Assembly (NCBI RefSeq): GCF_000708675.1
Contig: NZ_JELR01000002.1
Coordinates: 1,504,228-1,568,227 of the forward strand
DNA length: 64,000 nucleotides
Direction of reading: 5' to 3'
DNA from: Microbulbifer sp. HZ11
GTDB lineage: Bacteria > Pseudomonadota > Gammaproteobacteria > Pseudomonadales > Cellvibrionaceae
Positions within the stretch are counted from its first letter, which is position 1, and every line of letters starts with the position of its first letter. Below, in pieces: positions 1-64,000 of the stretch. Below the pieces are notes generated by a model. It did not search any database. It was not told where the DNA came from and saw only the letters and a program-made list of their open reading frames with translations. The position numbers and the translations under genes were made by a program.

Positions 1-211
1 GATCGGTATGGTGGCGTTTATCGTCGATGTGCCCCACGGCATTACCGACCCGTCCACCGTATTGCCGGTACAGATTTTCCTGTGGGCCGACAGCCCCGAG
101 CGCGCCTTCGTGGAGCGCACCTCCGCCGCGATCATGGTACTGCTGGCAGTCCTGATCACCATGAACACCTGCGCAGTGTGGCTGCGTAAAAAACTTGAGC
201 GCCGCTGGTAA
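1..211 (+). CDS. pstA: Phosphate ABC transporter permease PstA, C-terminal fragment
   Basis: This is the 3' end of a gene that begins before the window. About 70 residues remain. They hold one hydrophobic segment (residues roughly 42-57 of the fragment) followed by a short basic tail ending RRW, as expected for the last transmembrane helix of an ABC permease. The identification rests mainly on the neighbours: pstB and phoU follow on the same strand, the standard order pstSCAB-phoU. PstA forms the inner-membrane channel of the high-affinity phosphate importer together with PstC. No conserved EAA loop is visible because it lies upstream of the window. Confidence 0.85.
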   Translation, partial: IGMVAFIVDVPHGITDPSTVLPVQIFLWADSPERAFVERTSAAIMVLLAVLITMNTCAVWLRKKLERRW

Positions 212-223
212 CTTTTACCTTGT

Positions 224-255
224 GATCCAATAAATCATCCGTGATTTATTGGATC
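224..255. repeat. Perfect 14-bp inverted repeat in the pstA-pstB spacer
   Basis: GATCCAATAAATCA at 224-237 is followed by a 4-base loop and its exact complement at 242-255. The AT-rich stem starts 12 bases after the pstA stop codon. No T-run follows, so a Rho-independent terminator is unlikely. An intercistronic hairpin that stabilises or modulates the mRNA is possible. Confidence 0.75.
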
Positions 256-311
256 GTCGCCGTCGCGATACTGGCGTAATTACGTGGAATTGCTGGTATC
301 ACGGTGGCTCG

Positions 312-349
312 CGCCGGTCCTGGACCGGCGTCGGCACATCCATGTGCCG
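312..349. repeat. Two adjacent perfect hairpins upstream of pstB
   Basis: CGCCGGTCC / GGACCGGCG (312-330, 1-base loop) is followed at once by CGGCACAT / ATGTGCCG (332-349, loop CC). The second has the centre CATCCATG that recurs in hairpins inside the dispersed inverted-repeat elements of this window. Together with the 224-255 palindrome they fill much of the 178-bp pstA-pstB spacer, which is unusually long for this operon. Confidence 0.7.
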
Positions 350-389
350 ATTAAGACCAAATGCTAAGATAGCGAATCGAGAAAGAGCC

Positions 390-1292
390 ATGAGTACCAT
401 GACCCTGAACGCCGGCGAAGCTGTACCGGCGCAGAAAGAAGCCACCCAACCGGTAGCGGAGCAGACAGAAGTGAAAAGCAGAGCGGCTAATCCAAATAGC
501 CAAGTGGACGGTACCGTCGGATCGCCGTTTTGCGACGACGCCAAGCTGCGCATGCGCAATGTGAACGTGTTTTACGGCGAGTCTCAGGCGATTCACGATG
601 TGAGCCTGGATATCGGCCGCAACCAGGTGGTGGCCATGATCGGTCCTTCCGGCTGCGGTAAATCCACCTTCCTGCGCTGTCTCAACCGCATGAACGACAC
701 CATCGAGGGCTGTCGCGTGGAAGGCGAACTGAGCCTGGACGGCGAAGCCATCTACGGCCCCAAGGTGGACGTGGTTCCCCTGCGCGCCCGTGTCGGTATG
801 GTGTTCCAGAAGCCGAATCCCTTCCCCAAATCCATTTACGACAACGTCGCCTACGGCCCCAAGATTCACGGCATCGCCAGCCGCCGCGCGGAACTGGATG
901 AAATCGTGGAAAACAGCCTGCGTCGCGCCGGCCTGTGGAACGAAGTGAAGGATCGCCTGGACAAGCCCGGCACCGGCCTTTCCGGTGGTCAGCAGCAGCG
1001 CCTGTGTATCGCCCGCGCCATCGCCGTGAGCCCGGAAGTCATCCTGATGGACGAGCCCTGTTCCGCGCTGGACCCGATTGCCACCGCCCGCATCGAGGAG
1101 CTGATCGACGAACTGCGAGAGAACTACACCATCGCCATCGTTACCCACTCCATGCAGCAGGCCGCGCGGGTCAGCCAGCGCACCGCCTACTTCCACCTGG
1201 GAAAACTGGTGGAAGTGAATGACACCGAGACCGTGTTCACCAATCCCGAACACGATCTCACCGAAGCCTACATTACCGGCCGTTTCGGCTAA
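390..1292 (+). CDS. pstB: Phosphate ABC transporter ATP-binding protein PstB
   Basis: PstB is the cytoplasmic ATPase of the PstSCAB high-affinity phosphate importer. The protein has 300 residues from the ATG at 390, which follows a GAGAAAGAG ribosome site. Walker A is GPSGCGKST (85-93), the ABC signature is LSGGQQQR (197-204) and Walker B leads into DEPCSALDP (221-229). The wording DEPCSALDP is characteristic of PstB rather than of other ABC ATPases. The first 50 or so residues form a hydrophilic, low-complexity extension not found in the roughly 257-residue enterobacterial protein. A more distal in-frame start would lengthen the protein but has no better ribosome site. phoU follows after 25 bases. 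Confidence 0.97.
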
Positions 1293-1317
1293 GGTTGGGG
1301 GGAGCCCACACAAAGTT

Positions 1318-2013
1318 ATGGAAATGCATTTCGATCAACACATCTCCCGCCAGTTCAACGAAGATCTTGAAAGCCTCAAGACGGAAATGCTGGAAATGGG
1401 TGGCCTGGTCACCCGCCAGGTAGCCGATGCCGTAGAAGCCCTCGCCAACGCCGACAGCGAACTGGCGGAAAAGGTTTTGCAGGTGGAAGAGGAAATCGAC
1501 CGCTGCGAAATGGAAGTAGACGAGCACGCGACCCTGATCATCGCCAAACGCCAGCCGGCCGCCTCCGACCTGCGCATGGTGATGTCGGTTATCCGCATCG
1601 CCCGGGATCTGGAGCGCGTCGGCGACGAGGCCAGCAAGATCGCAAAGATGGCCATCGCCCTCACCGACGAAGGCACGGCGCCCCGCGGCTACACCGAGAT
1701 CCGCCATATCGCCAACGCCGTGCGCAAGATGCTGAACGACGCGTTGGACGCCTACACCCGCTTCGACGTCAAGTCCGCCATGGAAACCCTGGCCAAAGAT
1801 GAGCAGGTGGACATGGACTACCGCAGCGCGATCCGCGAAATGGTCACCTATATGATGGAAGACCCGCGCAGTATTTCCCGGGTGATGAATGTGCTGTGGA
1901 CCCTGCGTTCACTGGAACGCATTGGCGATCACGCGAAGAATATCTGCGAACAGGTGGTGTACCTGGTTAAAGGTGCCGATATTCGCCACGGTAATGAAAA
2001 GAATATGCGCTAG
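1318..2013 (+). CDS. phoU: Phosphate signaling complex protein PhoU
   Basis: PhoU is a cytoplasmic helical protein that connects the Pst transporter to the PhoR kinase and restrains the Pho response when phosphate is plentiful. The 231-residue product is the usual length and has the two three-helix repeats of the family. Each repeat has the metal-contacting pattern, with E-x-x-D-x-x-E near residue 55 and a second RIGDHAKNICE block near 205-215. The ATG at 1318 follows a purine-rich GGGGGGAG; an ATG six bases later is an alternative. The gene is last in the pst operon, and a hairpin and a terminator follow it. Confidence 0.97.
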   Translation: MEMHFDQHISRQFNEDLESLKTEMLEMGGLVTRQVADAVEALANADSELAEKVLQVEEEIDRCEMEVDEHATLIIAKRQPAASDLRMVMSVIRIARDLERVGDEASKIAKMAIALTDEGTAPRGYTEIRHIANAVRKMLNDALDAYTRFDVKSAMETLAKDEQVDMDYRSAIREMVTYMMEDPRSISRVMNVLWTLRSLERIGDHAKNICEQVVYLVKGADIRHGNEKNMR

Positions 2014-2058
2014 TGGCCCGTGCGAACCGTTACACAACTTCCCGCATGGGCCACTAGA
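2012..2058 (+). repeat. Inverted repeat directly after phoU
   Basis: AGTGGCCCGTGCG overlapping the phoU stop codon pairs with CGCATGGGCCACT (2044-2056 region), 13 pairs with a single G-T. The loop is about 19 bases. No T-run follows, so it may be a 3'-end stabilising hairpin ahead of the true terminator about 70 bases on. Confidence 0.55.
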
Positions 2059-2125
2059 GTCCCCCCGATTTATTCATCGGCAGAGTTCGGATAAGTTGAG
2101 TTTCCATGGTTTTTATTTTTACAAA

Positions 2126-2148
2126 GGGCTGCAGTTGCAGCCCTTTTT
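2126..2148 (+). terminator. Rho-independent terminator of the pst-phoU operon
   Basis: GGGCTGCA, a GT loop, TGCAGCCC and then TTTTT. It is a perfect 8-bp stem with a T-run, 110 bases past phoU. Confidence 0.85.
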
Positions 2149-2405
2149 CCATTTCAGTGTTTCGTACCAGTTTTAATTGAGAATTAGTTACCGATAAAAA
2201 TATACTGTTTTGGTAATGCCAATATACAGCGAGAAAACTCTTTGGCAGGCCGAAGCTCCCCTCACGGCGCATATTCTGTAAATTTCTCTCTTTAAATACT
2301 ATTCAGCTTTGGTTCAGTTGTCCCCAAGCAAAATACGCCTGCGACTGTAGCTAAACTACCGGAATCAAACTGTATTTGAGACGCACGTCGCAATTAATTC
2401 TTTCG

Positions 2406-2434
2406 TTGCACTTAAATTTTCCTGCACTTAGAAT
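2406..2434 (+). promoter_or_regulatory. Likely sigma-70 promoter of the porin-like gene
   Basis: TTGCAC, a 17-base spacer and TAGAAT, 95 bases before the start codon at 2529. The fit to the TTGACA-N17-TATAAT consensus is good. The 515-base gap between phoU and this gene holds only the operon terminator and this promoter; I see no gene or Pho box in it. Confidence 0.6.
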
Positions 2435-2528
2435 CCGCGCCGAATTTGTCCGGGACCCAGAAGAGGGTCGAACGGATGAGTTGGATGGGTACGAAAGTAC
2501 AGATGTAAATTAAACAGGGAACACTTCT

Positions 2529-3329
2529 ATGAAGTTCAAGTTTGCAGCACTGCCTCTGATGCTGGCCTCTGCGGTTGCCTCCGCGGATCAATATAATTCT
2601 TTTACCGATGTTGATTACACTTCCGCTGACTACGGTAGTGTCGACGTCGATACGTTGAGCTTCCAGTCTCAATACTATTTCGGCGCCCTGGAGAATCTGG
2701 GTCCACGCAAGGAATTCAACTATATCCTGCCAGTGTCCAACATTTACGGCGGTTTTGCTTATGCTGATGCCGATGGTAATGACAGCGACGCGTTGAACAT
2801 TGGTGGTGAATACTTCACCGGTCAGTGGAAACTGTTCGGCGAAGTGCAAGATAACGATTTTTCTACCGACTACAGTGTGGGAGCGGGTTTCCTGTTTACT
2901 CCGAACTTCCTGGCCGAGGTGGAAGCTGTTAAGCCGGAAGACCAGGACACCGTGCTGTTTTTCCGCGGTCAATACAATCACCAGCTGAGCGGAACCGACT
3001 ACATCGGTTTTACCGCCGAAGTGGATGATGAGTTTGACTACCGCAGCGTTTCTTCCAAATACTTTACCGCGCTGGCGGGCGGTCAGTATCTGACGGCAAA
3101 ACTGGCGCTGGTTGACGTAGACGGAGCAGACCTGTTCTGGGGTGGCGAATTAGAGTTTTACTTCAATGAGAACACCTCTATCGGTGCTGCGTATGATGAA
3201 AATGAGTCCTACGAATTCAAGGCGACTCACTTCTTCAATCGCAACGTTGCAGGCAAGATTGCATACGGATCCAACGGAGACGCTGACGATCTGGACATCT
3301 TCAGCCTGGGCGTAACCGTCCAGCTGTAA
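2529..3329 (+). CDS. Putative outer-membrane porin-like beta-barrel protein
   Basis: The 266-residue protein begins with a Sec signal peptide that ends at ASADQ near residue 19-20. The mature part alternates polar and aromatic residues, is rich in Asp, Gly, Tyr and Phe, and ends in a hydrophobic strand ...GVTVQL, as outer-membrane barrels do. It resembles the small putative porins found in marine gammaproteobacteria. I cannot name a substrate. It lies directly downstream of the pst operon, which might suggest a link with phosphate, but it has its own promoter and no Pho box was seen. An AGGGAACA ribosome site precedes the ATG, and a strong bidirectional terminator follows. Confidence 0.7.
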   Translation: MKFKFAALPLMLASAVASADQYNSFTDVDYTSADYGSVDVDTLSFQSQYYFGALENLGPRKEFNYILPVSNIYGGFAYADADGNDSDALNIGGEYFTGQWKLFGEVQDNDFSTDYSVGAGFLFTPNFLAEVEAVKPEDQDTVLFFRGQYNHQLSGTDYIGFTAEVDDEFDYRSVSSKYFTALAGGQYLTAKLALVDVDGADLFWGGELEFYFNENTSIGAAYDENESYEFKATHFFNRNVAGKIAYGSNGDADDLDIFSLGVTVQL

Positions 3330-3352
3330 TTTCCTTTCGGGAAATCCAGTAC

Positions 3353-3388
3353 AAAAAAAGCGGGCGAATTTCTTCGCCCGCTTTTTTT
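3353..3388. terminator. Bidirectional terminator between porin-like gene and M48 peptidase gene
   Basis: AGCGGGCGAA / TTCGCCCGCT with a run of seven A on the left and seven T on the right. It can serve both convergent genes. Confidence 0.9.
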
Positions 3389-3418
3389 GTTTCTGTGCCG
3401 GATAAAATTTATCCCGGC

Positions 3419-4711
3419 TTATCCCTGATTGCCCAGCGCCTGCATCCGCGCCTGCGCCTTGGTGCCAATATCTCCGCTGTCCTGTGCGGCAATCTGGTAC
3501 TGGCTCAGGGCATTCTTGGTGTTGCCCTGTTTTTCGTAAACCTGCCCCAGGTAGTAGTGCGCATGGGGGGTATCCAGATAGCTGGTGGAGCGCTGCAGGT
3601 CCCTCTCGGCGGCGGTGTAATTATTCAGCTGCGCGTTCAGCATGCCGCGCATCAGCCAATTGGAAAATAGCGTCGGATTTTTCTGCACCGCGGTTTCATA
3701 GGATTGCAGTGCTGACTGGTACTGCTTTTTCTGCGCCAGCAGATCCCCTTCCAATGCGAAGAATGCGGCTTCTTTTGGTTGCTGCTTCTGTGCTTGGCGC
3801 GTCAGCATCAGAGCGCGGTCATAATCCTTTTTCTGTGCCGCAGCCACTGCCGCGTCATAGCTCTTGTAAGCATCGGCATCTTTCTTGAGCTGCGCGATCG
3901 CACGCTGGTATTCATTGCGGTTGGTCACACCGCCGCCGAGGTTTTTTGCGTGCTGGATATTCGCATCGACACGGGATTGTGATGGCGGATGGCTGGCGAA
4001 AAGCGCATCCAGGCCACTCGCCTGTTTGCCCTCAGACAACGCGACGAATTTTTGCTGCAGACGCACCGCACCCTGCGGGTCGTAGCCGGCGGCGGCCATG
4101 TATTTCATGCCGTACTCATCGGACTCCAGCTCGTTATCGCGGCCGTACTTGGCAATATAGGCGGAGCCCCCGAACTGGCTACCCAGAGAAATCAGATCGC
4201 CGTAGGCGGTGTTTTCAGTGGTGGCACCCAGGATTGCAATGCCCGCGCCGAGAATCTGCTGTTGAGACATTGCGGTGGCGGAGTGACGGGCGGCGGCGTG
4301 CACGATTTCGTGGCCGAGAACTGCTGCGAGCTCCGCCTCGTCTTCCAGCAACACCAGCAGGCCGCGATTGATGGCGATCTTGCCACCGGGCAGCGCCCAG
4401 GCGTTGGGCACCGAGTTGTTCAGAACCACGAACTCGTAAGGCAAATTGGGCTGGTCGGACACTCTGGCCAGCTTTTGGCCCACACGGCTTACGTAGCTTT
4501 GTAGTGCGGGATCGACCAGATATTCACCACCCTGGGTCTGCTGGGCTTTGGGGTATTGCTGTTCACCGAGGGCTACTTCCTGGCTCTGGGACATCAGCGA
4601 CAGCTCCTTCTTGCCGGTAACCGGATTGACCGAACAGCCAAAGATGGAGGCGGTCAAAGAGGCGGCGGTGGCGGTGGCCAGGAGGCGCTTGGTGAATGAA
4701 CGCGGAAACAT
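3419..4711 (-). CDS. M48-family metalloprotease lipoprotein with TPR repeats
   Basis: The product is a zinc metalloprotease probably acting on misfolded envelope proteins, in the manner of BepA/YfgC, although its length (430 residues) and architecture are not identical. The start at 4711 gives a lipoprotein signal with lipobox I-F-G-C26. The HExxH zinc motif is HEIVH at 134-138, and the third ligand lies in the ELESDEYG region near 194-200. From about residue 270 the sequence shows helical TPR-type repeats, including runs like ALQSYETAVQKNP. An upstream open frame of 178 codons exists, but it overlaps the divergent DUF4265 gene and lacks coding character. The gene is divergent from the DUF4265 gene, 60 bases apart. 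Confidence 0.88.
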   Translation of the reverse strand: MFPRSFTKRLLATATAASLTASIFGCSVNPVTGKKELSLMSQSQEVALGEQQYPKAQQTQGGEYLVDPALQSYVSRVGQKLARVSDQPNLPYEFVVLNNSVPNAWALPGGKIAINRGLLVLLEDEAELAAVLGHEIVHAAARHSATAMSQQQILGAGIAILGATTENTAYGDLISLGSQFGGSAYIAKYGRDNELESDEYGMKYMAAAGYDPQGAVRLQQKFVALSEGKQASGLDALFASHPPSQSRVDANIQHAKNLGGGVTNRNEYQRAIAQLKKDADAYKSYDAAVAAAQKKDYDRALMLTRQAQKQQPKEAAFFALEGDLLAQKKQYQSALQSYETAVQKNPTLFSNWLMRGMLNAQLNNYTAAERDLQRSTSYLDTPHAHYYLGQVYEKQGNTKNALSQYQIAAQDSGDIGTKAQARMQALGNQG

Positions 4712-4771
4712 GATCCTCTCCCTGTATAATGCGGTTCGCACAATATTGTACACAGTCCGGAGAGAGAGGTT

Positions 4772-5263
4772 ATGACGACCGCACTGCAGATTATCGAATT
4801 GTTTGCCGGTATGAATCCCGATGGAGAGCCGGTGGTAGAGCGCATGCAGGTGCGGGTCAATGAGGACGACAGCGTACAGCTGGTGCGCTCCCCGGCCTTT
4901 ATCAAGGGCATCGCCAGCGGTGACACCATCAAGGTCAATCGCGACGACCCGGAAAAACCCAGCTTTGATCTGGTCAAGCGTTCCGGGAACCTGGCGGTGC
5001 GTATCTTCTGTCGCGAAGACAGCACCAGGCTCTCCGATCAACTGACCCCGCAGCTGGAAAAACTTGGCGGCGAGCTGGATCTGGAAAGCCCGCGCCTGCT
5101 GGTGTACAGCATCCATGTAAGCTGTGGCTTTGCCGAGATTGAGCAGATCCTCAACAGTGTCTGTGACGGTGCCAACAGTGTCTGGTACTACGGTAATGTG
5201 TACGATCCGGTGGATGGGCAGACGCCACTCAACTGGTGGCAGCACATTTTGAAGCCAGAATAA
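4772..5263 (+). CDS. DUF4265 domain-containing protein
   Basis: A 163-residue soluble protein with no signal peptide or membrane segment. Its sequence, which contains VWYYGNVYDPVDGQTPLNWW near the C-terminus, places it in the DUF4265 family, whose biochemical role is unknown to me. A strong GGAGAGAGAGG ribosome site precedes the ATG. It is transcribed away from the M48 peptidase gene, so the two share a short promoter region, and a dispersed repeat lies between it and yaaA. Confidence 0.75.
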   Translation: MTTALQIIELFAGMNPDGEPVVERMQVRVNEDDSVQLVRSPAFIKGIASGDTIKVNRDDPEKPSFDLVKRSGNLAVRIFCREDSTRLSDQLTPQLEKLGGELDLESPRLLVYSIHVSCGFAEIEQILNSVCDGANSVWYYGNVYDPVDGQTPLNWWQHILKPE

Positions 5264-5282
5264 TCCAACGCCCTCTAAATAC

Positions 5283-5373
5283 CGTCATTCCGGCGCAGGC
5301 CGGAATCCAGCACTCCGGATTCTGGATCCCGATACCGGATCAAGTCCGGCACAGGCTCTGGACCGGAATGACG
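5283..5373. repeat. Dispersed intergenic palindromic repeat (CGTCATTCCGG type)
   Basis: The 91-bp unit begins CGTCATTCCGG and ends CCGGAATGACG, an 11-bp perfect terminal inverted repeat. It contains the familiar GGAATCCAG / CTGGATCCC segment. Repeats of this kind are scattered between genes in many proteobacteria. It ends 24 bases before yaaA and is unrelated to the other repeat family of this window. Confidence 0.75.
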
Positions 5374-5396
5374 AAAATCATCAGTAGTGATTCCCT

Positions 5397-6176
5397 ATGC
5401 TAATCGTTATCTCCCCCGCAAAAACCCTCGATTTTGACAGTGAAATTCCCGCGTTGGACACCACCCAGCCGGATTTCCTCAAGGAGTCCGCGGCGTTGAT
5501 CAAGGAACTGAAGGCTCTGAGTCCGCAGGATATCTCTAGTCTGATGAAGATCTCTGACAAGCTGGGGGTACTGAACTACGATCGTTTCCACAGCTGGAAG
5601 CGTCCGTTCACGGATAAAAACGCCCGCCCTGCCCTCCTCGCCTTCAAAGGCGATGTGTATACCGGGCTGGAAGCGGAGACCATGGGCAAGCGGGATTTTG
5701 CCTTTGCACAAAAACACCTGCGTATGCTCTCGGGCCTCTACGGCCTGCTGCGCCCGCTGGACCTGATGCAGCCCTATCGGCTGGAGATGGGCACAAAGTT
5801 TGCCAATAGCGGCGGCAAGAATCTGTATGAATTCTGGGATGGCAAGATCACTGCGGCGCTGAATGAACAGTTACAGGTGCTCAAGAGCAAAGAGCTGGTG
5901 AACCTGGCCTCCAACGAGTACTTCAAATCGGTGCAGAAAAAAGCGCTGCAGGGGGAGATCTTCACCCCGCATTTCAAGGACTGGAAAAACGGCCAATACA
6001 AGATGATCAGTTTCTTCGCCAAAAAAGCCCGCGGTATGATGAGCCGCTGGGCCATCGACAACCGGGTGAAGAAGGCTGAACAACTGAAAGATTTCGATGT
6101 CGCCGGTTACTATTTCAGTGAAGAACACTCCAAGGGCAATGACTGGGTGTTTCTGCGCGATGAACAGCCCGCCTGA
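5397..6176 (+). CDS. yaaA: Peroxide stress protein YaaA (UPF0246)
   Basis: YaaA binds DNA and lowers free intracellular iron, which limits Fenton damage during peroxide stress in E. coli. The 259-residue product has the family length and its typical start [13 protein letters not shown], the central YTGLEAETM block and the ARGMMSRW block. It is followed by a DUF938 gene after two bases, so the two are probably co-transcribed. No signal peptide is present; the protein is cytoplasmic. Confidence 0.95.
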
Positions 6177-6178
6177 AT

Positions 6179-6793
6179 ATGAGCGACAGCAAGCTTCCTG
6201 ACGCCCCCTCCACCGCGCGCAATCGCGAACCCATCCTGGCTCATCTAAAGCGCCTGCTGGCGGACAGTCGCCGGGTACTGGAAGTCGGCAGTGGCACCGG
6301 CCAGCACGCGGTGTACTTCGCCCCGCACCTGCCCCATCTCAACTGGCAGACCAGCGAGCGGCCGCAAAACCTGCACCAGGTACAGGCTTGGCTCCACCAC
6401 AGCCCCGCGGCCAACCTGCCCGCACCGATTGCACTGGATGTCAGCAGTGACTGGCCACCTCTGCGGGTGGACACTGTGTTTACCGCCAATACACTGCACA
6501 TTATGCCGGCTACTGCGGTGGAGATGTTCTTTCAGAAGTTGCCGCAGGTGCTGCAGCCTGGCGGCCAACTGATCGTCTATGGCCCGGTGAAAATTGACGG
6601 TGAGTATATCGGCCCCGGCAACGCGGACTTTGATGTGTGGCTGAAAGAGCGGGACCCGCTGCGCGGGATTCGCGATCTGGAGTGGCTGGACCAGCTCGCC
6701 GAGGCCCAGGGGTTGCAAAGAACCGAAAACAATTACCTGCCCGCCAACAACCAGTTATTGGTGTGGCAGATGACGAGGAACCGCACCTTGTAG
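6179..6793 (+). CDS. DUF938 family SAM-dependent methyltransferase
   Basis: A 204-residue class I methyltransferase-like protein. The SAM-binding motif I is VLEVGSGTGQH near residues 36-46, and the family-specific N-terminus with a conserved Arg-Asn-x-x-Pro-Ile is present. The substrate is unknown. The ATG is two bases after the yaaA stop codon, which implies translational coupling. Confidence 0.88.
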   Translation: MSDSKLPDAPSTARNREPILAHLKRLLADSRRVLEVGSGTGQHAVYFAPHLPHLNWQTSERPQNLHQVQAWLHHSPAANLPAPIALDVSSDWPPLRVDTVFTANTLHIMPATAVEMFFQKLPQVLQPGGQLIVYGPVKIDGEYIGPGNADFDVWLKERDPLRGIRDLEWLDQLAEAQGLQRTENNYLPANNQLLVWQMTRNRTL

Positions 6794-6860
6794 GAGCCAG
6801 CTGGGCAGGCGCCTTCGAGATACCGGAACAACGAGCCAATACAGTTAAGGAAACCACACT

Positions 6861-7223
6861 ATGCCCCCATGGTTTGAAACCACCCTCGCCATTTTCGCCG
6901 CCATCGCGGCGGTGTTTTTCTTTGCGAAATACCGTGAAACGTCGGCGGCATTGCACGAATCCGAGCGCATGAAGCACAAGCTGTCCAAAGACCTGGACCG
7001 CTACCGCGATGTGCCGCAGTTGCGCGCCCTGCGCGATGGCCTGATTGGCGAGCGCAACCTGCCGGTGGACGATGAAGGTCGCGAACATATCCTGATCCGC
7101 GACAGCGCGCGCAAAGTGGTGCATATCACCATCGGGAAACGCAAAGCGGAAGCGCTCGCAGACGACCGTTCACCGGAATATGTTGCCGGTGGCGAAGCGC
7201 GCCCCCTGCAGGAACTGGAATAA
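6861..7223 (+). CDS. Small membrane-anchored protein of unknown function
   Basis: 120 residues. A single N-terminal transmembrane helix (about residues 7-22) is followed by a short heptad-like charged stretch (about 30-55) and a soluble cytoplasmic domain that contains the phrase HILIRDSARKVVHITIGKRK. I do not recognise the family. The reading frame is convincing because it lacks competing frames and has an AAGGAAA ribosome site. It may be the last gene of the yaaA unit, 67 bases downstream of the DUF938 gene. Confidence 0.65.
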   Translation: MPPWFETTLAIFAAIAAVFFFAKYRETSAALHESERMKHKLSKDLDRYRDVPQLRALRDGLIGERNLPVDDEGREHILIRDSARKVVHITIGKRKAEALADDRSPEYVAGGEARPLQELE

Positions 7224-7263
7224 CCCACCGGGCGTCGGACCGAGAGTACATTTTTTCGTCAGG

Positions 7264-7281
7264 AGGCCCCGCCTGGGGCCT
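7264..7281 (+). terminator. GC hairpin after the small membrane protein gene, possible terminator
   Basis: AGGCCCC, a 4-base loop and GGGGCCT, 41 bases after the stop codon. There is no T-run immediately after it, so the terminator call is weak. Confidence 0.35.
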
Positions 7282-7497
7282 GTCAATTCCCTCTGCCACC
7301 CGCCATTCAGCGAATTCGCGTCACAATATCCCTGAGAAGTAGTTCGCAAAACACCCCGAAAGGGCCATTGTGCCTTTCCCCTCTCACGTTTATTTTTGCG
7401 CCGCCGATAACAACACGCATAACGGGCATAAAAGCAAACTTCTGACTGTGCGCCGAAAGGTGCGATGACTATTAAACGATTATTATTGGGGGCTTAG

Positions 7498-8664
7498 ATG
7501 AAACAGTGGACAAAAAACCGATTGGCCGGTGCACTCACCGCCACGGCGATGCTGAGTGCAACGCCGGTTGCTGCGGAAATTTTTTCCGGGCGCGGGAGCG
7601 CCATGGCCGGTGCCGGAGTTGCCGGGGGCGACTACACCTACAGTGCGCTGATCAATCCCGCAACCGCGACGAATTTCGGCGAAAGTGATGATTTTGCACT
7701 GACCTTTGACTTCGGACTGATCGCCAATGATCAGAATGACTTTATCGATACCAGCGAAGATCTTACCGATTTTATCGATGAGCTGGATGGCTTCACCGCC
7801 AACCAGGACGACGCCGACTACATCCTCGAGCAGCTGCAGTTGCTCGACGAAGGCCGTCTCACCGCCGATGCTGGCGCGCAACTGACCGTTGCCATTCCCA
7901 ACAGTGTTGCCTCTGGCCTGCTGTTTGTTCGCCAGTCCGCGTTTATTGCCACCGATGTGCAGCTGGCGGATGCGGATATTGCACTGCTGGAAAACTTTGG
8001 CGAACAACTATTCGACGAGGATGATCTGGAAACCGCGGCCGGAGCCTTCGGTTACTCGATGCAGGAGATCGGTTTCGCCGCCGCACGCAACTTTACCTTC
8101 AAGGACTATCAGGTGTCCCTCGGCGTAACGCCCAAGTACCAGCGCGTGGAGTCCATCGAATACATCGAAACCATCGCCAACTTCGACAGCGACGATTTCG
8201 AGGTCGATGACTACACCCTGGAACACACCAATTTCAACCTGGATCTGGGCGCTACGATCAATTTCGGCCAGCTGCAGGGCGGTGTCTCCCTGCGAAATGC
8301 CATTGCTCAGGAATACGACACCGTGCAGGGTGGTGTGGAGATCCAACTGGATCCGCAGCTGACTGCGGGTGTTGGCTACACCGGTGAGGTGTTCACTTTG
8401 CTGGCGGATGCTGATCTGAATGCCGTAGAGCTGTTTGATGGTGCCGGTGAAGTGCAAGTACTGCGCCTGGGCGCGGAAGCGGACCTGTTCGACTGGGTGC
8501 AGCTGCGGGTGGGTTACCGCCACGACCTCAAGGACACTTACGATGGCGCACTGACCGCAGGTATCGGATTCAGCCCATTCGATGTGTTGCACTTCCATCT
8601 GTCGGCGATCAAATCCTCAGGGGACACCCTGGGTGCGGCGCTGCAGTTTGGTATGGAGCTGTAA
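7498..8664 (+). CDS. TraF_2-type outer-membrane barrel protein (conjugal transfer TraF family, chromosomal)
   Basis: A 388-residue exported protein with a Sec signal ending near VAAEI (residue 26). The mature N-terminus carries the family hallmark G-S-A-M-A-G-A-G-V-A followed by an N-P-A motif, and the remainder consists of alternating beta-strand segments. Databases often call this family 'conjugal transfer protein TraF', but no other conjugation gene is nearby. The family is related to FadL-type barrels, so transport or an envelope-structural role is equally possible. The gene stands alone, with a 274-base upstream gap and a strong terminator behind it. Confidence 0.75.
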   Translation: MKQWTKNRLAGALTATAMLSATPVAAEIFSGRGSAMAGAGVAGGDYTYSALINPATATNFGESDDFALTFDFGLIANDQNDFIDTSEDLTDFIDELDGFTANQDDADYILEQLQLLDEGRLTADAGAQLTVAIPNSVASGLLFVRQSAFIATDVQLADADIALLENFGEQLFDEDDLETAAGAFGYSMQEIGFAAARNFTFKDYQVSLGVTPKYQRVESIEYIETIANFDSDDFEVDDYTLEHTNFNLDLGATINFGQLQGGVSLRNAIAQEYDTVQGGVEIQLDPQLTAGVGYTGEVFTLLADADLNAVELFDGAGEVQVLRLGAEADLFDWVQLRVGYRHDLKDTYDGALTAGIGFSPFDVLHFHLSAIKSSGDTLGAALQFGMEL

Positions 8665-8693
8665 GACTCCGCTGCTGATAAACAGGCAAAAAT

Positions 8694-8725
8694 AAAAAAG
8701 GGGCCTGCTGGCCCCTTTCTGTTTG
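8694..8725. terminator. Bidirectional terminator between the TraF_2 gene and phoR
   Basis: GGGGCC, loop TGCT, GGCCCC. On the plus strand TTTCTGTTT follows; on the minus strand TTTTTTATTTTT follows, so it is strongest as the terminator of the phoB-phoR side. Confidence 0.85.
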
Positions 8726-8734
8726 ATTACTTTA

Positions 8735-10054
8735 TTAACTCGCCTCAGAACTGACCTGGGTCAGCTTCTGGGTGGGGAAGTTCAGAGTAAAAGTACTGCC
8801 GCGGCCGGGTACACTGGTGACACTCATATTTGCGCTGTGGCGCAGCAACACGTGCTTCACGATTGCCAGACCCAGACCGGTGCCGCCACTCTCGCGGGAG
8901 CGACCGGCGTCCACCCGGTAGAAGCGTTCCGTCAGGCGCGGAATATGCATCGGGTCTATACCGATACCGGAGTCCTTCACCGAAAAATGCCCGCCGCTGG
9001 CATCAGTGCGCCAGCGCAGCTCAATCGGCCCGCCATCCGGGCTGTACTTCACCGCGTTAAACGCCAGGTTGGCGAAAGCACTGTGCAGCTCGCCGGCGTC
9101 GCCGGTAATCGTGCAATCCTCATCGCAGGCTACGGAAATCACGTGGCGCTCGCCACTCAGTGAGCGGGCCTCGCCAGCCACCCGCTCCATCAGCTCGCGC
9201 ACCGAAACCTGGTCGCGCCCACTGTCGCGTTCGGATGTCTCCAGCCGCGCCAGCAGCAGCAGATCGTTGACCAGACTGGTCATACGCACCGTCTGCTCAC
9301 TCATCTGCCCCAGGGGTCTGTCCCAATTGCGCGGCGCCTGGCCACTCATCTGCAGCGTCTCCAGGTAACCGGCGATCACCGTCAGCGGCGTGCGCAGCTC
9401 ATGGGAAACATTCGCCACGAAATCCCGCCGCATCTGCTCCAGGTTATGCAGCCGGGTAATATCCCGCACAATCACCAGCGCCTCATCCTGGCCGAAGCGC
9501 GTCACCTCCACTTGTAGAATCCGTGAATCATCCCCCGGTGCCGGCAGCGTGATCGGCTGCTGATTCGCCCGCTTGCCGCCACCCATACGCTCGTACATAT
9601 GCTCGACAAAACGCGGGTCGCGCACAAAATTGACCAGTGGCTGGCCTGCATCGTCCGTCTGTAAACGCAACATTTGCCCGGCGGCCGGATTCCACCACGC
9701 CAGATTGCCATCGTCCTCCAGCGCTACAATACCCTCGCGCAATGCACTGGTGCTGTCCTGAACCCGCCGCAGCATCGCGTGCAGCTTCTGCTTCTCTTTG
9801 CGGTGACGGCGCTGCATGCGGTAGAAATCGTCGGTGATATCCCCCCACACGCCAAAATTCGTCGGCGCCGGGCCGCGGCGGCCGTTGGCGAGCCAGCGAT
9901 CAAATTGATTTTGTTGCCACAGCAACCAGAAAACATAGGCGGCAAGACCAGCGCACAGCGCCAGCCACCAGTGGCCGCTGGCAAAACCGAGAATGGTGGT
10001 GCCAAGGGCGATAATGATAAAGCGGGAAAACTCGCCAATACTGCGATCGAGCAT
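8735..10054 (-). CDS. phoR: Phosphate regulon sensor histidine kinase PhoR
   Basis: PhoR is the inner-membrane kinase/phosphatase that sets the phosphorylation state of PhoB in response to Pst/PhoU status. The 439-residue protein has N-terminal hydrophobic segments (about 11-46), a PAS-like region (about 100-200) and a HisKA domain with phosphorylated His218 in NVSHELRTPL. The ATPase domain has its N box (FANLAFNAVKYSP), DSGIGIDP and GGTGLGLAI. It lacks a large periplasmic domain, as usual for PhoR. It lies downstream of phoB but is separated from it by 298 bases that hold a copy of the dispersed inverted-repeat element. Confidence 0.96.
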   Translation of the reverse strand: MLDRSIGEFSRFIIIALGTTILGFASGHWWLALCAGLAAYVFWLLWQQNQFDRWLANGRRGPAPTNFGVWGDITDDFYRMQRRHRKEKQKLHAMLRRVQDSTSALREGIVALEDDGNLAWWNPAAGQMLRLQTDDAGQPLVNFVRDPRFVEHMYERMGGGKRANQQPITLPAPGDDSRILQVEVTRFGQDEALVIVRDITRLHNLEQMRRDFVANVSHELRTPLTVIAGYLETLQMSGQAPRNWDRPLGQMSEQTVRMTSLVNDLLLLARLETSERDSGRDQVSVRELMERVAGEARSLSGERHVISVACDEDCTITGDAGELHSAFANLAFNAVKYSPDGGPIELRWRTDASGGHFSVKDSGIGIDPMHIPRLTERFYRVDAGRSRESGGTGLGLAIVKHVLLRHSANMSVTSVPGRGSTFTLNFPTQKLTQVSSEAS

Positions 10055-10124
10055 GATGGTTTGGCCATCTTGTTTCAGGTAGGTAAACCCGGTAACTGGA
10101 AAAACTACCGAGGTTCTAAGCGAA

Positions 10125-10310
10125 GGTCGAGTGCCGGGTAAGCGTTTTTGAAAGCGTCGGCGACAGGGATGTCGCCGACGCAGCGTACAGGGAAGTATTC
10201 ACAGCGGTTTAGCTGAGCACATCCCTGTGCTCAGCCCTACGGGCAGCTAAAGCTGCTGAAAATTGTTCCCGACAATTTTTTCAAAAACTTATACCCGGGG
10301 CTCGACCGCC
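10125..10310. repeat. Dispersed inverted-repeat element, copy A (phoB-phoR spacer)
   Basis: The outer arms are 10125-10153 and 10282-10310; 24 of 29 positions pair and both contain CCGGGTA. The interior carries three nested hairpins: GCGTCGGCGAC / GTCGCCGACGC, GCTGAGCA-CATCCCTG-TGCTCAGC, and a smaller one based on CAGC. It is the longest copy (about 186 bp). Confidence 0.85.
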
Positions 10311-10352
10311 ACAGGACCCGCTACGGAGCCCTCTACAATTCTTGGGTGTAGG

Positions 10353-11057
10353 TTACACCCTTTCCGCGGTCTGTACAGAAAAGCGGTAGCCGGTGCCGCG
10401 CACGGTCTGGATGTAGCGCTCGTGGCCATCGACGGTCAGGGCTTTGCGCAGGCGACGGATGTGAACATCCACGGTGCGCTCCTCAACATACACGTTGCCA
10501 CCCCAAACATGGTCCAGCAACTGGGTACGGGTGTAAGCGCGCTCCTGATGACTCAGGAAAAACGTCAGCAGGCGGAACTCGGTCGGGCCCATATCCACCG
10601 GATTGCCATTGATCGTCACCCGGTGGCTGATCGGATCCAGCACCAGGCCACCCGCCGTCAGCGGCTCCTCCGGCGTGCTCGGGCCCGCGCGGCGCAACAC
10701 CGCCTTCAGGCGCGCTACCAGCTCGCGGGGTGAAAACGGCTTGGTAATGTAATCGTCCGCACCGGTCTCCAGACCCTTGATCTTGTGGTCTTCCTCACCC
10801 TTAGCGGTAAGCATGATGATCGGCAGCGAAGAAGTCAGTTCATCCCGCTTCAGGCGGCGGGCCAGCTCAACACCGGAAACATCCGGCAGCATCCAGTCCA
10901 ACAGAATCAGATCCGGCTTTTCATCGATTACCAGCGCGTGGGCCGCCTGGGCATTTTCCGCCTCAAGACAACGGTAATCCGCCATTTCCAGAGCTACCCG
11001 TAACATATCCCGCACCGGGGCTTCGTCGTCGACTATGAGGATCGTCTTGCTGTGCAT
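10353..11057 (-). CDS. phoB: Phosphate regulon response regulator PhoB
   Basis: PhoB is the DNA-binding response regulator that activates the Pho regulon under phosphate limitation. The 234-residue protein has a receiver domain with the acidic pair at 10-12, phospho-acceptor Asp54 in ILLDWMLPD, and a KPFSPREL block. A winged-helix OmpR-type domain follows (about 135-228, with VRGTGYRF). The start ATG is preceded by a Pho box 75 bases upstream, so autoregulation is likely. phoR follows 298 bases downstream on the same strand. Confidence 0.97.
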   Translation of the reverse strand: MHSKTILIVDDEAPVRDMLRVALEMADYRCLEAENAQAAHALVIDEKPDLILLDWMLPDVSGVELARRLKRDELTSSLPIIMLTAKGEEDHKIKGLETGADDYITKPFSPRELVARLKAVLRRAGPSTPEEPLTAGGLVLDPISHRVTINGNPVDMGPTEFRLLTFFLSHQERAYTRTQLLDHVWGGNVYVEERTVDVHIRRLRKALTVDGHERYIQTVRGTGYRFSVQTAERV

Positions 11058-11131
11058 CTGCCTGCCATACCCTAACTGAAGTGATTGTCATTTAACTGAC
11101 TATTCTAGAGTGGCCATTTAACGTCACTTTA

Positions 11132-11149
11132 GTGACAAAAATATGACAG
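11132..11149 (-). promoter_or_regulatory. Pho box upstream of phoB
   Basis: On the minus strand the sequence reads CTGTCAT-ATTT-TTGTCAC: two 7-base CTGTCAT-like repeats with a 4-base AT spacer, the standard 18-bp Pho box. Ten bases downstream is TTAAAT, a plausible -10 element at the spacing expected when PhoB replaces the -35 contact. Confidence 0.85.
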
Positions 11150-11187
11150 CCGTACGGGAAGCCCGGTTTGCGGGTGGCCGCTTGCGC

Positions 11188-12087
11188 CTAATTCCACAGA
11201 TAATGAGAAAAAATACCCAGGAAAATTGCCATTCCGACCCAGTTGTTATTGAGAAATGCCTTGAAGCAGGGTTCCCGTTGCCGATCGCGAATCAGCCACT
11301 GCTGATAGCAAAATAGCCCGCCCGCCGCCGCAACCCCGCAGTAATACAGCGTACCGAGCTCCGCGCGCCCTCCCAGCATCAGTAAGGCCAGAATCACCAT
11401 GCCCTGCAGGCAGCCGGTCATCGCCCGGTCCATATCGCCGAACAGGATGGCTGTGGATTTCACCCCGATCTTCAGATCGTCGTCCCGGTCAACCATGGCA
11501 TAAAAGGTATCGTAGGCCACGGTCCACAGCAGGTTTGCGGTAAACAGCACCCAGGCTACCGCCGGCACCGCGTTGGTGACCGCGGCAAATGCCATAGGGA
11601 TTCCCATACTGAACGCCGCACCCAGTACCACCTGTGGCAAATGGGTGTAGCGTTTGGCGAAGGGATAGCAGAAGGCCAGCACCAGCGCCGGCAGTGACAG
11701 CAAAATGGTCAGTTTGTTGGTGGTGAGCACCAGCAGAAATGCCAGCAGCATCAGGCCGGCGAACAGCATCAGTGCGCCTTTTGGGGTAGCGGCGCCAGTG
11801 GCCAGGGGACGCTGGCTGGTGCGCTTTACGTGGCCGTCGATCTCGCGGTCGGCGAAGTCATTGATGGCACAGCCGGCGGCGCGGGTAAGAATTACACCCA
11901 GGGTAAACACCACAAACAGGTGCAGCCCCGGCCAGCCTTTGGCGGCAATCCACAGTGCGGCCCAGGTTGGCCACAGCAACAGCAGTGAGCCGATGGGCCT
12001 GTCCAGTCGCGCCAGTTGCCAGTAGGGCTGTACGCTGGGCCAGTGCTGCGCGAAGCGCTGCTGGACTTGTTGGCGAATGGCTTGCAT
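11188..12087 (-). CDS. ubiA: 4-hydroxybenzoate polyprenyltransferase UbiA
   Basis: UbiA attaches the polyprenyl tail to 4-hydroxybenzoate, the second committed step of ubiquinone synthesis, in the inner membrane. The 299-residue protein has multiple hydrophobic helices, the first prenyl-diphosphate/Mg motif NDFADREID (about 96-104) and the second [13 protein letters not shown] (about 190-205). It is 36 bases downstream of ubiC on the same strand, so the two successive enzymes are probably co-transcribed. phoB lies next on the same strand but has its own Pho-box promoter. Confidence 0.97.
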
Positions 12088-12123
12088 GGCAGTTCCCGTA
12101 TTCTTTCCTGTTTCTTCAGGGCA

Positions 12124-12699
12124 CTAGGTCATTGGCGGTTTGTGGGGATTGAACCCGCTGAGGAAGGTCTCTGCAACCAGCAGAGGTTTGTCGTGCAGCC
12201 AGAAGGTGGAGCGGCGGCCCCAGGCATGGGCTTCGCTCTGGTCCAGCTCTGCCAGCTGGCACTGGGAGTTGCGTTTGAGCCGGTTGAGGACGATGGGGCC
12301 GCGGCGGATGTCCGGCTGGCTGAACAGGAGCTCGCCCAGGGGGCGGTTGTCGAGGCTGCGCAGGTAGCGGGATTTCCCGGCGAGGGTACGCTCGGGGAGG
12401 ACGCTGCGGGCGTAGACCCAGGGCTGGGTGTCGCTGCCGTAGAGCAGGACTTCGCGGATCAGGGCGCGGGTGCGCTCCTTGAGGTTGAGGGCGCGGCGCT
12501 CTTCGAGGTTGGGTGTGTGCCAGCCCTGGCGCAGTATTTGTACGCTAAACTCGCCGTGGCTCAGGTGCTTGAGGGCGGCGGTGAGAGATCCTTTGTGTTG
12601 CAGCCAGGGCAGGAGGTGGTCCGGCGGGGTGTGGCCGTGCAGGCTTTCGAGGGGTTGTGGGTGCCAGTCGCCGATGGCCTCAAAGGGGGAGTGGTACAA
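12124..12699 (-). CDS. ubiC: Chorismate lyase UbiC
   Basis: UbiC splits chorismate into 4-hydroxybenzoate and pyruvate, the first step of ubiquinone synthesis. The 191-residue product is somewhat longer than the 165-residue E. coli enzyme. Family features include VREVLLYG-like text (here REVLLYGSD), the W-V-Y-A-R-S-V motif and the downstream LGELLF block with its conserved glutamate. It is first in a ubiC-ubiA unit. A copy of the dispersed repeat lies upstream, between this gene and the divergently transcribed symporter gene. Confidence 0.92.
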   Translation of the reverse strand: MYHSPFEAIGDWHPQPLESLHGHTPPDHLLPWLQHKGSLTAALKHLSHGEFSVQILRQGWHTPNLEERRALNLKERTRALIREVLLYGSDTQPWVYARSVLPERTLAGKSRYLRSLDNRPLGELLFSQPDIRRGPIVLNRLKRNSQCQLAELDQSEAHAWGRRSTFWLHDKPLLVAETFLSGFNPHKPPMT

Positions 12700-12851
12700 C
12701 GCAGACTCCGCGCGGGGTTATGCTGGTTTGAATTAACCGCATTGTACCTGACGAGGGTTTCAGGGGAACTCGCTTTGCCCCTTGGGGGTGGGGTGGATAT
12801 AGTGGCGCACTGCCTTTACCCAGATAAGAGGCTCTGAACAAACCCGGTGGC

Positions 12852-12978
12852 GGTGGCGCTACCGGGCACAGTCTTGTGAGACACGACCTAGGCGGCCCCC
12901 CGTGAATCCATCCATGGGGGCTCTGCAAAAACATCCTGTTTTTGAAGGTCTCACAAGACTGTACCCGGTATCACCACC
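12852..12978. repeat. Dispersed inverted-repeat element, copy B (ubiC/symporter divergent spacer)
   Basis: The arms are 12852-12883 and 12947-12978; 28 of 32 positions pair, including ACAGTCTTGTGAGAC. The interior has the AATCCATCCATGGGGGCTC block followed by an AAAAACA/TGTTTTT mini-hairpin. This copy occupies much of the 357-base gap between ubiC and the symporter gene, which otherwise shows nothing recognisable. Confidence 0.88.
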
Positions 12979-13056
12979 TTCGCCCGAATATAATTAGCGC
13001 TGAAAACGATCAGAAAATCTGCCATTTGAAAGGTAGATGCAAAAACAGGACGGACC

Positions 13057-14367
13057 ATGGGGCTTACCAAAAAAATCGTACTGGCCATGATCACGGGGAT
13101 CTTGCTTGGCCTGCTGTTCAATGTACTCAACTCCAGCCAGGTGTTGGGTACGACGGTTACCGGATTTATCAACAACTACCTCACCAATGGTCTGTTCGAC
13201 ATCATCGGGCGGATTTTCATTGCGTCGCTGAAGTTGATGGTGGTGCCGTTGGTGCTGGTGTCGCTGATCTGCGGTGCCTGCGCGCTGTCGGAGGGCAGTC
13301 GGGTTGGGGTGTTGGCAGGGAAGACCTTGCTGCTCTACCTGTGCACGACGGCGGTGGCCATTTCCCTGGCGCTGTTGCTGGCGTTGGTGATCCAGCCCGG
13401 GGTGGGCATGGAATACCTGGCGGGCGATGCGCAGTATGAGGCGAAGGAGTCGCCGCCTCTTTCCGATGTGCTGGTGAATATTTTTCCCACCAACCCGGTG
13501 CTGGCGATGGCAGAAGGCAACATGCTGCAGATCATCGTGTTTGCCCTGCTGCTGGGTTACGCGATTTCCCGCAGCGGCAAGCCGGGACAGCGGGTGGCGG
13601 CGTTCTTTAATGATCTGAACGAGGTCATCCTGAGGATGGTGGGTGTGCTGATGGTGTTTGCGCCTTACGGGGTGTTTGCGCTGTTGGTGAACAAGATTGC
13701 GCTGCTGGGTCTAGATGCCATTCCGACACTGGCGAAGTATTTTGGCGTGGTGCTGCTGGCGCTGCTGATTCACGCTTTTGGGGTATACCCGCTTTTGTTG
13801 AAGTTGCTGTCTGGTTTGAATCCAGTCAAGTTACTGAAGAAAATGCGCCCGGCGATGGCATTTGCATTCAGTACCGCGTCTTCTGCGGCGACGATTCCGG
13901 TTACCCTGCAGACGGTGGAAAAGCGTCTGGGTGTGGATAACAAGATTGCGTCATTCACTGTTCCGCTGGGGGCGACCATCAATATGGATGGCACAGCGAT
14001 CATGCAGGGTGTGGCGACGGTGTTTATCTCTCAGCTGTACGGCATCGAGATTGGCCTGATGGGTTACTTGACGGTAATCCTGACTGCGACGCTCGCATCT
14101 GTGGGTACTGCCGGTGTGCCGGGTGTTGGCCTGATCATGCTGGCGATGGTACTGAGTCAGGTGGGCCTGCCGGTGGAAGGCATTGCCATTGTGATGGGCG
14201 TGGATCGCCTGCTGGATATGGTGCGCACGGCGGTGAACATTACCGGTGACTCGGTGGTGAGCACCATTGTGGCCAACAGCGAGGGTGCACTGGATGTAAA
14301 TACGTTCAATGACGACAATTACAACAGCGTCGTGACAAACGGGGAAGGAAGCTCTTCTTCGGCCTGA
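13057..14367 (+). CDS. Dicarboxylate/amino acid:cation symporter (SDF/DAACS family)
   Basis: An inner-membrane Na+ or H+ coupled symporter for C4-dicarboxylates or acidic amino acids. The 436-residue protein has the eight-helix plus two-hairpin pattern of the family. The first re-entrant loop contains TASSAATIPVT. The unwound TM7 motif reads NMDGTA, and the C-terminal substrate site reads DRLLDMVRTAVNITGD; its R-T-A-x-N-I-T-G-D string is typical. I cannot decide between glutamate, aspartate and C4-dicarboxylates from sequence alone. It stands alone with an AGGA ribosome site and a strong terminator. Confidence 0.92.
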   Translation: MGLTKKIVLAMITGILLGLLFNVLNSSQVLGTTVTGFINNYLTNGLFDIIGRIFIASLKLMVVPLVLVSLICGACALSEGSRVGVLAGKTLLLYLCTTAVAISLALLLALVIQPGVGMEYLAGDAQYEAKESPPLSDVLVNIFPTNPVLAMAEGNMLQIIVFALLLGYAISRSGKPGQRVAAFFNDLNEVILRMVGVLMVFAPYGVFALLVNKIALLGLDAIPTLAKYFGVVLLALLIHAFGVYPLLLKLLSGLNPVKLLKKMRPAMAFAFSTASSAATIPVTLQTVEKRLGVDNKIASFTVPLGATINMDGTAIMQGVATVFISQLYGIEIGLMGYLTVILTATLASVGTAGVPGVGLIMLAMVLSQVGLPVEGIAIVMGVDRLLDMVRTAVNITGDSVVSTIVANSEGALDVNTFNDDNYNSVVTNGEGSSSSA

Positions 14368-14395
14368 TTTCTTTAAGTCAGTCGAGATAAATAGA

Positions 14396-14425
14396 GGGCG
14401 AGCCGCTGGTGCGGCTCGCCCTTTT
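14396..14425 (+). terminator. Terminator of the symporter gene
   Basis: GGGCGAGCCGC, loop TGGT, GCGGCTCGCCC, then TTTT. It is an 11-bp perfect stem 29 bases after the stop codon. Confidence 0.88.
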
Positions 14426-14444
14426 CAGTTCGGTCGGAGGGGGT

Positions 14445-15125
14445 CTAGAGTGCGGCCATATCCCGCAATTCATCCGCCTCGAGATTGTCCTCCATCGCCT
14501 CCACCAGCTCTTCAACCATTTCGGTGAGGGCTTCCTTGATGGCCGCTTCGGTGGTGTCTTCGCCGGCGCGATTGTCGTGATAGGTGCGCACCCGGTACTT
14601 CTCGGTGATTTTCATGTCGTCGATACTGACGCGCTGTTCGCGCAGTGCGGTTCCACTGCGATTGCTCAGGATGTAGCGGAATTCACCCTTCAGGGTCACA
14701 TTGCCCTGCTCAAGATCGTGATCGCCTTTCGGTTTCATGGCACTCAGGTGTTTGATCACCTTGAGGTTGAGTTTGTTCTGCAGCTGGAGCAGGCCATTTT
14801 CCGCAACCAGCGGTACCTCTTCATCCTCCAGATATCCGTACAGAACACGCGCCAGCTCGCTGTGGATATGCTGGGTGTAATTGCGGATGGCTTCTTTTTT
14901 CAGGTCCGCAAGACCGCCGCCATTGCCAGCCAGTGCAAGCATCAGCTGCATATCGCCACTGGATACCGGCATGGGTACATCGAGTTGAATTTCAGTGGCT
15001 GCTATGGCCAGGCTGGGGGTGTGGTCATCGCCACCCCAGAAGCTGTCTTGGGCACTGGTACTGGTGGATAGCGCAAGGCTAACCATACCGGCGGCGAATA
15101 GCCGACGGAGTCCTTGGGTTCTCAT
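14445..15125 (-). CDS. Secreted protein of unknown function, paralogue 1
   Basis: The 226-residue protein starts with a Sec signal peptide ending near STSAQD (residues 24-26). The mature N-terminus reads SFWGGDD, then a TEI-x-x-DVPMP block, a long helical middle part and a very acidic C-terminal helix (AMEDNLEADELRD). I do not recognise the family. It is a clear paralogue of the next gene upstream on the same strand: both share FxGGxD, A-x-TE-(I/V)-x-x-(D/E)VP-x-P, VIKHLS/VVKRLS-type text and LEADxLR near the end. The pair probably arose by tandem duplication followed by strong divergence. Confidence 0.7.
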   Translation of the reverse strand: MRTQGLRRLFAAGMVSLALSTSTSAQDSFWGGDDHTPSLAIAATEIQLDVPMPVSSGDMQLMLALAGNGGGLADLKKEAIRNYTQHIHSELARVLYGYLEDEEVPLVAENGLLQLQNKLNLKVIKHLSAMKPKGDHDLEQGNVTLKGEFRYILSNRSGTALREQRVSIDDMKITEKYRVRTYHDNRAGEDTTEAAIKEALTEMVEELVEAMEDNLEADELRDMAAL

Positions 15126-15399
15126 GCATCGCTCCCTGTTTTGATTTTTATACCGGGATAATTTTTATCGGCGCTGTTTGATGGGGCGCTCTGTGGCGGA
15201 TGAATCCGCTCTATCATTTTTAGACGTCTGTCACAGGCTGCCACTTATCGGTGCAGAGAGCAAAAAATTTCGGTGACTTGTGCGTCAGTAGTAGTCAGTT
15301 GTGTGAGGTGGGTCGCGGCGGGCAACGGGGGAGTGAATTAGCAGTGAGCTGTATGGGCAGTGCTGGAGGCGCCACCGGTGCGGTGACGCGAGAAAGTCG

Positions 15400-16110
15400 T
15401 CAGCTGCGGTGCTGCAGTTCGCGCAGAGCGTCGGCTTCCAGGTCGTCTTCGATGCGGTCGATGACGCGCTTAACCAGCTGGTCTGCCATCTGACGCAATT
15501 CTTCGGTGGTGTTGTCTTCCCCGGCATCGCCGCGTAGTGAGGTTTTGATCTGGTACTTACCCTTCAGGCGCAGATCGGCAATGTCGACACGTCTCTCCAC
15601 CAGCAACCGCTCCCCGGGTGCCTGCAGGCGCAGGTGGTAGTCACCACTGGCGCTCAGGCTGCCCCTTTCGATTTCGTAATCGCCACTGTTTTTCAGGCCG
15701 CTTAATCGCTTCACCACGGAAATATCGATGAAGTTGTACAGAATGAGCGAGTTGTTGTCGCTGTACAGAGGGATGTCTTCATCGGCGAAGAATTCGCGCA
15801 GGGCGCCATCCAGGCGGGCGCGTAGGTAGTCGGCGAACTCCCGGTTCGCGGTTTCTTTGGCCGCGCTCAGGGTGCCACTGTTGGTCGCCTGCGCGAGCAT
15901 GCTTTCAAAATCATTGCCAACCAGTGGGGTGGGTACCTCTGCGGCTACTTCGGTGCGGGCGAGGGTGAGGTGGGGGATAGGTTCGTCGCTACCGCCGAAA
16001 AAACCCTGCGCGTGTGTCGATGTGTGCATCAATGCGGCACCCAGCAGGACTGCAATGGCGCTGAGGCTGCGGCGGAGATTTAAGTGGCGTGGGCGGAGAA
16101 AACTGGTCAC
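15400..16110 (-). CDS. Secreted protein of unknown function, paralogue 2
   Basis: 236 residues with an Arg-rich N-terminus, a hydrophobic core and a cleavage site near THAQG (about residue 35), so it is exported. The mature protein starts GFFGGSDE and continues [13 protein letters not shown], matching its downstream neighbour block by block, and ends with [12 protein letters not shown] 274-base spacer without recognisable content separates the two genes. No catalytic motif is evident. The two could form a complex or respond to different conditions, but the sequence does not say. Confidence 0.7.
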
Positions 16111-16339
16111 CGGGAGTTTCCTGATTGCTGTGGGGGCGGTCGGCCGCCTGTTAGCTGTTGTTGCAACCTATTAGTAGGCGCAGGCTGCCATTGCCGGGGC
16201 CGGAGCGCAAAAATATTAGTGACCCGATGTGACCAGATGGTCTCAGTCATATGGGGGCACCGCGTTTTGCGCGCGGCGGTTCTCAAAAACCGGGGGCAGG
16301 GGGAAGTGCGACCTGTGCGAGAGCCGGGGGCGGCCGGGT

Positions 16340-18439
16340 TCAGGCTTCGGCGAAGCGGGGCTTGTTGTGTAACCAGCGGCGTACCAGGGCCGCGCGGGAC
16401 TCTGCGGTTAGTTGTGGTGCCGCGGCGATTTTCTGTACCTGAGGTAGCAGGTGGGCATCGCGCTGCAGGTCGGCGATACGATGCTGGATCTCGCCGGTCT
16501 GACGAGTACCGAGAATCTCTCCGGGACCGCGTAGGCGCAGGTCTTCCTCGGCGATGGCAAAACCATCCGCGTGATTGCGCAGTGCTTCCAGACGGGCGCG
16601 GCCATTTGCAGACAGCGGGGTGGAGTACATCAGTACGCAGTGGCTGGCGATACTGCCCCGCCCAACCCGACCTCTTAACTGATGCAGTTGAGCGAGGCCC
16701 AGGCGCTCCGGGTTCTCGATAATCATCAAACTGGCATTGGGTACATCCACGCCTACCTCGATTACCGTGGTGGCCACCAGCAGATCCACCTCACCGGCCT
16801 TGAAGGCCTTCATCACCTGGTCTTTCTCTGCCGGCTTCATGCGTCCGTGTACCAGTGCCACGCGCACTCCGTTCAGAGTGTCTGCCAGTTCCTCGGCGGT
16901 GGATTCGGCGGCCTGGGCCTGCAGGGTTTCCGATTCCTCGATGAGGGTACATACCCAATACGCCTGGCGCCCTTCCTGCACTGCGCTGTGCACCCGCGCC
17001 ATCACGTCGTAGCGGCGCTCGTTGGAGATGGCCACGGTGTTGATGGGCTGGCGCCCAGGCGGCAGTTCATCGATCACCGAGCAGTCCAGGTCGGCGAATG
17101 CAGACATGGCGAGGGTGCGCGGGATCGGGGTGGCGGTCATGATCAGCTGGTGGGGTTGTGTGCGCTGTTGTTCACCGGGAGCACCTTCAACCGAACCTTT
17201 TTCGCGCAATTGCAGTCGCTGGGCCACGCCGAAGCGGTGCTGTTCATCGATGATCACCAGGGCCAGGCGGTGGAACGCCACACCTTCCTGAAACAGTGCG
17301 TGAGTACCTACTACCAACTGGGCTTCGCCACTTCTGATTGCGGCCAGCTGCGCGCGTCTTTCCGATACTTTCATACTGCCGGTAAGCCAGGCCACGGTAA
17401 TACCGAGAGGCTCCAGCCAGCCGCTGAAGTTGATGCGGTGCTGCTCGGCGAGAATTTCCGTCGGCGCCATCACCGCGCATTGGTGGCCGGCGCCGATGGC
17501 CTGCAGTGCGGCGCGCGCCGCGACCAGGGTTTTGCCCGCGCCCACATCGCCCTGTAACAGCCGCATCATCGGCGTACTTTTGGCCAGGTCTTCGGCGATC
17601 TCGCCGCCCACCCGCCGCTGCGCGTTGGTGGGCGCAAACGGTAGCCGCGCGAGAAAGTCTCGATCCAGTGCCGCATTCGCGGACAGCGGTGGTGCGTTTA
17701 CCTTCGACGCGCTGCGGCGCAGTTCCAGCAGGCTCAGGTGGTGGGCCAGCAGTTCTTCCAGGGCTAGGCGCTGTTGTGCCGGGTGCTGCCCTTCGGCCAG
17801 TTGCGACAGATCGGCGTCCGCCGGCGGCTGGTGCAGGTACATCAGCGCACCGGCCAGTGGCATCTGCAGTGCGCGCGGAAGCAGGTCTGCGGGCAGCAGT
17901 TCGGTGACATTGCCGTCGGCGAGCCAGCCAAGTCCCTGACCGATCAGGGCGCGCAGGCGCCCCTGCCCCAGACCTTCCGTCAGGGGATAAATGGGGGTGA
18001 GAGTTTGCGCGGTTGGCGAAATATTTTCCCCAAGAATTTCGGTTTCTGGGTGATAAAGTTCTATGCCCGCGCTGCCCCGGCGGGCTTCCCCGTAACAGCG
18101 GACCCGGGTGCCGGGGGACAGGCGATTTTTCTGCGCGGCGGTGAAATGGAAAAAGCGCAGGGTAATGCTACCGGTGGTGTCCTGCAGGCGCACCGCCAGG
18201 CTGCGGCGGCGACCGAAGGTGACGTCGGCGGCGCGTACCTCGCCTTCAACTACCGCATCCATTCCCGGGAGCAGGCCCGCCAGTGGAACCACGCGGGTGC
18301 GGTCCTGATAGCGGGCGGGTAGATGGAACATCAGGTCCTGTAGAGATCTGATATGCAGCCTGGCGAGGGTTTCCGCCAGTTTGGCGCCCACGCCCTTGAG
18401 GGCTGTCACGGGAATCTCGGCGAGTAGTTTCTGGGCCAT
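16340..18439 (-). CDS. recG: ATP-dependent DNA helicase RecG
   Basis: RecG remodels stalled forks and Holliday junctions. The 699-residue product has the N-terminal wedge/OB domain, Walker A (GDVGAGKT), a DEQHRFG box, the motif III region TATPIPRTLA, and the C-terminal helicase lobe with VATTVIEVGVDVPNA and QLRGRVGR. The ATG at 18439 aligns its start (MAQKLL...LKGVG) with that of known RecG. A GTG 17 codons upstream would overlap oxyR and is less likely. The gene is directly downstream of oxyR on the same strand with a 29-base gap. Confidence 0.97.
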   Translation of the reverse strand: MAQKLLAEIPVTALKGVGAKLAETLARLHIRSLQDLMFHLPARYQDRTRVVPLAGLLPGMDAVVEGEVRAADVTFGRRRSLAVRLQDTTGSITLRFFHFTAAQKNRLSPGTRVRCYGEARRGSAGIELYHPETEILGENISPTAQTLTPIYPLTEGLGQGRLRALIGQGLGWLADGNVTELLPADLLPRALQMPLAGALMYLHQPPADADLSQLAEGQHPAQQRLALEELLAHHLSLLELRRSASKVNAPPLSANAALDRDFLARLPFAPTNAQRRVGGEIAEDLAKSTPMMRLLQGDVGAGKTLVAARAALQAIGAGHQCAVMAPTEILAEQHRINFSGWLEPLGITVAWLTGSMKVSERRAQLAAIRSGEAQLVVGTHALFQEGVAFHRLALVIIDEQHRFGVAQRLQLREKGSVEGAPGEQQRTQPHQLIMTATPIPRTLAMSAFADLDCSVIDELPPGRQPINTVAISNERRYDVMARVHSAVQEGRQAYWVCTLIEESETLQAQAAESTAEELADTLNGVRVALVHGRMKPAEKDQVMKAFKAGEVDLLVATTVIEVGVDVPNASLMIIENPERLGLAQLHQLRGRVGRGSIASHCVLMYSTPLSANGRARLEALRNHADGFAIAEEDLRLRGPGEILGTRQTGEIQHRIADLQRDAHLLPQVQKIAAAPQLTAESRAALVRRWLHNKPRFAEA

Positions 18440-18468
18440 TCGAGCGGGCGGGTCTGGCTGCTTGGGAG

Positions 18469-19392
18469 TCACGGACTCTGCAATTGGCACTGGTTGATGG
18501 CATCGCGCAGCATATCGATGGCGCGGTGCCGCGGGAAGCTGGCACGCCAGGCCAGGGCCACGGTGCGCTGCGGCGCTGGCGTCACAAACGGGCGGGTCAC
18601 CAGTACCCCGGTGGCGTACTGTGAGGCCGCGGCGGCGGACAGCGGCAGCACGGTAATACCAAGGCGCGAGGCCACCATATGGCGCAGGGTTTCCAGGGAG
18701 CTGCCGTCGGCGGCAGTGCGGATATGGCCGCTGCCGGCTTCTTTTTCGATGGACTGCTGCAATTGTGGGCAGGCTTCCAACACCTGATCCCGGAAACAGT
18801 GGCCTTCGCCCAGCAGTAGGACATTGTCTTCACACAGCTGTTCCGGGCTCAGTGCCTCAAACTCTGCCAGAGGGTGATCCGACGGCATCAGTACCACGAA
18901 AGGCTCGTCGTACAGAGGTTGGGTAACCACATCCGGTTCGGTGAACGGCAATGCGATGATGACCGCATCCAGCTCGCCCTTGCGCAGGCGCTGACGCAGC
19001 GTTGAGGTGTAGCCCTCTTCCACGTACAGCGGCATCTGTGGGGCCAGTTGCTGAAGCTGGGGAATAAAGTGTGGGAACAGGTAGGGGCCGATGGTAAAGA
19101 TGGCCCCTACGGACAGTGGGCTGCTCAGCTGATCTTTGCCAGCACTGGCGATGTCTTTGATGGCTGCGGACTGCTCCAGTACCAGTTGGGCCTGGGCGAC
19201 AATACGCTCTCCCAGAGGCGTGGCCTGGACGCGGGTCTTGGAGCGTTCAAACAGGGCGACGCCCAGCTCCTTCTCCAGCTTTTTCACCGCGATAGACAGG
19301 GTCGGCTGGCTCACAAAACAGCGCTCCGCAGCGCGGCCGAAATGCTGTTCCTGAGCCAGGGTGACGATGTAACGAAGTTCGTTCAGTGTCAT
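18469..19392 (-). CDS. oxyR: Hydrogen peroxide-sensing LysR-type regulator OxyR
   Basis: OxyR activates peroxide-defence genes when H2O2 oxidises it. The 307-residue protein has an N-terminal LysR helix-turn-helix (about 3-60) and a substrate-type sensor domain. The redox pair is present at exactly the canonical numbers, Cys199 in GEGHCFRDQ and Cys208, which distinguishes it from other LysR regulators. recG follows, as in several pseudomonads. The divergent spacer to the GlsB gene holds several AT-rich ATAG/CTAT words that could be OxyR sites, but I could not define a clear one. Confidence 0.94.
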   Translation of the reverse strand: MTLNELRYIVTLAQEQHFGRAAERCFVSQPTLSIAVKKLEKELGVALFERSKTRVQATPLGERIVAQAQLVLEQSAAIKDIASAGKDQLSSPLSVGAIFTIGPYLFPHFIPQLQQLAPQMPLYVEEGYTSTLRQRLRKGELDAVIIALPFTEPDVVTQPLYDEPFVVLMPSDHPLAEFEALSPEQLCEDNVLLLGEGHCFRDQVLEACPQLQQSIEKEAGSGHIRTAADGSSLETLRHMVASRLGITVLPLSAAAASQYATGVLVTRPFVTPAPQRTVALAWRASFPRHRAIDMLRDAINQCQLQSP

Positions 19393-19636
19393 GGCAAACG
19401 CAATCAGATGAATCTTGGCGATAGAGTTTATTCATAAACACCCCCCTACGGCCAGTAAAACTGCCGGCACTCCGCTGGTCGCCTGTGTAAATGTCTCAAA
19501 CTAGAAAAAAATGCTATTAGAAATGTTTATAGTTAGTAATTTTTGCTATTAACTACCGATCCGAACCGGTGATCTGGCGCTTTTTTTGCTATACATGGAA
19601 GGCAAGTGTTCGAAATACACAAAGCGGAGAATCGCT

Positions 19637-19891
19637 ATGGGAATCTTGTCTTGGATTATTCTCGGTTTAATTGCTGGCGCACTGGCCAAGTGGATCATGC
19701 CCGGCCCGGATCCGGGTGGTTGGATCGTGACCATGATCATCGGTATTGTCGGCGCCTTTATCGGCGGCTGGGTTGGCAGCTTTGTCGGCCTCGGAACTAC
19801 CGGCGGGCTGTCGTTGGGCAGCATTATCACCGCGGTAGTCGGTGCAGTGATTCTGCTGTTCATCTATCGGTTGGTGAAATCCCGAGGCTGA
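19637..19891 (+). CDS. GlsB/YeaQ/YmgE family stress response membrane protein
   Basis: An 84-residue, glycine-rich integral membrane protein with three hydrophobic segments, typical of the transglycosylase-associated (GlsB/YeaQ/YmgE) family. The start MGILSWIILGLIAGALAKW is the family signature. The ATG at 19637 has a GCGGAGA ribosome site; an in-frame start 17 codons upstream would add a non-conserved tail. These proteins are often induced by stress, but their activity is not established. It is transcribed away from oxyR. Confidence 0.85.
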   Translation: MGILSWIILGLIAGALAKWIMPGPDPGGWIVTMIIGIVGAFIGGWVGSFVGLGTTGGLSLGSIITAVVGAVILLFIYRLVKSRG

Positions 19892-20111
19892 CCGCCAAGC
19901 GGTTAGCAAAAAGGATGCCGGGCTCGCAGTGTACTGTGGGCCCGGTTCACAGACTTGATGGTCTGAATTGGCTATAAAGGGTCAATAGACTGCATACTCA
20001 CAGTAATTCACAGATTACACTCAAGTAACTATTCTAAGTGGCGCCCGATAGATTGCGGCGCGGCAATTGTTGGGATCGGAATTCGATACCCGGGGGTTTA
20101 ATCGAGCGGTT

Positions 20112-20990
20112 ATGGCAAAGGAAAAAGTCTGGATCTTCGGCTGTGGGGATCTGGGGACCCGTCTGGCATTGAAGCTGGATCGCAAGGCCTACGATGTTTT
20201 TGGTGTGCGACGCAATCCGCTGCAAGCGCTGGCCCGCAAGCGTCGAGCCGATGTGGTCAACTGGCGTCGTGGTGACGCCACCAAGGCAGAAGATATTCAT
20301 CGGCACCTGGCAAACGGTGCCGACGTCGTCATTGCCACCTTTACGCCCGGCGCCAGTACACCTCAGGCATACCAGCGCGCCTATGTAGAAACTGCCACCT
20401 GTCTGCGCCAGGCGCTCGCGGATATGGAAAGGCCTCCGCGTCTGTTGCTGTGGATCTCCTCCACTCGCGTGTACGGTCAAAGCGGAGACCAGTGGCTGGA
20501 TGAGCGCTCACAGCCCCTGCCCGGCAGCTTCCAGGGTGAAGCCTTGCTCGCTGCAGAAAAAATCGCCCAGCAGAGCGTGGTCGACACCTGTGTGGTGCGC
20601 TTTGCTGGAATCTATGGCCCGGGTCGCGATCGGCTCTTGTCTCAGGTTCGTGCCGGCCGCTGCGCACCACCCTCCCCGCCCCAGTTCAGCAATCGTATTC
20701 ACGTAGACGATGCGGTCGGCTTCCTTGCGCACCTCATCGACGGTCAGAAAAAGGGCATGCCACTGGAGAAGCTGTATATCGGCGCTGACTGCACGCCGGT
20801 GCCCATGTACGAGCTGCAGAGCTGGTTGGCCAAATCCATGGGTTACACCAGTGCGCACCTGCGCGAAGAAGTCGCCACCAGTGAGCGGCGCTCCAAGAAA
20901 ATGAGTAACAAACGTATGCTGGATAGCGGGTACAAGATGCTGTATCCCGACTACCGCGCTGGCTACCGCACCCTGCTGGAAAACGACTGA
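20112..20990 (+). CDS. NAD(P)-dependent epimerase/dehydratase-like protein (YeeZ type)
   Basis: A 292-residue short-chain dehydrogenase-fold protein. The N-terminal Rossmann motif is GCGDLG (10-15), and an ISSTRVYGQ segment follows the fifth strand. The usual Tyr-x-x-x-Lys pair is not obvious, as in the YeeZ subgroup. The substrate is unknown. I chose the ATG at 20112 because it places the Rossmann strand at the N-terminus as in relatives; an earlier in-frame start adds 15 residues with no similarity. It has no co-directional close neighbour. Confidence 0.8.
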   Translation: MAKEKVWIFGCGDLGTRLALKLDRKAYDVFGVRRNPLQALARKRRADVVNWRRGDATKAEDIHRHLANGADVVIATFTPGASTPQAYQRAYVETATCLRQALADMERPPRLLLWISSTRVYGQSGDQWLDERSQPLPGSFQGEALLAAEKIAQQSVVDTCVVRFAGIYGPGRDRLLSQVRAGRCAPPSPPQFSNRIHVDDAVGFLAHLIDGQKKGMPLEKLYIGADCTPVPMYELQSWLAKSMGYTSAHLREEVATSERRSKKMSNKRMLDSGYKMLYPDYRAGYRTLLEND

Positions 20991-21029
20991 GCCGGAAAAC
21001 AGCTCAAAAAGACAGGTCTAAAGCGAACG

Positions 21030-21063
21030 GCGCCGCTCTTGGTCGACCAATCGCGAGCGGCGC
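21030..21063. terminator. GC-rich hairpin between the epimerase-like gene and ridA
   Basis: GCGCCGCTC at 21030-21038 pairs with GAGCGGCGC at 21055-21063, with GGTCGACC in the loop. It lies between two convergent genes. No T-run follows, so its role as a terminator is uncertain. Confidence 0.45.
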
Positions 21064-21095
21064 AAGCATGCCCCGGGTTAACCCCGGAAATGGTC

Positions 21096-21479
21096 TCAGA
21101 TTACCAGAACCCCTTCCGCTTCGAACTGCGCGCCTTTCGGCAGCTGGCTGACACCCACCGCAGCGCGCGCCGGAAACGGCTTGGTGAACATCTCTTCCAT
21201 CACCTCATTCACCGTGGCGAAATTGCTCAGGTCGGTGAGATAGAGATTCAGTTTTACCAGATCATCCAGCGAACCATTGGCCGCCTCGCACACCGCCTGC
21301 AGATTCTTGAATACCTGCACTGCCTGCTCGCGGAAGTCGTCGGAAACCAGCTCCATCGTCTCCGGAACCAGCGGGATCTGACCGGACAGATAGATAGTGT
21401 TATCGACTTTCACTGCCTGTGAATAACTGCCGATAGCCGCCGGTGCTTTATCCGTTTTTATCACTGCACGATTAGGCAT
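21096..21479 (-). CDS. ridA: Reactive intermediate/imine deaminase RidA
   Basis: RidA hydrolyses reactive enamine/imine intermediates made by PLP enzymes such as threonine dehydratase. The 127-residue product has the YjgF/RidA fold signature: AIGSYSQAV near the start, YLSGQIPL, and the P-A-R-A-A-V-G-V block that contains the catalytic Arg. The ATG at 21479 follows GGGAGAGG; the longer open frame upstream is not conserved. It is downstream of spoT on the same strand, a common arrangement, though 288 bases separate them here. Confidence 0.95.
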
Positions 21480-21767
21480 GGATGACCTCTCCCGGCCCGA
21501 ACGGGGCCACTTAGCTGAAAAAGAAAGCGGGAGAATATAGCGCGGTTTGAAAGGCTTGGGGAGCAGAGGAAAGGTCGAAATCCCCAGATGCGGAACCTGT
21601 CCACAATCCGGGAAAATTACCGCAAAAGCCCACCAAGATTCACAAGTTAGTCGCAATAAGCGTCCGCCAAAATTCAAGCGGCTGGCGTAACGGGGAAGGT
21701 CCGTTTCCGGTACCCGTCCGATAAACGGGTGTCCAGGAGGTTGTTTGGGCGGGGGGGCTACCGGGAA

Positions 21768-23885
21768 TCAGGGACGAGCGATCTTGATAACCGCGGGCAG
21801 GTTGCGAAGCCGTTTCATAACCTGCGCCAGATGCACCCGGTTAGCGACCTCCAGCGTGAGCGCTATCACGCTGTGCTGAGCGTCTTTCTCGTCGACATGG
21901 ATCTGCTCGATACTGGCGCCCTCCTCGGTAATACGCGTGGCCAGACGGGCAATAATCCCCCGCTCGGATTCCACTTCGACCCGCACATCGCCGAGAAACT
22001 CACCCTTCACATCCGGCGACCAGGCTACCGCCATAATATTTTCCGGGTGCTCGCGCAGCTCCGCCGCATTGCGGCAGGTATCCCGGTGCACCACCACTCC
22101 CTTGCCGGAACTGATGTGCCCCATGATGGTATCTCCCGGAATCGGGCGACAGCAGCGGGCAAAGCTGATCAGCATGCCCTCCTGGGCATCGATGGTCAGC
22201 GGCGATGAAATATTGCTCGCCTCTGTCTCCATGGTGCCCGGCGGCACCAGCAGTTTTGCTGCAGAAAACGCCGCGCGATTCCCCAGCCCGATCTCCTCGA
22301 GAAGATTGTCGAACGTCTCGCACTTGGCCTCTTTTACCCCGCGCTTGATCTGCTCTTCTTCCAAGTCGGAAATTTTCAGATGGAACTTGGTCAGCGCTTT
22401 TTCCAGCAGGCGCCGCCCCAGCTCGATGGAGTCGTGATGGCGCTGATGCTTGAGGTAGTGGCGAATCGCACTGCGTGCCTTCGCCGTCACCACGAAGTTG
22501 AGCCAGTTGGGGTTTGGCTGCACATTTTTGCTGGTAAGGATTTCGACTTTTTGCCCACTTTCCAGCGGTTGCGACAGTGGCGCCAGGCGCTGATTGATGC
22601 GTACCGCCACACAGGAATTGCCGATATCCGTATGCACTGAATAGGCGAAGTCCACTGCGGTGGCACCTGCGGGCAGATCGATAATTTTGCCCTTCGGGGT
22701 AAACACGTAAACTTCGTCCGGGAACAGATCGATTTTTACGTTCTCGATAAATTCCAGCGAGTCGCCGGCGCGTTGCTGCATCTCCAGCAGGCCCTGCACC
22801 CAGCGGCGCGCGCGCACCTGGCTGGTGCCGCCGGTATTGAGTACCTCATCCCCGGAGGACTTGTACAGCCAGTGGGCGGCAATACCGCTGTTGGCCATCT
22901 CGTCCATTTCTTTGGTGCGGATCTGCACCTCGATGGGCACCCCGTGCATACCGAGTAGCACCGTGTGCAGCGACTGGTAACCGTTGGATTTGGGGATGGC
23001 GATATAGTCTTTGAATTCGCTGATCACCGGCTTGTAAAGGTTGTGGATAACCCCGAATGTCCGGTAACAGGTATCGACACTGTCGACGATGATGCGGAAG
23101 GCGTAGACGTCCATGATTTCCTTGAACGACTTCTTCTTCGAGCGCATCTTCTGGTAAATACTGTATAGGTGCTTTTCGCGGCCGATCACCAGCGCGTCGA
23201 TATTCTCCCGGTCAAGACGCAGCTCGATGGCATTCTGGATCTTCTCCAACAGCTCCTTGCGGTTGCCGCGGGCCGCCACCAGCGCTGCGCGCAGGCGACT
23301 GGCGCGCAGCGGATAGATGGCAAAGAAGGAGCGGTCTTCGAACTCGATCCGCACATCGTTCATGCCCAGGCGGTTGGCGATGGGGGCGTAGATCTCGAGG
23401 GTCTCGCGGGCAATGCGCGCGCGCTTCTCCGGCTTCAGTGAGCCGAGGGTACGCATGTTGTGCAGGCGGTCGGCGAGCTTCACCAGGATCACGCGGATAT
23501 CCCGCGCCATGGCCAGGGCCATTTTCTGGAAGTTCTCCGCCTGCTTTTCCGCCGGGCTGTCGGTCTCGAACTGGGTCAGTTTGGAGACGCCGTCCACCAG
23601 ATCCGCAATTTCCTCCCCGAACTGCTCCGCCAGCGCCGCCTTGGGGATACCGGTATCCTCGATGACATCGTGCAGCATGGCCGCCGCCAGGCTCTGGGCG
23701 TCCATATGCATGCCGGCCAGAATGGTGGCTACCGCGAGGGGGTGGGTAATATAGGGCTCTCCGGAACGTCGTTTCTGGCCCTCGTGGGCCTGCTCCGCGT
23801 AAAAGTAGGCGCGGCGGACGAACTGGATCTGGTCGGGGGGGAGATAGGACGAGAGGCGATGGGCCAGACTGTCGATAGTGTGCAA
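21768..23885 (-). CDS. spoT: Bifunctional (p)ppGpp synthetase/hydrolase SpoT
   Basis: SpoT makes and degrades the alarmone (p)ppGpp. The 705-residue protein has, in order, an HD hydrolase domain with His72-Asp73 in MLHDVIEDT, a synthetase domain with GYQSLHT and EVQIRT, a TGS domain (about 385-450), and a C-terminal ACT domain. The intact HD residues support hydrolase activity, which distinguishes it from RelA. It lies in a gmk-rpoZ-spoT cluster, the usual order. Confidence 0.97.
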   Translation of the reverse strand: MHTIDSLAHRLSSYLPPDQIQFVRRAYFYAEQAHEGQKRRSGEPYITHPLAVATILAGMHMDAQSLAAAMLHDVIEDTGIPKAALAEQFGEEIADLVDGVSKLTQFETDSPAEKQAENFQKMALAMARDIRVILVKLADRLHNMRTLGSLKPEKRARIARETLEIYAPIANRLGMNDVRIEFEDRSFFAIYPLRASRLRAALVAARGNRKELLEKIQNAIELRLDRENIDALVIGREKHLYSIYQKMRSKKKSFKEIMDVYAFRIIVDSVDTCYRTFGVIHNLYKPVISEFKDYIAIPKSNGYQSLHTVLLGMHGVPIEVQIRTKEMDEMANSGIAAHWLYKSSGDEVLNTGGTSQVRARRWVQGLLEMQQRAGDSLEFIENVKIDLFPDEVYVFTPKGKIIDLPAGATAVDFAYSVHTDIGNSCVAVRINQRLAPLSQPLESGQKVEILTSKNVQPNPNWLNFVVTAKARSAIRHYLKHQRHHDSIELGRRLLEKALTKFHLKISDLEEEQIKRGVKEAKCETFDNLLEEIGLGNRAAFSAAKLLVPPGTMETEASNISSPLTIDAQEGMLISFARCCRPIPGDTIMGHISSGKGVVVHRDTCRNAAELREHPENIMAVAWSPDVKGEFLGDVRVEVESERGIIARLATRITEEGASIEQIHVDEKDAQHSVIALTLEVANRVHLAQVMKRLRNLPAVIKIARP

Positions 23886-23943
23886 AGCCGCGATCGCCTC
23901 TTAAATTACCTGCAAATCCTGCATTAATACGTCGTAAATAGGA

Positions 23944-24207
23944 TTACAGATCCTGCTCGGACAGGAATACCGGCGCCGGTGCCGCGTGCTGTACCGGCTC
24001 TTCTTCCGGCTCATCCAGGATGCTGGCGTCAACAAAGCCTTCTTCGATTTCGCGCAGGGCGATAACAGTGGGCTTGTCGTTTTCTTCCGGCACAAACGGG
24101 TCGCGGCCGCCGGTGGCGATCTGACGAGCGCGCTTGCTGCCCACAATCACCAGCTCAAAACGGTTGTCTACGTGGTCGAGGCAATCTTCAACGGTAATAC
24201 GTGCCAT
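23944..24207 (-). CDS. rpoZ: RNA polymerase omega subunit
   Basis: Omega helps assemble RNA polymerase and, with beta-prime, forms a (p)ppGpp site in E. coli. The 87-residue protein begins [10 protein letters not shown] and contains [14 protein letters not shown], the defining segment. The ATG at 24207 is the conserved start. It is followed by spoT after 58 bases. gmk is upstream on the same strand but is separated from it by a copy of the dispersed repeat. Confidence 0.96.
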
Positions 24208-24370
24208 AAATCTTCTGTTCCAGTGTGTAAGTTCGCCCGGCTGGGCAAAATTGACGAATTCTGTTGTCGGTGCGGTCAGCGCCTGCACAGACGGGGTTGA
24301 CTATTCTACCGGACCGCGCGGTGTACGCAAATCGAACAATGCTTAAAGGCGCAACACGGGTCGATGCGAA

Positions 24371-24541
24371 GGTGGCGATGCCGGGTATAGGGTTGTGAGA
24401 CGTTGATTCGCTTCGCTCACCCTGCGGGCGCCTTTGGCGTCCAAAGCGAACGCTTTGTCTGCGAGAGGGACCTCGCGGAAGAGCCCCCATGGATGGGTTC
24501 ACGGCGTGTCTCACAACCCTATACCCGGCAGCGTCACCGCC
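24371..24541. repeat. Dispersed inverted-repeat element, copy C (gmk-rpoZ spacer)
   Basis: The arms, 24371-24401 and 24508-24541, share 23 consecutive paired bases starting TGCCGGGTATAGGG. The interior holds the CCCCCATGGATGGGTTCACGG block in the orientation opposite to copies B and E, plus small hairpins such as GCGAG-AGGGA-CTCGC. It fills about half of the 353-base gap between gmk and rpoZ; the rest shows nothing recognisable. Confidence 0.85.
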
Positions 24542-24560
24542 ACGAAATCTGTTTAGAGCT

Positions 24561-25418
<858 letters not shown>

Positions 25419-25424
25419 CTAGCG

Positions 25425-26669
25425 TTAATGACTAACGGAGGTGACTGTATCGTCTTTACTGGTAAAAACCAACACCCACCAGACAGCCACGCTTACCAGG
25501 CCATATCCGGCTACCGCGCCCCAGATGGCCTGAGGCAACAGGGGAATGGTGGCGCCAAGTAGTGCCAGGCGTCCGATTTCCCACCGGCGAGTGCGGGGCT
25601 CGCCGTCGAGGATACGACCGTTGATGACCAGGCCGATCACCAGCATCAGCACCATCAGCGCAGTGAGCCCGTAGCCGAGCTCCTTGCTGAATTGCAGTAA
25701 CGCCAGGGTTGCCACGGAATAGGTCAGGTGCTGGACCAGGGCGTACCAGCGCAGGCCGCGGGTGATCTGGGGGTCGAAGCGGTGGAAATTGTCGAGGTCG
25801 CCACTGGGGACGGGCATCGCCGCTTCCGCATCTGCCGGCCGGTAGCCAGTGGCGCGGAACCAGAGGGTGAACTTCTCCTTCCAGCTTTTGGTGTACATCG
25901 CGTCCAGCCACATGCGCTTGAAGTGCTGCAGGTTGGCGGCCAGGGGGTCGAAGGTATTCAGGGGTTTGCGCACGCCGTAGATACAGGGTTCCTCATCCAG
26001 CTCTTCCTGGTAGGTGCCGAACAGGCGATCCCAGATGATCAACACGCCGCCGTAGTTGCGGTCTACATACACCTTGTTCTGGGCGTGGTGCACCCGGTGG
26101 TTGGAGGGGGTGACCAGGATCCACTCCATCCAGCGGACTTTGGGGAATTTCTGGGTGTGGACCCAGAACTGGTAGATCAGGTCGATGGCGCCGGCGGTAA
26201 TCAGCACTTCAGGGGGCATGCCGATCAGCAGCAACGGCAGATAGAAGATCCAGCCCAGAGGCACCAGGTCGCTGGACTGGCGCAGGGCGGTGGTGAGGTT
26301 GTAGTCCTCACTCTGGTGGTGCACCAGATGTTCCGCCCAGAAGATATTGATCTCGTGGCAGATACGGTGCTTCCAGTAGTAGCAGAAATCATAGGCGATC
26401 ACCGCCAGCACCAGGTGCCAGGGATTATCCAGGGACCAGTGGATGCCAAGGCTCTGGTAAGTGGGTTCCAGCCACTGGTACAGCGGGATATACAGCAGCA
26501 TCAGGATGCCCACCTTCACCAGCCCCAGAATGCGGCTCAATATGCCGGCACCCAGGCTGCCAATGGCGTCATTCAGGCGATACAGCCCCCAGCCGCGCCA
26601 GCGGTCGAGTGCCAGCTCGATCAGTACGGCAAGCAGGAAAAAGGGAATGGCAGCGGTGACTAAACCCAC
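25425..26669 (-). CDS. Sterol desaturase/fatty acid hydroxylase family membrane protein (AGMO-like)
   Basis: A 414-residue integral membrane di-iron enzyme. It has several N-terminal helices and the eight-histidine motif set: H101-x3-H105, H114-x2-H117-H118 and H191-x2-H194-H195, plus a further conserved His upstream. The histidine spacing and the added C-terminal helices resemble bacterial relatives of alkylglycerol monooxygenase (TMEM195) more than plain sterol desaturases. The substrate is probably a lipid. It stands alone, and I see no cofactor-synthesis gene beside it. Confidence 0.82.
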   Translation of the reverse strand: MGLVTAAIPFFLLAVLIELALDRWRGWGLYRLNDAIGSLGAGILSRILGLVKVGILMLLYIPLYQWLEPTYQSLGIHWSLDNPWHLVLAVIAYDFCYYWKHRICHEINIFWAEHLVHHQSEDYNLTTALRQSSDLVPLGWIFYLPLLLIGMPPEVLITAGAIDLIYQFWVHTQKFPKVRWMEWILVTPSNHRVHHAQNKVYVDRNYGGVLIIWDRLFGTYQEELDEEPCIYGVRKPLNTFDPLAANLQHFKRMWLDAMYTKSWKEKFTLWFRATGYRPADAEAAMPVPSGDLDNFHRFDPQITRGLRWYALVQHLTYSVATLALLQFSKELGYGLTALMVLMLVIGLVINGRILDGEPRTRRWEIGRLALLGATIPLLPQAIWGAVAGYGLVSVAVWWVLVFTSKDDTVTSVSH

Positions 26670-26948
26670 AGGAACCTCGGAAATTGTCTATATCGTTATG
26701 GTTTTTCTGGCCTCGCGGATAATGTTGCCACAGGCCGCGACGTGAACAATGTCCGCAGAGACCGGATTTCGAAATCCGTGTGCTTTAACCTGATGTATCA
26801 CCACCGGTCTGCATCGAATTACATGCTTGGGTGAAAAAGTAGAGCGCCCGGGCGGTGAGGTGCGTTAGCGGAATGGCTTTGAGCCGGGAAAGCAAACCCG
26901 ACGGCGTGGGTGGGGTCCGCCCTCGGTGTGGTGTAGTGCTGGTGCCGG

Positions 26949-27524
26949 TCAGCTGAAGAACTGTCGGGCGATCAACTCTTCGACAGCGCCCCGGTTTCCG
27001 GTGGCACGCAAATAACTCCGCAGCCCGATCAGCTGGATTTGTAGCTGTCGCGCGGCAAGTGCAGTATCGGTGTTCGCGGGAAGCTCGGCATTGGCGACCG
27101 CTTGTGACAGTGCCTGCTGAAACCGCTGTTCCGTTGCCGCCAGCAGTTTCCGGGTCTCGCTCAGCAGCTCCGCTTCACCCTCTTCGAGCTCCGACAGTGA
27201 TTTCGCCAGCAGGCACAGCTCACTTGGGGCGTCGTCTCCCCCCTCCAGAATCACGTGGCGTAAAAATGCGCGCAGACCATCGGTGACCCGGTGGTGTTCG
27301 CTCAGAATCTGCGCAAGCTGATCCGCCATACTTTCGGCGTAAAAATGCAAAACCTCGTTGAAAAGCCCGGATTTGCTGCCAAATGCTGCGTAAATGCTGC
27401 CGGGTTTGAGGTTGGTGGCCTGCTGTATATCCCGTGTGGAAGTGCCGTGATAACCCTTTTGCCAAAACAGGCGTGTAGCGCTCTCCAGCACTTCCCGGCG
27501 ATCGAATTTTGCCGTATTGGCCAT
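26949..27524 (-). CDS. TetR/AcrR family transcriptional regulator
   Basis: 191 residues with a TetR-type N-terminal helix-turn-helix (about 9-55; G-Y-H-G-T-S-T-R-D-I and the GSIYAAFGSKSGLF recognition segment) and a C-terminal ligand-binding helix bundle. This subtype often responds to electrophiles or quinones. It is divergent from the AhpD-like gene, with repeated operator-like words in the spacer, so it probably represses that gene and itself. The ligand is unknown. Confidence 0.88.
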   Translation of the reverse strand: MANTAKFDRREVLESATRLFWQKGYHGTSTRDIQQATNLKPGSIYAAFGSKSGLFNEVLHFYAESMADQLAQILSEHHRVTDGLRAFLRHVILEGGDDAPSELCLLAKSLSELEEGEAELLSETRKLLAATEQRFQQALSQAVANAELPANTDTALAARQLQIQLIGLRSYLRATGNRGAVEELIARQFFS

Positions 27525-27605
27525 GGTGCCTCACCTGGTGAGTGGGTTGAACAGGCGCTCAATTTTATGCCCGGGCGCGGCATTCGGCAAATCTGCGAAA
27601 AGGTG

Positions 27606-27658
27606 TTGAACGACTGCTCAAAATTGGGTAAGGTGTGAATTATTGATCGACTGCTCAA
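27606..27658. promoter_or_regulatory. Repeated operator-like words between the TetR gene and the AhpD-like gene
   Basis: TTGAACGACTGCTCAA (27606-27621) and TTGATCGACTGCTCAA (27643-27658) differ at one base and are partial palindromes (TTGA...TCAA). Their start points are 37 bases apart. They sit in the 212-base divergent spacer and are good candidates for the TetR operator. Confidence 0.6.
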
Positions 27659-27736
27659 AAATACTGATTCGTTGCTGTGGTTGGTCGAGCAGATCGCTAT
27701 CACTTACCAGATGACCCAGACACCCGGAGGTACGAT

Positions 27737-28279
27737 ATGTCCGATTTCAAGATTCACGATATCGAAAGCGCGCCTGAAGACAGCAAGTCCCTGTTGCAGA
27801 ACTCTATCGACGCCTTTGGTTCCATTCCCAACCTGCATGGGGTGATGGCAGAAGCGCCTACATCGCTGAAGTCCTATCAGGTGTTGCACGAACAGTTTCT
27901 CAACACGTCATTTTCTGCGGAAGAAAAGACCGTGGTATGGCAGGCCATCAATGTGGAGCACGGTTGCCATTATTGCGTGCCTGCCCACAGTGCCATTGCC
28001 AAATCTATGAAGGTAGACGACGAAATCAATGAGGCGCTGCGCAATAAAACGCCTCTGCCCACGGAAAAGCTGGAGGTACTGCGGGACACTACGCTGGCAA
28101 TCGTGCGCGACCGCGGCGTGGTTTCTGATGAAGTGTTGCAGCGCTTTTACGATGCGGGTTACGGCCACCAGCAATTGCTGGAAATCATTGTCGGCGTCGC
28201 GCAGAAGGTGATGAGCAATTACATCAATCACTTTGCTGATACACCGGTGGACAAACAGTTTCAGTCATTTGTGAAGTAA
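27737..28279 (+). CDS. Carboxymuconolactone decarboxylase/AhpD-like protein
   Basis: 180 residues of the CMD/AhpD-like fold. The redox motif E-H-G-C-H-Y-C-x-x-A-H (near residues 74-84) is present, and such C-x-x-C proteins usually act as thiol peroxidase-type antioxidants rather than decarboxylases. The ATG at 27737 has a CGGAGG ribosome site. It is divergent from the TetR regulator, which suggests induction by some stress compound. Confidence 0.85.
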   Translation: MSDFKIHDIESAPEDSKSLLQNSIDAFGSIPNLHGVMAEAPTSLKSYQVLHEQFLNTSFSAEEKTVVWQAINVEHGCHYCVPAHSAIAKSMKVDDEINEALRNKTPLPTEKLEVLRDTTLAIVRDRGVVSDEVLQRFYDAGYGHQQLLEIIVGVAQKVMSNYINHFADTPVDKQFQSFVK

Positions 28280-28311
28280 TCTGTTCCCGTCCCACAGATA
28301 CGACCCCGAGT

Positions 28312-28335
28312 AAAAAAGGCCGGCAAATGCCGGCC
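28312..28335 (-). terminator. Terminator of the subtilase gene
   Basis: On the minus strand GGCCGGC, loop ATTT, GCCGGCC and then TTTTTT, 33 bases after the stop codon. Confidence 0.88.
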
Positions 28336-28367
28336 AATCAAGGAGGGGGTATTTCTACTGACCGCTA

Positions 28368-30449
28368 TCAGGGAGCGGCTTCAGCCTGCAGGGTCACCCC
28401 GGAGTAGGCGCTGTACCCGCGGATACTGATGTACCAGGTACCCGCTTGCGGGTTACTGAGACTGCAGCTCTCGTCGTTGCCCCAGCGATAGGGGCGGCAA
28501 TCGTAGCTGCTGGTGGTGGGCTGGCTGCCATAACGCACGTACAGGTCACCATCGCCGCTTCCGCCACTCATCAGCACTTCCAGAGAGCTCATGCCACTGT
28601 TCACATCGAGGGTAAAGTGCTGCCAGGCATTCGCCGAACCGGCGACATTGGTCTCGGTCCAGCCGGTGGCGCCACCGCCACTACCGCCCTCATCAAAACT
28701 TCCCACCAGGCTGACACCGGAGAAGCTGCTATAGGCGCGCACCATCACGTGATAGGTACCGGCCTGCACATTGCTAATTGAGCAGGTTTCGTTGTTGCCA
28801 TTTTGGTAGGGGCGGCAATCGTAGCTGCCGGTAGTGGGCTGGCTGCCGTACTGGACGTACAGGTCGGCATCACCGCTGCCGCCGGAAATCTGGAAGCTCA
28901 GATTGCTGGCTCCAGCCGGGACTTCCAGAGTGAACCGTAGTTCCTGACCCGAGCTCGCGGAGAGACCGGTTTCGGCAACACCATTGGTCAGCTCGCCATC
29001 ACCAGGCTGCGGGTTACCACCGCCACCACCGTTGGCCGCGGCCACCGCGGCGGCTGCGTCGACAATACCGGTACCGCACTGACTGCAGGAGCCGGGGAAG
29101 CTACGCGCGGTGCTTTTGAGTATGGACTCTACCTCGTCCGGGGTGATACCTCCGTCCACCGCGTACAGCAGCGCCGCAGCGCCGGCCACGTGGGGAGCGG
29201 CCATGCTGGTGCCCTGATAGAAGGCGTAGTTATCGCTGCCCGGGCCCTGGGTGCCGCTGTTCAGGGTGGAAAGCACGCCGTTTGAACTCACCGAGGTTTC
29301 GCCCCCGGGCGCCGCCACATCCACCACGCTGCCGTAGTTGGAATAATAGGCGCGACTGCCGGCACGATTGGTGGAGGCTACGGTAATGACGCCATTACAG
29401 CTGGCCGGGCTGTAATTGCCGGCATTGGCGTTGGAGTTACCCGCGGCCACCACCACGGTGGTGCCGAGACTGCGCGCAGTGTTGATGGCATTTTGCGTGG
29501 TGGTGTCACAGCCACCGCCTCCGCCAAGGCTCAGGTTCAGCACCTGGGCCGGATTGGCGTTGGCAGGAACGCCGCTGACGTTGCCACCGGCACCCCAGAT
29601 AATGCCGTCGGCGATATCCGAGGTGTAACCACCACAACGGCCGAGTACACGGATAGGGACAATTTTGGATTTGTAGGCAACGCCCGCCACACCGCTGCCG
29701 TTGTTGGTCACCGCAGCAATGGTGCCCGCAACGTGGGTGCCGTGCCAGCTGCTATTGCGCGCCGGCTGCCCTGCGCCACAGGCACCCGCCGGTGACCAGT
29801 CGCCGGGATCGCTGGCGTCGCTGTCACGGCCGTTACCATCCTGAGCCACGGTGGTATCAGAGATCATGTCATAGCCGGGAAGGAGGTTGGCATTGAGGTC
29901 CGCGTGTGGGCGATAGCCGGTATCGATGACCCCCACTACAACACCCTCGCCCTGTGTCACGTCCCATGCCGCTGGCAGATTCAGGCCACCGGTAGCTTCA
30001 AAGTAATGCCACTGCTGGTTGTAATAGCTGTCGTTGGGGGTGGCCATAGGTTGCATCAAGCGATCGGGCTCCGCGTACTCCACCTGCGGGTCCTGCTGCA
30101 GGCGCGCAATGATTGCGTCAAGTTCCGCTTTGCTTGCGCGCTTTTCCAATTTCATCAACTGCGCACCGGTGGCCAGGCGACGCATATGTTTAAAGCGATG
30201 ACCGGCGGTTTGCGCAACTCGATCGATGGCTGTCTGTGACATCGCCGTCGCATTGGCTCCTGCCATGGTGCTTTTGTACTTAACAATAATGCGATCGGTA
30301 ATCACCTCGTCTGCTGCCACCGACATGGCAGAGAGCTCAGGTTCGACCGCGTGGGCTGAAAAACTTGCACCGAAACTGGCGCTCAGCAGAAGCGTTGCGG
30401 CGCCGAAAATAGCACCGGGGGAAGGTTTCAATAACGCTGATAATTTCAT
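28368..30449 (-). CDS. Secreted S8 subtilisin-like serine protease with two PPC domains
   Basis: 693 residues from the ATG at 30449 (GGAG upstream). The order is a signal peptide (1-34), an inhibitor I9-type propeptide (about 45-130), the peptidase S8 domain (about 140-450) and two C-terminal PPC domains (about 470-590 and 600-693). The catalytic triad is Asp176, His236 and Ser415 with oxyanion Asn338, all in canonical context (VIDTG, HGTHVAG, GTSMAAP). The catalytic domain carries several cysteines. Each PPC domain has a GSGDxDLYVxYGSQPT block and a CRPY...C disulfide pair. It is probably an extracellular protease for nutrition, and PPC domains are commonly removed during maturation. An alternative ATG lies six codons upstream. 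Confidence 0.93.
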   Translation of the reverse strand: MKLSALLKPSPGAIFGAATLLLSASFGASFSAHAVEPELSAMSVAADEVITDRIIVKYKSTMAGANATAMSQTAIDRVAQTAGHRFKHMRRLATGAQLMKLEKRASKAELDAIIARLQQDPQVEYAEPDRLMQPMATPNDSYYNQQWHYFEATGGLNLPAAWDVTQGEGVVVGVIDTGYRPHADLNANLLPGYDMISDTTVAQDGNGRDSDASDPGDWSPAGACGAGQPARNSSWHGTHVAGTIAAVTNNGSGVAGVAYKSKIVPIRVLGRCGGYTSDIADGIIWGAGGNVSGVPANANPAQVLNLSLGGGGGCDTTTQNAINTARSLGTTVVVAAGNSNANAGNYSPASCNGVITVASTNRAGSRAYYSNYGSVVDVAAPGGETSVSSNGVLSTLNSGTQGPGSDNYAFYQGTSMAAPHVAGAAALLYAVDGGITPDEVESILKSTARSFPGSCSQCGTGIVDAAAAVAAANGGGGGNPQPGDGELTNGVAETGLSASSGQELRFTLEVPAGASNLSFQISGGSGDADLYVQYGSQPTTGSYDCRPYQNGNNETCSISNVQAGTYHVMVRAYSSFSGVSLVGSFDEGGSGGGATGWTETNVAGSANAWQHFTLDVNSGMSSLEVLMSGGSGDGDLYVRYGSQPTTSSYDCRPYRWGNDESCSLSNPQAGTWYISIRGYSAYSGVTLQAEAAP

Positions 30450-30759
30450 TGTTGCGAATTTCTCCATAATTATTTTTATCGGCGGAGCTGGGTAGAGCCG
30501 CCGTAACGACACCGCGGAACTCCTGCGCGGCGACCCGCAAATATCCCCGCAATTTTGTTACGGATTTATTTAACAAGGTTCTTATGTAACGAGGAGATTC
30601 ATTTCGCCCACAAGTGAAAATCGGGACAACTCTTTGGAATTCGCGCCAAATTTAGGTTTTAGTTGGTACGATCGTAACCCTTTTGGGGCCCGATGTGACG
30701 GGGGTCTCGGCGCCTGGCAGCGAAATGATTTTTGGCCAACCGCTCAATGTTTCTGGTGA
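30450..30759. other. 310-base intergenic region without recognisable content
   Basis: It lies between the start of the subtilase gene and the end of the MFS gene, both minus strand, so it should hold the subtilase promoter. I see AT-rich sequence near 30545-30600 but no promoter that fits well, and no repeat or small gene. Confidence 0.5.
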
Positions 30760-31962
30760 TCAGCCCGCGGCTCGCCGCATGGTGAGACTAAAACCCAGAA
30801 GACCGACTATTGGTCCGGGTAACAAAAGCCAGACCGCCGACGGGCCTATCCGCTCGAACAGTACACTGGCTCCGGTGATTGAAATAACCGTGATTGCAAA
30901 GCCGATGGAATTCTGAATGGCTAGGGCCGCACCCACCAGATGGCGAGGGCAGGCGGTGGCAGAGAGTGCGGAAAACTGTGGAGAGTCTGCGATGACGGTT
31001 GCTCCCCAGATCAACAGTAGAAGTGCGAGCGCGGGTGCTGGCAGTGTGCTCCACAGCAGAGCAAATACCAATGCACAACTTCCGGATGCTGCCAGTGCGG
31101 CCACGGCCACCGGCCCGCTGCCATATTTTCGTGAGTATCTTCCGCCAATGACGCAGCCCAGTGCACCCGCCGCGATAATGCAGAACGAGAGACCGGGAAT
31201 ACCCAGCGCGGGAAACTGTTCGAACAAAGCGGTGCCTGAAACCAGTAATGGCACCATCGCCCAGAAAGCGTAGAGTTCCCACATATGTCCGAAATATCCC
31301 CAGGCGGCTGCGCGAAACCGGGGAATTCGAAAGGCCTGAAATACCGCCGGCGGACCACTGCTCCGGTCACCAGGTAACACGGCAGACTGCCTAAGTGGCG
31401 GCGGCAGGTGGGGCCCGTCGCCGAGGTAGTGAATTAAAATAGCGGCGACCAGTGCAAGGGCTGACGAAGCCGAGATAATCCACTGCCAGGGCAAATCGGC
31501 ACCAGCTTCCCGCAGCCCGTGCGGCAGCGCTGTGCCAAGGGTGAGCATTGCCACCAGTTGTGCCAGTGCAGCACCGGCACGCTCCGGCGCCCAGCTCACA
31601 ATCAATTTCATCCCCATGGGGTAAATGCCTGCCAGGCACACACCCACTAAAAACCGGAAGATGACAGCGCTGGAGAGCCCATCCGCCAGCCATGCGAAGC
31701 CGGCATTAAACACCGCGCCCGCCAATGTGCTCACAATAAAAATCTGACTGGCCCGGAAACGGTCCGCGATGCCACCAAGGGCAAGGGCCAGCGTGCCCAG
31801 AATAAAACCGCCCTGCACCGCGTTGGTCAGCCAGCCAATGTCAGTCACTGAAATCTGCCAGTTAAGCGCGAGATCGTCGGCGGCGCTGTTGGCGCTGAAC
31901 CAGAGAGAAGTACCCAGTAGCTGAGCCAGGGCGATGACGATTACTGGGTTTGAAAGTCGCAT
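30760..31962 (-). CDS. MFS transporter of unknown specificity
   Basis: A 400-residue protein with about 12 hydrophobic helices in two halves and a loop of about 30 residues in the middle (about 185-215). The conserved loop after helix 2 reads GGIADRFRASQ, an MFS motif A variant. It resembles the CynX/NimT-like small-molecule exporters, but the substrate cannot be named. It follows a glycosyltransferase gene on the same strand, 26 bases downstream of that gene, so the two may be co-transcribed. Confidence 0.78.
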   Translation of the reverse strand: MRLSNPVIVIALAQLLGTSLWFSANSAADDLALNWQISVTDIGWLTNAVQGGFILGTLALALGGIADRFRASQIFIVSTLAGAVFNAGFAWLADGLSSAVIFRFLVGVCLAGIYPMGMKLIVSWAPERAGAALAQLVAMLTLGTALPHGLREAGADLPWQWIISASSALALVAAILIHYLGDGPHLPPPLRQSAVLPGDRSSGPPAVFQAFRIPRFRAAAWGYFGHMWELYAFWAMVPLLVSGTALFEQFPALGIPGLSFCIIAAGALGCVIGGRYSRKYGSGPVAVAALAASGSCALVFALLWSTLPAPALALLLLIWGATVIADSPQFSALSATACPRHLVGAALAIQNSIGFAITVISITGASVLFERIGPSAVWLLLPGPIVGLLGFSLTMRRAAG

Positions 31963-31988
31963 AAGGGATTGAGAGCCGGCTCTGCGTG

Positions 31989-33227
31989 TTATGTGGCGTC
32001 GGGCAGTTTATTTTTGGCTTCAATCCAGCGGCTCATGTATTCCTCGGCCCGGTATTCTGTGCGTCGCAAAATTCTGCCCCAGATGTTGCGGTTGCGGTGC
32101 GCATCCAGATTCCCGGCGATTGATTGCAAGCGCTCTATCAATGCCTTTGCGTATGGTGTGTAAGAGAAACCTGCAGACAGCGCGTGGAGGCCGGCATCGC
32201 GCACGGCCAGCCACTCGGATTGGTTCCGATAAACACGGGCAGTGATATCGGCCAGTTGAGCGGGATCCGCCGTCAGTGTGTAGCCCCAGGCATCCGGTGG
32301 AGCCATGGATTCCGCGCCGACGGGTGTGGTGATCGTCGGTGTGCCGGATAGCCAACCATCGAGAATTTTCCCTTTCTGCCCAGCGCCGAAGCGCAGTGGT
32401 GCAAGATTCAGCCGGTAGCCCGACAGAGTCGCCAGTGCATCGTCGGCGCGGCCCATAATTCGCAATCCCGATTTTGGGTCGTGGAAACGCTGCATGGCAT
32501 GATCCGCGTAAGCGCCGTACACATGGCATTCAACATCGGGTAATAGCGCGCGCAGCCTTGGCCAGATAGATTCCGCGAGCCAGGCAACCGCATCGCGATT
32601 GGGGGCGTGCTTGAAGCCGCCGATCATCGCCAGGTGCTGTCGCTCGGCAAAATCGGGAGTGGTCGAGAAATCCGGAAGTTCCCGTACAAGAAATGGCAAA
32701 TAGTGCAATTGCCAATCCGGCAGGCAGAAATGCTGTTTGAGCAGATCCACTTCAACCTGGGAAATCATGATGGTGAGATCGCAGCGTGCCATGGCCGCGA
32801 TCTCGCGCTCGGCGCAGGGGTTAAACAGATTTATCGGTTGACCATTTTTGAGAGCCTGATGGCGCGCCTCGCGCAGGCTGTGAAAATCGCTGGTGTCCAG
32901 AACCGTAACCGCTTGCGGGCATTGCTCGCGCACCCGCCAGCCGAACTGCTCCTCCATCATAAAACGGTCGTAAATCACCAGCGATGGACTCAGCGCGCGT
33001 ACCCAGGTATCAAAACTGGATTCGTTCACTGCAATCTGGTGTTCGCCGTAGCCGGTGCGCGCCTGAAACGGAGTGGGTTGGGCAGGGCTTCCAATGGCAA
33101 TTTCGTAGCCCGCCTCATGCAGCAGATCGAGAATATCGAGTGTGCGCCTGCCGGCCGCCGTAGAGGCGGGTTCGGGCCACTGCTTGGCGATCAGTAGAGC
33201 GATCCTTCTACCTGTGCTGGGAGACAT
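31989..33227 (-). CDS. Glycosyltransferase, GT4-like
   Basis: 412 residues with the two-domain GT-B layout. The C-terminal half has GGFKHAPNRDAVAWL, then LAPLRFGAGQKGKILDGW and TTPVGAES, matching the nucleotide-sugar binding region of family 4 enzymes (an E-x7-E-like pattern is poorly preserved). The N-terminal half shows a Rossmann start, RIALLIAKQWPEP. The acceptor is unknown. It is separated from yicC by only 7 bases and is not part of a recognisable polysaccharide cluster. Confidence 0.72.
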   Translation of the reverse strand: MSPSTGRRIALLIAKQWPEPASTAAGRRTLDILDLLHEAGYEIAIGSPAQPTPFQARTGYGEHQIAVNESSFDTWVRALSPSLVIYDRFMMEEQFGWRVREQCPQAVTVLDTSDFHSLREARHQALKNGQPINLFNPCAEREIAAMARCDLTIMISQVEVDLLKQHFCLPDWQLHYLPFLVRELPDFSTTPDFAERQHLAMIGGFKHAPNRDAVAWLAESIWPRLRALLPDVECHVYGAYADHAMQRFHDPKSGLRIMGRADDALATLSGYRLNLAPLRFGAGQKGKILDGWLSGTPTITTPVGAESMAPPDAWGYTLTADPAQLADITARVYRNQSEWLAVRDAGLHALSAGFSYTPYAKALIERLQSIAGNLDAHRNRNIWGRILRRTEYRAEEYMSRWIEAKNKLPDAT

Positions 33228-33234
33228 CGGTGGA

Positions 33235-34104
33235 TTACTCGATGTTTTGCACCTGCTCCCGCATCTGTTCGATCAACACTTTCAATTCCACCGCGGCCTG
33301 TGTGGTATCGGTAACCACCGCCTTGGAAGAAAGGGTATTCGCCTCGCGGTTGAATTCCTGCATCAGGAAATCCAGGCGGCGTCCAATTGGCCCGCCATTT
33401 TTCAGCACGCGGCGGGTCTCGGTGATGTGGGCGTCGAGGCGGTCGAGCTCTTCGTCCACGTCGGCCTTCTGTGCCAGCAGGGTAATTTCCTGTTCGATGC
33501 GGTCCTTGTCGATTTCTTCCAGCAATTCTTCCAGGCGGCTTTTCAGTTTCTCGCGCTGACTTTGCAGTATCTGCGGTAACAGCGCACGCACGGTGGTGAC
33601 CTGATCATTGATGCCGGCGAGACGGGCTTCGATAAAGCCGGCGAGTTCCGCGCCTTCGCGTTCGCGGTTATCCACGATCTGCTTCAGGGCCTGCTTGAAG
33701 CCCTCGAGAATGGCGCCGGCCTGCTCTTCCGCGTCGGTTTCCGGTTCTGCGATCACGCCCGGCCACTTGAGTACTTCGAGGGGGTTCAGTGGCTGATTGT
33801 CCGGTGCAACCTGAGCGGCGGCTTTGACCAGTTCTTCTACCAGTGCCTGGTTTACCTTGATCCCCGTAATCTCGCCGCTATTGGCTTTAAGGTTCAGGTT
33901 CATTTCCACTTTGCCGCGGTTGAGGGTTTTGCGCAGCAGCTCGCGCAGTTTTGGCTCCAGTGCGCGGGCGGCTTCCGGAAGGCGGAAGTGGGGCTCCAGG
34001 TAGCGATGATTGACGGAGCGCATCTCCCACACGGCGGTACCGGTGGAATAGTTGACTTCCGCGCGCCCGAAGGCGGTCATGCTGCGCACTTTGTTGTTGG
34101 CCAT
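33235..34104 (-). CDS. yicC: YicC family endoribonuclease
   Basis: 289 residues with the family start SMTAFGRAE, the middle EVNLNLK-type strand and the C-terminal helical RLDAHITETRRVL and GRRLDFLMQEFNRE segments, which are highly conserved in YicC. YicC is an endoribonuclease that processes some small RNAs in E. coli. It is divergent from rph, the standard arrangement. I start at the ATG at 34104, since the 18 codons upstream are not conserved. Confidence 0.93.
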   Translation of the reverse strand: MANNKVRSMTAFGRAEVNYSTGTAVWEMRSVNHRYLEPHFRLPEAARALEPKLRELLRKTLNRGKVEMNLNLKANSGEITGIKVNQALVEELVKAAAQVAPDNQPLNPLEVLKWPGVIAEPETDAEEQAGAILEGFKQALKQIVDNREREGAELAGFIEARLAGINDQVTTVRALLPQILQSQREKLKSRLEELLEEIDKDRIEQEITLLAQKADVDEELDRLDAHITETRRVLKNGGPIGRRLDFLMQEFNREANTLSSKAVVTDTTQAAVELKVLIEQMREQVQNIE

Positions 34105-34259
34105 AATATTGCCGTACTCCGGAAATACATTGAGATCAGAGGTGAAAAACAGCGGCAAAGCATAGCACAGGGTGATTGTGTGCTTAGATGGCTATAATGC
34201 CGGGCTTCAAAAGTTAACCACGACCTTTCGTTAAATTTCGCAAAAATCAGAGGTGCAAT

Positions 34260-34979
34260 ATGCAGCGACCCAGCGGCCGCAAACCGGAACAACTGCGCGA
34301 TGTGCGCATTACCCGCAACTATACCCGTCACGCGGAGGGCTCGGTGCTGGTGGAGTTCGGTGACACCAAGGTGCTGTGCAATGCTTCGGTGGCGGCGGAG
34401 GTGCCGCGCTTCCTGCGCGGCCAGGGAAGCGGCTGGATTACCGCGGAATATGGCATGCTGCCCCGCTCAACAGGTTCCCGCATGGGGCGTGAGGCGGCGC
34501 GTGGCAAACAGGGTGGCCGCACGGTGGAGATTCAGCGCCTGATCGGCCGTTCTCTGCGTGCGGCAGTAGATCTGAAAGCCCTGGGTGAGCACCAGATTAC
34601 CCTGGATTGCGATGTGCTACAGGCCGACGGCGGCACCCGCACCGCCTCGATTACCGGTGCGTGCGTGGCGCTCGTAGATGCCATCCGCTATATGCAGCGG
34701 GAAAAAATGATCGCCACCGATCCGCTGAAAAATATGGTCGCGGCAATTTCGGTGGGTATTTATGACGGGGCAGCGGTTCTCGACCTGGATTACCCGGAAG
34801 ATTCCAATGCCGATACGGATATGAACCTGGTGATGGCAGAGGACGGCGGTATGATAGAGGTGCAGGGCACCGCGGAAGGCGCACCTTTCACCGAGCATCA
34901 GTTCGCGGAAATGTTGGCTTTGGGCAAGGCGGGCATTAAAGAGCTGGTGGAACTGCAGAAGAAGGCCCTGGCGGAATAG
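34260..34979 (+). CDS. rph: Ribonuclease PH
   Basis: RNase PH trims tRNA 3' ends by phosphorolysis. The 239-residue protein starts MQRPSGR and contains GDTKVLCNA, the [19 protein letters not shown] active site loop and the [16 protein letters not shown] strand with the catalytic Asp residues. It is the intact length, unlike the truncated E. coli K-12 gene. It diverges from yicC and is followed by a bidirectional terminator. Confidence 0.97.
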
Positions 34980-35007
34980 GCGCGCGGCCTGTACTTGCGA
35001 TCGCCAT

Positions 35008-35043
35008 AAAAAGGGCCCGATGGATTTCCAGCGGGCCCTTTTT
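35008..35043. terminator. Bidirectional terminator between rph and the crc-like gene
   Basis: AAAAAGGGCCCG, a 12-base loop and CGGGCCCTTTTT. T-runs are on both strands, so it serves rph (+) and the crc-like gene (-). Confidence 0.88.
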
Positions 35044-35069
35044 GCATCTTGGTATCACGTAGCGGAAAA

Positions 35070-35837
35070 CTACACTTCCAGGTCGTAATCCATGATCAGT
35101 GGCAGATGGCTGGAGAAGTTGACGTTTTTATTGATCGCGCCGTACTCGATCTTGTTCTTCAGGGTCTGCGAGACAATCTGCATATCGGTACGCCAGCCAT
35201 CCCCTTTCCCGGGCTCGCCACTGGGCCACCAGGTAAATTCGTCCGCGTCTTTCACTACCCGGCGGAAAGCATCGATATAACCGATGTCATTGAACAGCTG
35301 GTCAAGCCAGCGCTGCTCGTGGCGCATGAACCCTGGTGTGTCCTGATGGTCCTGCCAGTTCTGCACATCCGCGCGACGGTGTGCCATGCCCCAGTTTCCA
35401 CAGAAAATAAAATCCCGACGCTTGCGGCTGATTTTGGCCAGATGGGCCTGCATATCGTCGAAGAACTGGACTTTGACTTCCAGCGACGCTTCATCTTTGG
35501 CGACCGGCGCCAGCAGTGAGCCAACGCTCAGGCGCTCAAAATCGGCCTGCAGGTAGCGGCCGTACATGTCTACGCCGTTGGCGAACCCCATACCGTAAAT
35601 CAGCGCTTTCGGCTGGGCACGGGTATAGATGGCTACGCCGTTTTCATGGGGAGTGCCGGAATCAAAGAAATAGCTGTAGTAACCGTCCGGATGGAAGATA
35701 GGGTGATCCAGTTCCGGTTCCAGTGAGCGCAGATCCTGGAGACAGATGATGTCTGCGTCCTGTTCTGCCAGCCAGTCATAGAGTCCGCGCTGTGCAGCCT
35801 GGTGCACACCATCAACGGACAAACTCACTATTCGCAT
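35070..35837 (-). CDS. crc: Crc-like protein (exonuclease III fold, degenerate active site)
   Basis: 255 residues related to exodeoxyribonuclease III. It resembles the Pseudomonas catabolite repression protein Crc in sequence (YGRYLQADFERLS, KRRDFIFCGNW, TPGFMRHEQRWLDQL) and in position next to pyrE with rph one gene further, as in pseudomonads. Crc works with Hfq at A-rich target sites to repress translation of catabolic genes. The catalytic exonuclease positions appear replaced: the Gly-Asp-x-Asn motif reads CGNW, and the early Glu is LQD. I infer that the protein is non-catalytic and may be regulatory, but this was not tested. Confidence 0.82.
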   Translation of the reverse strand: MRIVSLSVDGVHQAAQRGLYDWLAEQDADIICLQDLRSLEPELDHPIFHPDGYYSYFFDSGTPHENGVAIYTRAQPKALIYGMGFANGVDMYGRYLQADFERLSVGSLLAPVAKDEASLEVKVQFFDDMQAHLAKISRKRRDFIFCGNWGMAHRRADVQNWQDHQDTPGFMRHEQRWLDQLFNDIGYIDAFRRVVKDADEFTWWPSGEPGKGDGWRTDMQIVSQTLKNKIEYGAINKNVNFSSHLPLIMDYDLEV

Positions 35838-35960
35838 TATTAGCCCCTTACCAGCGGACTGTGTAAAATTGCAGTCGTTATTCGTCTGAACATTTTTCGA
35901 TTGCCGCTCCCCTTTCCGTGGGGACCTTCCTTCACCTTAGCCAATAGTTATCAAATTGCC

Positions 35961-36617
35961 ATGCAGCAGTACCAGCGCGACTTTATACAACTGGCCCTGG
36001 AGCACGATGTGCTCTGTTTCGGGGATTTTACGCTGAAATCCGGGCGCCAGAGCCCCTATTTCTTTAATGCCGGCCGTTTCCACAGCGGTGCGGCGCTCGC
36101 CGCACTGGGCAATGCCTACGCGGAGGCGATTCTTGCCTCTGGAGTGGAATTTGATGTCATATTCGGGCCGGCCTATAAAGGCATCCCGCTGGGAGCGGTG
36201 ACCGCGGTGGCATTGGCGCAGAAAGGGGTTGATAAACCCTTCTGTTACAACAGGAAAGAGGCCAAGGACCACGGCGAGGGCGGAACCTTAGTGGGTGCGC
36301 CGCTTAAAGGCAAGGTTTTGATCATCGATGATGTGATTACCGCGGGTACGGCCGTGCGCGAAGTGATGCAGATCATACAGGCTGAAGGCGCACAGCCCGC
36401 TGGTGTGGTCATTGGCCTGAACCGCCAGGAGAAGGCCAACGACGATACGGACCTGTCCGCGATCCAGCTGGTTGAACAGGAATACAGTATTCCTGTGATC
36501 GGGATTGTGGAACTGGACGATATTATTTCTTATCTTAAGTCGGAAGCTGCCAGTGACGCGCTGTTGCAGCGAATTATCGGTTATCGCCAGCAATATGGCG
36601 TTTCCGCTGGGGGTTAG
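35961..36617 (+). CDS. pyrE: Orotate phosphoribosyltransferase
   Basis: PyrE converts orotate and PRPP to OMP in pyrimidine synthesis. The 218-residue product has the PRPP motif [13 protein letters not shown] and the flexible-loop [13 protein letters not shown]. The ATG at 35961 is the conserved start; an upstream in-frame ATG adds 20 unconserved residues. No Shine-Dalgarno sequence is obvious. The gene is divergent from the crc-like gene. Confidence 0.96.
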
Positions 36618-36817
36618 GCGGGCAGAAGCACGCAATTGACCCAATCGGGCTAACTACACGGTGTCTGGCCTGGGGTACTCTGTTGAAATCACGTTGATAT
36701 AGGTGTTCAGGAGAGATTGACCCGGATAACGACCATTGGCCGGCGTTGGCGGGAAGCACAGGGCGGTGCCGCGGACCGACAATTGGCGCTTAATAGACAA
36801 TATACAATGAGGCAGGT

Positions 36818-37414
36818 GTGAAAACCGCACTCGCGCTGGCATTGACCGGTGCCCTTCTGACACTGGATGTCGGAGCTGCAGACTCGGGGTGGGATGGCAA
36901 GAAGCTATACCGCTATACCAACGAACACGGCGTCCAGGTGCTGGACGACGTTGTGCCTCCACGTTATGTGGCCGGCGGTTACGAGGTGCTGACGATTTCG
37001 GGGCGTGTTCTGGAGGTGGTGGCGCCGGAGCTAACTGGCGAGGAACTGGAAGAAAAGCAGCGCCGCGAAGCCCAGATGGAAGCGGACCTGCAGCTGCTCA
37101 AACGCTACAACAGCGTTGCCGACATCGAATCCGCGCGCAAGCGCAAGCTGGCGATCGTTCAGCAGGATATGGCAATCCTGCGCTCCAATATGGCCTCTCT
37201 TAACCGTCAGATCGAAAGCGAAGAGTCTGCGGCCGCTCGCACCCAGCGCAACGGCGGCACGGTATCCGCCGAGCTGCTGGCGCGTATTGAGAATCTGAAC
37301 AAGGAGGTGGCAGTGGTGGCGCAGCGCCTGTCACTGCGTGAGAAGGAAGCGGTGGCCATCAATAGCGAATTTGATGCGGCGGCCAGCCGTTATCAGGAAA
37401 TCGCCGGCAACTAA
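36818..37414 (+). CDS. Exported coiled-coil protein with DUF4124-like N-terminus
   Basis: 198 residues from a GTG start with a GAGGCAGG ribosome site. A signal peptide ends near GAADS (about 20-22). A short domain starting KLYRYTNEHGVQVLDD resembles DUF4124 (usually K-x-Y-x-W/Y-x-D-x-x-G-V), followed by a long charged helix (about 70-195) with heptad repeats, probably a coiled coil. Its function is unknown. It lies between pyrE and slmA, transcribed opposite to slmA. Confidence 0.7.
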   Translation: MKTALALALTGALLTLDVGAADSGWDGKKLYRYTNEHGVQVLDDVVPPRYVAGGYEVLTISGRVLEVVAPELTGEELEEKQRREAQMEADLQLLKRYNSVADIESARKRKLAIVQQDMAILRSNMASLNRQIESEESAAARTQRNGGTVSAELLARIENLNKEVAVVAQRLSLREKEAVAINSEFDAAASRYQEIAGN

Positions 37415-37466
37415 CCTCGTTGGCAGCTGCCAGCGCCACCGCTTCCGATCCGTACATCTACTCGGC

Positions 37467-38078
37467 TTATCCCTGCGCTGTCAGCGCACTTTCCCGGAAA
37501 AACCCGGCAACCAGAACCGGCCACTGCTCTGTCCAGTGTTCGGTGGGTTTGCGTTTAAAACCGCTGCGAACGTATTGGACAATGCGCCCTTCTGCACTGG
37601 CCAGCAATAGATTGGCGGCTGCGGTCAGGGGGATGGCGGGACGCAGCTGTTCGCGCAGTTCCGCTTCACGCAGGATTTGTTTGAGTTGGGTTTCGAGACG
37701 GTCAAACAATTGCAGGATGCGGCCGTGCAGGCGCTCGGTTTCACCGGTCAGGGCGTCACCGGTAAGCAGGCGGGTAATACCCGGATTGCGCTCACAGAAG
37801 GCCAGCAGCAGGTGCAGGATTTTCTGGCAGCGGGCCAGCGCGCTGGGCTCGTCCTGCATGATCAGTTTGATACGGCTGAAGATGGTCTCTTCGATAAACT
37901 CGATGAGGCCTTCGAACATTTTGGATTTACTGGGAAAGTGGCGGTACAGTGCCGCCTCAGAGAACCCCACCTCTTTGGCCAGTGCCGCGGTGGTGATGCG
38001 GGCGCCGGGGCTGGCTTCCAGCATGTGGGCCAGGGCCTGCAGAATCTGCTGGCGCCGATTGATTTTTTCGCTGCTCAT
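37467..38078 (-). CDS. slmA: Nucleoid occlusion factor SlmA
   Basis: SlmA is a TetR-family DNA-binding protein that blocks FtsZ ring formation over the nucleoid. The 203-residue product has [13 protein letters not shown], the helix-turn-helix [22 protein letters not shown] and the conserved C-terminal half of the family. The ATG at 38078 is chosen because the upstream frame lacks similarity. It is downstream of argB on the same strand, in a neighbourhood (pyrE, argB, coaBC) usual for slmA. Confidence 0.93.
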
Positions 38079-38313
38079 GAACTGCCTTTGCCCGGAGTAT
38101 TCAGCCGGGATCTGATTTTGTTGTTGTGCCGGTCCTGTTCTCATTACCTGGCCTGGCGGCGTCGGGGTGTCAGAAGCCCGCGGTTTTAATAAATAGCTTA
38201 ACGCGCCAAAAGCCGGTGAACTTGCGCCAGAATCGTAACGATTCGGCGCCACCGCATCAATTGTTAGTGATCGTTAACACTGGTTATGTGACCGCTGTCA
38301 CGTACCCTGTTGG

Positions 38314-39243
<930 letters not shown>

Positions 39244-39251
39244 TCAATAGG

Positions 39252-41603
39252 TCAGCCGGCTGGTAGCACCAGGGCTGAGTCGATTTTCTGAAGTTGGCTG
39301 GCAACCTGCTCGCGAATCCGTGCGAGGGCCGCCTCGTTGTCGGCCTCAAAGCGGAGGGTGAGTGCGGCTGTGGTGTTGGACGCGCGCACCAGGCCCCAGC
39401 CATCGGCGAATTCAATGCGCAGGCCGTCGATGGTATTGAGGTCTGCCCCGTCGAACTTGCCTTCGCTACGCAGGCGCTCGATCAACGCGAACTTGTCACG
39501 CTCGGAAACCGGCAGGAGGATTTCCGGTGTGTTCACCATCTGGGGTAATGAATCGAGCAACTCGTCGAGGCTTTGTTCTCGCAGGGCCATGATTTCCAGA
39601 ATTCGCGCGGCGGCATAGATGCCGTCGTCGAAGCCATACCAACGATCCTTGATAAATATATGGCCGGACAGTTCGCCACCCAGCAATGCGCCGGTTTCGA
39701 GCATCTTGGTTTTCATTGGCGCGTGTCCGGTTTTCCACATGATCGGGCGGCCACCATACTGGGTAACAAGATCCGCGAGCGCCCGTGAACTTTTCACGTC
39801 GAACACGATATCGGAGCCCGGGTTGCGCGCGAGAATATCCCGCGCGAGCAGCATCACCAGCTGGTCTGCCCAAACGATGCGGCCACTGCTGGTCACCAGC
39901 GTTACGCGGTCGCCATCTCCATCCAGAGCTATACCCAGGTCGGCACTCCCATCTTTCACTGCGGCAGTCAGATCGCGCAGGTTTTCCGGCCGCGATGGGT
40001 CTGGGGCATGATTGGGGAAATTGCCGTCGACTTCGCAGTAAAGGGGCTCTACCGCACAGCCAAGTTGTTCAAACAGCTCCGGTGCCAATCTGGAGGCGGC
40101 ACCATTACCCGCATCGATCACGATATTGGGCTGGCCTGCCAGCGCCACATCGTTGAAGATCTCGTCGATATACGCTGTGCTGATGTCCTGAGCGCTGTGG
40201 CTGCCCTTGCCACTGGAAACCTGGATGCTTTGCATCATGCTGTGCAGGTCGCGCAGTTTGTCGTCTGCCAGTGGACGGCCGTCCATCACGATTTTGAAGC
40301 CGTTGTATTCGGCCGGGTTGTGGCTCGCGGTAACCATCACACCGCTGTTGGCATTCTTGCCTTTGGCGCAGGCGAAGTAGAGTACCGGCGAGGGTACCAG
40401 GCCCAGATCGACCGCATTGCAGCCGCTCTCCAGGATTCCTTCAACCAGGCAATCCCGCAGCAACTCGCTGCTATTGCGTCCGTCACGCCCTACCAGTAGT
40501 AGTTTTTGTCCTGCCTGCAGTGCGATGGTGCCGAGCGCCCGGCCAAGCTGGTAAGCGAAAGGCTCGTTGATTTCTTCACCTGCAATACCACGGATGTCAT
40601 AGGCGCGGAAAACGTGTGCCGGGATTTCAGTACTTGGGGTGCGCATCAGGTCGCCGGGTGAAGGCTTTTCAACCTGCGGAGCGGCGGGGGCGGGAGACGG
40701 CGCCGCGGCTACTAGGGTACTGGTGGATTCTTGCGGTTGCGGTGGATTATCCAGATCTTCTTTACGCAATCCTTTTTTCGCCCCGCTGCCACTGCGGCGG
40801 CCACCTTTTTCCCAGGGTGCGGCACCTCCATCGGCCGGTAGCAGTTTCCACAGGACGAACAGACTGGCGAGCAGACCAATGGCTGCGGCGCAATAAACCC
40901 ATAACGCGGGAATACTGTGGTTGGCGGCGAAGGTCGGTGCGGGAGTAAAAGAAATCTTCAGGTAACTGCCGGAAACCGATGCGGATGCGGTTTCACCGCC
41001 CATCGAGTGGCTGGCAGTGTTCCACAGCGGGCGAGCTGGCCCATCGGGAAACTGCTGCGCAATCTGAATGTTTCCGGCTGCTGCGTCCAGCTTTGTCAGC
41101 TCGCGCTCGAATACCCCAAAAGGTTGTGTCACCAGTAGCGCTCCACCGGCTTCGGGTCGTGCGCTGTATAGTTGCCACTGGTTGTCGTCGTTGCGCAGAA
41201 ACTCCGGCTTTTGATGACCTTCCTCGAGACTCCGTTTAAGCAGGTCCACCAGGGCGAAATTGAGTGGGGGCTTGCCCGCGCCTACGCGCAGTTCTTCCGC
41301 GGTAAAGTATTGCACCGACGCCTGAGTGACGGCGCTGGTACCGACGCGGATGGCCGACACCTGCTGTGGTTTGAGGCTGCCCAGTTGCTGCTGCCGTTGA
41401 TCGAAGAATGCCTGCAGTTGCCGGGCATACTCATTGGCCTTTTGCTGTGCCGCTTCCTGCACACTTTCACTATTGTGCTGACTGATCACATTTGACATCA
41501 GCAGATGCGCCCCACCCAGCCAAAATGCGGCCGCCAGTAGTGCGGGCAGAGTCAGGCCGCTGTGCCACAGCGGCTTGTTTCGAGTTTGTGTTTGTACGGC
41601 CAC
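39252..41603 (-). CDS. algC: Phosphomannomutase/phosphoglucomutase AlgC with membrane-anchored N-terminal extension
   Basis: AlgC interconverts mannose-6-/glucose-6-phosphate and the 1-phosphates for LPS and polysaccharide precursors. The catalytic part (about 325-783) has the phosphoserine loop TASHNP (Ser427), the metal loop DGDGDR (561-566) and the sugar-binding GGELSGH (642-648). Ahead of it are about 320 extra residues: a membrane helix (about 18-36), a likely periplasmic domain, a second helix (about 231-255) and a Pro/Ala-rich linker. A 460-residue AlgC lacks this part; longer forms occur in related species. Operon: coaBC-algC-argB. Confidence 0.93.
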   Translation of the reverse strand: MAVQTQTRNKPLWHSGLTLPALLAAAFWLGGAHLLMSNVISQHNSESVQEAAQQKANEYARQLQAFFDQRQQQLGSLKPQQVSAIRVGTSAVTQASVQYFTAEELRVGAGKPPLNFALVDLLKRSLEEGHQKPEFLRNDDNQWQLYSARPEAGGALLVTQPFGVFERELTKLDAAAGNIQIAQQFPDGPARPLWNTASHSMGGETASASVSGSYLKISFTPAPTFAANHSIPALWVYCAAAIGLLASLFVLWKLLPADGGAAPWEKGGRRSGSGAKKGLRKEDLDNPPQPQESTSTLVAAAPSPAPAAPQVEKPSPGDLMRTPSTEIPAHVFRAYDIRGIAGEEINEPFAYQLGRALGTIALQAGQKLLLVGRDGRNSSELLRDCLVEGILESGCNAVDLGLVPSPVLYFACAKGKNANSGVMVTASHNPAEYNGFKIVMDGRPLADDKLRDLHSMMQSIQVSSGKGSHSAQDISTAYIDEIFNDVALAGQPNIVIDAGNGAASRLAPELFEQLGCAVEPLYCEVDGNFPNHAPDPSRPENLRDLTAAVKDGSADLGIALDGDGDRVTLVTSSGRIVWADQLVMLLARDILARNPGSDIVFDVKSSRALADLVTQYGGRPIMWKTGHAPMKTKMLETGALLGGELSGHIFIKDRWYGFDDGIYAAARILEIMALREQSLDELLDSLPQMVNTPEILLPVSERDKFALIERLRSEGKFDGADLNTIDGLRIEFADGWGLVRASNTTAALTLRFEADNEAALARIREQVASQLQKIDSALVLPAG

Positions 41604-41695
41604 GACTTAACAGTCTCCCCAGACCTTTGTTCAGTTAATGTGGGCTCTGAATCTTATGTGCTGTTGTGAGCTTTGAATTTTTTGTTTGCAGCAAC

Positions 41696-42910
41696 CTAAT
41701 TGCCGGAAAACGCCTTGTTGGCGATGCGAGCGATCAGCTCAGCGGCCAGTTCGGTTTTCAATGCGGCCGGTAATGTCTGTTCGCCGCTGTGATCAATGAC
41801 GGTGACCTGGTTGTGGTCGCTGTTAAAGCCGCCTTCGGGGGCACTGACATCGTTGGCTACGATCATGTCGAGATTTTTGCGTGCGAGTTTGAGTTTCGCA
41901 TGCTCAATGACGTTTTCGGTTTCCGCAGCAAACCCCACCACAAATGGGCGCCTGTCTCTGCGGCCCGCAATGGTGGCAACAATGTCCGGATTTTTCACCA
42001 GGCTAAGCACGTCACGGTCGTTACCGTCTTCTTTCTTGATTTTCTGGTCCGCGACGACCGCGGGGCGGAAGTCCACCACTGCAGCGGCGGCAATAAACAG
42101 GTCGCAATCATCCGCGGCCTGTTCGGCGGCAGCGAGCATATCGCTGGTGCTCACCACGTCCACCCGTGTTACATCGGCCGGCGTCTCCAGGCGTACCGGG
42201 CCGGCGATCAGTGTCACCTCAGCACCCGCACGCGCCGCCGCAGCGGCGATGGCAAAACCCATCTTGCCGGAACTGTGGTTGCTCAAATAACGTACCGGGT
42301 CCAGGGCTTCGCGGGTGGGGCCGGCGGTGATGGCGACCTTTTTGCCGGCGAGTATTTGCGCTGGCCTTAGGAAATCAATCAGCCCATCGACAATCGCCAG
42401 TGGCTCCAGCATGCGTCCAGGGCCTACATCGCCACAGGCCTGGCTGCCCGCGTCCGGTCCCAACAGGGTTATGTCCCGGCTACGCAGTGTCTGTGCATTG
42501 GCCTGAGTGGCCTTGTTGCGCCACATGGCCTGATTCATCGCCGGCGCCAGTAGCACCGGCGCTTCGGTGGCCAGGCACAGGGTGGTGAGCAGATCGTCGG
42601 CCATGCCGCCGGCGAGCCTGGCCATCACGCTGGCGCTGGCGGGGGCGATGAGAATTACGTCCGCCCACTTTGCCAGTTCGATATGCCCCATGGCCGCTTC
42701 AGCACTCGGGTCCAGCAGATCGGTGTGCACCGGGTTTCCGGAGAGAGCCTGGAAAGTCAGCGGACGTACGAACTCCCGGGCACCGGCTGTCATGACGACA
42801 TGCACATCGGCGCCCTGATCCTGGAGCCTGCGTACCAGGTCGGCGCTTTTGTAGGCGGCAATGCCGCCAGAGACGCCAAGCAGGATCCGTTTGTCGGCCA
42901 GTGTGGGCAT
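41696..42910 (-). CDS. coaBC: Bifunctional phosphopantothenoylcysteine decarboxylase/phosphopantothenate-cysteine ligase CoaBC
   Basis: CoaBC carries out two steps of coenzyme A synthesis. The 404-residue protein has the FMN-binding decarboxylase half (GVSGGIAAYKSADLVRRL, PAMNQAMW, with the active Cys in GSQACGDVG) and the CoaB half from about residue 190 (ITAGPTREALDPVRYLSNHSSGKMG). The conserved start is the ATG at 42910; an upstream in-frame ATG has no support. algC follows 92 bases downstream, and dut, often found between these genes, is absent. Confidence 0.97.
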   Translation of the reverse strand: MPTLADKRILLGVSGGIAAYKSADLVRRLQDQGADVHVVMTAGAREFVRPLTFQALSGNPVHTDLLDPSAEAAMGHIELAKWADVILIAPASASVMARLAGGMADDLLTTLCLATEAPVLLAPAMNQAMWRNKATQANAQTLRSRDITLLGPDAGSQACGDVGPGRMLEPLAIVDGLIDFLRPAQILAGKKVAITAGPTREALDPVRYLSNHSSGKMGFAIAAAAARAGAEVTLIAGPVRLETPADVTRVDVVSTSDMLAAAEQAADDCDLFIAAAAVVDFRPAVVADQKIKKEDGNDRDVLSLVKNPDIVATIAGRRDRRPFVVGFAAETENVIEHAKLKLARKNLDMIVANDVSAPEGGFNSDHNQVTVIDHSGEQTLPAALKTELAAELIARIANKAFSGN

Positions 42911-43051
42911 ATTCTGTATTTCCGAAATGCTGGGAACGCGTAAGATTACCATCTTAGCGCCGGGGGCAATATGGGCCACCGGCAGTCATTGCGGGCTCGC
43001 AGGGGATGTGAGCGATTACTGTGACCGATTGGTTTTGCCCAGGGAGGGGAT

Positions 43052-43726
43052 ATGGCGATTACGGATTGGCCAGCGGAGGAGCGGCCGCGGGAGAAGTTGC
43101 TGGCCAAAGGCGCGGCGGCACTGTCGGATGCGGAGCTGCTGGCGATCTTTCTGCGCACAGGGCTGCCGGGGATTTCGGCAGTGGATCTGGCGCGGCAGTT
43201 GCTCGCGGATTTCGGGGGGCTTCGGCCTTTACTGGAGGCGGAGCGCAAGGCGTTCTGTGCGGGTAAGGGGCTGGGGGATGCGAAGTTTGTGCAGTTGCAG
43301 GCGGTATTGGAGATGGGCCGGCGGCATCTGGCGGAGGATCTGAAGCGCTCGGATGTGCTGACCAGCCCACAGGCGGTGCGTGACTATTTATCCGCACAAT
43401 TGCGGCATCGGACCCGGGAGGTGTTCTGCTGTCTGTTTCTGGATAGTCAGCACCGGGTAATTGCCTATGAAGAGCTGTTTGAGGGCACCTTGAATGCCGC
43501 GAGTGTGTATCCTCGCGAGGTGGTACAGGCGGCCCTGAGTAAGGGAGCTGCCGCAGTGATCCTCGCCCACAACCACCCTTCCGGGGTGAGTGAGCCCAGT
43601 CAGGCGGACATTCATATCACCGGGCGGCTGAAGGATGCGCTGGCGCTTGTGGATATTCGGGTGCTGGATCACCTGATTGTCGGAGAGGGTGGAGGGTGTT
43701 CTTTTGCGGAGCGGGGGCTGATTTAG
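43052..43726 (+). CDS. radC: DNA repair/JAB domain protein RadC
   Basis: 224 residues with an N-terminal helix-hairpin-helix region ([21 protein letters not shown]) and a C-terminal JAMM/MPN-like metal site: the E of [15 protein letters not shown], and the Asp of SQAD. The length and motifs match RadC. The role of RadC in DNA repair is uncertain in E. coli. It is divergent from coaBC, the usual context. Confidence 0.95.
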
Positions 43727-43759
43727 CTCCCTCTATATAAGGGACTTCGTAGTCACCGC

Positions 43760-43815
43760 CGTGGCGGCGAAGCGCCAGGTGTGGGTTTTCGAAATCGCTG
43801 TGAACCCACCCCTGT
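43760..43815. repeat. Partial copy H of the dispersed inverted-repeat element
   Basis: GGCGGCGAAGCGCCAGGTGTGG, then GTTTTCGAAATCGCTGTG and AACCCACCCCTG, align with the left arm and centre of copy F, but no matching right arm follows. It looks like a decayed half element in the 359-base gap between radC and rpmB. Confidence 0.55.
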
Positions 43816-43937
43816 CACTCCGCCTTCCCTCCAGGGCGATGGCGCTACGTAGCCGGGGTGCGATTCCCTGAATTGTGGCGGGATTGACGCCTCCGACCCA
43901 AAGTGGCTGCTCAGGCAGCAAAAAAGCTGGTCAAAAC

Positions 43938-43966
43938 TTGCCCCACCTAGGGTGTTCTGGTATAAA
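43938..43966 (+). promoter_or_regulatory. Sigma-70 promoter of rpmB-rpmG
   Basis: TTGCCC, a 17-base spacer and TATAAA with a TGG extended -10. The start point would be about 43973, giving a 5' UTR of roughly 110 bases before rpmB. Confidence 0.65.
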
Positions 43967-44085
43967 ACGCCGCTCTTTGCGGCCGGGCCAGATTCTGTAC
44001 AGATCCCGCGGTCCGCTGGATAACGAATTTTGCATTTGCCCCGCCGCCGAGCTGAGGGCACGAGAGTTTTTAAGAGGCTAATCAG

Positions 44086-44322
44086 ATGTCCAAGGTATGT
44101 CAGGTAACCGGTAAGCGCCCGGTAACCGGAAACAACGTTTCTCACGCCAAAAACCGCACCAAGCGTCGCTTCGTGCCGAACCTGCAGTCCCACCGTTTCT
44201 GGGTGGAAGCAGAGAAGCGCTTCGTTAAACTGCGTGTTTCTACTAAAGGTATGCGCATTATCGATAAGAAAGGTATCGATACCGTACTGGCAGAGCTGCG
44301 CAAGCGCGGCGAGAAAGTTTAA
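44086..44322 (+). CDS. rpmB: 50S ribosomal protein L28
   Basis: The 78-residue protein starts [20 protein letters not shown] and ends LRKRGEKV, the full bacterial L28. It is first in an rpmB-rpmG operon with a good upstream promoter and is transcribed before the mutM region, as in pseudomonads. Confidence 0.98.
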
Positions 44323-44354
44323 TTACTGCTTAACCGCAGATTGGAGACAGAACA

Positions 44355-44510
44355 ATGCGTGACAAGATTCGCCTGAATTCCAGCGCCGGCACCGGCCACT
44401 TCTACACCACTGACAAGAACAAGCGCAACATGCCTGAGAAAATGGAGATCAAAAAATACGATCCCGTTGCTCGCAAGCACGTTATGTACAAGGAAGGCAA
44501 AATCAAGTAA
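44355..44510 (+). CDS. rpmG: 50S ribosomal protein L33 (zinc-free form)
   Basis: A 51-residue open frame, [19 protein letters not shown]... to ...YKEGKIK, which matches bacterial L33. The cysteine pairs of the zinc-binding type are absent, so it is the zinc-independent (C-minus) form. A GGAGACAG ribosome site precedes the ATG, and it follows rpmB after 32 bases. A strong terminator follows it. Confidence 0.97.
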
Positions 44511-44532
44511 TTGATTGCCTTGCTAGTTCGCG

Positions 44533-44559
44533 AAAAAGCCCGGTTTTCCGGGCTTTTTT
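44533..44559 (+). terminator. Terminator of rpmB-rpmG
   Basis: AAAAAGCCCGG, loop TTTT, CCGGGCTTTTTT, a perfect stem 22 bases after rpmG. Confidence 0.92.
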
Positions 44560-44592
44560 GTGTCTGTCGATCAGACGAAAGCCAGACGCGAA

Positions 44593-44719
44593 GGCTTCGA
44601 TGCCGGTAGCCCTTTGCCAGACCTTCAAAAACAGGATGTTTTTGCAGAGCCCCCATGGATGGGTTGAGGGGGGGCGCCTAGCCCGTGTCTGGCAAAGGGC
44701 TACCGGTAGCGGAGCCGCC
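44593..44719. repeat. Dispersed inverted-repeat element, copy D (rpmG-mutM spacer)
   Basis: The arms, 44593-44622 and 44687-44719, share 20 consecutive paired bases (CCGGTAGCCC, then TTTGCCAGAC). The centre has CCCCCATGGATGGGTT and an AAAACAGGATGTTTT mini-hairpin, in reverse orientation to copy B. mutM starts 37 bases further on. Confidence 0.85.
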
Positions 44720-44755
44720 ACCAAGTCAAATACGTGGCTACCCGGAACCCAAACA

Positions 44756-45571
44756 ATGCCTGAGTTACCAGAAGTAGAAACCACCAAACGCGGCCTGGCC
44801 CCTCATCTTGAGGGTCGAACGGTAAAACTGTGTGAGATCCGCCAGCACAGCCTGCGCTGGCCGGTGGATGCGGACTTTGCCGAGAAGATTCAGGGTGCCC
44901 GGATCAAGCGGCTGGACCGCCGCGCAAAATATCTGTTGGTGGAAACCGATAAAGGCCTCGCCATCTGGCACCTGGGTATGTCCGGCAGCCTGCGAATCGT
45001 CGACGGTAAACTGTCGCCGGAAAAACACGACCATATCGACTGGTTGCTCGACAGCGGTCAGCGCCTGCGCTTCCATGACCCCCGTCGCTTCGGCGCCCTG
45101 CTGTGGACAACCGAAGATATCGCCGACCACGAGCTCATCGCCCATCTGGGCCCCGAGCCGCTCAGCGATGAGTTTCACAGAGATTACCTGTTTAGCGCCT
45201 CCCGCAACCGCAAAGCCCCGGTGAAGACCTTCATCATGGATGGTCGTATCGTCGTCGGTGTCGGCAACATCTACGCGTCGGAAGCCCTGTTTATGGCCGG
45301 CATCCGCCCGCAGACCCCCGCTGGCAAAATCACTCGCCCCCGCTACGCGCGGTTAGTGGAGGCCATCAAAACTGTCCTCGCTGCTGCCATCGAGCAGGGT
45401 GGCACCACCCTAAAAGACTTCGTCGGTGGCGACGGCAAGCCCGGCTACTTCGCCCAGCAACTCAATGCCTACGGCCGTGCCGGCCAGCCCTGCCCTCGCT
45501 GCCCCGGTACCATTCGTGAGCAGATCATCGGGCAACGAAACACCTTCTTCTGCCCCCGCTGCCAGCGCTGA
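44756..45571 (+). CDS. mutM: Formamidopyrimidine-DNA glycosylase MutM
   Basis: MutM removes 8-oxoguanine and formamidopyrimidines and cleaves the abasic site. The 271-residue enzyme has the catalytic N-terminal Pro-Glu (PELPEVET), the GNIYASEALF segment, and the C-terminal zinc finger C-x2-C...C-x2-C (CPRC and CPRC about 20 residues apart). The ATG at 44756 is correct because the product must begin MPELPE. The frame is open upstream through repeat copy D, but that part is not conserved. Confidence 0.97.
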   Translation: MPELPEVETTKRGLAPHLEGRTVKLCEIRQHSLRWPVDADFAEKIQGARIKRLDRRAKYLLVETDKGLAIWHLGMSGSLRIVDGKLSPEKHDHIDWLLDSGQRLRFHDPRRFGALLWTTEDIADHELIAHLGPEPLSDEFHRDYLFSASRNRKAPVKTFIMDGRIVVGVGNIYASEALFMAGIRPQTPAGKITRPRYARLVEAIKTVLAAAIEQGGTTLKDFVGGDGKPGYFAQQLNAYGRAGQPCPRCPGTIREQIIGQRNTFFCPRCQR

Positions 45572-45632
45572 TTGGGAATCCATTTGCACCCACCCTAAAT
45601 TTGAGTCCGATATTCTCATCGGACGCATTTCC

Positions 45633-45791
45633 ATGATTATGATGTTGCCCTTACTCACGGCACTCATCTCCGCCTGGTTCGCCTGGCGTGGGCACCGTTG
45701 TACCGCCATGGTCTGGTGGGGGATTACCGCGGTCATCTATATGGCCTGGTGCTTCTACCATATGACGTCGAGCCTGAACATTTCCCTGTAA
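45633..45791 (+). CDS. DUF5993 family small membrane protein
   Basis: A 52-residue protein with two hydrophobic helices: residues about 3-18, then a W-R-G-H-R turn, then about 25-45. It ends MTSSLNISL. Size, layout and the terminal L-N-I-S-L match DUF5993, which is often found next to a DsbB-like gene, as here, with dsbB 20 bases downstream. An ATG two codons later is an alternative start. Function unknown; a role with the disulfide exchanger is suggested by context. Confidence 0.72.
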   Translation: MIMMLPLLTALISAWFAWRGHRCTAMVWWGITAVIYMAWCFYHMTSSLNISL

Positions 45792-45811
45792 CGCCACCGG
45801 AGACCTGCGCC

Positions 45812-46387
45812 GTGATTCACCAATTGCTTGGTCTGCGCCGCTGGACCGACTGTCTGAACGCTCTCGCCCTGCTCGGAATTAGCGGGGTGCTCTGGTTCGC
45901 CTTTGCCTGGCAGATTGTGCTGCACGAACTGCCCTGCCCACTGTGCCTGCTGCAGCGGGTTGCCTTTGCCATGGCCGGGCTCGGTCTGATGCTGAACGTC
46001 TGTTTTGGCAGTCGTCCGGCGCACTACGGCATTGCGATTTTGTCGGCACTGGCTGGCATGGTGTCGTCCGCGCGCCAGGTACTGCTGCACATCGCGCCGG
46101 GCGATCCGGGTTTTGGTTCACCATTTCTCGGGCTGCATTTCTACACCTGGGCGCTGCTGGCTTTTTTTGCTCTGGGGCTGTTTCTCGCTGGGCTGTTATT
46201 GCTTGATCAGATGAAGTTGAAGGAAGCGGCGGATGTACCGCGCACGCCGGGATGGCTGGGGAAGCTGGCCGTATACAGCTTTCTCGCCATTTTGCTGGTG
46301 ACCTTCCTCTCCACTCTGCTGGAGTGTGGCTTTGGTCCCTGCCCGGATGATCCCACGGACTATCTGTGGTTGCCGGGCAGGTCTTAG
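45812..46387 (+). CDS. dsbB: Disulfide bond formation protein B
   Basis: DsbB reoxidises DsbA using membrane quinones. The 191-residue protein has four membrane helices, the first Cys pair C-P-L-C after helix 1 (LPCPLCLLQR), and a second pair CGFGPC in the C-terminal periplasmic loop before the end. The GTG start is preceded by GGAG; upstream frame residues are not conserved. It is paired with a DUF5993 gene, unlike the second dsbB at the right edge of the window. Confidence 0.9.
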   Translation: MIHQLLGLRRWTDCLNALALLGISGVLWFAFAWQIVLHELPCPLCLLQRVAFAMAGLGLMLNVCFGSRPAHYGIAILSALAGMVSSARQVLLHIAPGDPGFGSPFLGLHFYTWALLAFFALGLFLAGLLLLDQMKLKEAADVPRTPGWLGKLAVYSFLAILLVTFLSTLLECGFGPCPDDPTDYLWLPGRS

Positions 46388-46395
46388 ATGTGCGA

Positions 46396-46722
46396 TTAAA
46401 CCGACGAAGTGAATTTGAGGCCGGCAATACCGGCTACAATCAGGCCGATACACAGTAGCCGCGGCAAGGCTGTGGATTCCGCAAACAGGGCAATGCCGAG
46501 AATCGCAGTACCTACCGCACCAATGCCGGTCCATACGGCGTAGCCGGTGCCAACGGGAATCGTCTTTAATGCCTGTGCGAGGAAATAGAAACTCGCGATC
46601 ATGGCGATAATTGTGAGCACACTGGGCAACGGTTTGCTGAAGCCCTGGGTGTACTTGAGGCCGATGGCCCAGCCCACTTCCAGTACTCCGGCGATCAGTA
46701 ACAGTAACCAGGGATTGGCCAT
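46396..46722 (-). CDS. gdx: SMR family guanidinium exporter Gdx (SugE)
   Basis: A 108-residue four-helix transporter of the small multidrug resistance family. The membrane Glu14 ([10 protein letters not shown]) and the [15 protein letters not shown] helix 3 match the SugE/Gdx subgroup, which exports guanidinium. It is convergent with dsbB, with 8 bases between stop codons. I see no mini-ykkC (guanidine-II) riboswitch in the 50 bases before it. Confidence 0.88.
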
Positions 46723-46774
46723 GTGAATTTACCTCTGTTAAAACCGGTTGTGTTGCAAACTTTTTCGCAATTGA

Positions 46775-48535
46775 TTAGCGCCCGACCGCGCTGCCTTCGC
46801 GGCGTGTGTCTGCACCGCCATGCAGTTTTCCATCTTTCAGCGCGATAGCGTGAATACCGCTGTTCAATTCCTTGCGTACAACCTTGTGCCCCATGGCCTC
46901 GAGCTTTGTCAGCTCGGTGTCCGATAGGGTTTCCGGCTCTACTTCAACCCGGTAACCGATCGCGCCAATATTGCCCGCGTCGATGGCCTCAGCAATTGGC
47001 ATACCTTTCGCCAGGTGATAGAGAATGGTGCGGGCAGTGTAATCAATAATACGCGAACCGCCGGGGGAACCGGCGATCAGGCGCAGGCTGCCGTCTTTGT
47101 TGAATACGATGGTGGGCGACATGGAGGAGCGCGGGCGCTTACCCGGCTGTACGCGATTCGCCACCAGTTCTTTTTCCGCAGTGCGCGGAACAAAGGAGAA
47201 GTCGGTGAGCTGATTATTCAGCAGAAACCCTTTCACCAGTAGGCGCGAACCGAATCCGGTTTCAATACTGGTGGTCATGCTCACCGCATTGCCGTAACGG
47301 TCAACGATGGACAGGTGACTGGTGTTGGGCATTTCCGGGGATTTGGCTTCAATGCGTTTGCCGGCCAACGCACCTGGCGCGCCGGAACTAGCGGGCATGG
47401 CTTTTTCCAGATTGATCAGCTTCGCCCGTTGCGCCAGGTAGTGTGGTGCAACCAGTTCATCGGTGGGCACTTTCACAAAGTCGCTGTCTGCAGAGTAGGT
47501 ATTGCGATCGGCAAAGGCCAGCTCAGAGGCTTCCACAAACAGGTGGGTCAGTTCCGCACTGCCGACGTCCAGCTTCTCCATGGGAATATGCTGCATCATG
47601 CCGAGGATTGCTCCCACGGTGGTGCCGCCGGACGACGGCGCCGCGGCGCCGCACACTGCATATTCGAAAAATTCGCTGCACACCGGCTTGCGCACCCTGG
47701 CCTTATAGTCGGCCATGTCCTGCAGGGTCATCACTCCGGGGTTGATGGGGTCATTACGCACCGCATCGACAATGGCTTCGGCAAGCTCTCCCTCGTAAAA
47801 AGGTTTGGAACCCTTGGCGGCCAGCAATTTCAGGGTGGCGGCGTACTCGGGGTTTTTCAGGATATGGCCTACCGGAAGCGGCTTGCCGTCCTCGCCGAAC
47901 AGGTATTGGCGGATCGCTGGACGCGCAGCCACCCGGGGTAGCCGGTCCGCCAGTTGATAGAGGCGTGGGGAGATAGCAAAGCCGTTTTCCGCGAGCGCGA
48001 TTGCCGGCTGGAACAGCTGTTTCCACGGTAGCTTACCGTCTCGTTTATGGGCCAGCTCCAACATGCGCATGACGCCCGGTACCCCTACCGAATAACCGCC
48101 GATGACGGCGTCGAGAAAACCGCGGGGTTTGCCGTCGCGGATAAAGTAGTTTTCATCCACCGCCATGGGTGCGGTTTCTCGGCCGTCGTAGGAGAACAGC
48201 TTCTTGTCATCGGCGCGGTAACTCAGCATAAAGGCGCCGCCGCCGATCCCGGAGGACTGGGGTTCCACCAGCCCGAGTACCAGTTGCGCGGCAATGGCGG
48301 CATCCGCCGCGGACCCGCCGTTGGCGAGTATCTGCGCCGCGGCGTCGGAGGCATGGGGGTTGGCGGTGACCGCCATATAGGTGTCCGCCGTGGCGGATTT
48401 GATTTCCGTGCGTCCAGTGGCGATTTCCGGCTGGACTTCCGTGGACGCCTGCATTGCGGGCGCAGCCAGGCAGGCCGAGGTGATCAGCAATCCGGACAGG
48501 GTGGTGGAACAGGCGAGAGAGACGAAGCGTTTCAC
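46775..48535 (-). CDS. ggt: Gamma-glutamyltransferase
   Basis: GGT is a periplasmic enzyme that hydrolyses or transfers the gamma-glutamyl group of glutathione. The 586-residue precursor has a signal peptide (SACLAAP region), the large subunit, the autoprocessing nucleophile Thr in N-T-S-H-L-S (about residue 405), and a small-subunit SSMSPTIVF segment and GSPGGSRI motif typical of the active site. The best start is the GTG at 48535; a TTG four codons upstream is possible. It lies next to gdx and coaD on the same strand, with no functional link. Confidence 0.95.
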   Translation of the reverse strand: MKRFVSLACSTTLSGLLITSACLAAPAMQASTEVQPEIATGRTEIKSATADTYMAVTANPHASDAAAQILANGGSAADAAIAAQLVLGLVEPQSSGIGGGAFMLSYRADDKKLFSYDGRETAPMAVDENYFIRDGKPRGFLDAVIGGYSVGVPGVMRMLELAHKRDGKLPWKQLFQPAIALAENGFAISPRLYQLADRLPRVAARPAIRQYLFGEDGKPLPVGHILKNPEYAATLKLLAAKGSKPFYEGELAEAIVDAVRNDPINPGVMTLQDMADYKARVRKPVCSEFFEYAVCGAAAPSSGGTTVGAILGMMQHIPMEKLDVGSAELTHLFVEASELAFADRNTYSADSDFVKVPTDELVAPHYLAQRAKLINLEKAMPASSGAPGALAGKRIEAKSPEMPNTSHLSIVDRYGNAVSMTTSIETGFGSRLLVKGFLLNNQLTDFSFVPRTAEKELVANRVQPGKRPRSSMSPTIVFNKDGSLRLIAGSPGGSRIIDYTARTILYHLAKGMPIAEAIDAGNIGAIGYRVEVEPETLSDTELTKLEAMGHKVVRKELNSGIHAIALKDGKLHGGADTRREGSAVGR

Positions 48536-48592
48536 TGGGCGATCCAAAGTGACTGGAATCGCCCGAGTGTATCAGAATGGTGGCGCCGGGCC

Positions 48593-49132
<540 letters not shown>

Positions 49133-49180
49133 TCAAAAAGTCCGGGGAAAATCTGCCAAACCCGGGTGAATGCTCGGGAT

Positions 49181-49774
49181 TCACACCCGAAATAGCCGCA
49201 TACAAACCTGCCCTGCCTGCTTTTCCTTTTCCAGTTGCCAGCTTGCCGGTGCGGAAACATGGGTATCCCGGGGGGACTCTACGTAGATCAGTGTGCCTTC
49301 GCCGATACAGCCGGCCTCCACCAGGCCTGAAAAAGTGGATGTCCACAGGTCGTTGGCAAAGGGAGGGTCGACAAAGACCACGTCAAATGCTGTGTTGGAC
49401 TGACTCAGATACACTTGGGCGGGGCAGTTGTGCACCTGTGCACCTTCCGCTTCCAGCAGATCGAGCTGCTGTCGCAGTATCTGCGCGGCCCCCCTGTCCA
49501 GCTCCACAAAATCGAGCCGTGCGGCGCCGCGGCTCAGGGCCTCCAGGCCCAGCGCGCCGGAGCCCGCAAACAGGTCCAGGCAGCGGGCCCCTGGCAGGTG
49601 AAACTGCAGCCAGTTGAACAGTGTCTCGCGCAGGCGGTCGCCGGTGGGGCGCAGTCCTTCAATGGGGGCAAAGGTCACTTTGCGCCCGCGCCAGCGGCCG
49701 CCGATGATACGCAACTGCGATGCTGCCGACGGGCGAGCACTGTCGTTAGGTCGGGGGCGGCGGTTTCTGGGCAT
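49181..49774 (-). CDS. rsmD: 16S rRNA (guanine(966)-N2)-methyltransferase RsmD
   Basis: RsmD methylates G966 of 16S rRNA. The 197-residue protein has the N-terminal RIIGGRWRGRK, the SAM motif LDLFAGSGALGLEALSRG, and the catalytic DPPF. It is divergent from ftsY and is followed by coaD after 108 bases, as in gammaproteobacteria generally. A GC-rich hairpin overlaps its end (49163-49189). Confidence 0.97.
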   Translation of the reverse strand: MPRNRRPRPNDSARPSAASQLRIIGGRWRGRKVTFAPIEGLRPTGDRLRETLFNWLQFHLPGARCLDLFAGSGALGLEALSRGAARLDFVELDRGAAQILRQQLDLLEAEGAQVHNCPAQVYLSQSNTAFDVVFVDPPFANDLWTSTFSGLVEAGCIGEGTLIYVESPRDTHVSAPASWQLEKEKQAGQVCMRLFRV

Positions 49775-49922
49775 TGGCGGTCCGGAAAAATCGTTACAGC
49801 GGCAAATAGGGACGGGCTACTGTGTGCGAAACAGTCAGCGGTGCTAAGATTAGCGCCTTTCCAGGGCCGGCTGCCAGCCGGTATTTGCCAGTCACCCTTT
49901 TCCTTCGAAGAATCCACACCCG

Positions 49923-51212
49923 ATGATTTTTGATTTTCTGCGCAAGAAGAAGCCCGAGGACCAGCCCGCTGAGGAGGCTGCCTCCTCGACAGAGGTTCAG
50001 AACCCGCTGCTCGATGAAGCGGATGAGTTTGAGATTCCGGAGAACCTGAAGGCCGAGCCCGCGGAACAAGCGAGAGCTGAAGAGGCGCGCGAGGAAGTGG
50101 GGCAGGAGACGGGTGATGACGCGGTAGCAGAGACGCTCTCGGCAGAAGAAGCACCGGAATCCGGATTTGATCCGCTGGCGGAGGTGGAAGTTACTCCTGC
50201 GCCGGAGGCACCGGTTGCTGCCACGCCGGAAGCGCCAGCCGCAGTGGCTCCAGTTCCCGCGAAAGAGCAGGAAAAACCCAAAAAAGAGGGCTTTTTCGCC
50301 CGCATCCGCCGCGGCCTGTCCCGCACCAGCAGCCAGTTTGCCGAGGGCATGGGCAATCTGTTCCTGGGCGCCAAGGAGATCGATGAAGATCTGATGGAGG
50401 AACTGGAGACCCAGCTGCTGATGGCGGATGTGGGTGTAGATGCCACCACCGAGATCATTGATCGCCTGACCGAGCGAGTTTCCCGCCGTGAGCTGTCCAA
50501 TGGCGAGGCGCTGTACAAGGCGCTGCAGGAAGAACTGGCGGGGCTCTTGGACAAGGTGGAGGCGCCGCTGGCCATCGATCAGGCAAAGAAGCCGTTTGTG
50601 ATCCTGGTGGTGGGTGTGAACGGTGTGGGCAAGACGACGACGATCGGCAAGCTGGCGCACCGCTTCCTGAATGAGGGCAAGTCGGTGATGCTGGCGGCCG
50701 GTGATACTTTCCGCGCAGCTGCGGTGGAGCAGCTGCAGGTATGGGGTCAGCGCCACAATGTGCCGGTGGTGGCCCAGCATACGGGTGCCGATAGCGCCTC
50801 TGTCATCTTTGATGCGATACAGTCTGCGCAGTCCCGGGGTGTGGATGTGGTGATTGCGGATACCGCGGGTCGCCTGCACAACAAGTCCAATCTGATGGAG
50901 GAGTTGTCGAAGGTGCGCCGGGTGATGGGCAAGCTGGACGGTTCGGCGCCCCACGAGGTGTTGCTGGTGCTGGATGCGGGGACCGGGCAGAACGCGCTGT
51001 CCCAGGCGGAGACCTTCAAGGATTCTGCGGGGGTTTCCGGTCTGGTGCTGACTAAGCTTGATGGTACGGCCAAGGGCGGGGTGATTTTCGCGCTGGCGCA
51101 GAAGCTGGGGATTCCGGTACGCTTTATTGGCGTCGGGGAGCAGGCAGAGGACTTGCAGCCGTTTGTGGCCAAGGACTTTGTAGCGGCGCTGTTTAATCGC
51201 GCTCAGGGGTGA
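49923..51212 (+). CDS. ftsY: Signal recognition particle receptor FtsY
   Basis: FtsY is the membrane-associated GTPase that docks SRP-ribosome complexes. The 429-residue protein has an acidic, Glu/Ala-rich N-terminal A domain (about 12-115) and the NG domain from about 130, with G1 GVNGVGKTTT, DTAGR and TKLDGTAKGG. An extended -10 (TG-C-TAAGAT, 49842-49850) lies 70 bases upstream and may be its promoter. In most relatives ftsE follows almost directly; here a repeat copy lies between them. Confidence 0.97.
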   Translation: MIFDFLRKKKPEDQPAEEAASSTEVQNPLLDEADEFEIPENLKAEPAEQARAEEAREEVGQETGDDAVAETLSAEEAPESGFDPLAEVEVTPAPEAPVAATPEAPAAVAPVPAKEQEKPKKEGFFARIRRGLSRTSSQFAEGMGNLFLGAKEIDEDLMEELETQLLMADVGVDATTEIIDRLTERVSRRELSNGEALYKALQEELAGLLDKVEAPLAIDQAKKPFVILVVGVNGVGKTTTIGKLAHRFLNEGKSVMLAAGDTFRAAAVEQLQVWGQRHNVPVVAQHTGADSASVIFDAIQSAQSRGVDVVIADTAGRLHNKSNLMEELSKVRRVMGKLDGSAPHEVLLVLDAGTGQNALSQAETFKDSAGVSGLVLTKLDGTAKGGVIFALAQKLGIPVRFIGVGEQAEDLQPFVAKDFVAALFNRAQG

Positions 51213-51250
51213 TTTTTTAGGGTTCGTGGCTCTTTCTCGGAGAGTTTGAT

Positions 51251-51367
51251 GGCGGCGCTGCTACCGGGTAAAGCTTTCTGAGACACGCCGTGAACCCATC
51301 CATGGGGGCTCTGCAAAAACATCCTGTTTTTGAAGGTCTCAGAAAGCTTTACCCGATATCAGCGCCT
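51251..51367. repeat. Dispersed inverted-repeat element, copy E (ftsY-ftsE spacer)
   Basis: The arms, 51251-51284 and 51335-51367, share 20 consecutive paired bases starting CGGGTAAAGC. The centre AACCCATCCATGGGGGCTC and the following AAAAACATCCTGTTTTT are nearly identical to copy B in the same orientation. Confidence 0.88.
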
Positions 51368-51436
51368 GCGCGCATAGCTCTGTGAATTCTGTGGCTATGT
51401 GCGACTGCTTAATCAAAAAACAACAAAAATGCGCTC

Positions 51437-52120
51437 ATGATCCAGTTTGATAACGTCAATAAACGCTACGAATCCGGCCAGGATGCCCTGGGGCGTGTCA
51501 GCCTGGAGATCGATCGCGCGGAGATGGTGTTTCTCACCGGTCATTCAGGTGCCGGCAAAAGTACCCTGCTGAAACTTCTCACCGCCATCGAGCGCCCTAC
51601 CCGCGGCAGCATCATTGTTGGCGGCCAGAACCTGAACCGGCTGCGCAACGGTCAGATTCCCTACTATCGCCGCAATCTCGGCATCGTATTCCAGAACCAC
51701 CAATTGCTGTTTGATCGCAGTGTGTTTGACAACGTGGCGCTGCCCCTTTCCGTGTCTGGTTGTAGCAAGCGCGAGGTGGGCCGGCGGGTGCGGGCGGCGT
51801 TGGACAAGGTGGGGCTGCTGCACAAGGAGAAGCAGAATCCGATTGTGCTCTCCGGCGGTGAGCAGCAGCGCGTGGGGATTGCGCGGGCGGTGGTGAACAA
51901 GCCGGCGCTGCTGGTGGCGGATGAGCCGACCGGTAACCTGGACCCGCAGCTGTCGGAGGAGATCATGGGGCTGTTCCGACAGTTCAATGCGGTGGGCACG
52001 ACGGTGCTGATTGCGAGCCACGATCTGGAGCTGATTGCGCGCATGCGCCAGCGGGTGCTGACCCTGCAGCAGGGCCAATTGATCTACGACGGATACCCGA
52101 GCCGTGAACCAGCGTATTAA
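51437..52120 (+). CDS. ftsE: Cell division ATP-binding protein FtsE
   Basis: FtsE is the ATPase that with FtsX drives septal peptidoglycan hydrolases during division. The 227-residue protein has Walker A GHSGAGKST, LSGGEQQR and DEPTGNLDP. Its start lies 224 bases after ftsY, with a repeat element between. It overlaps ftsX by 17 bases, indicating coupled translation. Confidence 0.98.
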   Translation: MIQFDNVNKRYESGQDALGRVSLEIDRAEMVFLTGHSGAGKSTLLKLLTAIERPTRGSIIVGGQNLNRLRNGQIPYYRRNLGIVFQNHQLLFDRSVFDNVALPLSVSGCSKREVGRRVRAALDKVGLLHKEKQNPIVLSGGEQQRVGIARAVVNKPALLVADEPTGNLDPQLSEEIMGLFRQFNAVGTTVLIASHDLELIARMRQRVLTLQQGQLIYDGYPSREPAY

Positions 52121-53117
52121 ACCTTCACCCGCAAGAACCCAACCGCAAGCCCCCGAACGCGCCCGCTCTACCGGCGCGGTAACCGCGCGCACCGGTATGG
52201 GTGACAGATTCGGCAGCTGGCTGGGTCATCACCGGGAGATGTGGCGGGAGTCCTGGGTGCGTTTTTTTGCCTCGCCCATGTCCAGCGGTATGACGGCGCT
52301 GGTGATTGCCATTGCGCTGGCGCTACCGGCGGCACTGCAGTTGGGACTTACCAACTTCCAGAAGGCGGTGGCCGGCTGGGATGGACAGCCGCAGATCTCG
52401 GTTTTTCTGCACAAGCGCGCCAAGGAGAGTGCAGTAACGTCTTTTGCCGACAATCTGCGCGGTGATCCGCTGGTAGCCGAGGTGACGTATATTTCCCCTG
52501 AGCAGGCGCTGGCGGAGTTTCAACAGTCGTCTGGTCTCGGTGATGCGTTGATTGGCATGGACAGCAATCCGCTGCCGGCGGTGTTGCTGGTGCGGCCGCG
52601 GGGTTCTGATAGCGCGTCCCTCGAATTCCTGGCGGAGCGATTGCGCGCGAGTGCGCTGACCGACTCGGTGGTGCTGGATATGGCCTGGGTACAGCGGCTG
52701 GCGAATCTGACCGAATTGGGTCGCCGCATGAGTCTGGGGCTGGCATTTCTGCTGGCGCTGGGAGTTCTGCTGGTGGTGGTGAACAGTATCCGTCTGCATA
52801 TCGAGAACCGCCGGGACGAGATTCTGGTGGTGAAGCTGGTGGGGGCGACGGATGCCTTCGTGCGCCGGCCCTTCCTGTACACGGGGCTGGTGTACGGTCT
52901 TGTCGGTGGGCTGATTGCCTGGCTGCTGGTGAGCCTCGGGGTCTGGTTGCTGGCGGGGCCGGTGAGGGGGCTGGCGAACCTCTACGGCAGTGGATTCCGC
53001 CTCGGTGGACCCGGTTTCACCTACCTGGCGGGCCTGGCCGGTGGCGCGGCTCTGTTAGGTCTGACCGGCGCCTGGCTGGCGGTGGCGCGGCATATTTCGG
53101 CGATTCAGCCCCGTTGA
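52104..53117 (+). CDS. ftsX: Cell division protein FtsX
   Basis: FtsX is the membrane partner of FtsE. The 337-residue protein has a cytoplasmic N-terminus (about 1-55), one helix, a periplasmic loop (about 95-205), then three C-terminal helices, the classical layout. It starts at a GTG inside ftsE. No terminator is visible downstream; 410 bases separate it from rpoH. Confidence 0.95.
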   Translation: MNQRIKPSPARTQPQAPERARSTGAVTARTGMGDRFGSWLGHHREMWRESWVRFFASPMSSGMTALVIAIALALPAALQLGLTNFQKAVAGWDGQPQISVFLHKRAKESAVTSFADNLRGDPLVAEVTYISPEQALAEFQQSSGLGDALIGMDSNPLPAVLLVRPRGSDSASLEFLAERLRASALTDSVVLDMAWVQRLANLTELGRRMSLGLAFLLALGVLLVVVNSIRLHIENRRDEILVVKLVGATDAFVRRPFLYTGLVYGLVGGLIAWLLVSLGVWLLAGPVRGLANLYGSGFRLGGPGFTYLAGLAGGAALLGLTGAWLAVARHISAIQPR

Positions 53118-53125
53118 GTCCAATT

Positions 53126-53154
53126 GGTGGATGCGCTGCGCTTATCTACCCTAC
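53126..53154. repeat. REP-like palindrome (GGTGGATGCGCT type) downstream of ftsX
   Basis: GGTGGAT followed by GCGCTGCGCTT and ATCTACC forms a short imperfect palindrome, and CTAC follows. This sequence type is a widespread gammaproteobacterial intergenic repeat. A second GGTGGATGCG is at about 53182-53191. Confidence 0.55.
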
Positions 53155-53247
53155 TAGACCGCCCGGCCCGCTCGGTTGAGTCGGTGGATGCGGAAAGCCT
53201 GCCAGAAGTTGTTCTGACCACACGGTCAGTCAAGAATCGTAAAGCGT

Positions 53248-53276
53248 GGAACTTCCCCTGTGGATAACCGCTCTAA
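53248..53276 (+). promoter_or_regulatory. Predicted sigma-E promoter of rpoH, with an internal DnaA box
   Basis: GGAACTT at 53248-53254, 17 bases, then TCTAA at 53272-53276: the consensus for extracytoplasmic stress sigma factor RpoE. Inside the spacer TGTGGATAA (53259-53267) is a perfect DnaA box (complement of TTATCCACA). The E. coli rpoH promoter region also has a sigma-E promoter and DnaA boxes. Confidence 0.7.
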
Positions 53277-53527
53277 TCACCCGGAAATCAAGGGCTGGCG
53301 CGGTTTACCGGCCTTCTGCATACGGGGTTCCATTTCCCGTTGCGGGTGCTACACTGTGGCCAACTTTGCTCTCCCGGTGCCGCTTAAAAACTGACCGCAA
53401 TCCACAAGAAGGTGCAGTCGGTTCAGGGCCGGAACAGGCAAGCCGCCGCAAACTACTGGTCTTGGTAGGAAAGAGTCCAAGCAGCAAGTGCCAAGCGGGG
53501 CAACAAGAGTTACGAGGAGAATCCTGA

Positions 53528-54382
53528 ATGGGAACCAGCTTACAGCCGATTCATACACTGTCACCGGGCGCGAACCTGAACGCCTACATTCAGACGGTCA
53601 GCGGCTTCGAGGTACTCTCCGCCGAAGAAGAAAAGAAACTCGCGGAAGATCTCTATTATCACCAGAATCTCGAGGCGGCCCGCCAACTGGTGATGTCTCA
53701 CCTGCGCTTTGTGGTGCATATCGCCAAATCCTACTCCGGCTACGGCCTGAATCAGGGTGACCTGATTCAGGAAGGTAACGTGGGTCTGATGAAGGCGGTG
53801 AAGCGCTTCAACCCGGAAAAGGGTGTGCGTCTGGTGTCCTTTGCGGTGCACTGGATCAAGGCGGAGATTCACGAGTTCATCCTGCGCAACTGGCGCATCG
53901 TCAAGATCGCGACCACCAAGGCGCAGCGCAAGCTGTTCTTCAATCTGCGTGGCCAGAAGAAGAAGCTGGCGTGGCTGACTAACGATGAAGCCAAGCGCGT
54001 TGCCGCTGAGCTGAATGTGGATGTGCAGCATGTACACGATATGGAAGGTCGCCTGGCGGCCCACGATGCGGCCTTCGATGCCGGCGTGGACGACGACGAA
54101 GATTCCGCGTGGCAGGCGCCGGCCCATTACCTGGAAGACCGCCGTTACGATCCGGCGACCATGCTGGAAAACGATAACTGGCAGGAAACCAGTGTAAACA
54201 ACCTGACTGCCGCGATGGAGCAGCTGGACGATCGCAGCCGCGATATTATCGAGGCGCGCTGGTTGAGCGAGTCCAAGGCGACGTTGCACGAGCTGGCCGA
54301 CAAATACGGTGTTTCTGCTGAGCGAATCCGCCAGCTTGAAAAAAACGCCATGAAAAAGGTCCGGGTGGCGATGGAGGCCTGA
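53528..54382 (+). CDS. rpoH: RNA polymerase heat-shock sigma factor RpoH (sigma-32)
   Basis: The 284-residue sigma factor has region 2 ([36 protein letters not shown]), the RpoH box QRKLFFNLR that is specific to sigma-32, and the region 4 recognition helix with [17 protein letters not shown]. An AGGAG ribosome site precedes the ATG. It follows ftsX as in E. coli. Upstream is a likely sigma-E promoter with a DnaA box. Confidence 0.98.
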
Positions 54383-54408
54383 TAGCCTTCTCACTGACCG
54401 GATTCAAG

Positions 54409-54433
54409 AACCGCGCTACTGGCGCGGTTTTTT
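54409..54433 (+). terminator. Terminator of rpoH
   Basis: AACCGCGC, loop TACTG, GCGCGGTT, then TTTT. It is 27 bases after the stop codon. Confidence 0.88.
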
Positions 54434-54484
54434 CGTATCTGGCTCTTGGTTCCGTGGTATTTGCTTTGAAGCCGGTTTGGTGGC

Positions 54485-54596
54485 GGTGAGGCACCGGGTA
54501 TTTGTTTTCGGAACCGCTGTGAATACATCCCTGTACGCTGCGTCGGCGACGTCCCTGTCGCCGACGCTTCCGAAAACAAATACCCGGTACCTCACC
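54485..54596. repeat. Dispersed inverted-repeat element, copy F (rpoH-DUF423 spacer)
   Basis: The arms, 54485-54513 and 54568-54596, are 28/29 paired. The interior holds GCGTCGGCGAC-GTCCCTG-TCGCCGACGC as a perfect hairpin. It lies downstream of the rpoH terminator. Confidence 0.9.
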
Positions 54597-54644
54597 TTAG
54601 ATTTTGACTGCTGATCTTCGTAAGCCAGTTAGAAAGGAATAACG

Positions 54645-55022
54645 ATGGCTAAATTGTATTTACTGCTCGCCGCATTTTTTGGCGGCACCGGAGTTGTTCT
54701 CGGTGCTTTTGGCGCCCATGGCTTGCGCGACAAAGTCGCAGAGAACCTTCTGGAAGCCTATAAAACCGGTGTGCACTATCAGATGACTCACGCCCTGGCC
54801 CTGATTGCCGTGGCGGTATTGATTCATCAGATCGGCGCAAAAACCTCGCTGATTGTAAGTGGCGCCCTGTTTGCTATCGGGATCCTGTTTTTCTCCGGTA
54901 GCCTTTATGGCCTGACCTTCGGTGGCCCCAGAATCTTGGGTCCCATCACCCCGCTGGGCGGCACCCTGCTGATCGGCGGCTGGATAGCACTGTTTATCGC
55001 CGCACTCGGCTATACAAAGTAG
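54645..55022 (+). CDS. DUF423 family membrane protein (YgdD-like)
   Basis: 125 residues with four hydrophobic helices and the family signature GAFGAHGL near residue 20-27. Function unknown; relatives are sometimes reported near stress loci. It lies between two copies of the inverted-repeat element, which bracket it at 54485-54596 and 55061-55173. A GAAAGGA ribosome site precedes the ATG. Confidence 0.9.
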   Translation: MAKLYLLLAAFFGGTGVVLGAFGAHGLRDKVAENLLEAYKTGVHYQMTHALALIAVAVLIHQIGAKTSLIVSGALFAIGILFFSGSLYGLTFGGPRILGPITPLGGTLLIGGWIALFIAALGYTK

Positions 55023-55060
55023 GCGCTGGCAACTACGAAGCAAAAAACTACGAATCGCAG

Positions 55061-55173
55061 GGCAAGCACCGGGTATAAGTTTTCAGAAGCGTCGGCGACA
55101 GGACGTCGCCGCCGCAACGCCCATGGATGGGTTCACAGTGGTTCTGAAAACTTATACCCGGTGCTTGGCCGCC
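55061..55173. repeat. Dispersed inverted-repeat element, copy G (DUF423-trmB spacer)
   Basis: The arms, 55061-55088 and 55142-55173, share 26 consecutive paired bases starting CAAGCACCGGGTAT. The interior contains GCGTCGGCGAC / GTCGCCGCCGC and then CCCATGGATGGGTTCAC, so it combines the two centre types seen in the other copies. Confidence 0.9.
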
Positions 55174-55235
55174 ACAAGACGAGCTACGAAGCACCCAAGA
55201 ACAGTGCTCCGAGCCAAAGAGGTAACCAAACCAAG

Positions 55236-55973
55236 ATGCAAGAAGAACCCAATAACGAACAAGGTAACGAGGAAGAAGACTTCCCCTACCGCACCGAATT
55301 CAAAAAGAAATCCATCCGTAGCTACGTGATTCGTGGCGGGCGTATGACCGAGGGCCAGCGCAAGGCATTTGATAATTACTGGGGCCCGTTCGGTTTGTCC
55401 CTGTACGACGGCGCCATCGACCCGAAAGAAATCTTTGGCCGCGAGGCGCCGGTGGTGCTGGAAATCGGATTCGGCATGGGCGACTCCCTGCTGGAAATGA
55501 CCCAAGCCGAAACCGACAAAGACTTTATCGGCATCGAAGTCCACCCGCCCGGGGTCGGTCGCCTGATCAACAACGCTGGCAAAGACGAAATCAAAAACCT
55601 GCGGGTGTATATGGCCGACGCCATCGACGTGCTCAACGACTGTATTCCCGACGCCAGCCTCGACCGCTTCCAACTGTACTTCCCCGATCCCTGGCACAAA
55701 AAGAAGCACAACAAGCGGCGCATCGTGCAACCGGAGTTTGTAAAACTCCTGTGTAGCAAACTGAAACCCGGCGGCCTCATGCACATGGCCACCGATTGGG
55801 AAAACTACGCCGAGCAGATGCTCGAAGTGCTCGAAGCGGAGGAGTTACTGGAAAATACCGCAGGCAAAGGCAACTACGCCCCGCGCCCTGACTTCAGGCC
55901 GCAAACCAAATTCGAGCGTCGCGGCGAACGGCTGGGCCACGGTGTTTGGGACCTGCTCTACAAAAGGAAATAA
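55236..55973 (+). CDS. trmB: tRNA (guanosine(46)-N7)-methyltransferase TrmB
   Basis: TrmB methylates G46 of tRNA. The 245-residue protein has the SAM motif [10 protein letters not shown] and the conserved [16 protein letters not shown], ending with the C-terminal [12 protein letters not shown] block that identifies the family. The ATG at 55236 is the conserved start. Repeat copy G and the DUF423 gene precede it. Confidence 0.97.
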
Positions 55974-56063
55974 GCCGACAAACACCGCGGGTCAGATAGG
56001 AAATAACTCCCGGCCCGCTGTGCTATCTTCTGTCTACCGGTAAATGGATGCTCCGGAGCAACA

Positions 56064-56888
56064 ATGACAACAAGCCCCACCCTCGTCTCAAATCAAATGC
56101 GCGCCTTACTACTGGGCGGTGCACTGCTCCTGCTGAGCGGACCGACCATGGCCGATCAGGAAGGCACACTCAATCTGTATCTTAACGCCGGACAGTACTG
56201 GTTTGACGACCAGCGTCTCGATGGCACGCCCTACTTCGGATTTGAGCTGGACGACAGCTCCGGAGGCGGTATCGGCTTCGGCTACAACATTACCGACCGC
56301 TGGTCCATCGAAGGCGTGTACGATTATTTCAGCGTCAATGTCCGTGACACCCGCGAAGACGTTGGCGTGCAGAACTATCACCTCGACCTGATGTACCAGT
56401 TCGCGGGCCAGTTCTGTGGAAACTTCGATTGGCAGCCCTATGTGGTAATGGGTGCCGGTGAGCTACGCATCGATGAGGACACCTACGGGTACCCGGACGA
56501 CTGGCACCAGCGTCAGACGATGATCAACTTTGGCGCCGGTGTGAAATACCAGTTTCTGCCCCGTTGGCAGATGCGGGGCGATGTGCGTGGATTTCAGGGC
56601 GTTGAAGAAGGCGGGCTGGATAGCTTCGTGAGTTTTGCCATCGGTTACCAATGGCAGGATGAAATAGCGCCGCGGGACTGGGATGGCGACGGCATTTACA
56701 GCAATCTGGATGAATGCCCGCAGACCCCACCGGGGATAGATGTGGATGCCCGTGGCTGCCCCATCGACAGCGATGGCGACGGTGTGCCGGACTATCTGGA
56801 TCAGTGCCCGGGCACGCCGATGGGGGTGGCGGTCAATTTTGACGGCTGCCAGCGGGAAGCCTACGATCCCAACGACTTCTCCAAATGA
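56064..56888 (+). CDS. OmpA-like beta-barrel protein with TSP3-type repeats but no OmpA peptidoglycan domain
   Basis: 274 residues. A signal peptide ends near TMADQ (about 31-33). An eight-stranded OmpA-type barrel follows (about 40-210). Two calcium-binding-like repeats then appear, DWDGDGIYSNLDECP and DSDGDGVPDYLDQCP, each with a following G-x-x-C. In OmpA/OprF relatives these lead into a C-terminal OmpA domain of about 110 residues; here the protein stops about 20 residues after the second repeat. No remnant is visible downstream before yheS. It may be a truncated or naturally short outer-membrane protein. Confidence 0.8.
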   Translation: MTTSPTLVSNQMRALLLGGALLLLSGPTMADQEGTLNLYLNAGQYWFDDQRLDGTPYFGFELDDSSGGGIGFGYNITDRWSIEGVYDYFSVNVRDTREDVGVQNYHLDLMYQFAGQFCGNFDWQPYVVMGAGELRIDEDTYGYPDDWHQRQTMINFGAGVKYQFLPRWQMRGDVRGFQGVEEGGLDSFVSFAIGYQWQDEIAPRDWDGDGIYSNLDECPQTPPGIDVDARGCPIDSDGDGVPDYLDQCPGTPMGVAVNFDGCQREAYDPNDFSK

Positions 56889-56915
56889 AATCTCAAATGT
56901 CCGCCGGGCGATGAG

Positions 56916-58835
56916 TTATTCTCCCGCGCGGGCAGCCTCCAGCGCCTCGGAAACTTCCAGCCACTCCATCTCCAATTCCTCCAGAGACTCTTTTGCCTCT
57001 CCCTGAGCCCTGGTCAGGCGGGTTATTTCTTCCTGTTGACCGCCACTGTAGAGGCTTTCATCCGCCAGCTTTTCTTCCAGGTTTTGCACCTCTTTCTCCG
57101 CCTTCGCCATCTTCTGCTCAATACTCTTGAGTCTGTTGGTGAGCGGTTTCAGCTGTTCACGCAGTGCCGCCGCGGCGCGGCGCTGGGCCTTTTTGTCTTC
57201 CACCGGTTTGGTAGCCGTGTCGGTAGAGCCCGCTTCACTGCCGCTCTGGCGCTTCTCCTCGCGCTTGAAAGCCAGCAGCCACTGCTTGTAGTCGTCCAGG
57301 TCCCCGTCATACGGCTCCGCGCGGCCCTCGGCCACCAGGATAAATTCGTCAGTGGTATTCGCCAGCAGGTGGCGATCGTGGGATACGAGGATCACCGCAC
57401 CAGGGAACTCCGCCAGCGCCAGGGTCAGGGCGTGGCGCATCTCCAGGTCCAGGTGGTTGGTGGGCTCATCGAGCAGTAACAGATTGGGTTTTTGCCACGC
57501 CAGCAGTGCCAGTGCCACCCGTGCCTTTTCACCGCCGGAGAAGCCGCCCACCGGCTCGAACACGCGATCGCCAATAAACCCGTAGCCGCCGAGGAAATCC
57601 CGCAGCTCCTGCTCACTGGCGGTGGGTGACAGGCGCTGCACATGCAGCAGCGGCGAGGCTTTGGAGTCCAGCGCTTCCAGCTGGTGCTGGGCGAAGTAGC
57701 CGATTTTCAGATGCTCGCCGCATTGGCGCTCGCCATTGATCAGGGGGATCTCCCCGGCCAGGGTCTTGATCAGAGACGACTTGCCCGCGCCGTTCGGCCC
57801 GAGCAGGCCGATTCTGCGGCCGGGCTGAATACCCATTTCCACCCGTGGCAGAATGGTCTTGCCGGGGTAGCCGATCTCCGCCTCGCGCAGATCGATTAGC
57901 GGGTTCGACACCTTGTCGGAGGATGGCAGGCGAAAACGGAATGGGGAATCCACGTGGGCGGGGGCGATTTCCGCCATGCGGTCCAGCGCCTTCAGACGGC
58001 TCTGGGCCTGCTTGGCCTTGGTAGCCTTTGCCCGAAAGCGCCGCACAAAGTCTTCCATGTGCGCGCGCTGCGCCTGCTGTTTCTCGTACTGTACCTGCTG
58101 CTGGGCCAGGCGCTCGGCACGGGCCCGTTCAAACGCGGTGTAGTTGCCGCTGTAGAGCACCAGATCTTGGTGCTCGAAGCTGATGATGCCGTCCACTACC
58201 GCATCGAGAAAATCCCGGTCGTGGGAGATGATCAACAGGGTGCCCGGGAACCGTTGCAGCCACTGTTCCAGCCACAGGGTCGCATCCAGATCCAGGTGGT
58301 TGGTGGGTTCGTCCAACAGCAGCAGATCCGCCGGGCACATCAGTGCCCGCGCCAGGTTCAGACGAATGCGCCAGCCGCCGGAGAAGCTCTTGACCGGCCG
58401 CTGCTGATCCTCGTGGGAGAAACCAAGCCCGTCTAGCAACTGCGCGGCGCGGGCTGGACCACTGTAGCCGTCGATGGCCGCCATGCGCTCGTGCAGTTCG
58501 CCGATGTGCTTGCCGTCACTGCCATCCGCCTCGGCGGCATCCAGCTCCCGCTGCAGCGCGCGCAGGCGGTGATCACCGTCCAGCGCATAGTCGAGGGCAC
58601 TCTGGTCGGTGGCGGAGATCTCCTGCGCCATATGTGCAATCTCCCAGCCGGAAGGCACCTCTACACTGCCCGCATCACTATCCTGCTGTTTCAGCAGCAT
58701 TTTGAACAGGGTCGACTTGCCGCAACCGTTGGCGCCGATGACGCCCACCTTGTGTCCCGGGAAAATACGGCAGCTGGCGTCGTTGAGCAGGTCGCGCCCG
58801 CCCACCTGCAGCGATACGCCTTGCAGATTAATCAA
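56916..58835 (-). CDS. ABC-F family ATPase YheS/Uup-like
   Basis: A 639-residue protein with two ABC domains and no membrane segments, the ABC-F layout (ribosome-associated translation factors). Walker A motifs are GANGCGKST and GPNGAGKSS; each half has FSGG and DEPTNHLDL. A long linker between the domains and a C-terminal coiled coil (about 560-639) fit YheS/EttA-type proteins. The TIGR02444 gene is divergently transcribed. The match is best to YheS. Confidence 0.9.
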   Translation of the reverse strand: MINLQGVSLQVGGRDLLNDASCRIFPGHKVGVIGANGCGKSTLFKMLLKQQDSDAGSVEVPSGWEIAHMAQEISATDQSALDYALDGDHRLRALQRELDAAEADGSDGKHIGELHERMAAIDGYSGPARAAQLLDGLGFSHEDQQRPVKSFSGGWRIRLNLARALMCPADLLLLDEPTNHLDLDATLWLEQWLQRFPGTLLIISHDRDFLDAVVDGIISFEHQDLVLYSGNYTAFERARAERLAQQQVQYEKQQAQRAHMEDFVRRFRAKATKAKQAQSRLKALDRMAEIAPAHVDSPFRFRLPSSDKVSNPLIDLREAEIGYPGKTILPRVEMGIQPGRRIGLLGPNGAGKSSLIKTLAGEIPLINGERQCGEHLKIGYFAQHQLEALDSKASPLLHVQRLSPTASEQELRDFLGGYGFIGDRVFEPVGGFSGGEKARVALALLAWQKPNLLLLDEPTNHLDLEMRHALTLALAEFPGAVILVSHDRHLLANTTDEFILVAEGRAEPYDGDLDDYKQWLLAFKREEKRQSGSEAGSTDTATKPVEDKKAQRRAAAALREQLKPLTNRLKSIEQKMAKAEKEVQNLEEKLADESLYSGGQQEEITRLTRAQGEAKESLEELEMEWLEVSEALEAARAGE

Positions 58836-58904
58836 TGGAAACCTCTTTGAATTCGCCTAAATTTGACTAGGCTATCGGCTATAACAAACCGCCGGGATTC
58901 TATC

Positions 58905-59456
58905 GTGACAGAAACCGCACAGCCATCACCGCCACCCTGCCCTTTGCAGAACCCCCTGTGGCAGTTCAGTCTGGAGTTTTATCGACAGCCGTCGGTGGCC
59001 GAGTTCCTGCTTGACTGCCAGGACAGCAAGGGCGCAGATGTGTGCCTGATGCTTTGGGCCAGTTATACCAGCGCCTGTGGCCGTCAGTTGAGCGATGAGA
59101 GCTGGCGTGTAGCAGATCGCGGTCTGGCGCCACGTCGGCGCATGATCAACAGCGTGCGCAACCTGCGCCGTCTGCTGGGGCGGCTCAACAGGCACAGCCG
59201 GGTATACGAATGGTGCAAGCGCTGTGAGATTCGTATGGAGCAACGGCAGTTGGCGGCACTGTGGAAGCTGAATGGTGAAGCCTGGCCGGAGACCCGCTCG
59301 CCCTTGGCACTTGCGGGCGAGCAATATGGCTTGATGCAAAAAGATCAGGCCCGCTGGGCGGGCCTGATCGATGCCTATAGTGCTGCCGGTAGTGTCCGCG
59401 AGAGCGATGCGGGCCGGGATCCGCGCGGAGGCAGTATTCCCGGCGTTACCCTCTGA
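58905..59456 (+). CDS. TIGR02444 (DUF2390) family protein
   Basis: 183 residues from a GTG start (58905), preceded by GGGA. The family core has NPLWQFSLEFYRQPSVAEFL and a WR-type motif around SWRVADRGLAPRRR. No signal peptide or membrane segment. Function unknown. The gene sits between an ABC-F gene and algP-like, as I recall from Pseudomonas. Its stop codon lies 8 bases before the stop codon of the convergent AlgP-like gene. A 12-bp perfect hairpin lies inside the reading frame at 59343-59369. Confidence 0.82.
   Translation: MTETAQPSPPPCPLQNPLWQFSLEFYRQPSVAEFLLDCQDSKGADVCLMLWASYTSACGRQLSDESWRVADRGLAPRRRMINSVRNLRRLLGRLNRHSRVYEWCKRCEIRMEQRQLAALWKLNGEAWPETRSPLALAGEQYGLMQKDQARWAGLIDAYSAAGSVRESDAGRDPRGGSIPGVTL
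59343..59369. repeat. 12-bp perfect inverted repeat inside the TIGR02444 coding region
   Basis: GATCAGGCCCGC, loop TGG, GCGGGCCTGATC. It encodes DQARWAGLI. AAAAA precedes the left arm, but no T-run follows the right arm on the plus strand; on the minus strand the A-run reads as TTTTT after the stem, so it could terminate the AlgP-like convergent transcript. Confidence 0.5.
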
Positions 59457-59464
59457 GGGTTTAG

Positions 59465-60475
59465 TTAGTGCTTGTGTTTGTGCTCTTCCGGGCCGTAGTG
59501 CGGATTCTCTTCTGTGGCAAACAGGCTGTTAGGCGGCGTGGTCGGGGTAATGCTGGGAGTGACCGGATTGGCGGCAGCAGGGCTGGACTCGGGCACCAGA
59601 GGCTTTGGCTCTGAGGTTTTGCCCATTACCGGTGCGGGGCTTTCTGGCGCTGGGGTGCTAGCGGGTTTCGCGGTGGGAGTGACCGGCTGAGCAGCGGGTT
59701 TGGCCGTCGCGGCACCATTAGACTTCTGTGCAGGCTTCACCTCAGAGGTCGGTTTGGCGGCTTTTTTCGGCGCTGCCTTCTTGCTTGATGTCTTCTTCAC
59801 ATCAGTTTTCTCAGCGGCCGTTGTTTTAGGTGCGGCCTTCTTGGGCTCGGCTTTATCTGTGGCTGCTTTCTGCACCGGAGATTTTTTTGCGGGTGCCTTT
59901 TTGGCTGCCGCTTTTTTGGGTGCGGCTTTCTTGGTGGCTGCTTTTTTGGCGGTGGCCTTCTTGGTAGCTGGTTTCTTTGCTGTGGCTTTCTTCTCTGCAG
60001 CGGGTTTGGCTGCTGCAGACTTCTTGGCGCTAGCGGCCTTTTTCTTCTTCGGCTTGCTTGCTGCTATTACCTTTTTCGCGGCGGCTTCGCCGGCTTTTTT
60101 CACCGTTTTGGCGGTCTTCTCGGCCAGCTTGGTAGCCGCTGCGACTGCACGGGAATCGGCCAGGGATTGGGCGGCCTCTTTGGCAACCTTTTCAACCTTG
60201 GCAACGGCGGCCTTTGCGGCATCAACTTTTTTCTTGGCGGAGGTTTTGGCCGCCGGAGTTTTTGCCTTGCTCGCGCTAGCGCGTGCAGTGGCGAGCTTCG
60301 CCTTGGCTTTTTTAACTTGAGCCTGTGCCTTGTCGGATTCCTTGGTGGCTTTGGCCAGGGCTTTGTCGGCATCGGCCGCTTCCTTGGCCCGTGCTTTTTC
60401 GAGTTGGGTGGTAATCTTGGCGATCTGTTTTTCCAGATCCTCAACGGAACTGGCGACTTTGCGTTTGGCGGCCAT
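59465..60475 (-). CDS. algP: AlgP-like lysine/alanine-rich histone H1-like protein
   Basis: A 336-residue, extremely Lys- and Ala-rich protein. An N-terminal helical region (1-80) is followed by a long KKAAAK-type repeat tract (about 140-260) resembling eukaryotic histone H1 tails, then a Pro/Thr/Ser-rich region and a His-rich end (EEHKHKH). In Pseudomonas the AlgP (AlgR3) protein of this type affects alginate gene expression and is found beside these same neighbours. Repetitive codons may cause length variation. DNA binding is inferred from composition only. Confidence 0.78.
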   Translation of the reverse strand: MAAKRKVASSVEDLEKQIAKITTQLEKARAKEAADADKALAKATKESDKAQAQVKKAKAKLATARASASKAKTPAAKTSAKKKVDAAKAAVAKVEKVAKEAAQSLADSRAVAAATKLAEKTAKTVKKAGEAAAKKVIAASKPKKKKAASAKKSAAAKPAAEKKATAKKPATKKATAKKAATKKAAPKKAAAKKAPAKKSPVQKAATDKAEPKKAAPKTTAAEKTDVKKTSSKKAAPKKAAKPTSEVKPAQKSNGAATAKPAAQPVTPTAKPASTPAPESPAPVMGKTSEPKPLVPESSPAAANPVTPSITPTTPPNSLFATEENPHYGPEEHKHKH

Positions 60476-60940
60476 GGTTCAAAATCCTGCGGTTGAAACG
60501 GGTTGTGGGAATGCTCTTGAAAGAAACCCCGACACTTCTAGTTTATTGATAGCAGAACCACCTCTCTGCCAGCGAACTTCCTGTGAAAAAACGGGGTTGA
60601 ACGCTGATAATAGCGTTGTTATTTCGGAAGTGCATCCCTGTGTTATCAGGATAGGCTCACGGCGTTTTTCAGGTGTTTCTCTCGCGTAAGTCGAGGATGG
60701 CCGCTGTCAGGAAAATGAAACAACAGCGAGCCGTTGCGGTCTCAGTTGGAATCCCTGCATTACCTGGACCGGTGGTGTGCAGCCTCTCCCTGCATGGGTT
60801 AGACTTGGCTGTCGCTGGACCCGCTTGCGGTACTGTGATCTGCCGCACAATGTGTGACAGAGTCAGGGTGTAAAACAGCAGAGAAGGGTGGAACCCTCTC
60901 ATACAAATAAATGCTTCACGGAAATTAAGAGACAATTCTC
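60476..60940. other. 465-base divergent spacer between algP-like and the FKBP gene
   Basis: It should hold both promoters. I see no good consensus pair, no small gene with convincing coding character and no full repeat copy. A CATCCCTG word at about 60632 matches the hairpin loop of the repeat family but has no flanking arms. Confidence 0.5.
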
Positions 60941-61741
60941 ATGAATAAAACTTCTTTGGCTGCTGCGATTGCTCTGGGTATTGCACTGGTCGGCTGTAAC
61001 AAGGAGGAGTCTGCGGGCTCCGCAGATATCAAGCTGGAATCCCAGGAGCAGAAAGTCAGCTATATCATTGCCGAAGATATGGCCAACCGCCTGAAGAGCC
61101 AGGAAGTTGCTCTGGACCCTAAAATCGTTGCCATGGCGCTGGAAGATGTCGCCAGTGGTCGTGAGTCCCGCCTCAACGATGAAGAGAAGCAGCAGGTTAT
61201 CCAGGTATTCCAGGAGAATATGCAGGCCAAGCAGAAAGAGCTGATGGCCAAGCAGGAAGAAGAGTTCAAGGCATCTGCGGAAAAGAACCTGGAAGAAGGT
61301 AAGAAGTTCCTCGAAGAGAACGCCAAGAAAGACGGTGTGCAGACCACCGACTCTGGCCTGCAGTACAAGATTATTACTGAAGGTACTGGCCCGAGCCCGA
61401 GTGAATCCAGTGTTGTGGAAGTGGATTATAAGGGCACCCTGATCGACGGAACCGAGTTTGACAGCTCGTACAAAAACGGCAAACCGGTCCAGTTTCCGGT
61501 TAAAGGTGTGATCAAAGGTTGGACCGAAGCGCTGCAGCTGATGAAAGAGGGTGCCAAGTGGGAACTCTACATTCCCTCTGACCTGGCTTACGGTCCGGGT
61601 GGTGCGGGCGGCATGATTGGCCCGAACTCTACCCTGGTGTTTGAGGTGGAGCTGCATAAAGCCAATGTCGGTGGCGACGAAGGCGCAGCCGAAGAAGAGG
61701 CGGTTAAAGAAGACGGCGCGGAAGATCAGGCGACCGAATAA
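60941..61741 (+). CDS. FKBP-type peptidyl-prolyl isomerase lipoprotein
   Basis: A 266-residue lipoprotein: L-V-G-C19 lipobox, a helical dimerisation domain (about 35-130) as in FkpA/Mip, and an FKBP domain (about 135-235) with [35 protein letters not shown], and PSDLAYG. An acidic tail ([11 protein letters not shown]...) ends the protein. It probably acts as an envelope foldase. It lies next to algP-like and rsd as in pseudomonads, where the equivalent gene is present too. Confidence 0.93.
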
Positions 61742-61764
61742 TCGGTAGTTGACGACCTAGCGCA

Positions 61765-61786
61765 TGACTGCGGATTTCCGCAGTCA
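61765..61786 (+). terminator. Hairpin after the FKBP gene
   Basis: TGACTGCGGA, loop TT, TCCGCAGTCA, a perfect 10-bp stem 24 bases after the stop codon. It precedes the main terminator directly. Confidence 0.5.
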
Positions 61787-61819
61787 TTAAAAAAGGGGCT
61801 TTGAGCCCCTTTTTTAATG
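61785..61819. terminator. Bidirectional terminator between the FKBP gene and rsd
   Basis: CATTAAAAAAGGGGCT, loop TTG, AGCCCCTTTTTTAATG: a 16-bp perfect palindrome with T-runs on both strands, serving both convergent genes. Confidence 0.92.
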
Positions 61820-61842
61820 AACTGTTCAGAGCGTCAGCCGTA

Positions 61843-62316
61843 TCAGGCCAGCTGATTTTTGTGCGCGGTATGCAGGGTATCAATCATGCGATCCTCTGCG
61901 GCGAACCGGGTTTCCAGGGCGACACCCAGCACAGACAGATCTTTTACCAGTGTGGTGAGGTCATCGGTTTCAAGGTACTTGTCATTGAAGTCCACGGCGA
62001 CATCGGTGGTACCGTCGATTTCACGGTACAGTGCCCTGGCCTGTTGCAGGCCCTCGGTATCACCAAATGCCTGCCCTTCCTGAATCAGTTGGTCGTAGAC
62101 CTCAAAGTGACCCGCGGAAACGTAATCCACCAGTTGCTGACATAGGGTGCGCACACTGGCTTCAGCCTCTTTATCGCCGTCGGCAAACTCCTTGTGCTCT
62201 GACAGCTGACAAAAGCTCACCAACAGCGCCTGACGGGATTGCAGCCAGCGGTCGATGATCTGGCTGACGCCGCCCCAACGCTCTTGCGCGTTCTTACAGT
62301 TCTCCAACATCTCCAA
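61843..62316 (-). CDS. rsd: Anti-sigma-70 factor Rsd (AlgQ)
   Basis: Rsd binds sigma-70 and shifts RNA polymerase to alternative sigma factors in stationary phase; in Pseudomonas the same protein is called AlgQ. The 157-residue product has the family helix with IIDRWLQSRQALLVSFCQL and the QQLVDYVSAGHFEVYDQLI segment. It is one gene from the FKBP and AlgP-like genes, as in pseudomonads. Confidence 0.92.
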   Translation of the reverse strand: MEMLENCKNAQERWGGVSQIIDRWLQSRQALLVSFCQLSEHKEFADGDKEAEASVRTLCQQLVDYVSAGHFEVYDQLIQEGQAFGDTEGLQQARALYREIDGTTDVAVDFNDKYLETDDLTTLVKDLSVLGVALETRFAAEDRMIDTLHTAHKNQLA

Positions 62317-62444
62317 GTTTCCTTTTGTGACTTTTACAACTGCTCTACTTCTACAAGTGCTTTTAGGAATGTAGAAGCTTCTGCCGCCGCGGGCAAGGTT
62401 AGCGATGGAAAATAACCAGTATCGGGAAACAGGTCAGGTTTGCT

Positions 62445-63212
62445 TTACGCAGAGATCAATACCGGAAGTAGCAATGCGGTCAGTGCTCCGCAAAGTCCCA
62501 TGGCCAGTGCGGAAAAGGCTCCGCACAGGGCGCTGATTTCCAGTGCGCGGACGGTGCCGATAGCGTGGGCATTCACTCCCAGAGCAAAGCCGGTGACCCG
62601 TTCGTCGGTAATACCCAGCAGCTTCAGCAGCGCGGGACCGCACACTGCGCCCACAACACCGGTAAATGCCACCACGCCCGCTGCGAGACTCTGGATACCG
62701 TTCATCTGCTCGGTCAGTGCCAGGGCCACCGGGGTGGTGACGGATTTGGTGGTCAGCGCGATCAGTACCGCAGCGCTGCCGTTTAGTAACATAGCAATCA
62801 ATACCGCCACCAGCGGCGCCAGTATCGCGCCCACCGCGAGGCCCAGTATCAGCGGCCAGCCGACTCTCCGCACCATTGTCAGGTTCTGTTTCAGTGGAAT
62901 GGCCAGTGCGACGACCGCGGGCCCCAGCAACAGATACAGCAGGCCGCTGCCGCGCTGGTAACCGGCGAAGTCCACGTTCATTAGCAGCAGCCCGGCAAAC
63001 ACCAGCAGGCTGCCGCCAACCACCGGGTGCAGTATCGGTGTACCGGCGCGACGGTAAATCTTCAGCGCCAGCCAGAAGCCGAGAATATTGAGCGGCAGGA
63101 TTACCAGCGGGTGTGCGAAGGAAAGTGGCTCCGCAAAGTTGATGGCAACCTGCTGCACCTGTGCCAGCCACTCGCGCAGCGGTGTGAATGCGTTACTCGC
63201 CATCGTTGCCAC
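62445..63212 (-). CDS. LrgB/CidB family membrane protein
   Basis: A 255-residue protein with multiple hydrophobic helices and the typical LrgB text LLGPAVVALAIPL, TTKSVTTPVAL, and GVNAHAIGT near the end. It works with an LrgA partner in control of murein hydrolase export or of metabolite transport; the exact role is debated. It overlaps the upstream lrgA-like gene by 20 bases, so the two are translationally coupled. Confidence 0.88.
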   Translation of the reverse strand: MATMASNAFTPLREWLAQVQQVAINFAEPLSFAHPLVILPLNILGFWLALKIYRRAGTPILHPVVGGSLLVFAGLLLMNVDFAGYQRGSGLLYLLLGPAVVALAIPLKQNLTMVRRVGWPLILGLAVGAILAPLVAVLIAMLLNGSAAVLIALTTKSVTTPVALALTEQMNGIQSLAAGVVAFTGVVGAVCGPALLKLLGITDERVTGFALGVNAHAIGTVRALEISALCGAFSALAMGLCGALTALLLPVLISA

Positions 63213-63591
63213 CCTCTCCGTCTCGTCCGCTGCGCCGGATCAGATGATTCAGCAGCAGCGCGGTCAGCGCGATGCTGATCAGGGTACCCACGACCATGGC
63301 GACGATCAGGGCAATCCAGTCTCCGCCGGACAGGTCGCGCAGGAAGTAGATACCCACGGTCGCGGGAAGGAAAATCAGCACCAGCAGGCGCAGGATCTGC
63401 TCGCCCACCAGCCCCAGCCCGCGGGGTACGCGACCGTAGAGCATCATCGCGATCAGCAACAGGAGCATGCCCAGCACCGGGCCGGGCAATGGCAATGACA
63501 GTGCGGCAACGAGGACGCGGCCAGTCAGGTCAAAGGCAAGCAGCAGGCCGGCCCCCAACAGCCAGCGCGGGAGTGCGCGCAGGAAAGACAC
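63193..63591 (-). CDS. LrgA/CidA family membrane protein
   Basis: A 132-residue protein with four hydrophobic helices, holin-like, and the family text LPGPVLGMLLLL and LIFLPATVGIY. It is the first of the lrgA-lrgB pair. The upstream gene is the dsbB fragment, 12 bases away on the same strand. Confidence 0.88.
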   Translation of the reverse strand: MSFLRALPRWLLGAGLLLAFDLTGRVLVAALSLPLPGPVLGMLLLLIAMMLYGRVPRGLGLVGEQILRLLVLIFLPATVGIYFLRDLSGGDWIALIVAMVVGTLISIALTALLLNHLIRRSGRDGEGGNDGE

Positions 63592-63603
63592 GGGAAGAAT
63601 CGG

Positions 63604-64000
63604 TCAGTGCTTGCGGAAGGCTTGCCACAGGCCGAACAGGATCAGGCCCACAAAGCCCACCGCGGCCCAGCCGGCGATAGACAGGCCGAGCATGGTCCAC
63701 TGCACTTCTGCGCAGTTGCCGTCACCGGTGAGCAGGGTTTTGATCACTTCCGCCATGGGGAATACATCCACCATATAGCTGATGCCGGGGCCGCAGGCGG
63801 GCACCTGGTCTTCCGGCAGGCTCTGCAGCCACAGCTGGCGCCCGGAGAAGTAGAGACCGCCGATGGCCCACAGGGAGACCAGCAGACCGTAGACGCGGCG
63901 ACCGATATTGGTGGTGCCGGTGGGGTTGTGCAGAAATGCGATCAGGGAGGTGAGGCCGACACCCAGAAACATGATCCGCTGGGTGATGCACAGCGGGCAG
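63604..64000 (-). CDS. dsbB: Disulfide bond formation protein DsbB, C-terminal part (second dsbB of the window)
   Basis: The gene runs off the right edge; about 132 residues are present. The first codons inside the window give the C-P-L-C motif followed by ITQRIMF, so the missing part is only the first helix. Further on, the second Cys pair is split by a longer loop (VPACGP, and DGNCAE about 30 residues later), the classical E. coli-like DsbB pattern. It differs clearly from the DUF5993-associated DsbB. In Pseudomonas a dsbH gene is present near algQ, so the context is conserved. Confidence 0.88.
   Translation of the reverse strand, partial: CPLCITQRIMFLGVGLTSLIAFLHNPTGTTNIGRRVYGLLVSLWAIGGLYFSGRQLWLQSLPEDQVPACGPGISYMVDVFPMAEVIKTLLTGDGNCAEVQWTMLGLSIAGWAAVGFVGLILFGLWQAFRKH

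Follow-up and report, generated by a model that had tools for sequence, protein, structure and literature searches.

The window analysed here, a stretch of 64,000 nucleotides from Microbulbifer sp. HZ11, holds a repeat at all eight places named in a preliminary description: seven full copies and one half copy, each matched by the covariance model R1 (E 1.6e-36 to 4e-6). Of the 25 copies on which the model is based, five lie in the window. The strand given for each copy below is the one that reads CATCC/GTGAA; the GGA strand is its opposite.

The copy between ftsY and ftsE (51251..51367, + strand; R1 match 51242-51378, E 1.6e-36) is of the first of two subtypes in the family, type A. Its left outer arm (51254..51284, +) pairs with its right outer arm (51336..51366, +) and between them lie hairpin 1, CCCATCCATGGG (51295..51306, +; placed by sequence and loop type), which reads CCCAUGGAUGGG on the opposite strand, and hairpin 2, CAAAAACATCCTGTTTTTG (51314..51332, +; sequence, fold and loop type). 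Type A is also found at 12852..12978 (+; R1 match 12840-12990, E 1e-31), with the alternative linker CTAGGCGGCCCCCC, and at 44593..44719 (−; R1 match 44581-44728, E 4.7e-33). Type B is represented downstream of rpoH (54485..54596, +; R1 match 54473-54608, E 2.7e-35), where hairpin 1 is TACATCCCTGTA (54524..54535, +; sequence and loop type) and hairpin 2 is GCGTCGGCGACGTCCCTGTCGCCGACGC (54540..54567, +; sequence and fold). Another type-B copy follows 0.5 kb further on in the opposite orientation (55061..55173, −; R1 match 55048-55182, E 1.9e-31), after a small PRK10873-like gene that scores under that model's cut-off. The ftsY–ftsE copy, the one at 44593 and the type-B copy downstream of rpoH have orthologues in the relatives G001, G002 and G008; those of the 44593 copy show paired changes in the arms.

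Two copies are enlarged by extra hairpins: a type-B copy between phoB and phoR (10125..10310, −, its GGA strand being +; R1 match 10113-10319, E 5.8e-22) and a type-A copy adjoining the guanylate kinase gene (24371..24541, −; R1 match 24359-24550, E 2.6e-24). The half copy, previously placed at 43760-43815, is matched by R1 over 43754..43836 (+; E 4e-6) and seems to be what decay has left of a full copy; in the orthologous gap a well-scoring element is present in G008 (104.9 bits) and G002 (119.3 bits), and none in G001. The R1 scores of the 24371, 10125 and 43760 copies are independent, since these copies are absent from the model.

A covarying three-way junction

Each copy forms a three-way junction, in which an outer stem of ∼30 bp closes two hairpins. 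Arms of about 30 bp had been described before, and in the window copies they pair over ∼29–31 nt. Within them, eight bases had been called variable: they do vary between copies, but are not free within a copy, where they are complementary. The outer stem as a whole is largely free in sequence between copies, yet paired inside each of them. Canonical copies measure ∼105–127 nt between arm ends. Across 25 copies, standard pairs occupy 97.3% of pair cells, against 71.1% after shuffling and 38–45% with the partners slid by 1–3 columns. Both sides have changed in 30 of the 38 pairs, and the covariation score is 0.706 versus 0.202 for shuffled alignments. On the GGA strand both inner loops carry GGA in an ANGGAN-type context (commonly AGGGAU, AUGGAU or AGGGAC), at a spacing of 23–24 nt in 127 of 130 copies, and at least two GGA loops are present in 132 of 142 canonical copies.

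The family is not confined to the window. At least 147 copies exist genome-wide: of 1779 candidates 150 were scored with the covariance model, and 147 of these matched. Of the 29 genomes searched 22 have matches, the window's own included. This agrees with the preliminary assignment to high-copy, non-coding inverted repeats of the ERIC/REP/MITE sort rather than to genes, and the density noted in the window is indeed high, at eight copies in 64 kb versus a genome floor of one per ∼29 kb. The family's ATCC-TG loop motif occurs in 32 of the 37 long inverted repeats detected within 464 kb of the genome; that of L022 is probably there by chance.

The same architecture recurs across many gammaproteobacterial genera. 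By eye the full junction is not the best fold in five of 25 records folded (L235, L246, L280, L284 and L296). From a wider collection of 118 public stretches we dropped 25 of 116 matches that had no recognisable hairpin 2, and among the 91 counted the outer stem is present in 79, with arms 36% identical between loci. The hairpin 2 loop contains GGA in 89 of the 91, against 14% by chance, and does so on 70 different stems; hairpin 2 lay outside the search pattern that gathered these stretches.

Related species share many copies by descent, each still in its gap, and the stems of these copies have changed by paired substitutions. An element is present in 39 of 57 orthologous gaps of relatives, in the same orientation in 38 of the 39, and the other 18 gaps are unfilled. 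Retaining 21 of 31 ortholog comparisons, after those out of register were dropped, we find 55 paired Watson–Crick changes over 658 pair positions, and among the one-sided changes 31 G·U, no A·C and 10 others. The double changes comprise 33 transitions and 22 transversions, probably a larger share of transversions than if every change had passed through a wobble pair. Hairpin 2 and the linker differ between orthologous copies whose arms are related, which speaks for an exchange of cores; one copy has unmatched arms. No clear target-site duplication and no clean empty site were seen when empty gaps, whose flanks have diverged, were compared by eye, and at least two of the "empty" gaps look like remnants. 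The two subtypes, the GGA in both loops of one strand, the stem covariation and the persistence at orthologous gaps are additions to the preliminary description.

In the genus, most copies are located where the neighbouring genes run in one direction or converge. Their orientation to these genes is even (25 same and 26 opposite; 44 and 49 in a second count). A good part of them form inverted pairs; the single copies, taken alone, show no orientation bias either (28 to 34, under a crude A/B typing). In G018 there are 23 neighbours within 600 bp of each other and in G002 18 pairs, and none of either is direct. Direct neighbours do exist elsewhere: three direct copies at one locus of another genome (L080), and two copies 0.6 kb apart at another (L049).

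Relation to known repeat families

The preliminary description did not recognise the family. Its core is that of a characterised one, the Yersinia repeat YPAL/RU-2, but only the core aligns and the match is thus not exact. Against the RU-2 letters given in Table 1b of PMC2759123, the GGA strand of 60 of 177 elements beats the best of 40 letter-shuffled controls, and the other strand of none of the 177. Shared features on the GGA strand are the AAGGA-loop hairpin, CGAGCC, UACAUGGAUGUA and UUUACGGCG, closed by a long stem; both families are intergenic and of high copy number, and both are present or absent at the same gap among relatives. The YPAL element is reported as ∼168 bp with end sequences of its own and target duplications of 3–26 bp (PMC2229807). 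The present canonical copies are shorter, their best local alignment covers RU-2 60–116 only, and no such duplications were seen by eye in the diverged flanks. The Sodalis copy aligns from about position 52 to the end of RU-2. Folded as a single sequence, RU-2 has a third small hairpin besides the two.

The closest Rfam entry is RF02770, Ysr224, with a cut-off of 70 bits. The Sodalis copy scores 82.9, one copy of the present genome 44.9 (the best of eight genus loci) and a Stenotrophomonas copy 44.7; the window itself has no match at the cut-off. The Ysr224 model represents the CATCC strand, opposite to GGA, and stands in Rfam for an sRNA gene rather than a repeat family. Of annotated sRNAs it is reported as one of the 20 with the highest prevalence (PMC9029176), and part of the family's spread may already be implied by its annotation. 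A Yersinia repeat and a very abundant, little explained sRNA entry are thereby tied to one gammaproteobacterial architecture. Judged by sequence and fold, the best explanation is that the copies are miniature interspersed repeats of the YPAL type, members of a family found in gammaproteobacteria. The kind itself is already known from Yersinia, and its architecture in many gammaproteobacterial genera is among the points that are new here: in the open-access papers we found the family described in Yersinia and Erwinia and in three E. coli matches in a table of PMC2847712, and not elsewhere.

The copies also resemble REPIN/REP-RAYT systems in high copy number, intergenic location, even orientation and many inverted pairs, but REP is a hairpin of 20–40 bp (PMC3733652) and the unit here a three-way junction of more than 100 nt. 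A RAYT is rejected as the mobiliser: no R1 match lies within 1.5 kb of the 11 Y1 (RAYT-type) loci searched, two of which overlap, and by eye the Y1 count does not follow the element count, Y1 transposase genes occurring in element-rich and element-poor genomes alike, with none found in the element-rich G012. Nor do the copies fit a classical MITE of a DDE transposase: no conserved terminal inverted repeats are common to all copies, the arms varying between copies and pairing within each. ERIC, named in the preliminary description, is likewise a high-copy palindromic intergenic repeat (PMC2229807). TwoAYGGAY RNA, which has a row in a table of PMC2864571, did not appear among the Rfam matches of the loci tested.

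Constraint on one strand and possible roles

Read on the GGA strand, the transitions among stem mismatches are mostly G·U (G·T in DNA) and scarcely A·C, whatever the direction of the flanking gene. Outside the fixed mismatch columns, which were left out post hoc after inspection of the column data, the counts of G·U, A·C and other mismatches are 20, 1 and 15 in copies oriented as the gene, 21, 1 and 23 in those opposite to it, and 14, 5 and 15 in the rest. Without the column exclusion, and with seven elements shorter than 115 nt or with poor arm pairing dropped beforehand, the bias is larger (146 versus 9, plus 139 others); the copies are mutually related, so that binomial values for it are not exact probabilities. 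The model's own bias would run the opposite way, because R1 was built on the non-GGA strand as RNA. The wider collection gives 69 G·U versus 19 A·C, with 79 other mismatches. Since the G·U bias on the GGA strand is equal in both gene orientations, the fold of one strand is maintained, though not as part of the local mRNA.

We tentatively propose that the repeat is mobile and functions as single-stranded DNA in a folded state, a reading that we judge nearly as likely right as wrong. The working form would be the GGA strand alone, folded as single-stranded DNA and recognised by a putative strand-transfer enzyme. Repeated unwinding and refolding could correct the arms against each other and exchange cores between copies. 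Paired changes, swapped hairpin 2 modules and the bias to one strand would then follow even if individual copies had no role. No mobilising enzyme was found among the Y1 genes, at the 11 loci with their 1.5-kb flanks or in the genome-wise Y1 comparison. Also against this reading are the lack of a clear target-site duplication or clean empty site by eye, the direct neighbours at L080 and L049 and the even distribution over the replication strands. Selection acting copy by copy would explain the conservation of loops and linkers at old sites no worse than mobility does, or better, and a role as DNA leaves the ANGGAN loops unexplained.

These loops are the starting point of a possible, if doubtful, alternative, in which the transcribed GGA strand is a docking RNA for CsrA/RsmA: two ANGGAN hairpins on a rigid stem would hold one CsrA dimer, and the copies would act as a dispersed sponge or as local tethers. 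The ANGGAN hexaloop is a motif of the RsmE structure, and the SELEX consensus of CsrA is RUACARGGAUGU (PMC7652899). Type-B hairpin 1, in copies such as the one at 54485, matches this consensus in 12 of 12 letters (GGA strand, 54525-54536, GUACAGGGAUGU). The prevalence of two GGA loops per canonical copy, the GGA loop of hairpin 2 in the public stretches and the tolerance of G·U on the same strand agree with such a role, as does the presence of csrA in 28 of 29 genomes searched, the remaining one not being evidence of absence. Copies of Ysr224 are reported as transcribed in Y. ruckeri (PMC12112432), but the Rfam model represents the CATCC strand. It also speaks against such a role that the GGA strand is antisense to the operon in about half of the copies, and that these are constrained just as much as the other half. 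On the GGA strand, no promoter-like box recurs at a constant distance 5' of the copies, though the 5' side is slightly richer in AT (0.51–0.59 versus 0.42–0.50 over most of the 3' side). Many hairpin stems are far longer than the four pairs or fewer of most SELEX ligands described in PMC7652899, and genomes with several csrA genes hold few elements, which clade explains at least in part. The copies resemble CsrB/RsmZ-type ligands in their ANGGAN hairpin loops and consensus match, and differ from them in being dispersed single modules with no evident promoter and in either gene orientation. In the open-access papers we found YPAL or palindromic repeats nowhere linked with CsrA. That the repeats across the gammaproteobacteria form a dispersed CsrA-binding system, with more than 100 bivalent modules in each genome that have spread by mobility, are selected for shape and serve as a buffer or docking points, we consider rather unlikely; if true, Yersinia YPAL and Ysr224 would be its known tip. 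The strand-specific constraint poses a testable choice between a folded DNA substrate of an enzyme and a CsrA-holding RNA. A decision either way would shed light on why so many intergenic repeats stay at fixed gaps, something for which models of mobile elements do not account by themselves.

It is quite improbable that the copies are cis-acting mRNA elements, co-transcribed with the upstream gene and stabilising or processing its mRNA through the hairpin, as proposed for YPAL, which may influence upstream transcript stability (PMC2229807). Such a role would suit their position close after stop codons (median 51 nt over 93 co-directional cases) and their rarity in divergent gaps of the genus (7 of 134; 4 of 62 versus 109 of 467 background gaps), but divergent gaps are not rare in the wider collection (13 of 69). 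Where the CATCC strand is the mRNA, the transition mismatches on the mRNA are A·C in 20 cases and G·U in one, the opposite of what selection on this mRNA would produce. The mismatch test therefore disfavours a sense mRNA element for about half of the copies.

Of the four relatives with complete genomes, three have their copies concentrated towards the origin. After removal of opposite-strand repeats of one place, 120 of 142 matches were kept in G018, where one more weak match was dropped, and 112 of 139 in G002. From origin to terminus, eight bins hold 32, 26, 15, 17, 14, 12, 2 and 2 copies in G018 (KS p 1.6e-8) and 20, 32, 15, 13, 7, 15, 5 and 5 in G002 (KS p 2.5e-6), pairs not being thinned in either, and 6, 11, 2, 0, 0, 0, 2 and 1 in G008 for the exact pattern only; G015 shows a weak trend (p 0.058). 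There is no preference for a replication strand (59 to 53 in G002, 65 to 55 in G018). Domesticated DNA sites for chromosome organisation, with origin-proximal copies bound as cruciforms, would fit the gradient but are very improbable, as a cruciform exposes both strands equally and alone would not give the one-strand G·U bias, the trend in G015 is weak, and the gradient may merely mirror conserved gene order near the origin. The gradient was measured in the relatives, the host genome being in seven contigs; in the latter, the window lies 74–138 kb from dnaA (G000:C2:1430479).

Anatomy and copy number of the repeat

All eight places at which the preliminary description had reported the repeat carry the feature. 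A covariance model of the family (R1), trained on 25 copies of which five lie in the window, matches the seven full window copies with E-values of 1.6e-36 to 5.8e-22 and the half copy with 4e-6. A genome-wide covariance search, proposed as a check in that description, revealed that the family is not confined to the window copies: at least 147 are present in the genome, a floor set by 147 matches among 150 scored candidates out of 1779 first-look candidates. The exact 24-letter core pattern occurs 62 times in the genome, and its reversed control 0 times. Comparison with Rfam gave no match in the window at curated cut-offs.

The canonical copy is read here on the strand carrying GTGAA and CATCC (the CATCC strand; the GGA strand is its opposite). 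The first outer arm of about 29-31 nt is followed by a linker, (A)CGCCGTGAA or CCGCTGTGAA, which in some copies is swapped for a CTAGGCGCCCCCC form. Then come hairpin 1 (CCCATCCNTGGG or TACATCCCTGTA), a spacer (GCTC or CGCT), hairpin 2 with several alternative stems and a TCC loop, and the other arm. The arms end in GAGAC in subtype A and in TTTTC-GGA in subtype B. Among 25 copies, changes on both sides are found at 30 of 38 pairs. The share of cells with a standard pair is 97.3%; it drops to 71.1% with shuffling and to 38-45% if the partners are slid. The segment first described as "variable 8 bases" is indeed variable and free in sequence, but the changes on both sides of pairs and the high proportion of standard pairs indicate that it is a stem held in pairing.

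Some copies contain additional units. A small hairpin unit of ~35 nt (CCGGCCGC...GCGGCGCC...GGCC) sits inside hairpin loops at L178:14439-14589, L174:9067-9213 and L029:19738-19892 (L-numbers denote the records examined), where it replaces the TCC loop, a repeat nested within a repeat. Large extra hairpins, placed between hairpin 2 and an arm or within hairpin 1, occur at L015:3118-3369, L021:14349-14564, L027:2922-3150 and, in the window, at 10125-10310 and 24371-24541; their units include GCGAAGCA-TGCTTCGC and GATTCGCTTCGCTCACCC.

Spread and related elements

R1 matches were found in 22 of 29 genomes, the window's own counted, and element number within the genus ranges from 0 upward, the highest figures being lower bounds. 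In a public genome collection the core pattern was recovered from at least 118 stretches, and none was found in viral contigs. Named among the matches listed are Microbulbifer, Stenotrophomonas, Xanthomonas, Halomonas, Marinobacter, Shewanella, Moritella, Sodalis and Methylomicrobium. We take the taxa named in the titles (80 stretches titled) to be gammaproteobacteria, one title giving only Proteobacteria. Hairpin 2, absent from the public search pattern, was recognised in 91 of the 116 matches listed. Of these 91, 89 have GGA in the loop of hairpin 2 (14% expected), the loops being borne on 70 different stems; 79 have a long outer stem, and arm identity between loci is 36%. GGA-strand mismatches in the matches listed comprise 69 G.U, 19 A.C and 79 others. 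Sense and antisense copies are about equally frequent in the matches listed (18 and 19), and diverging gaps, with 13 of 69, are no rarity there; these classes come from a rough ORF caller, by which 31 of 123 matches fell within a called ORF and 23 at an edge. The full junction was not the best fold in 5 of 25 public records folded. A cobalamin riboswitch match in a Stenotrophomonas record (L229:5438-5667) is unrelated to the element.

In the sequence printed in Table 1b of PMC2759123, RU-2/YPAL of Yersinia likewise has two GGA hairpins in a long outer stem, with a third small hairpin in addition. RU-2/YPAL aligns with the family core: tested against 40 shuffles, 60 of 177 elements score above every one on the GGA strand and 0 of 177 on the CATCC strand. 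The Rfam model Ysr224 (RF02770) matches a Sodalis copy above its cut-off and eight tested loci of the genus below it. In the literature cited here, YPAL is described as a mobile repeat with duplications of 3-26 bp that possibly affects upstream transcripts (PMC2229807), its copy number is given as 2-144 in Yersinia genomes and as 3 in E. coli (PMC2847712), and Ysr224 ranks with the most prevalent annotated bacterial sRNAs (PMC9029176), so that its spread is already partly implied in print. The kind of element is thus known, and what is new here is a much wider form of it.

Genomic placement and orthologous copies

In this genus, co-directional gaps hold 51 of 62 classifiable copies and diverging gaps 4, compared with 310 and 109 of 467 background gaps 100 nt or more in length; 12 further copies, inside a called ORF or at an edge, were unclassified. 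By flanking genes, a wider set comprises 44 ++, 49 --, 34 +- and 7 -+. The median distance from stop codon to copy is 51 nt (93 cases). Orientation relative to genes is even (25/26; 44/49 in the wider set; 28/34 for singles only). In two complete related genomes, close neighbours are inverted: 23 pairs in G018 (20 plus-minus, 3 minus-plus) and 18 in G002 (14 and 4). Direct neighbours occur at two other loci (L080, L049). With the origin placed by dnaA positions (GC skew for G018), copies from origin to terminus number 32, 26, 15, 17, 14, 12, 2 and 2 in G018 and 20, 32, 15, 13, 7, 15, 5 and 5 in G002; origin-proximal crowding is seen in G008 too and is weak in G015. There is no replication-strand bias (59/53 in G002, 65/55 in G018).

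The comparison of 43 copies of the window's genome with G001, G002 and G008 located 57 orthologous gaps. The element is present in 39 of them, in the same orientation in 38 of the 39. Copies at ftsY-ftsE, at two sites after rpoH and at 44.6 kb are shared by all four genomes; the intergenic DNA beside them has diverged partly beyond alignment and partly not, and their arms differ through paired changes. Over 21 in-register comparisons (658 pair positions) the paired Watson-Crick changes number 55, of which 33 are transitions and 22 are transversions; the one-sided changes are 31 G.U, 0 A.C and 10 other, and there are 8 other two-sided changes. Related arms can enclose a replaced hairpin 2 and linker, and in the G001 copy after rpoH the two arms mismatch each other. 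These observations suggest that pairing is restored in place and that copies exchange their cores.

Constrained strand and candidate working form

Stem mismatches were counted in 126 copies with alignable arms from the window's genome and related genomes. On the CATCC strand they comprise 146 A.C, 9 G.T and 139 others; the same 146 A.C mismatches are G.U/G.T when read on the GGA strand. Some mismatch columns are fixed (2, 23 and 24 in type B, 20-23 in type A). Leaving these out and reading the GGA strand, gene-parallel copies have 20 G.U, 1 A.C and 15 others, gene-antiparallel copies 21, 1 and 23, and the remaining copies 14, 5 and 15, the last alone not significant (p 0.064). The equal G.U bias in both gene orientations indicates a constraint on the GGA strand that is independent of local transcription.

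Tentatively, and with slightly less than even confidence, we favour a working form in which the GGA strand is folded as single-stranded DNA. Such a form would account for the independence of gene orientation, the inverted pairs, the exchange of cores and the correction of the arms. No enzyme was found for it; the Y1 transposase genes and loci searched do not fit.

The GGA strand has GGA in both of its inner loops. Two or more GGA loops, frequently AGGGAU, AUGGAU or AGGGAC, are present in 132 of 142 canonical copies, and the GGA spacing is 23 or 24 nt in 127 of 130 copies with exactly two. In type B, hairpin 1 taken together with the G beside it (GUACAGGGAUGU) agrees with the CsrA SELEX consensus RUACARGGAUGU at 12 of 12 positions, and ANGGAN hexaloops are the RsmE ligand motif (PMC7652899). 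Judged from sequence, the match may be convergence. A CsrA-binding RNA made from the GGA strand would account for the GGA loops and the tolerance of wobble (G.U), but would require transcription of that strand in both gene contexts, and we consider it the less likely of the two. A csrA gene was matched in 28 of 29 genomes searched, the exception, G018, not being readable as absence because masked DNA adjoins csrA in G008. Elements are few in those genomes of the genus that carry 5-19 csrA genes (G003 1, G004 1, G006 70 weak, G009 3, G010 5, G014 12), and csrA is single in most genomes rich in elements. Exceptions to the trend are G007 and G011, each with one csrA, which have 0 and 3 elements respectively; several genomes of other families that also have one csrA contain no elements. 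FtsY identity to the window's protein is 71-74% in five of the six multi-csrA genomes, G014 being outside the comparison, so their low element number reflects clade at least in part. Against a role within the flanking mRNA, the one-strand constraint, independent of local transcription, is the main argument.

Other repeats are present as well. A truncated and a full Y1 transposase gene lie adjacent in the window's genome (L012/L009, G000:C1:112133-113274), with the 5' flank repeated. A separate inverted repeat family of CTGGA-CCGG type that ends in GATGACG, at L023:12736-12796 and L025:9952-10033, is unrelated to the present repeat. In the window, 28389-28565 and 28707-28883 form a 177-nt direct repeat, 73% identical, within a subtilisin-like protease gene (mycosin model match, under its cut-off).
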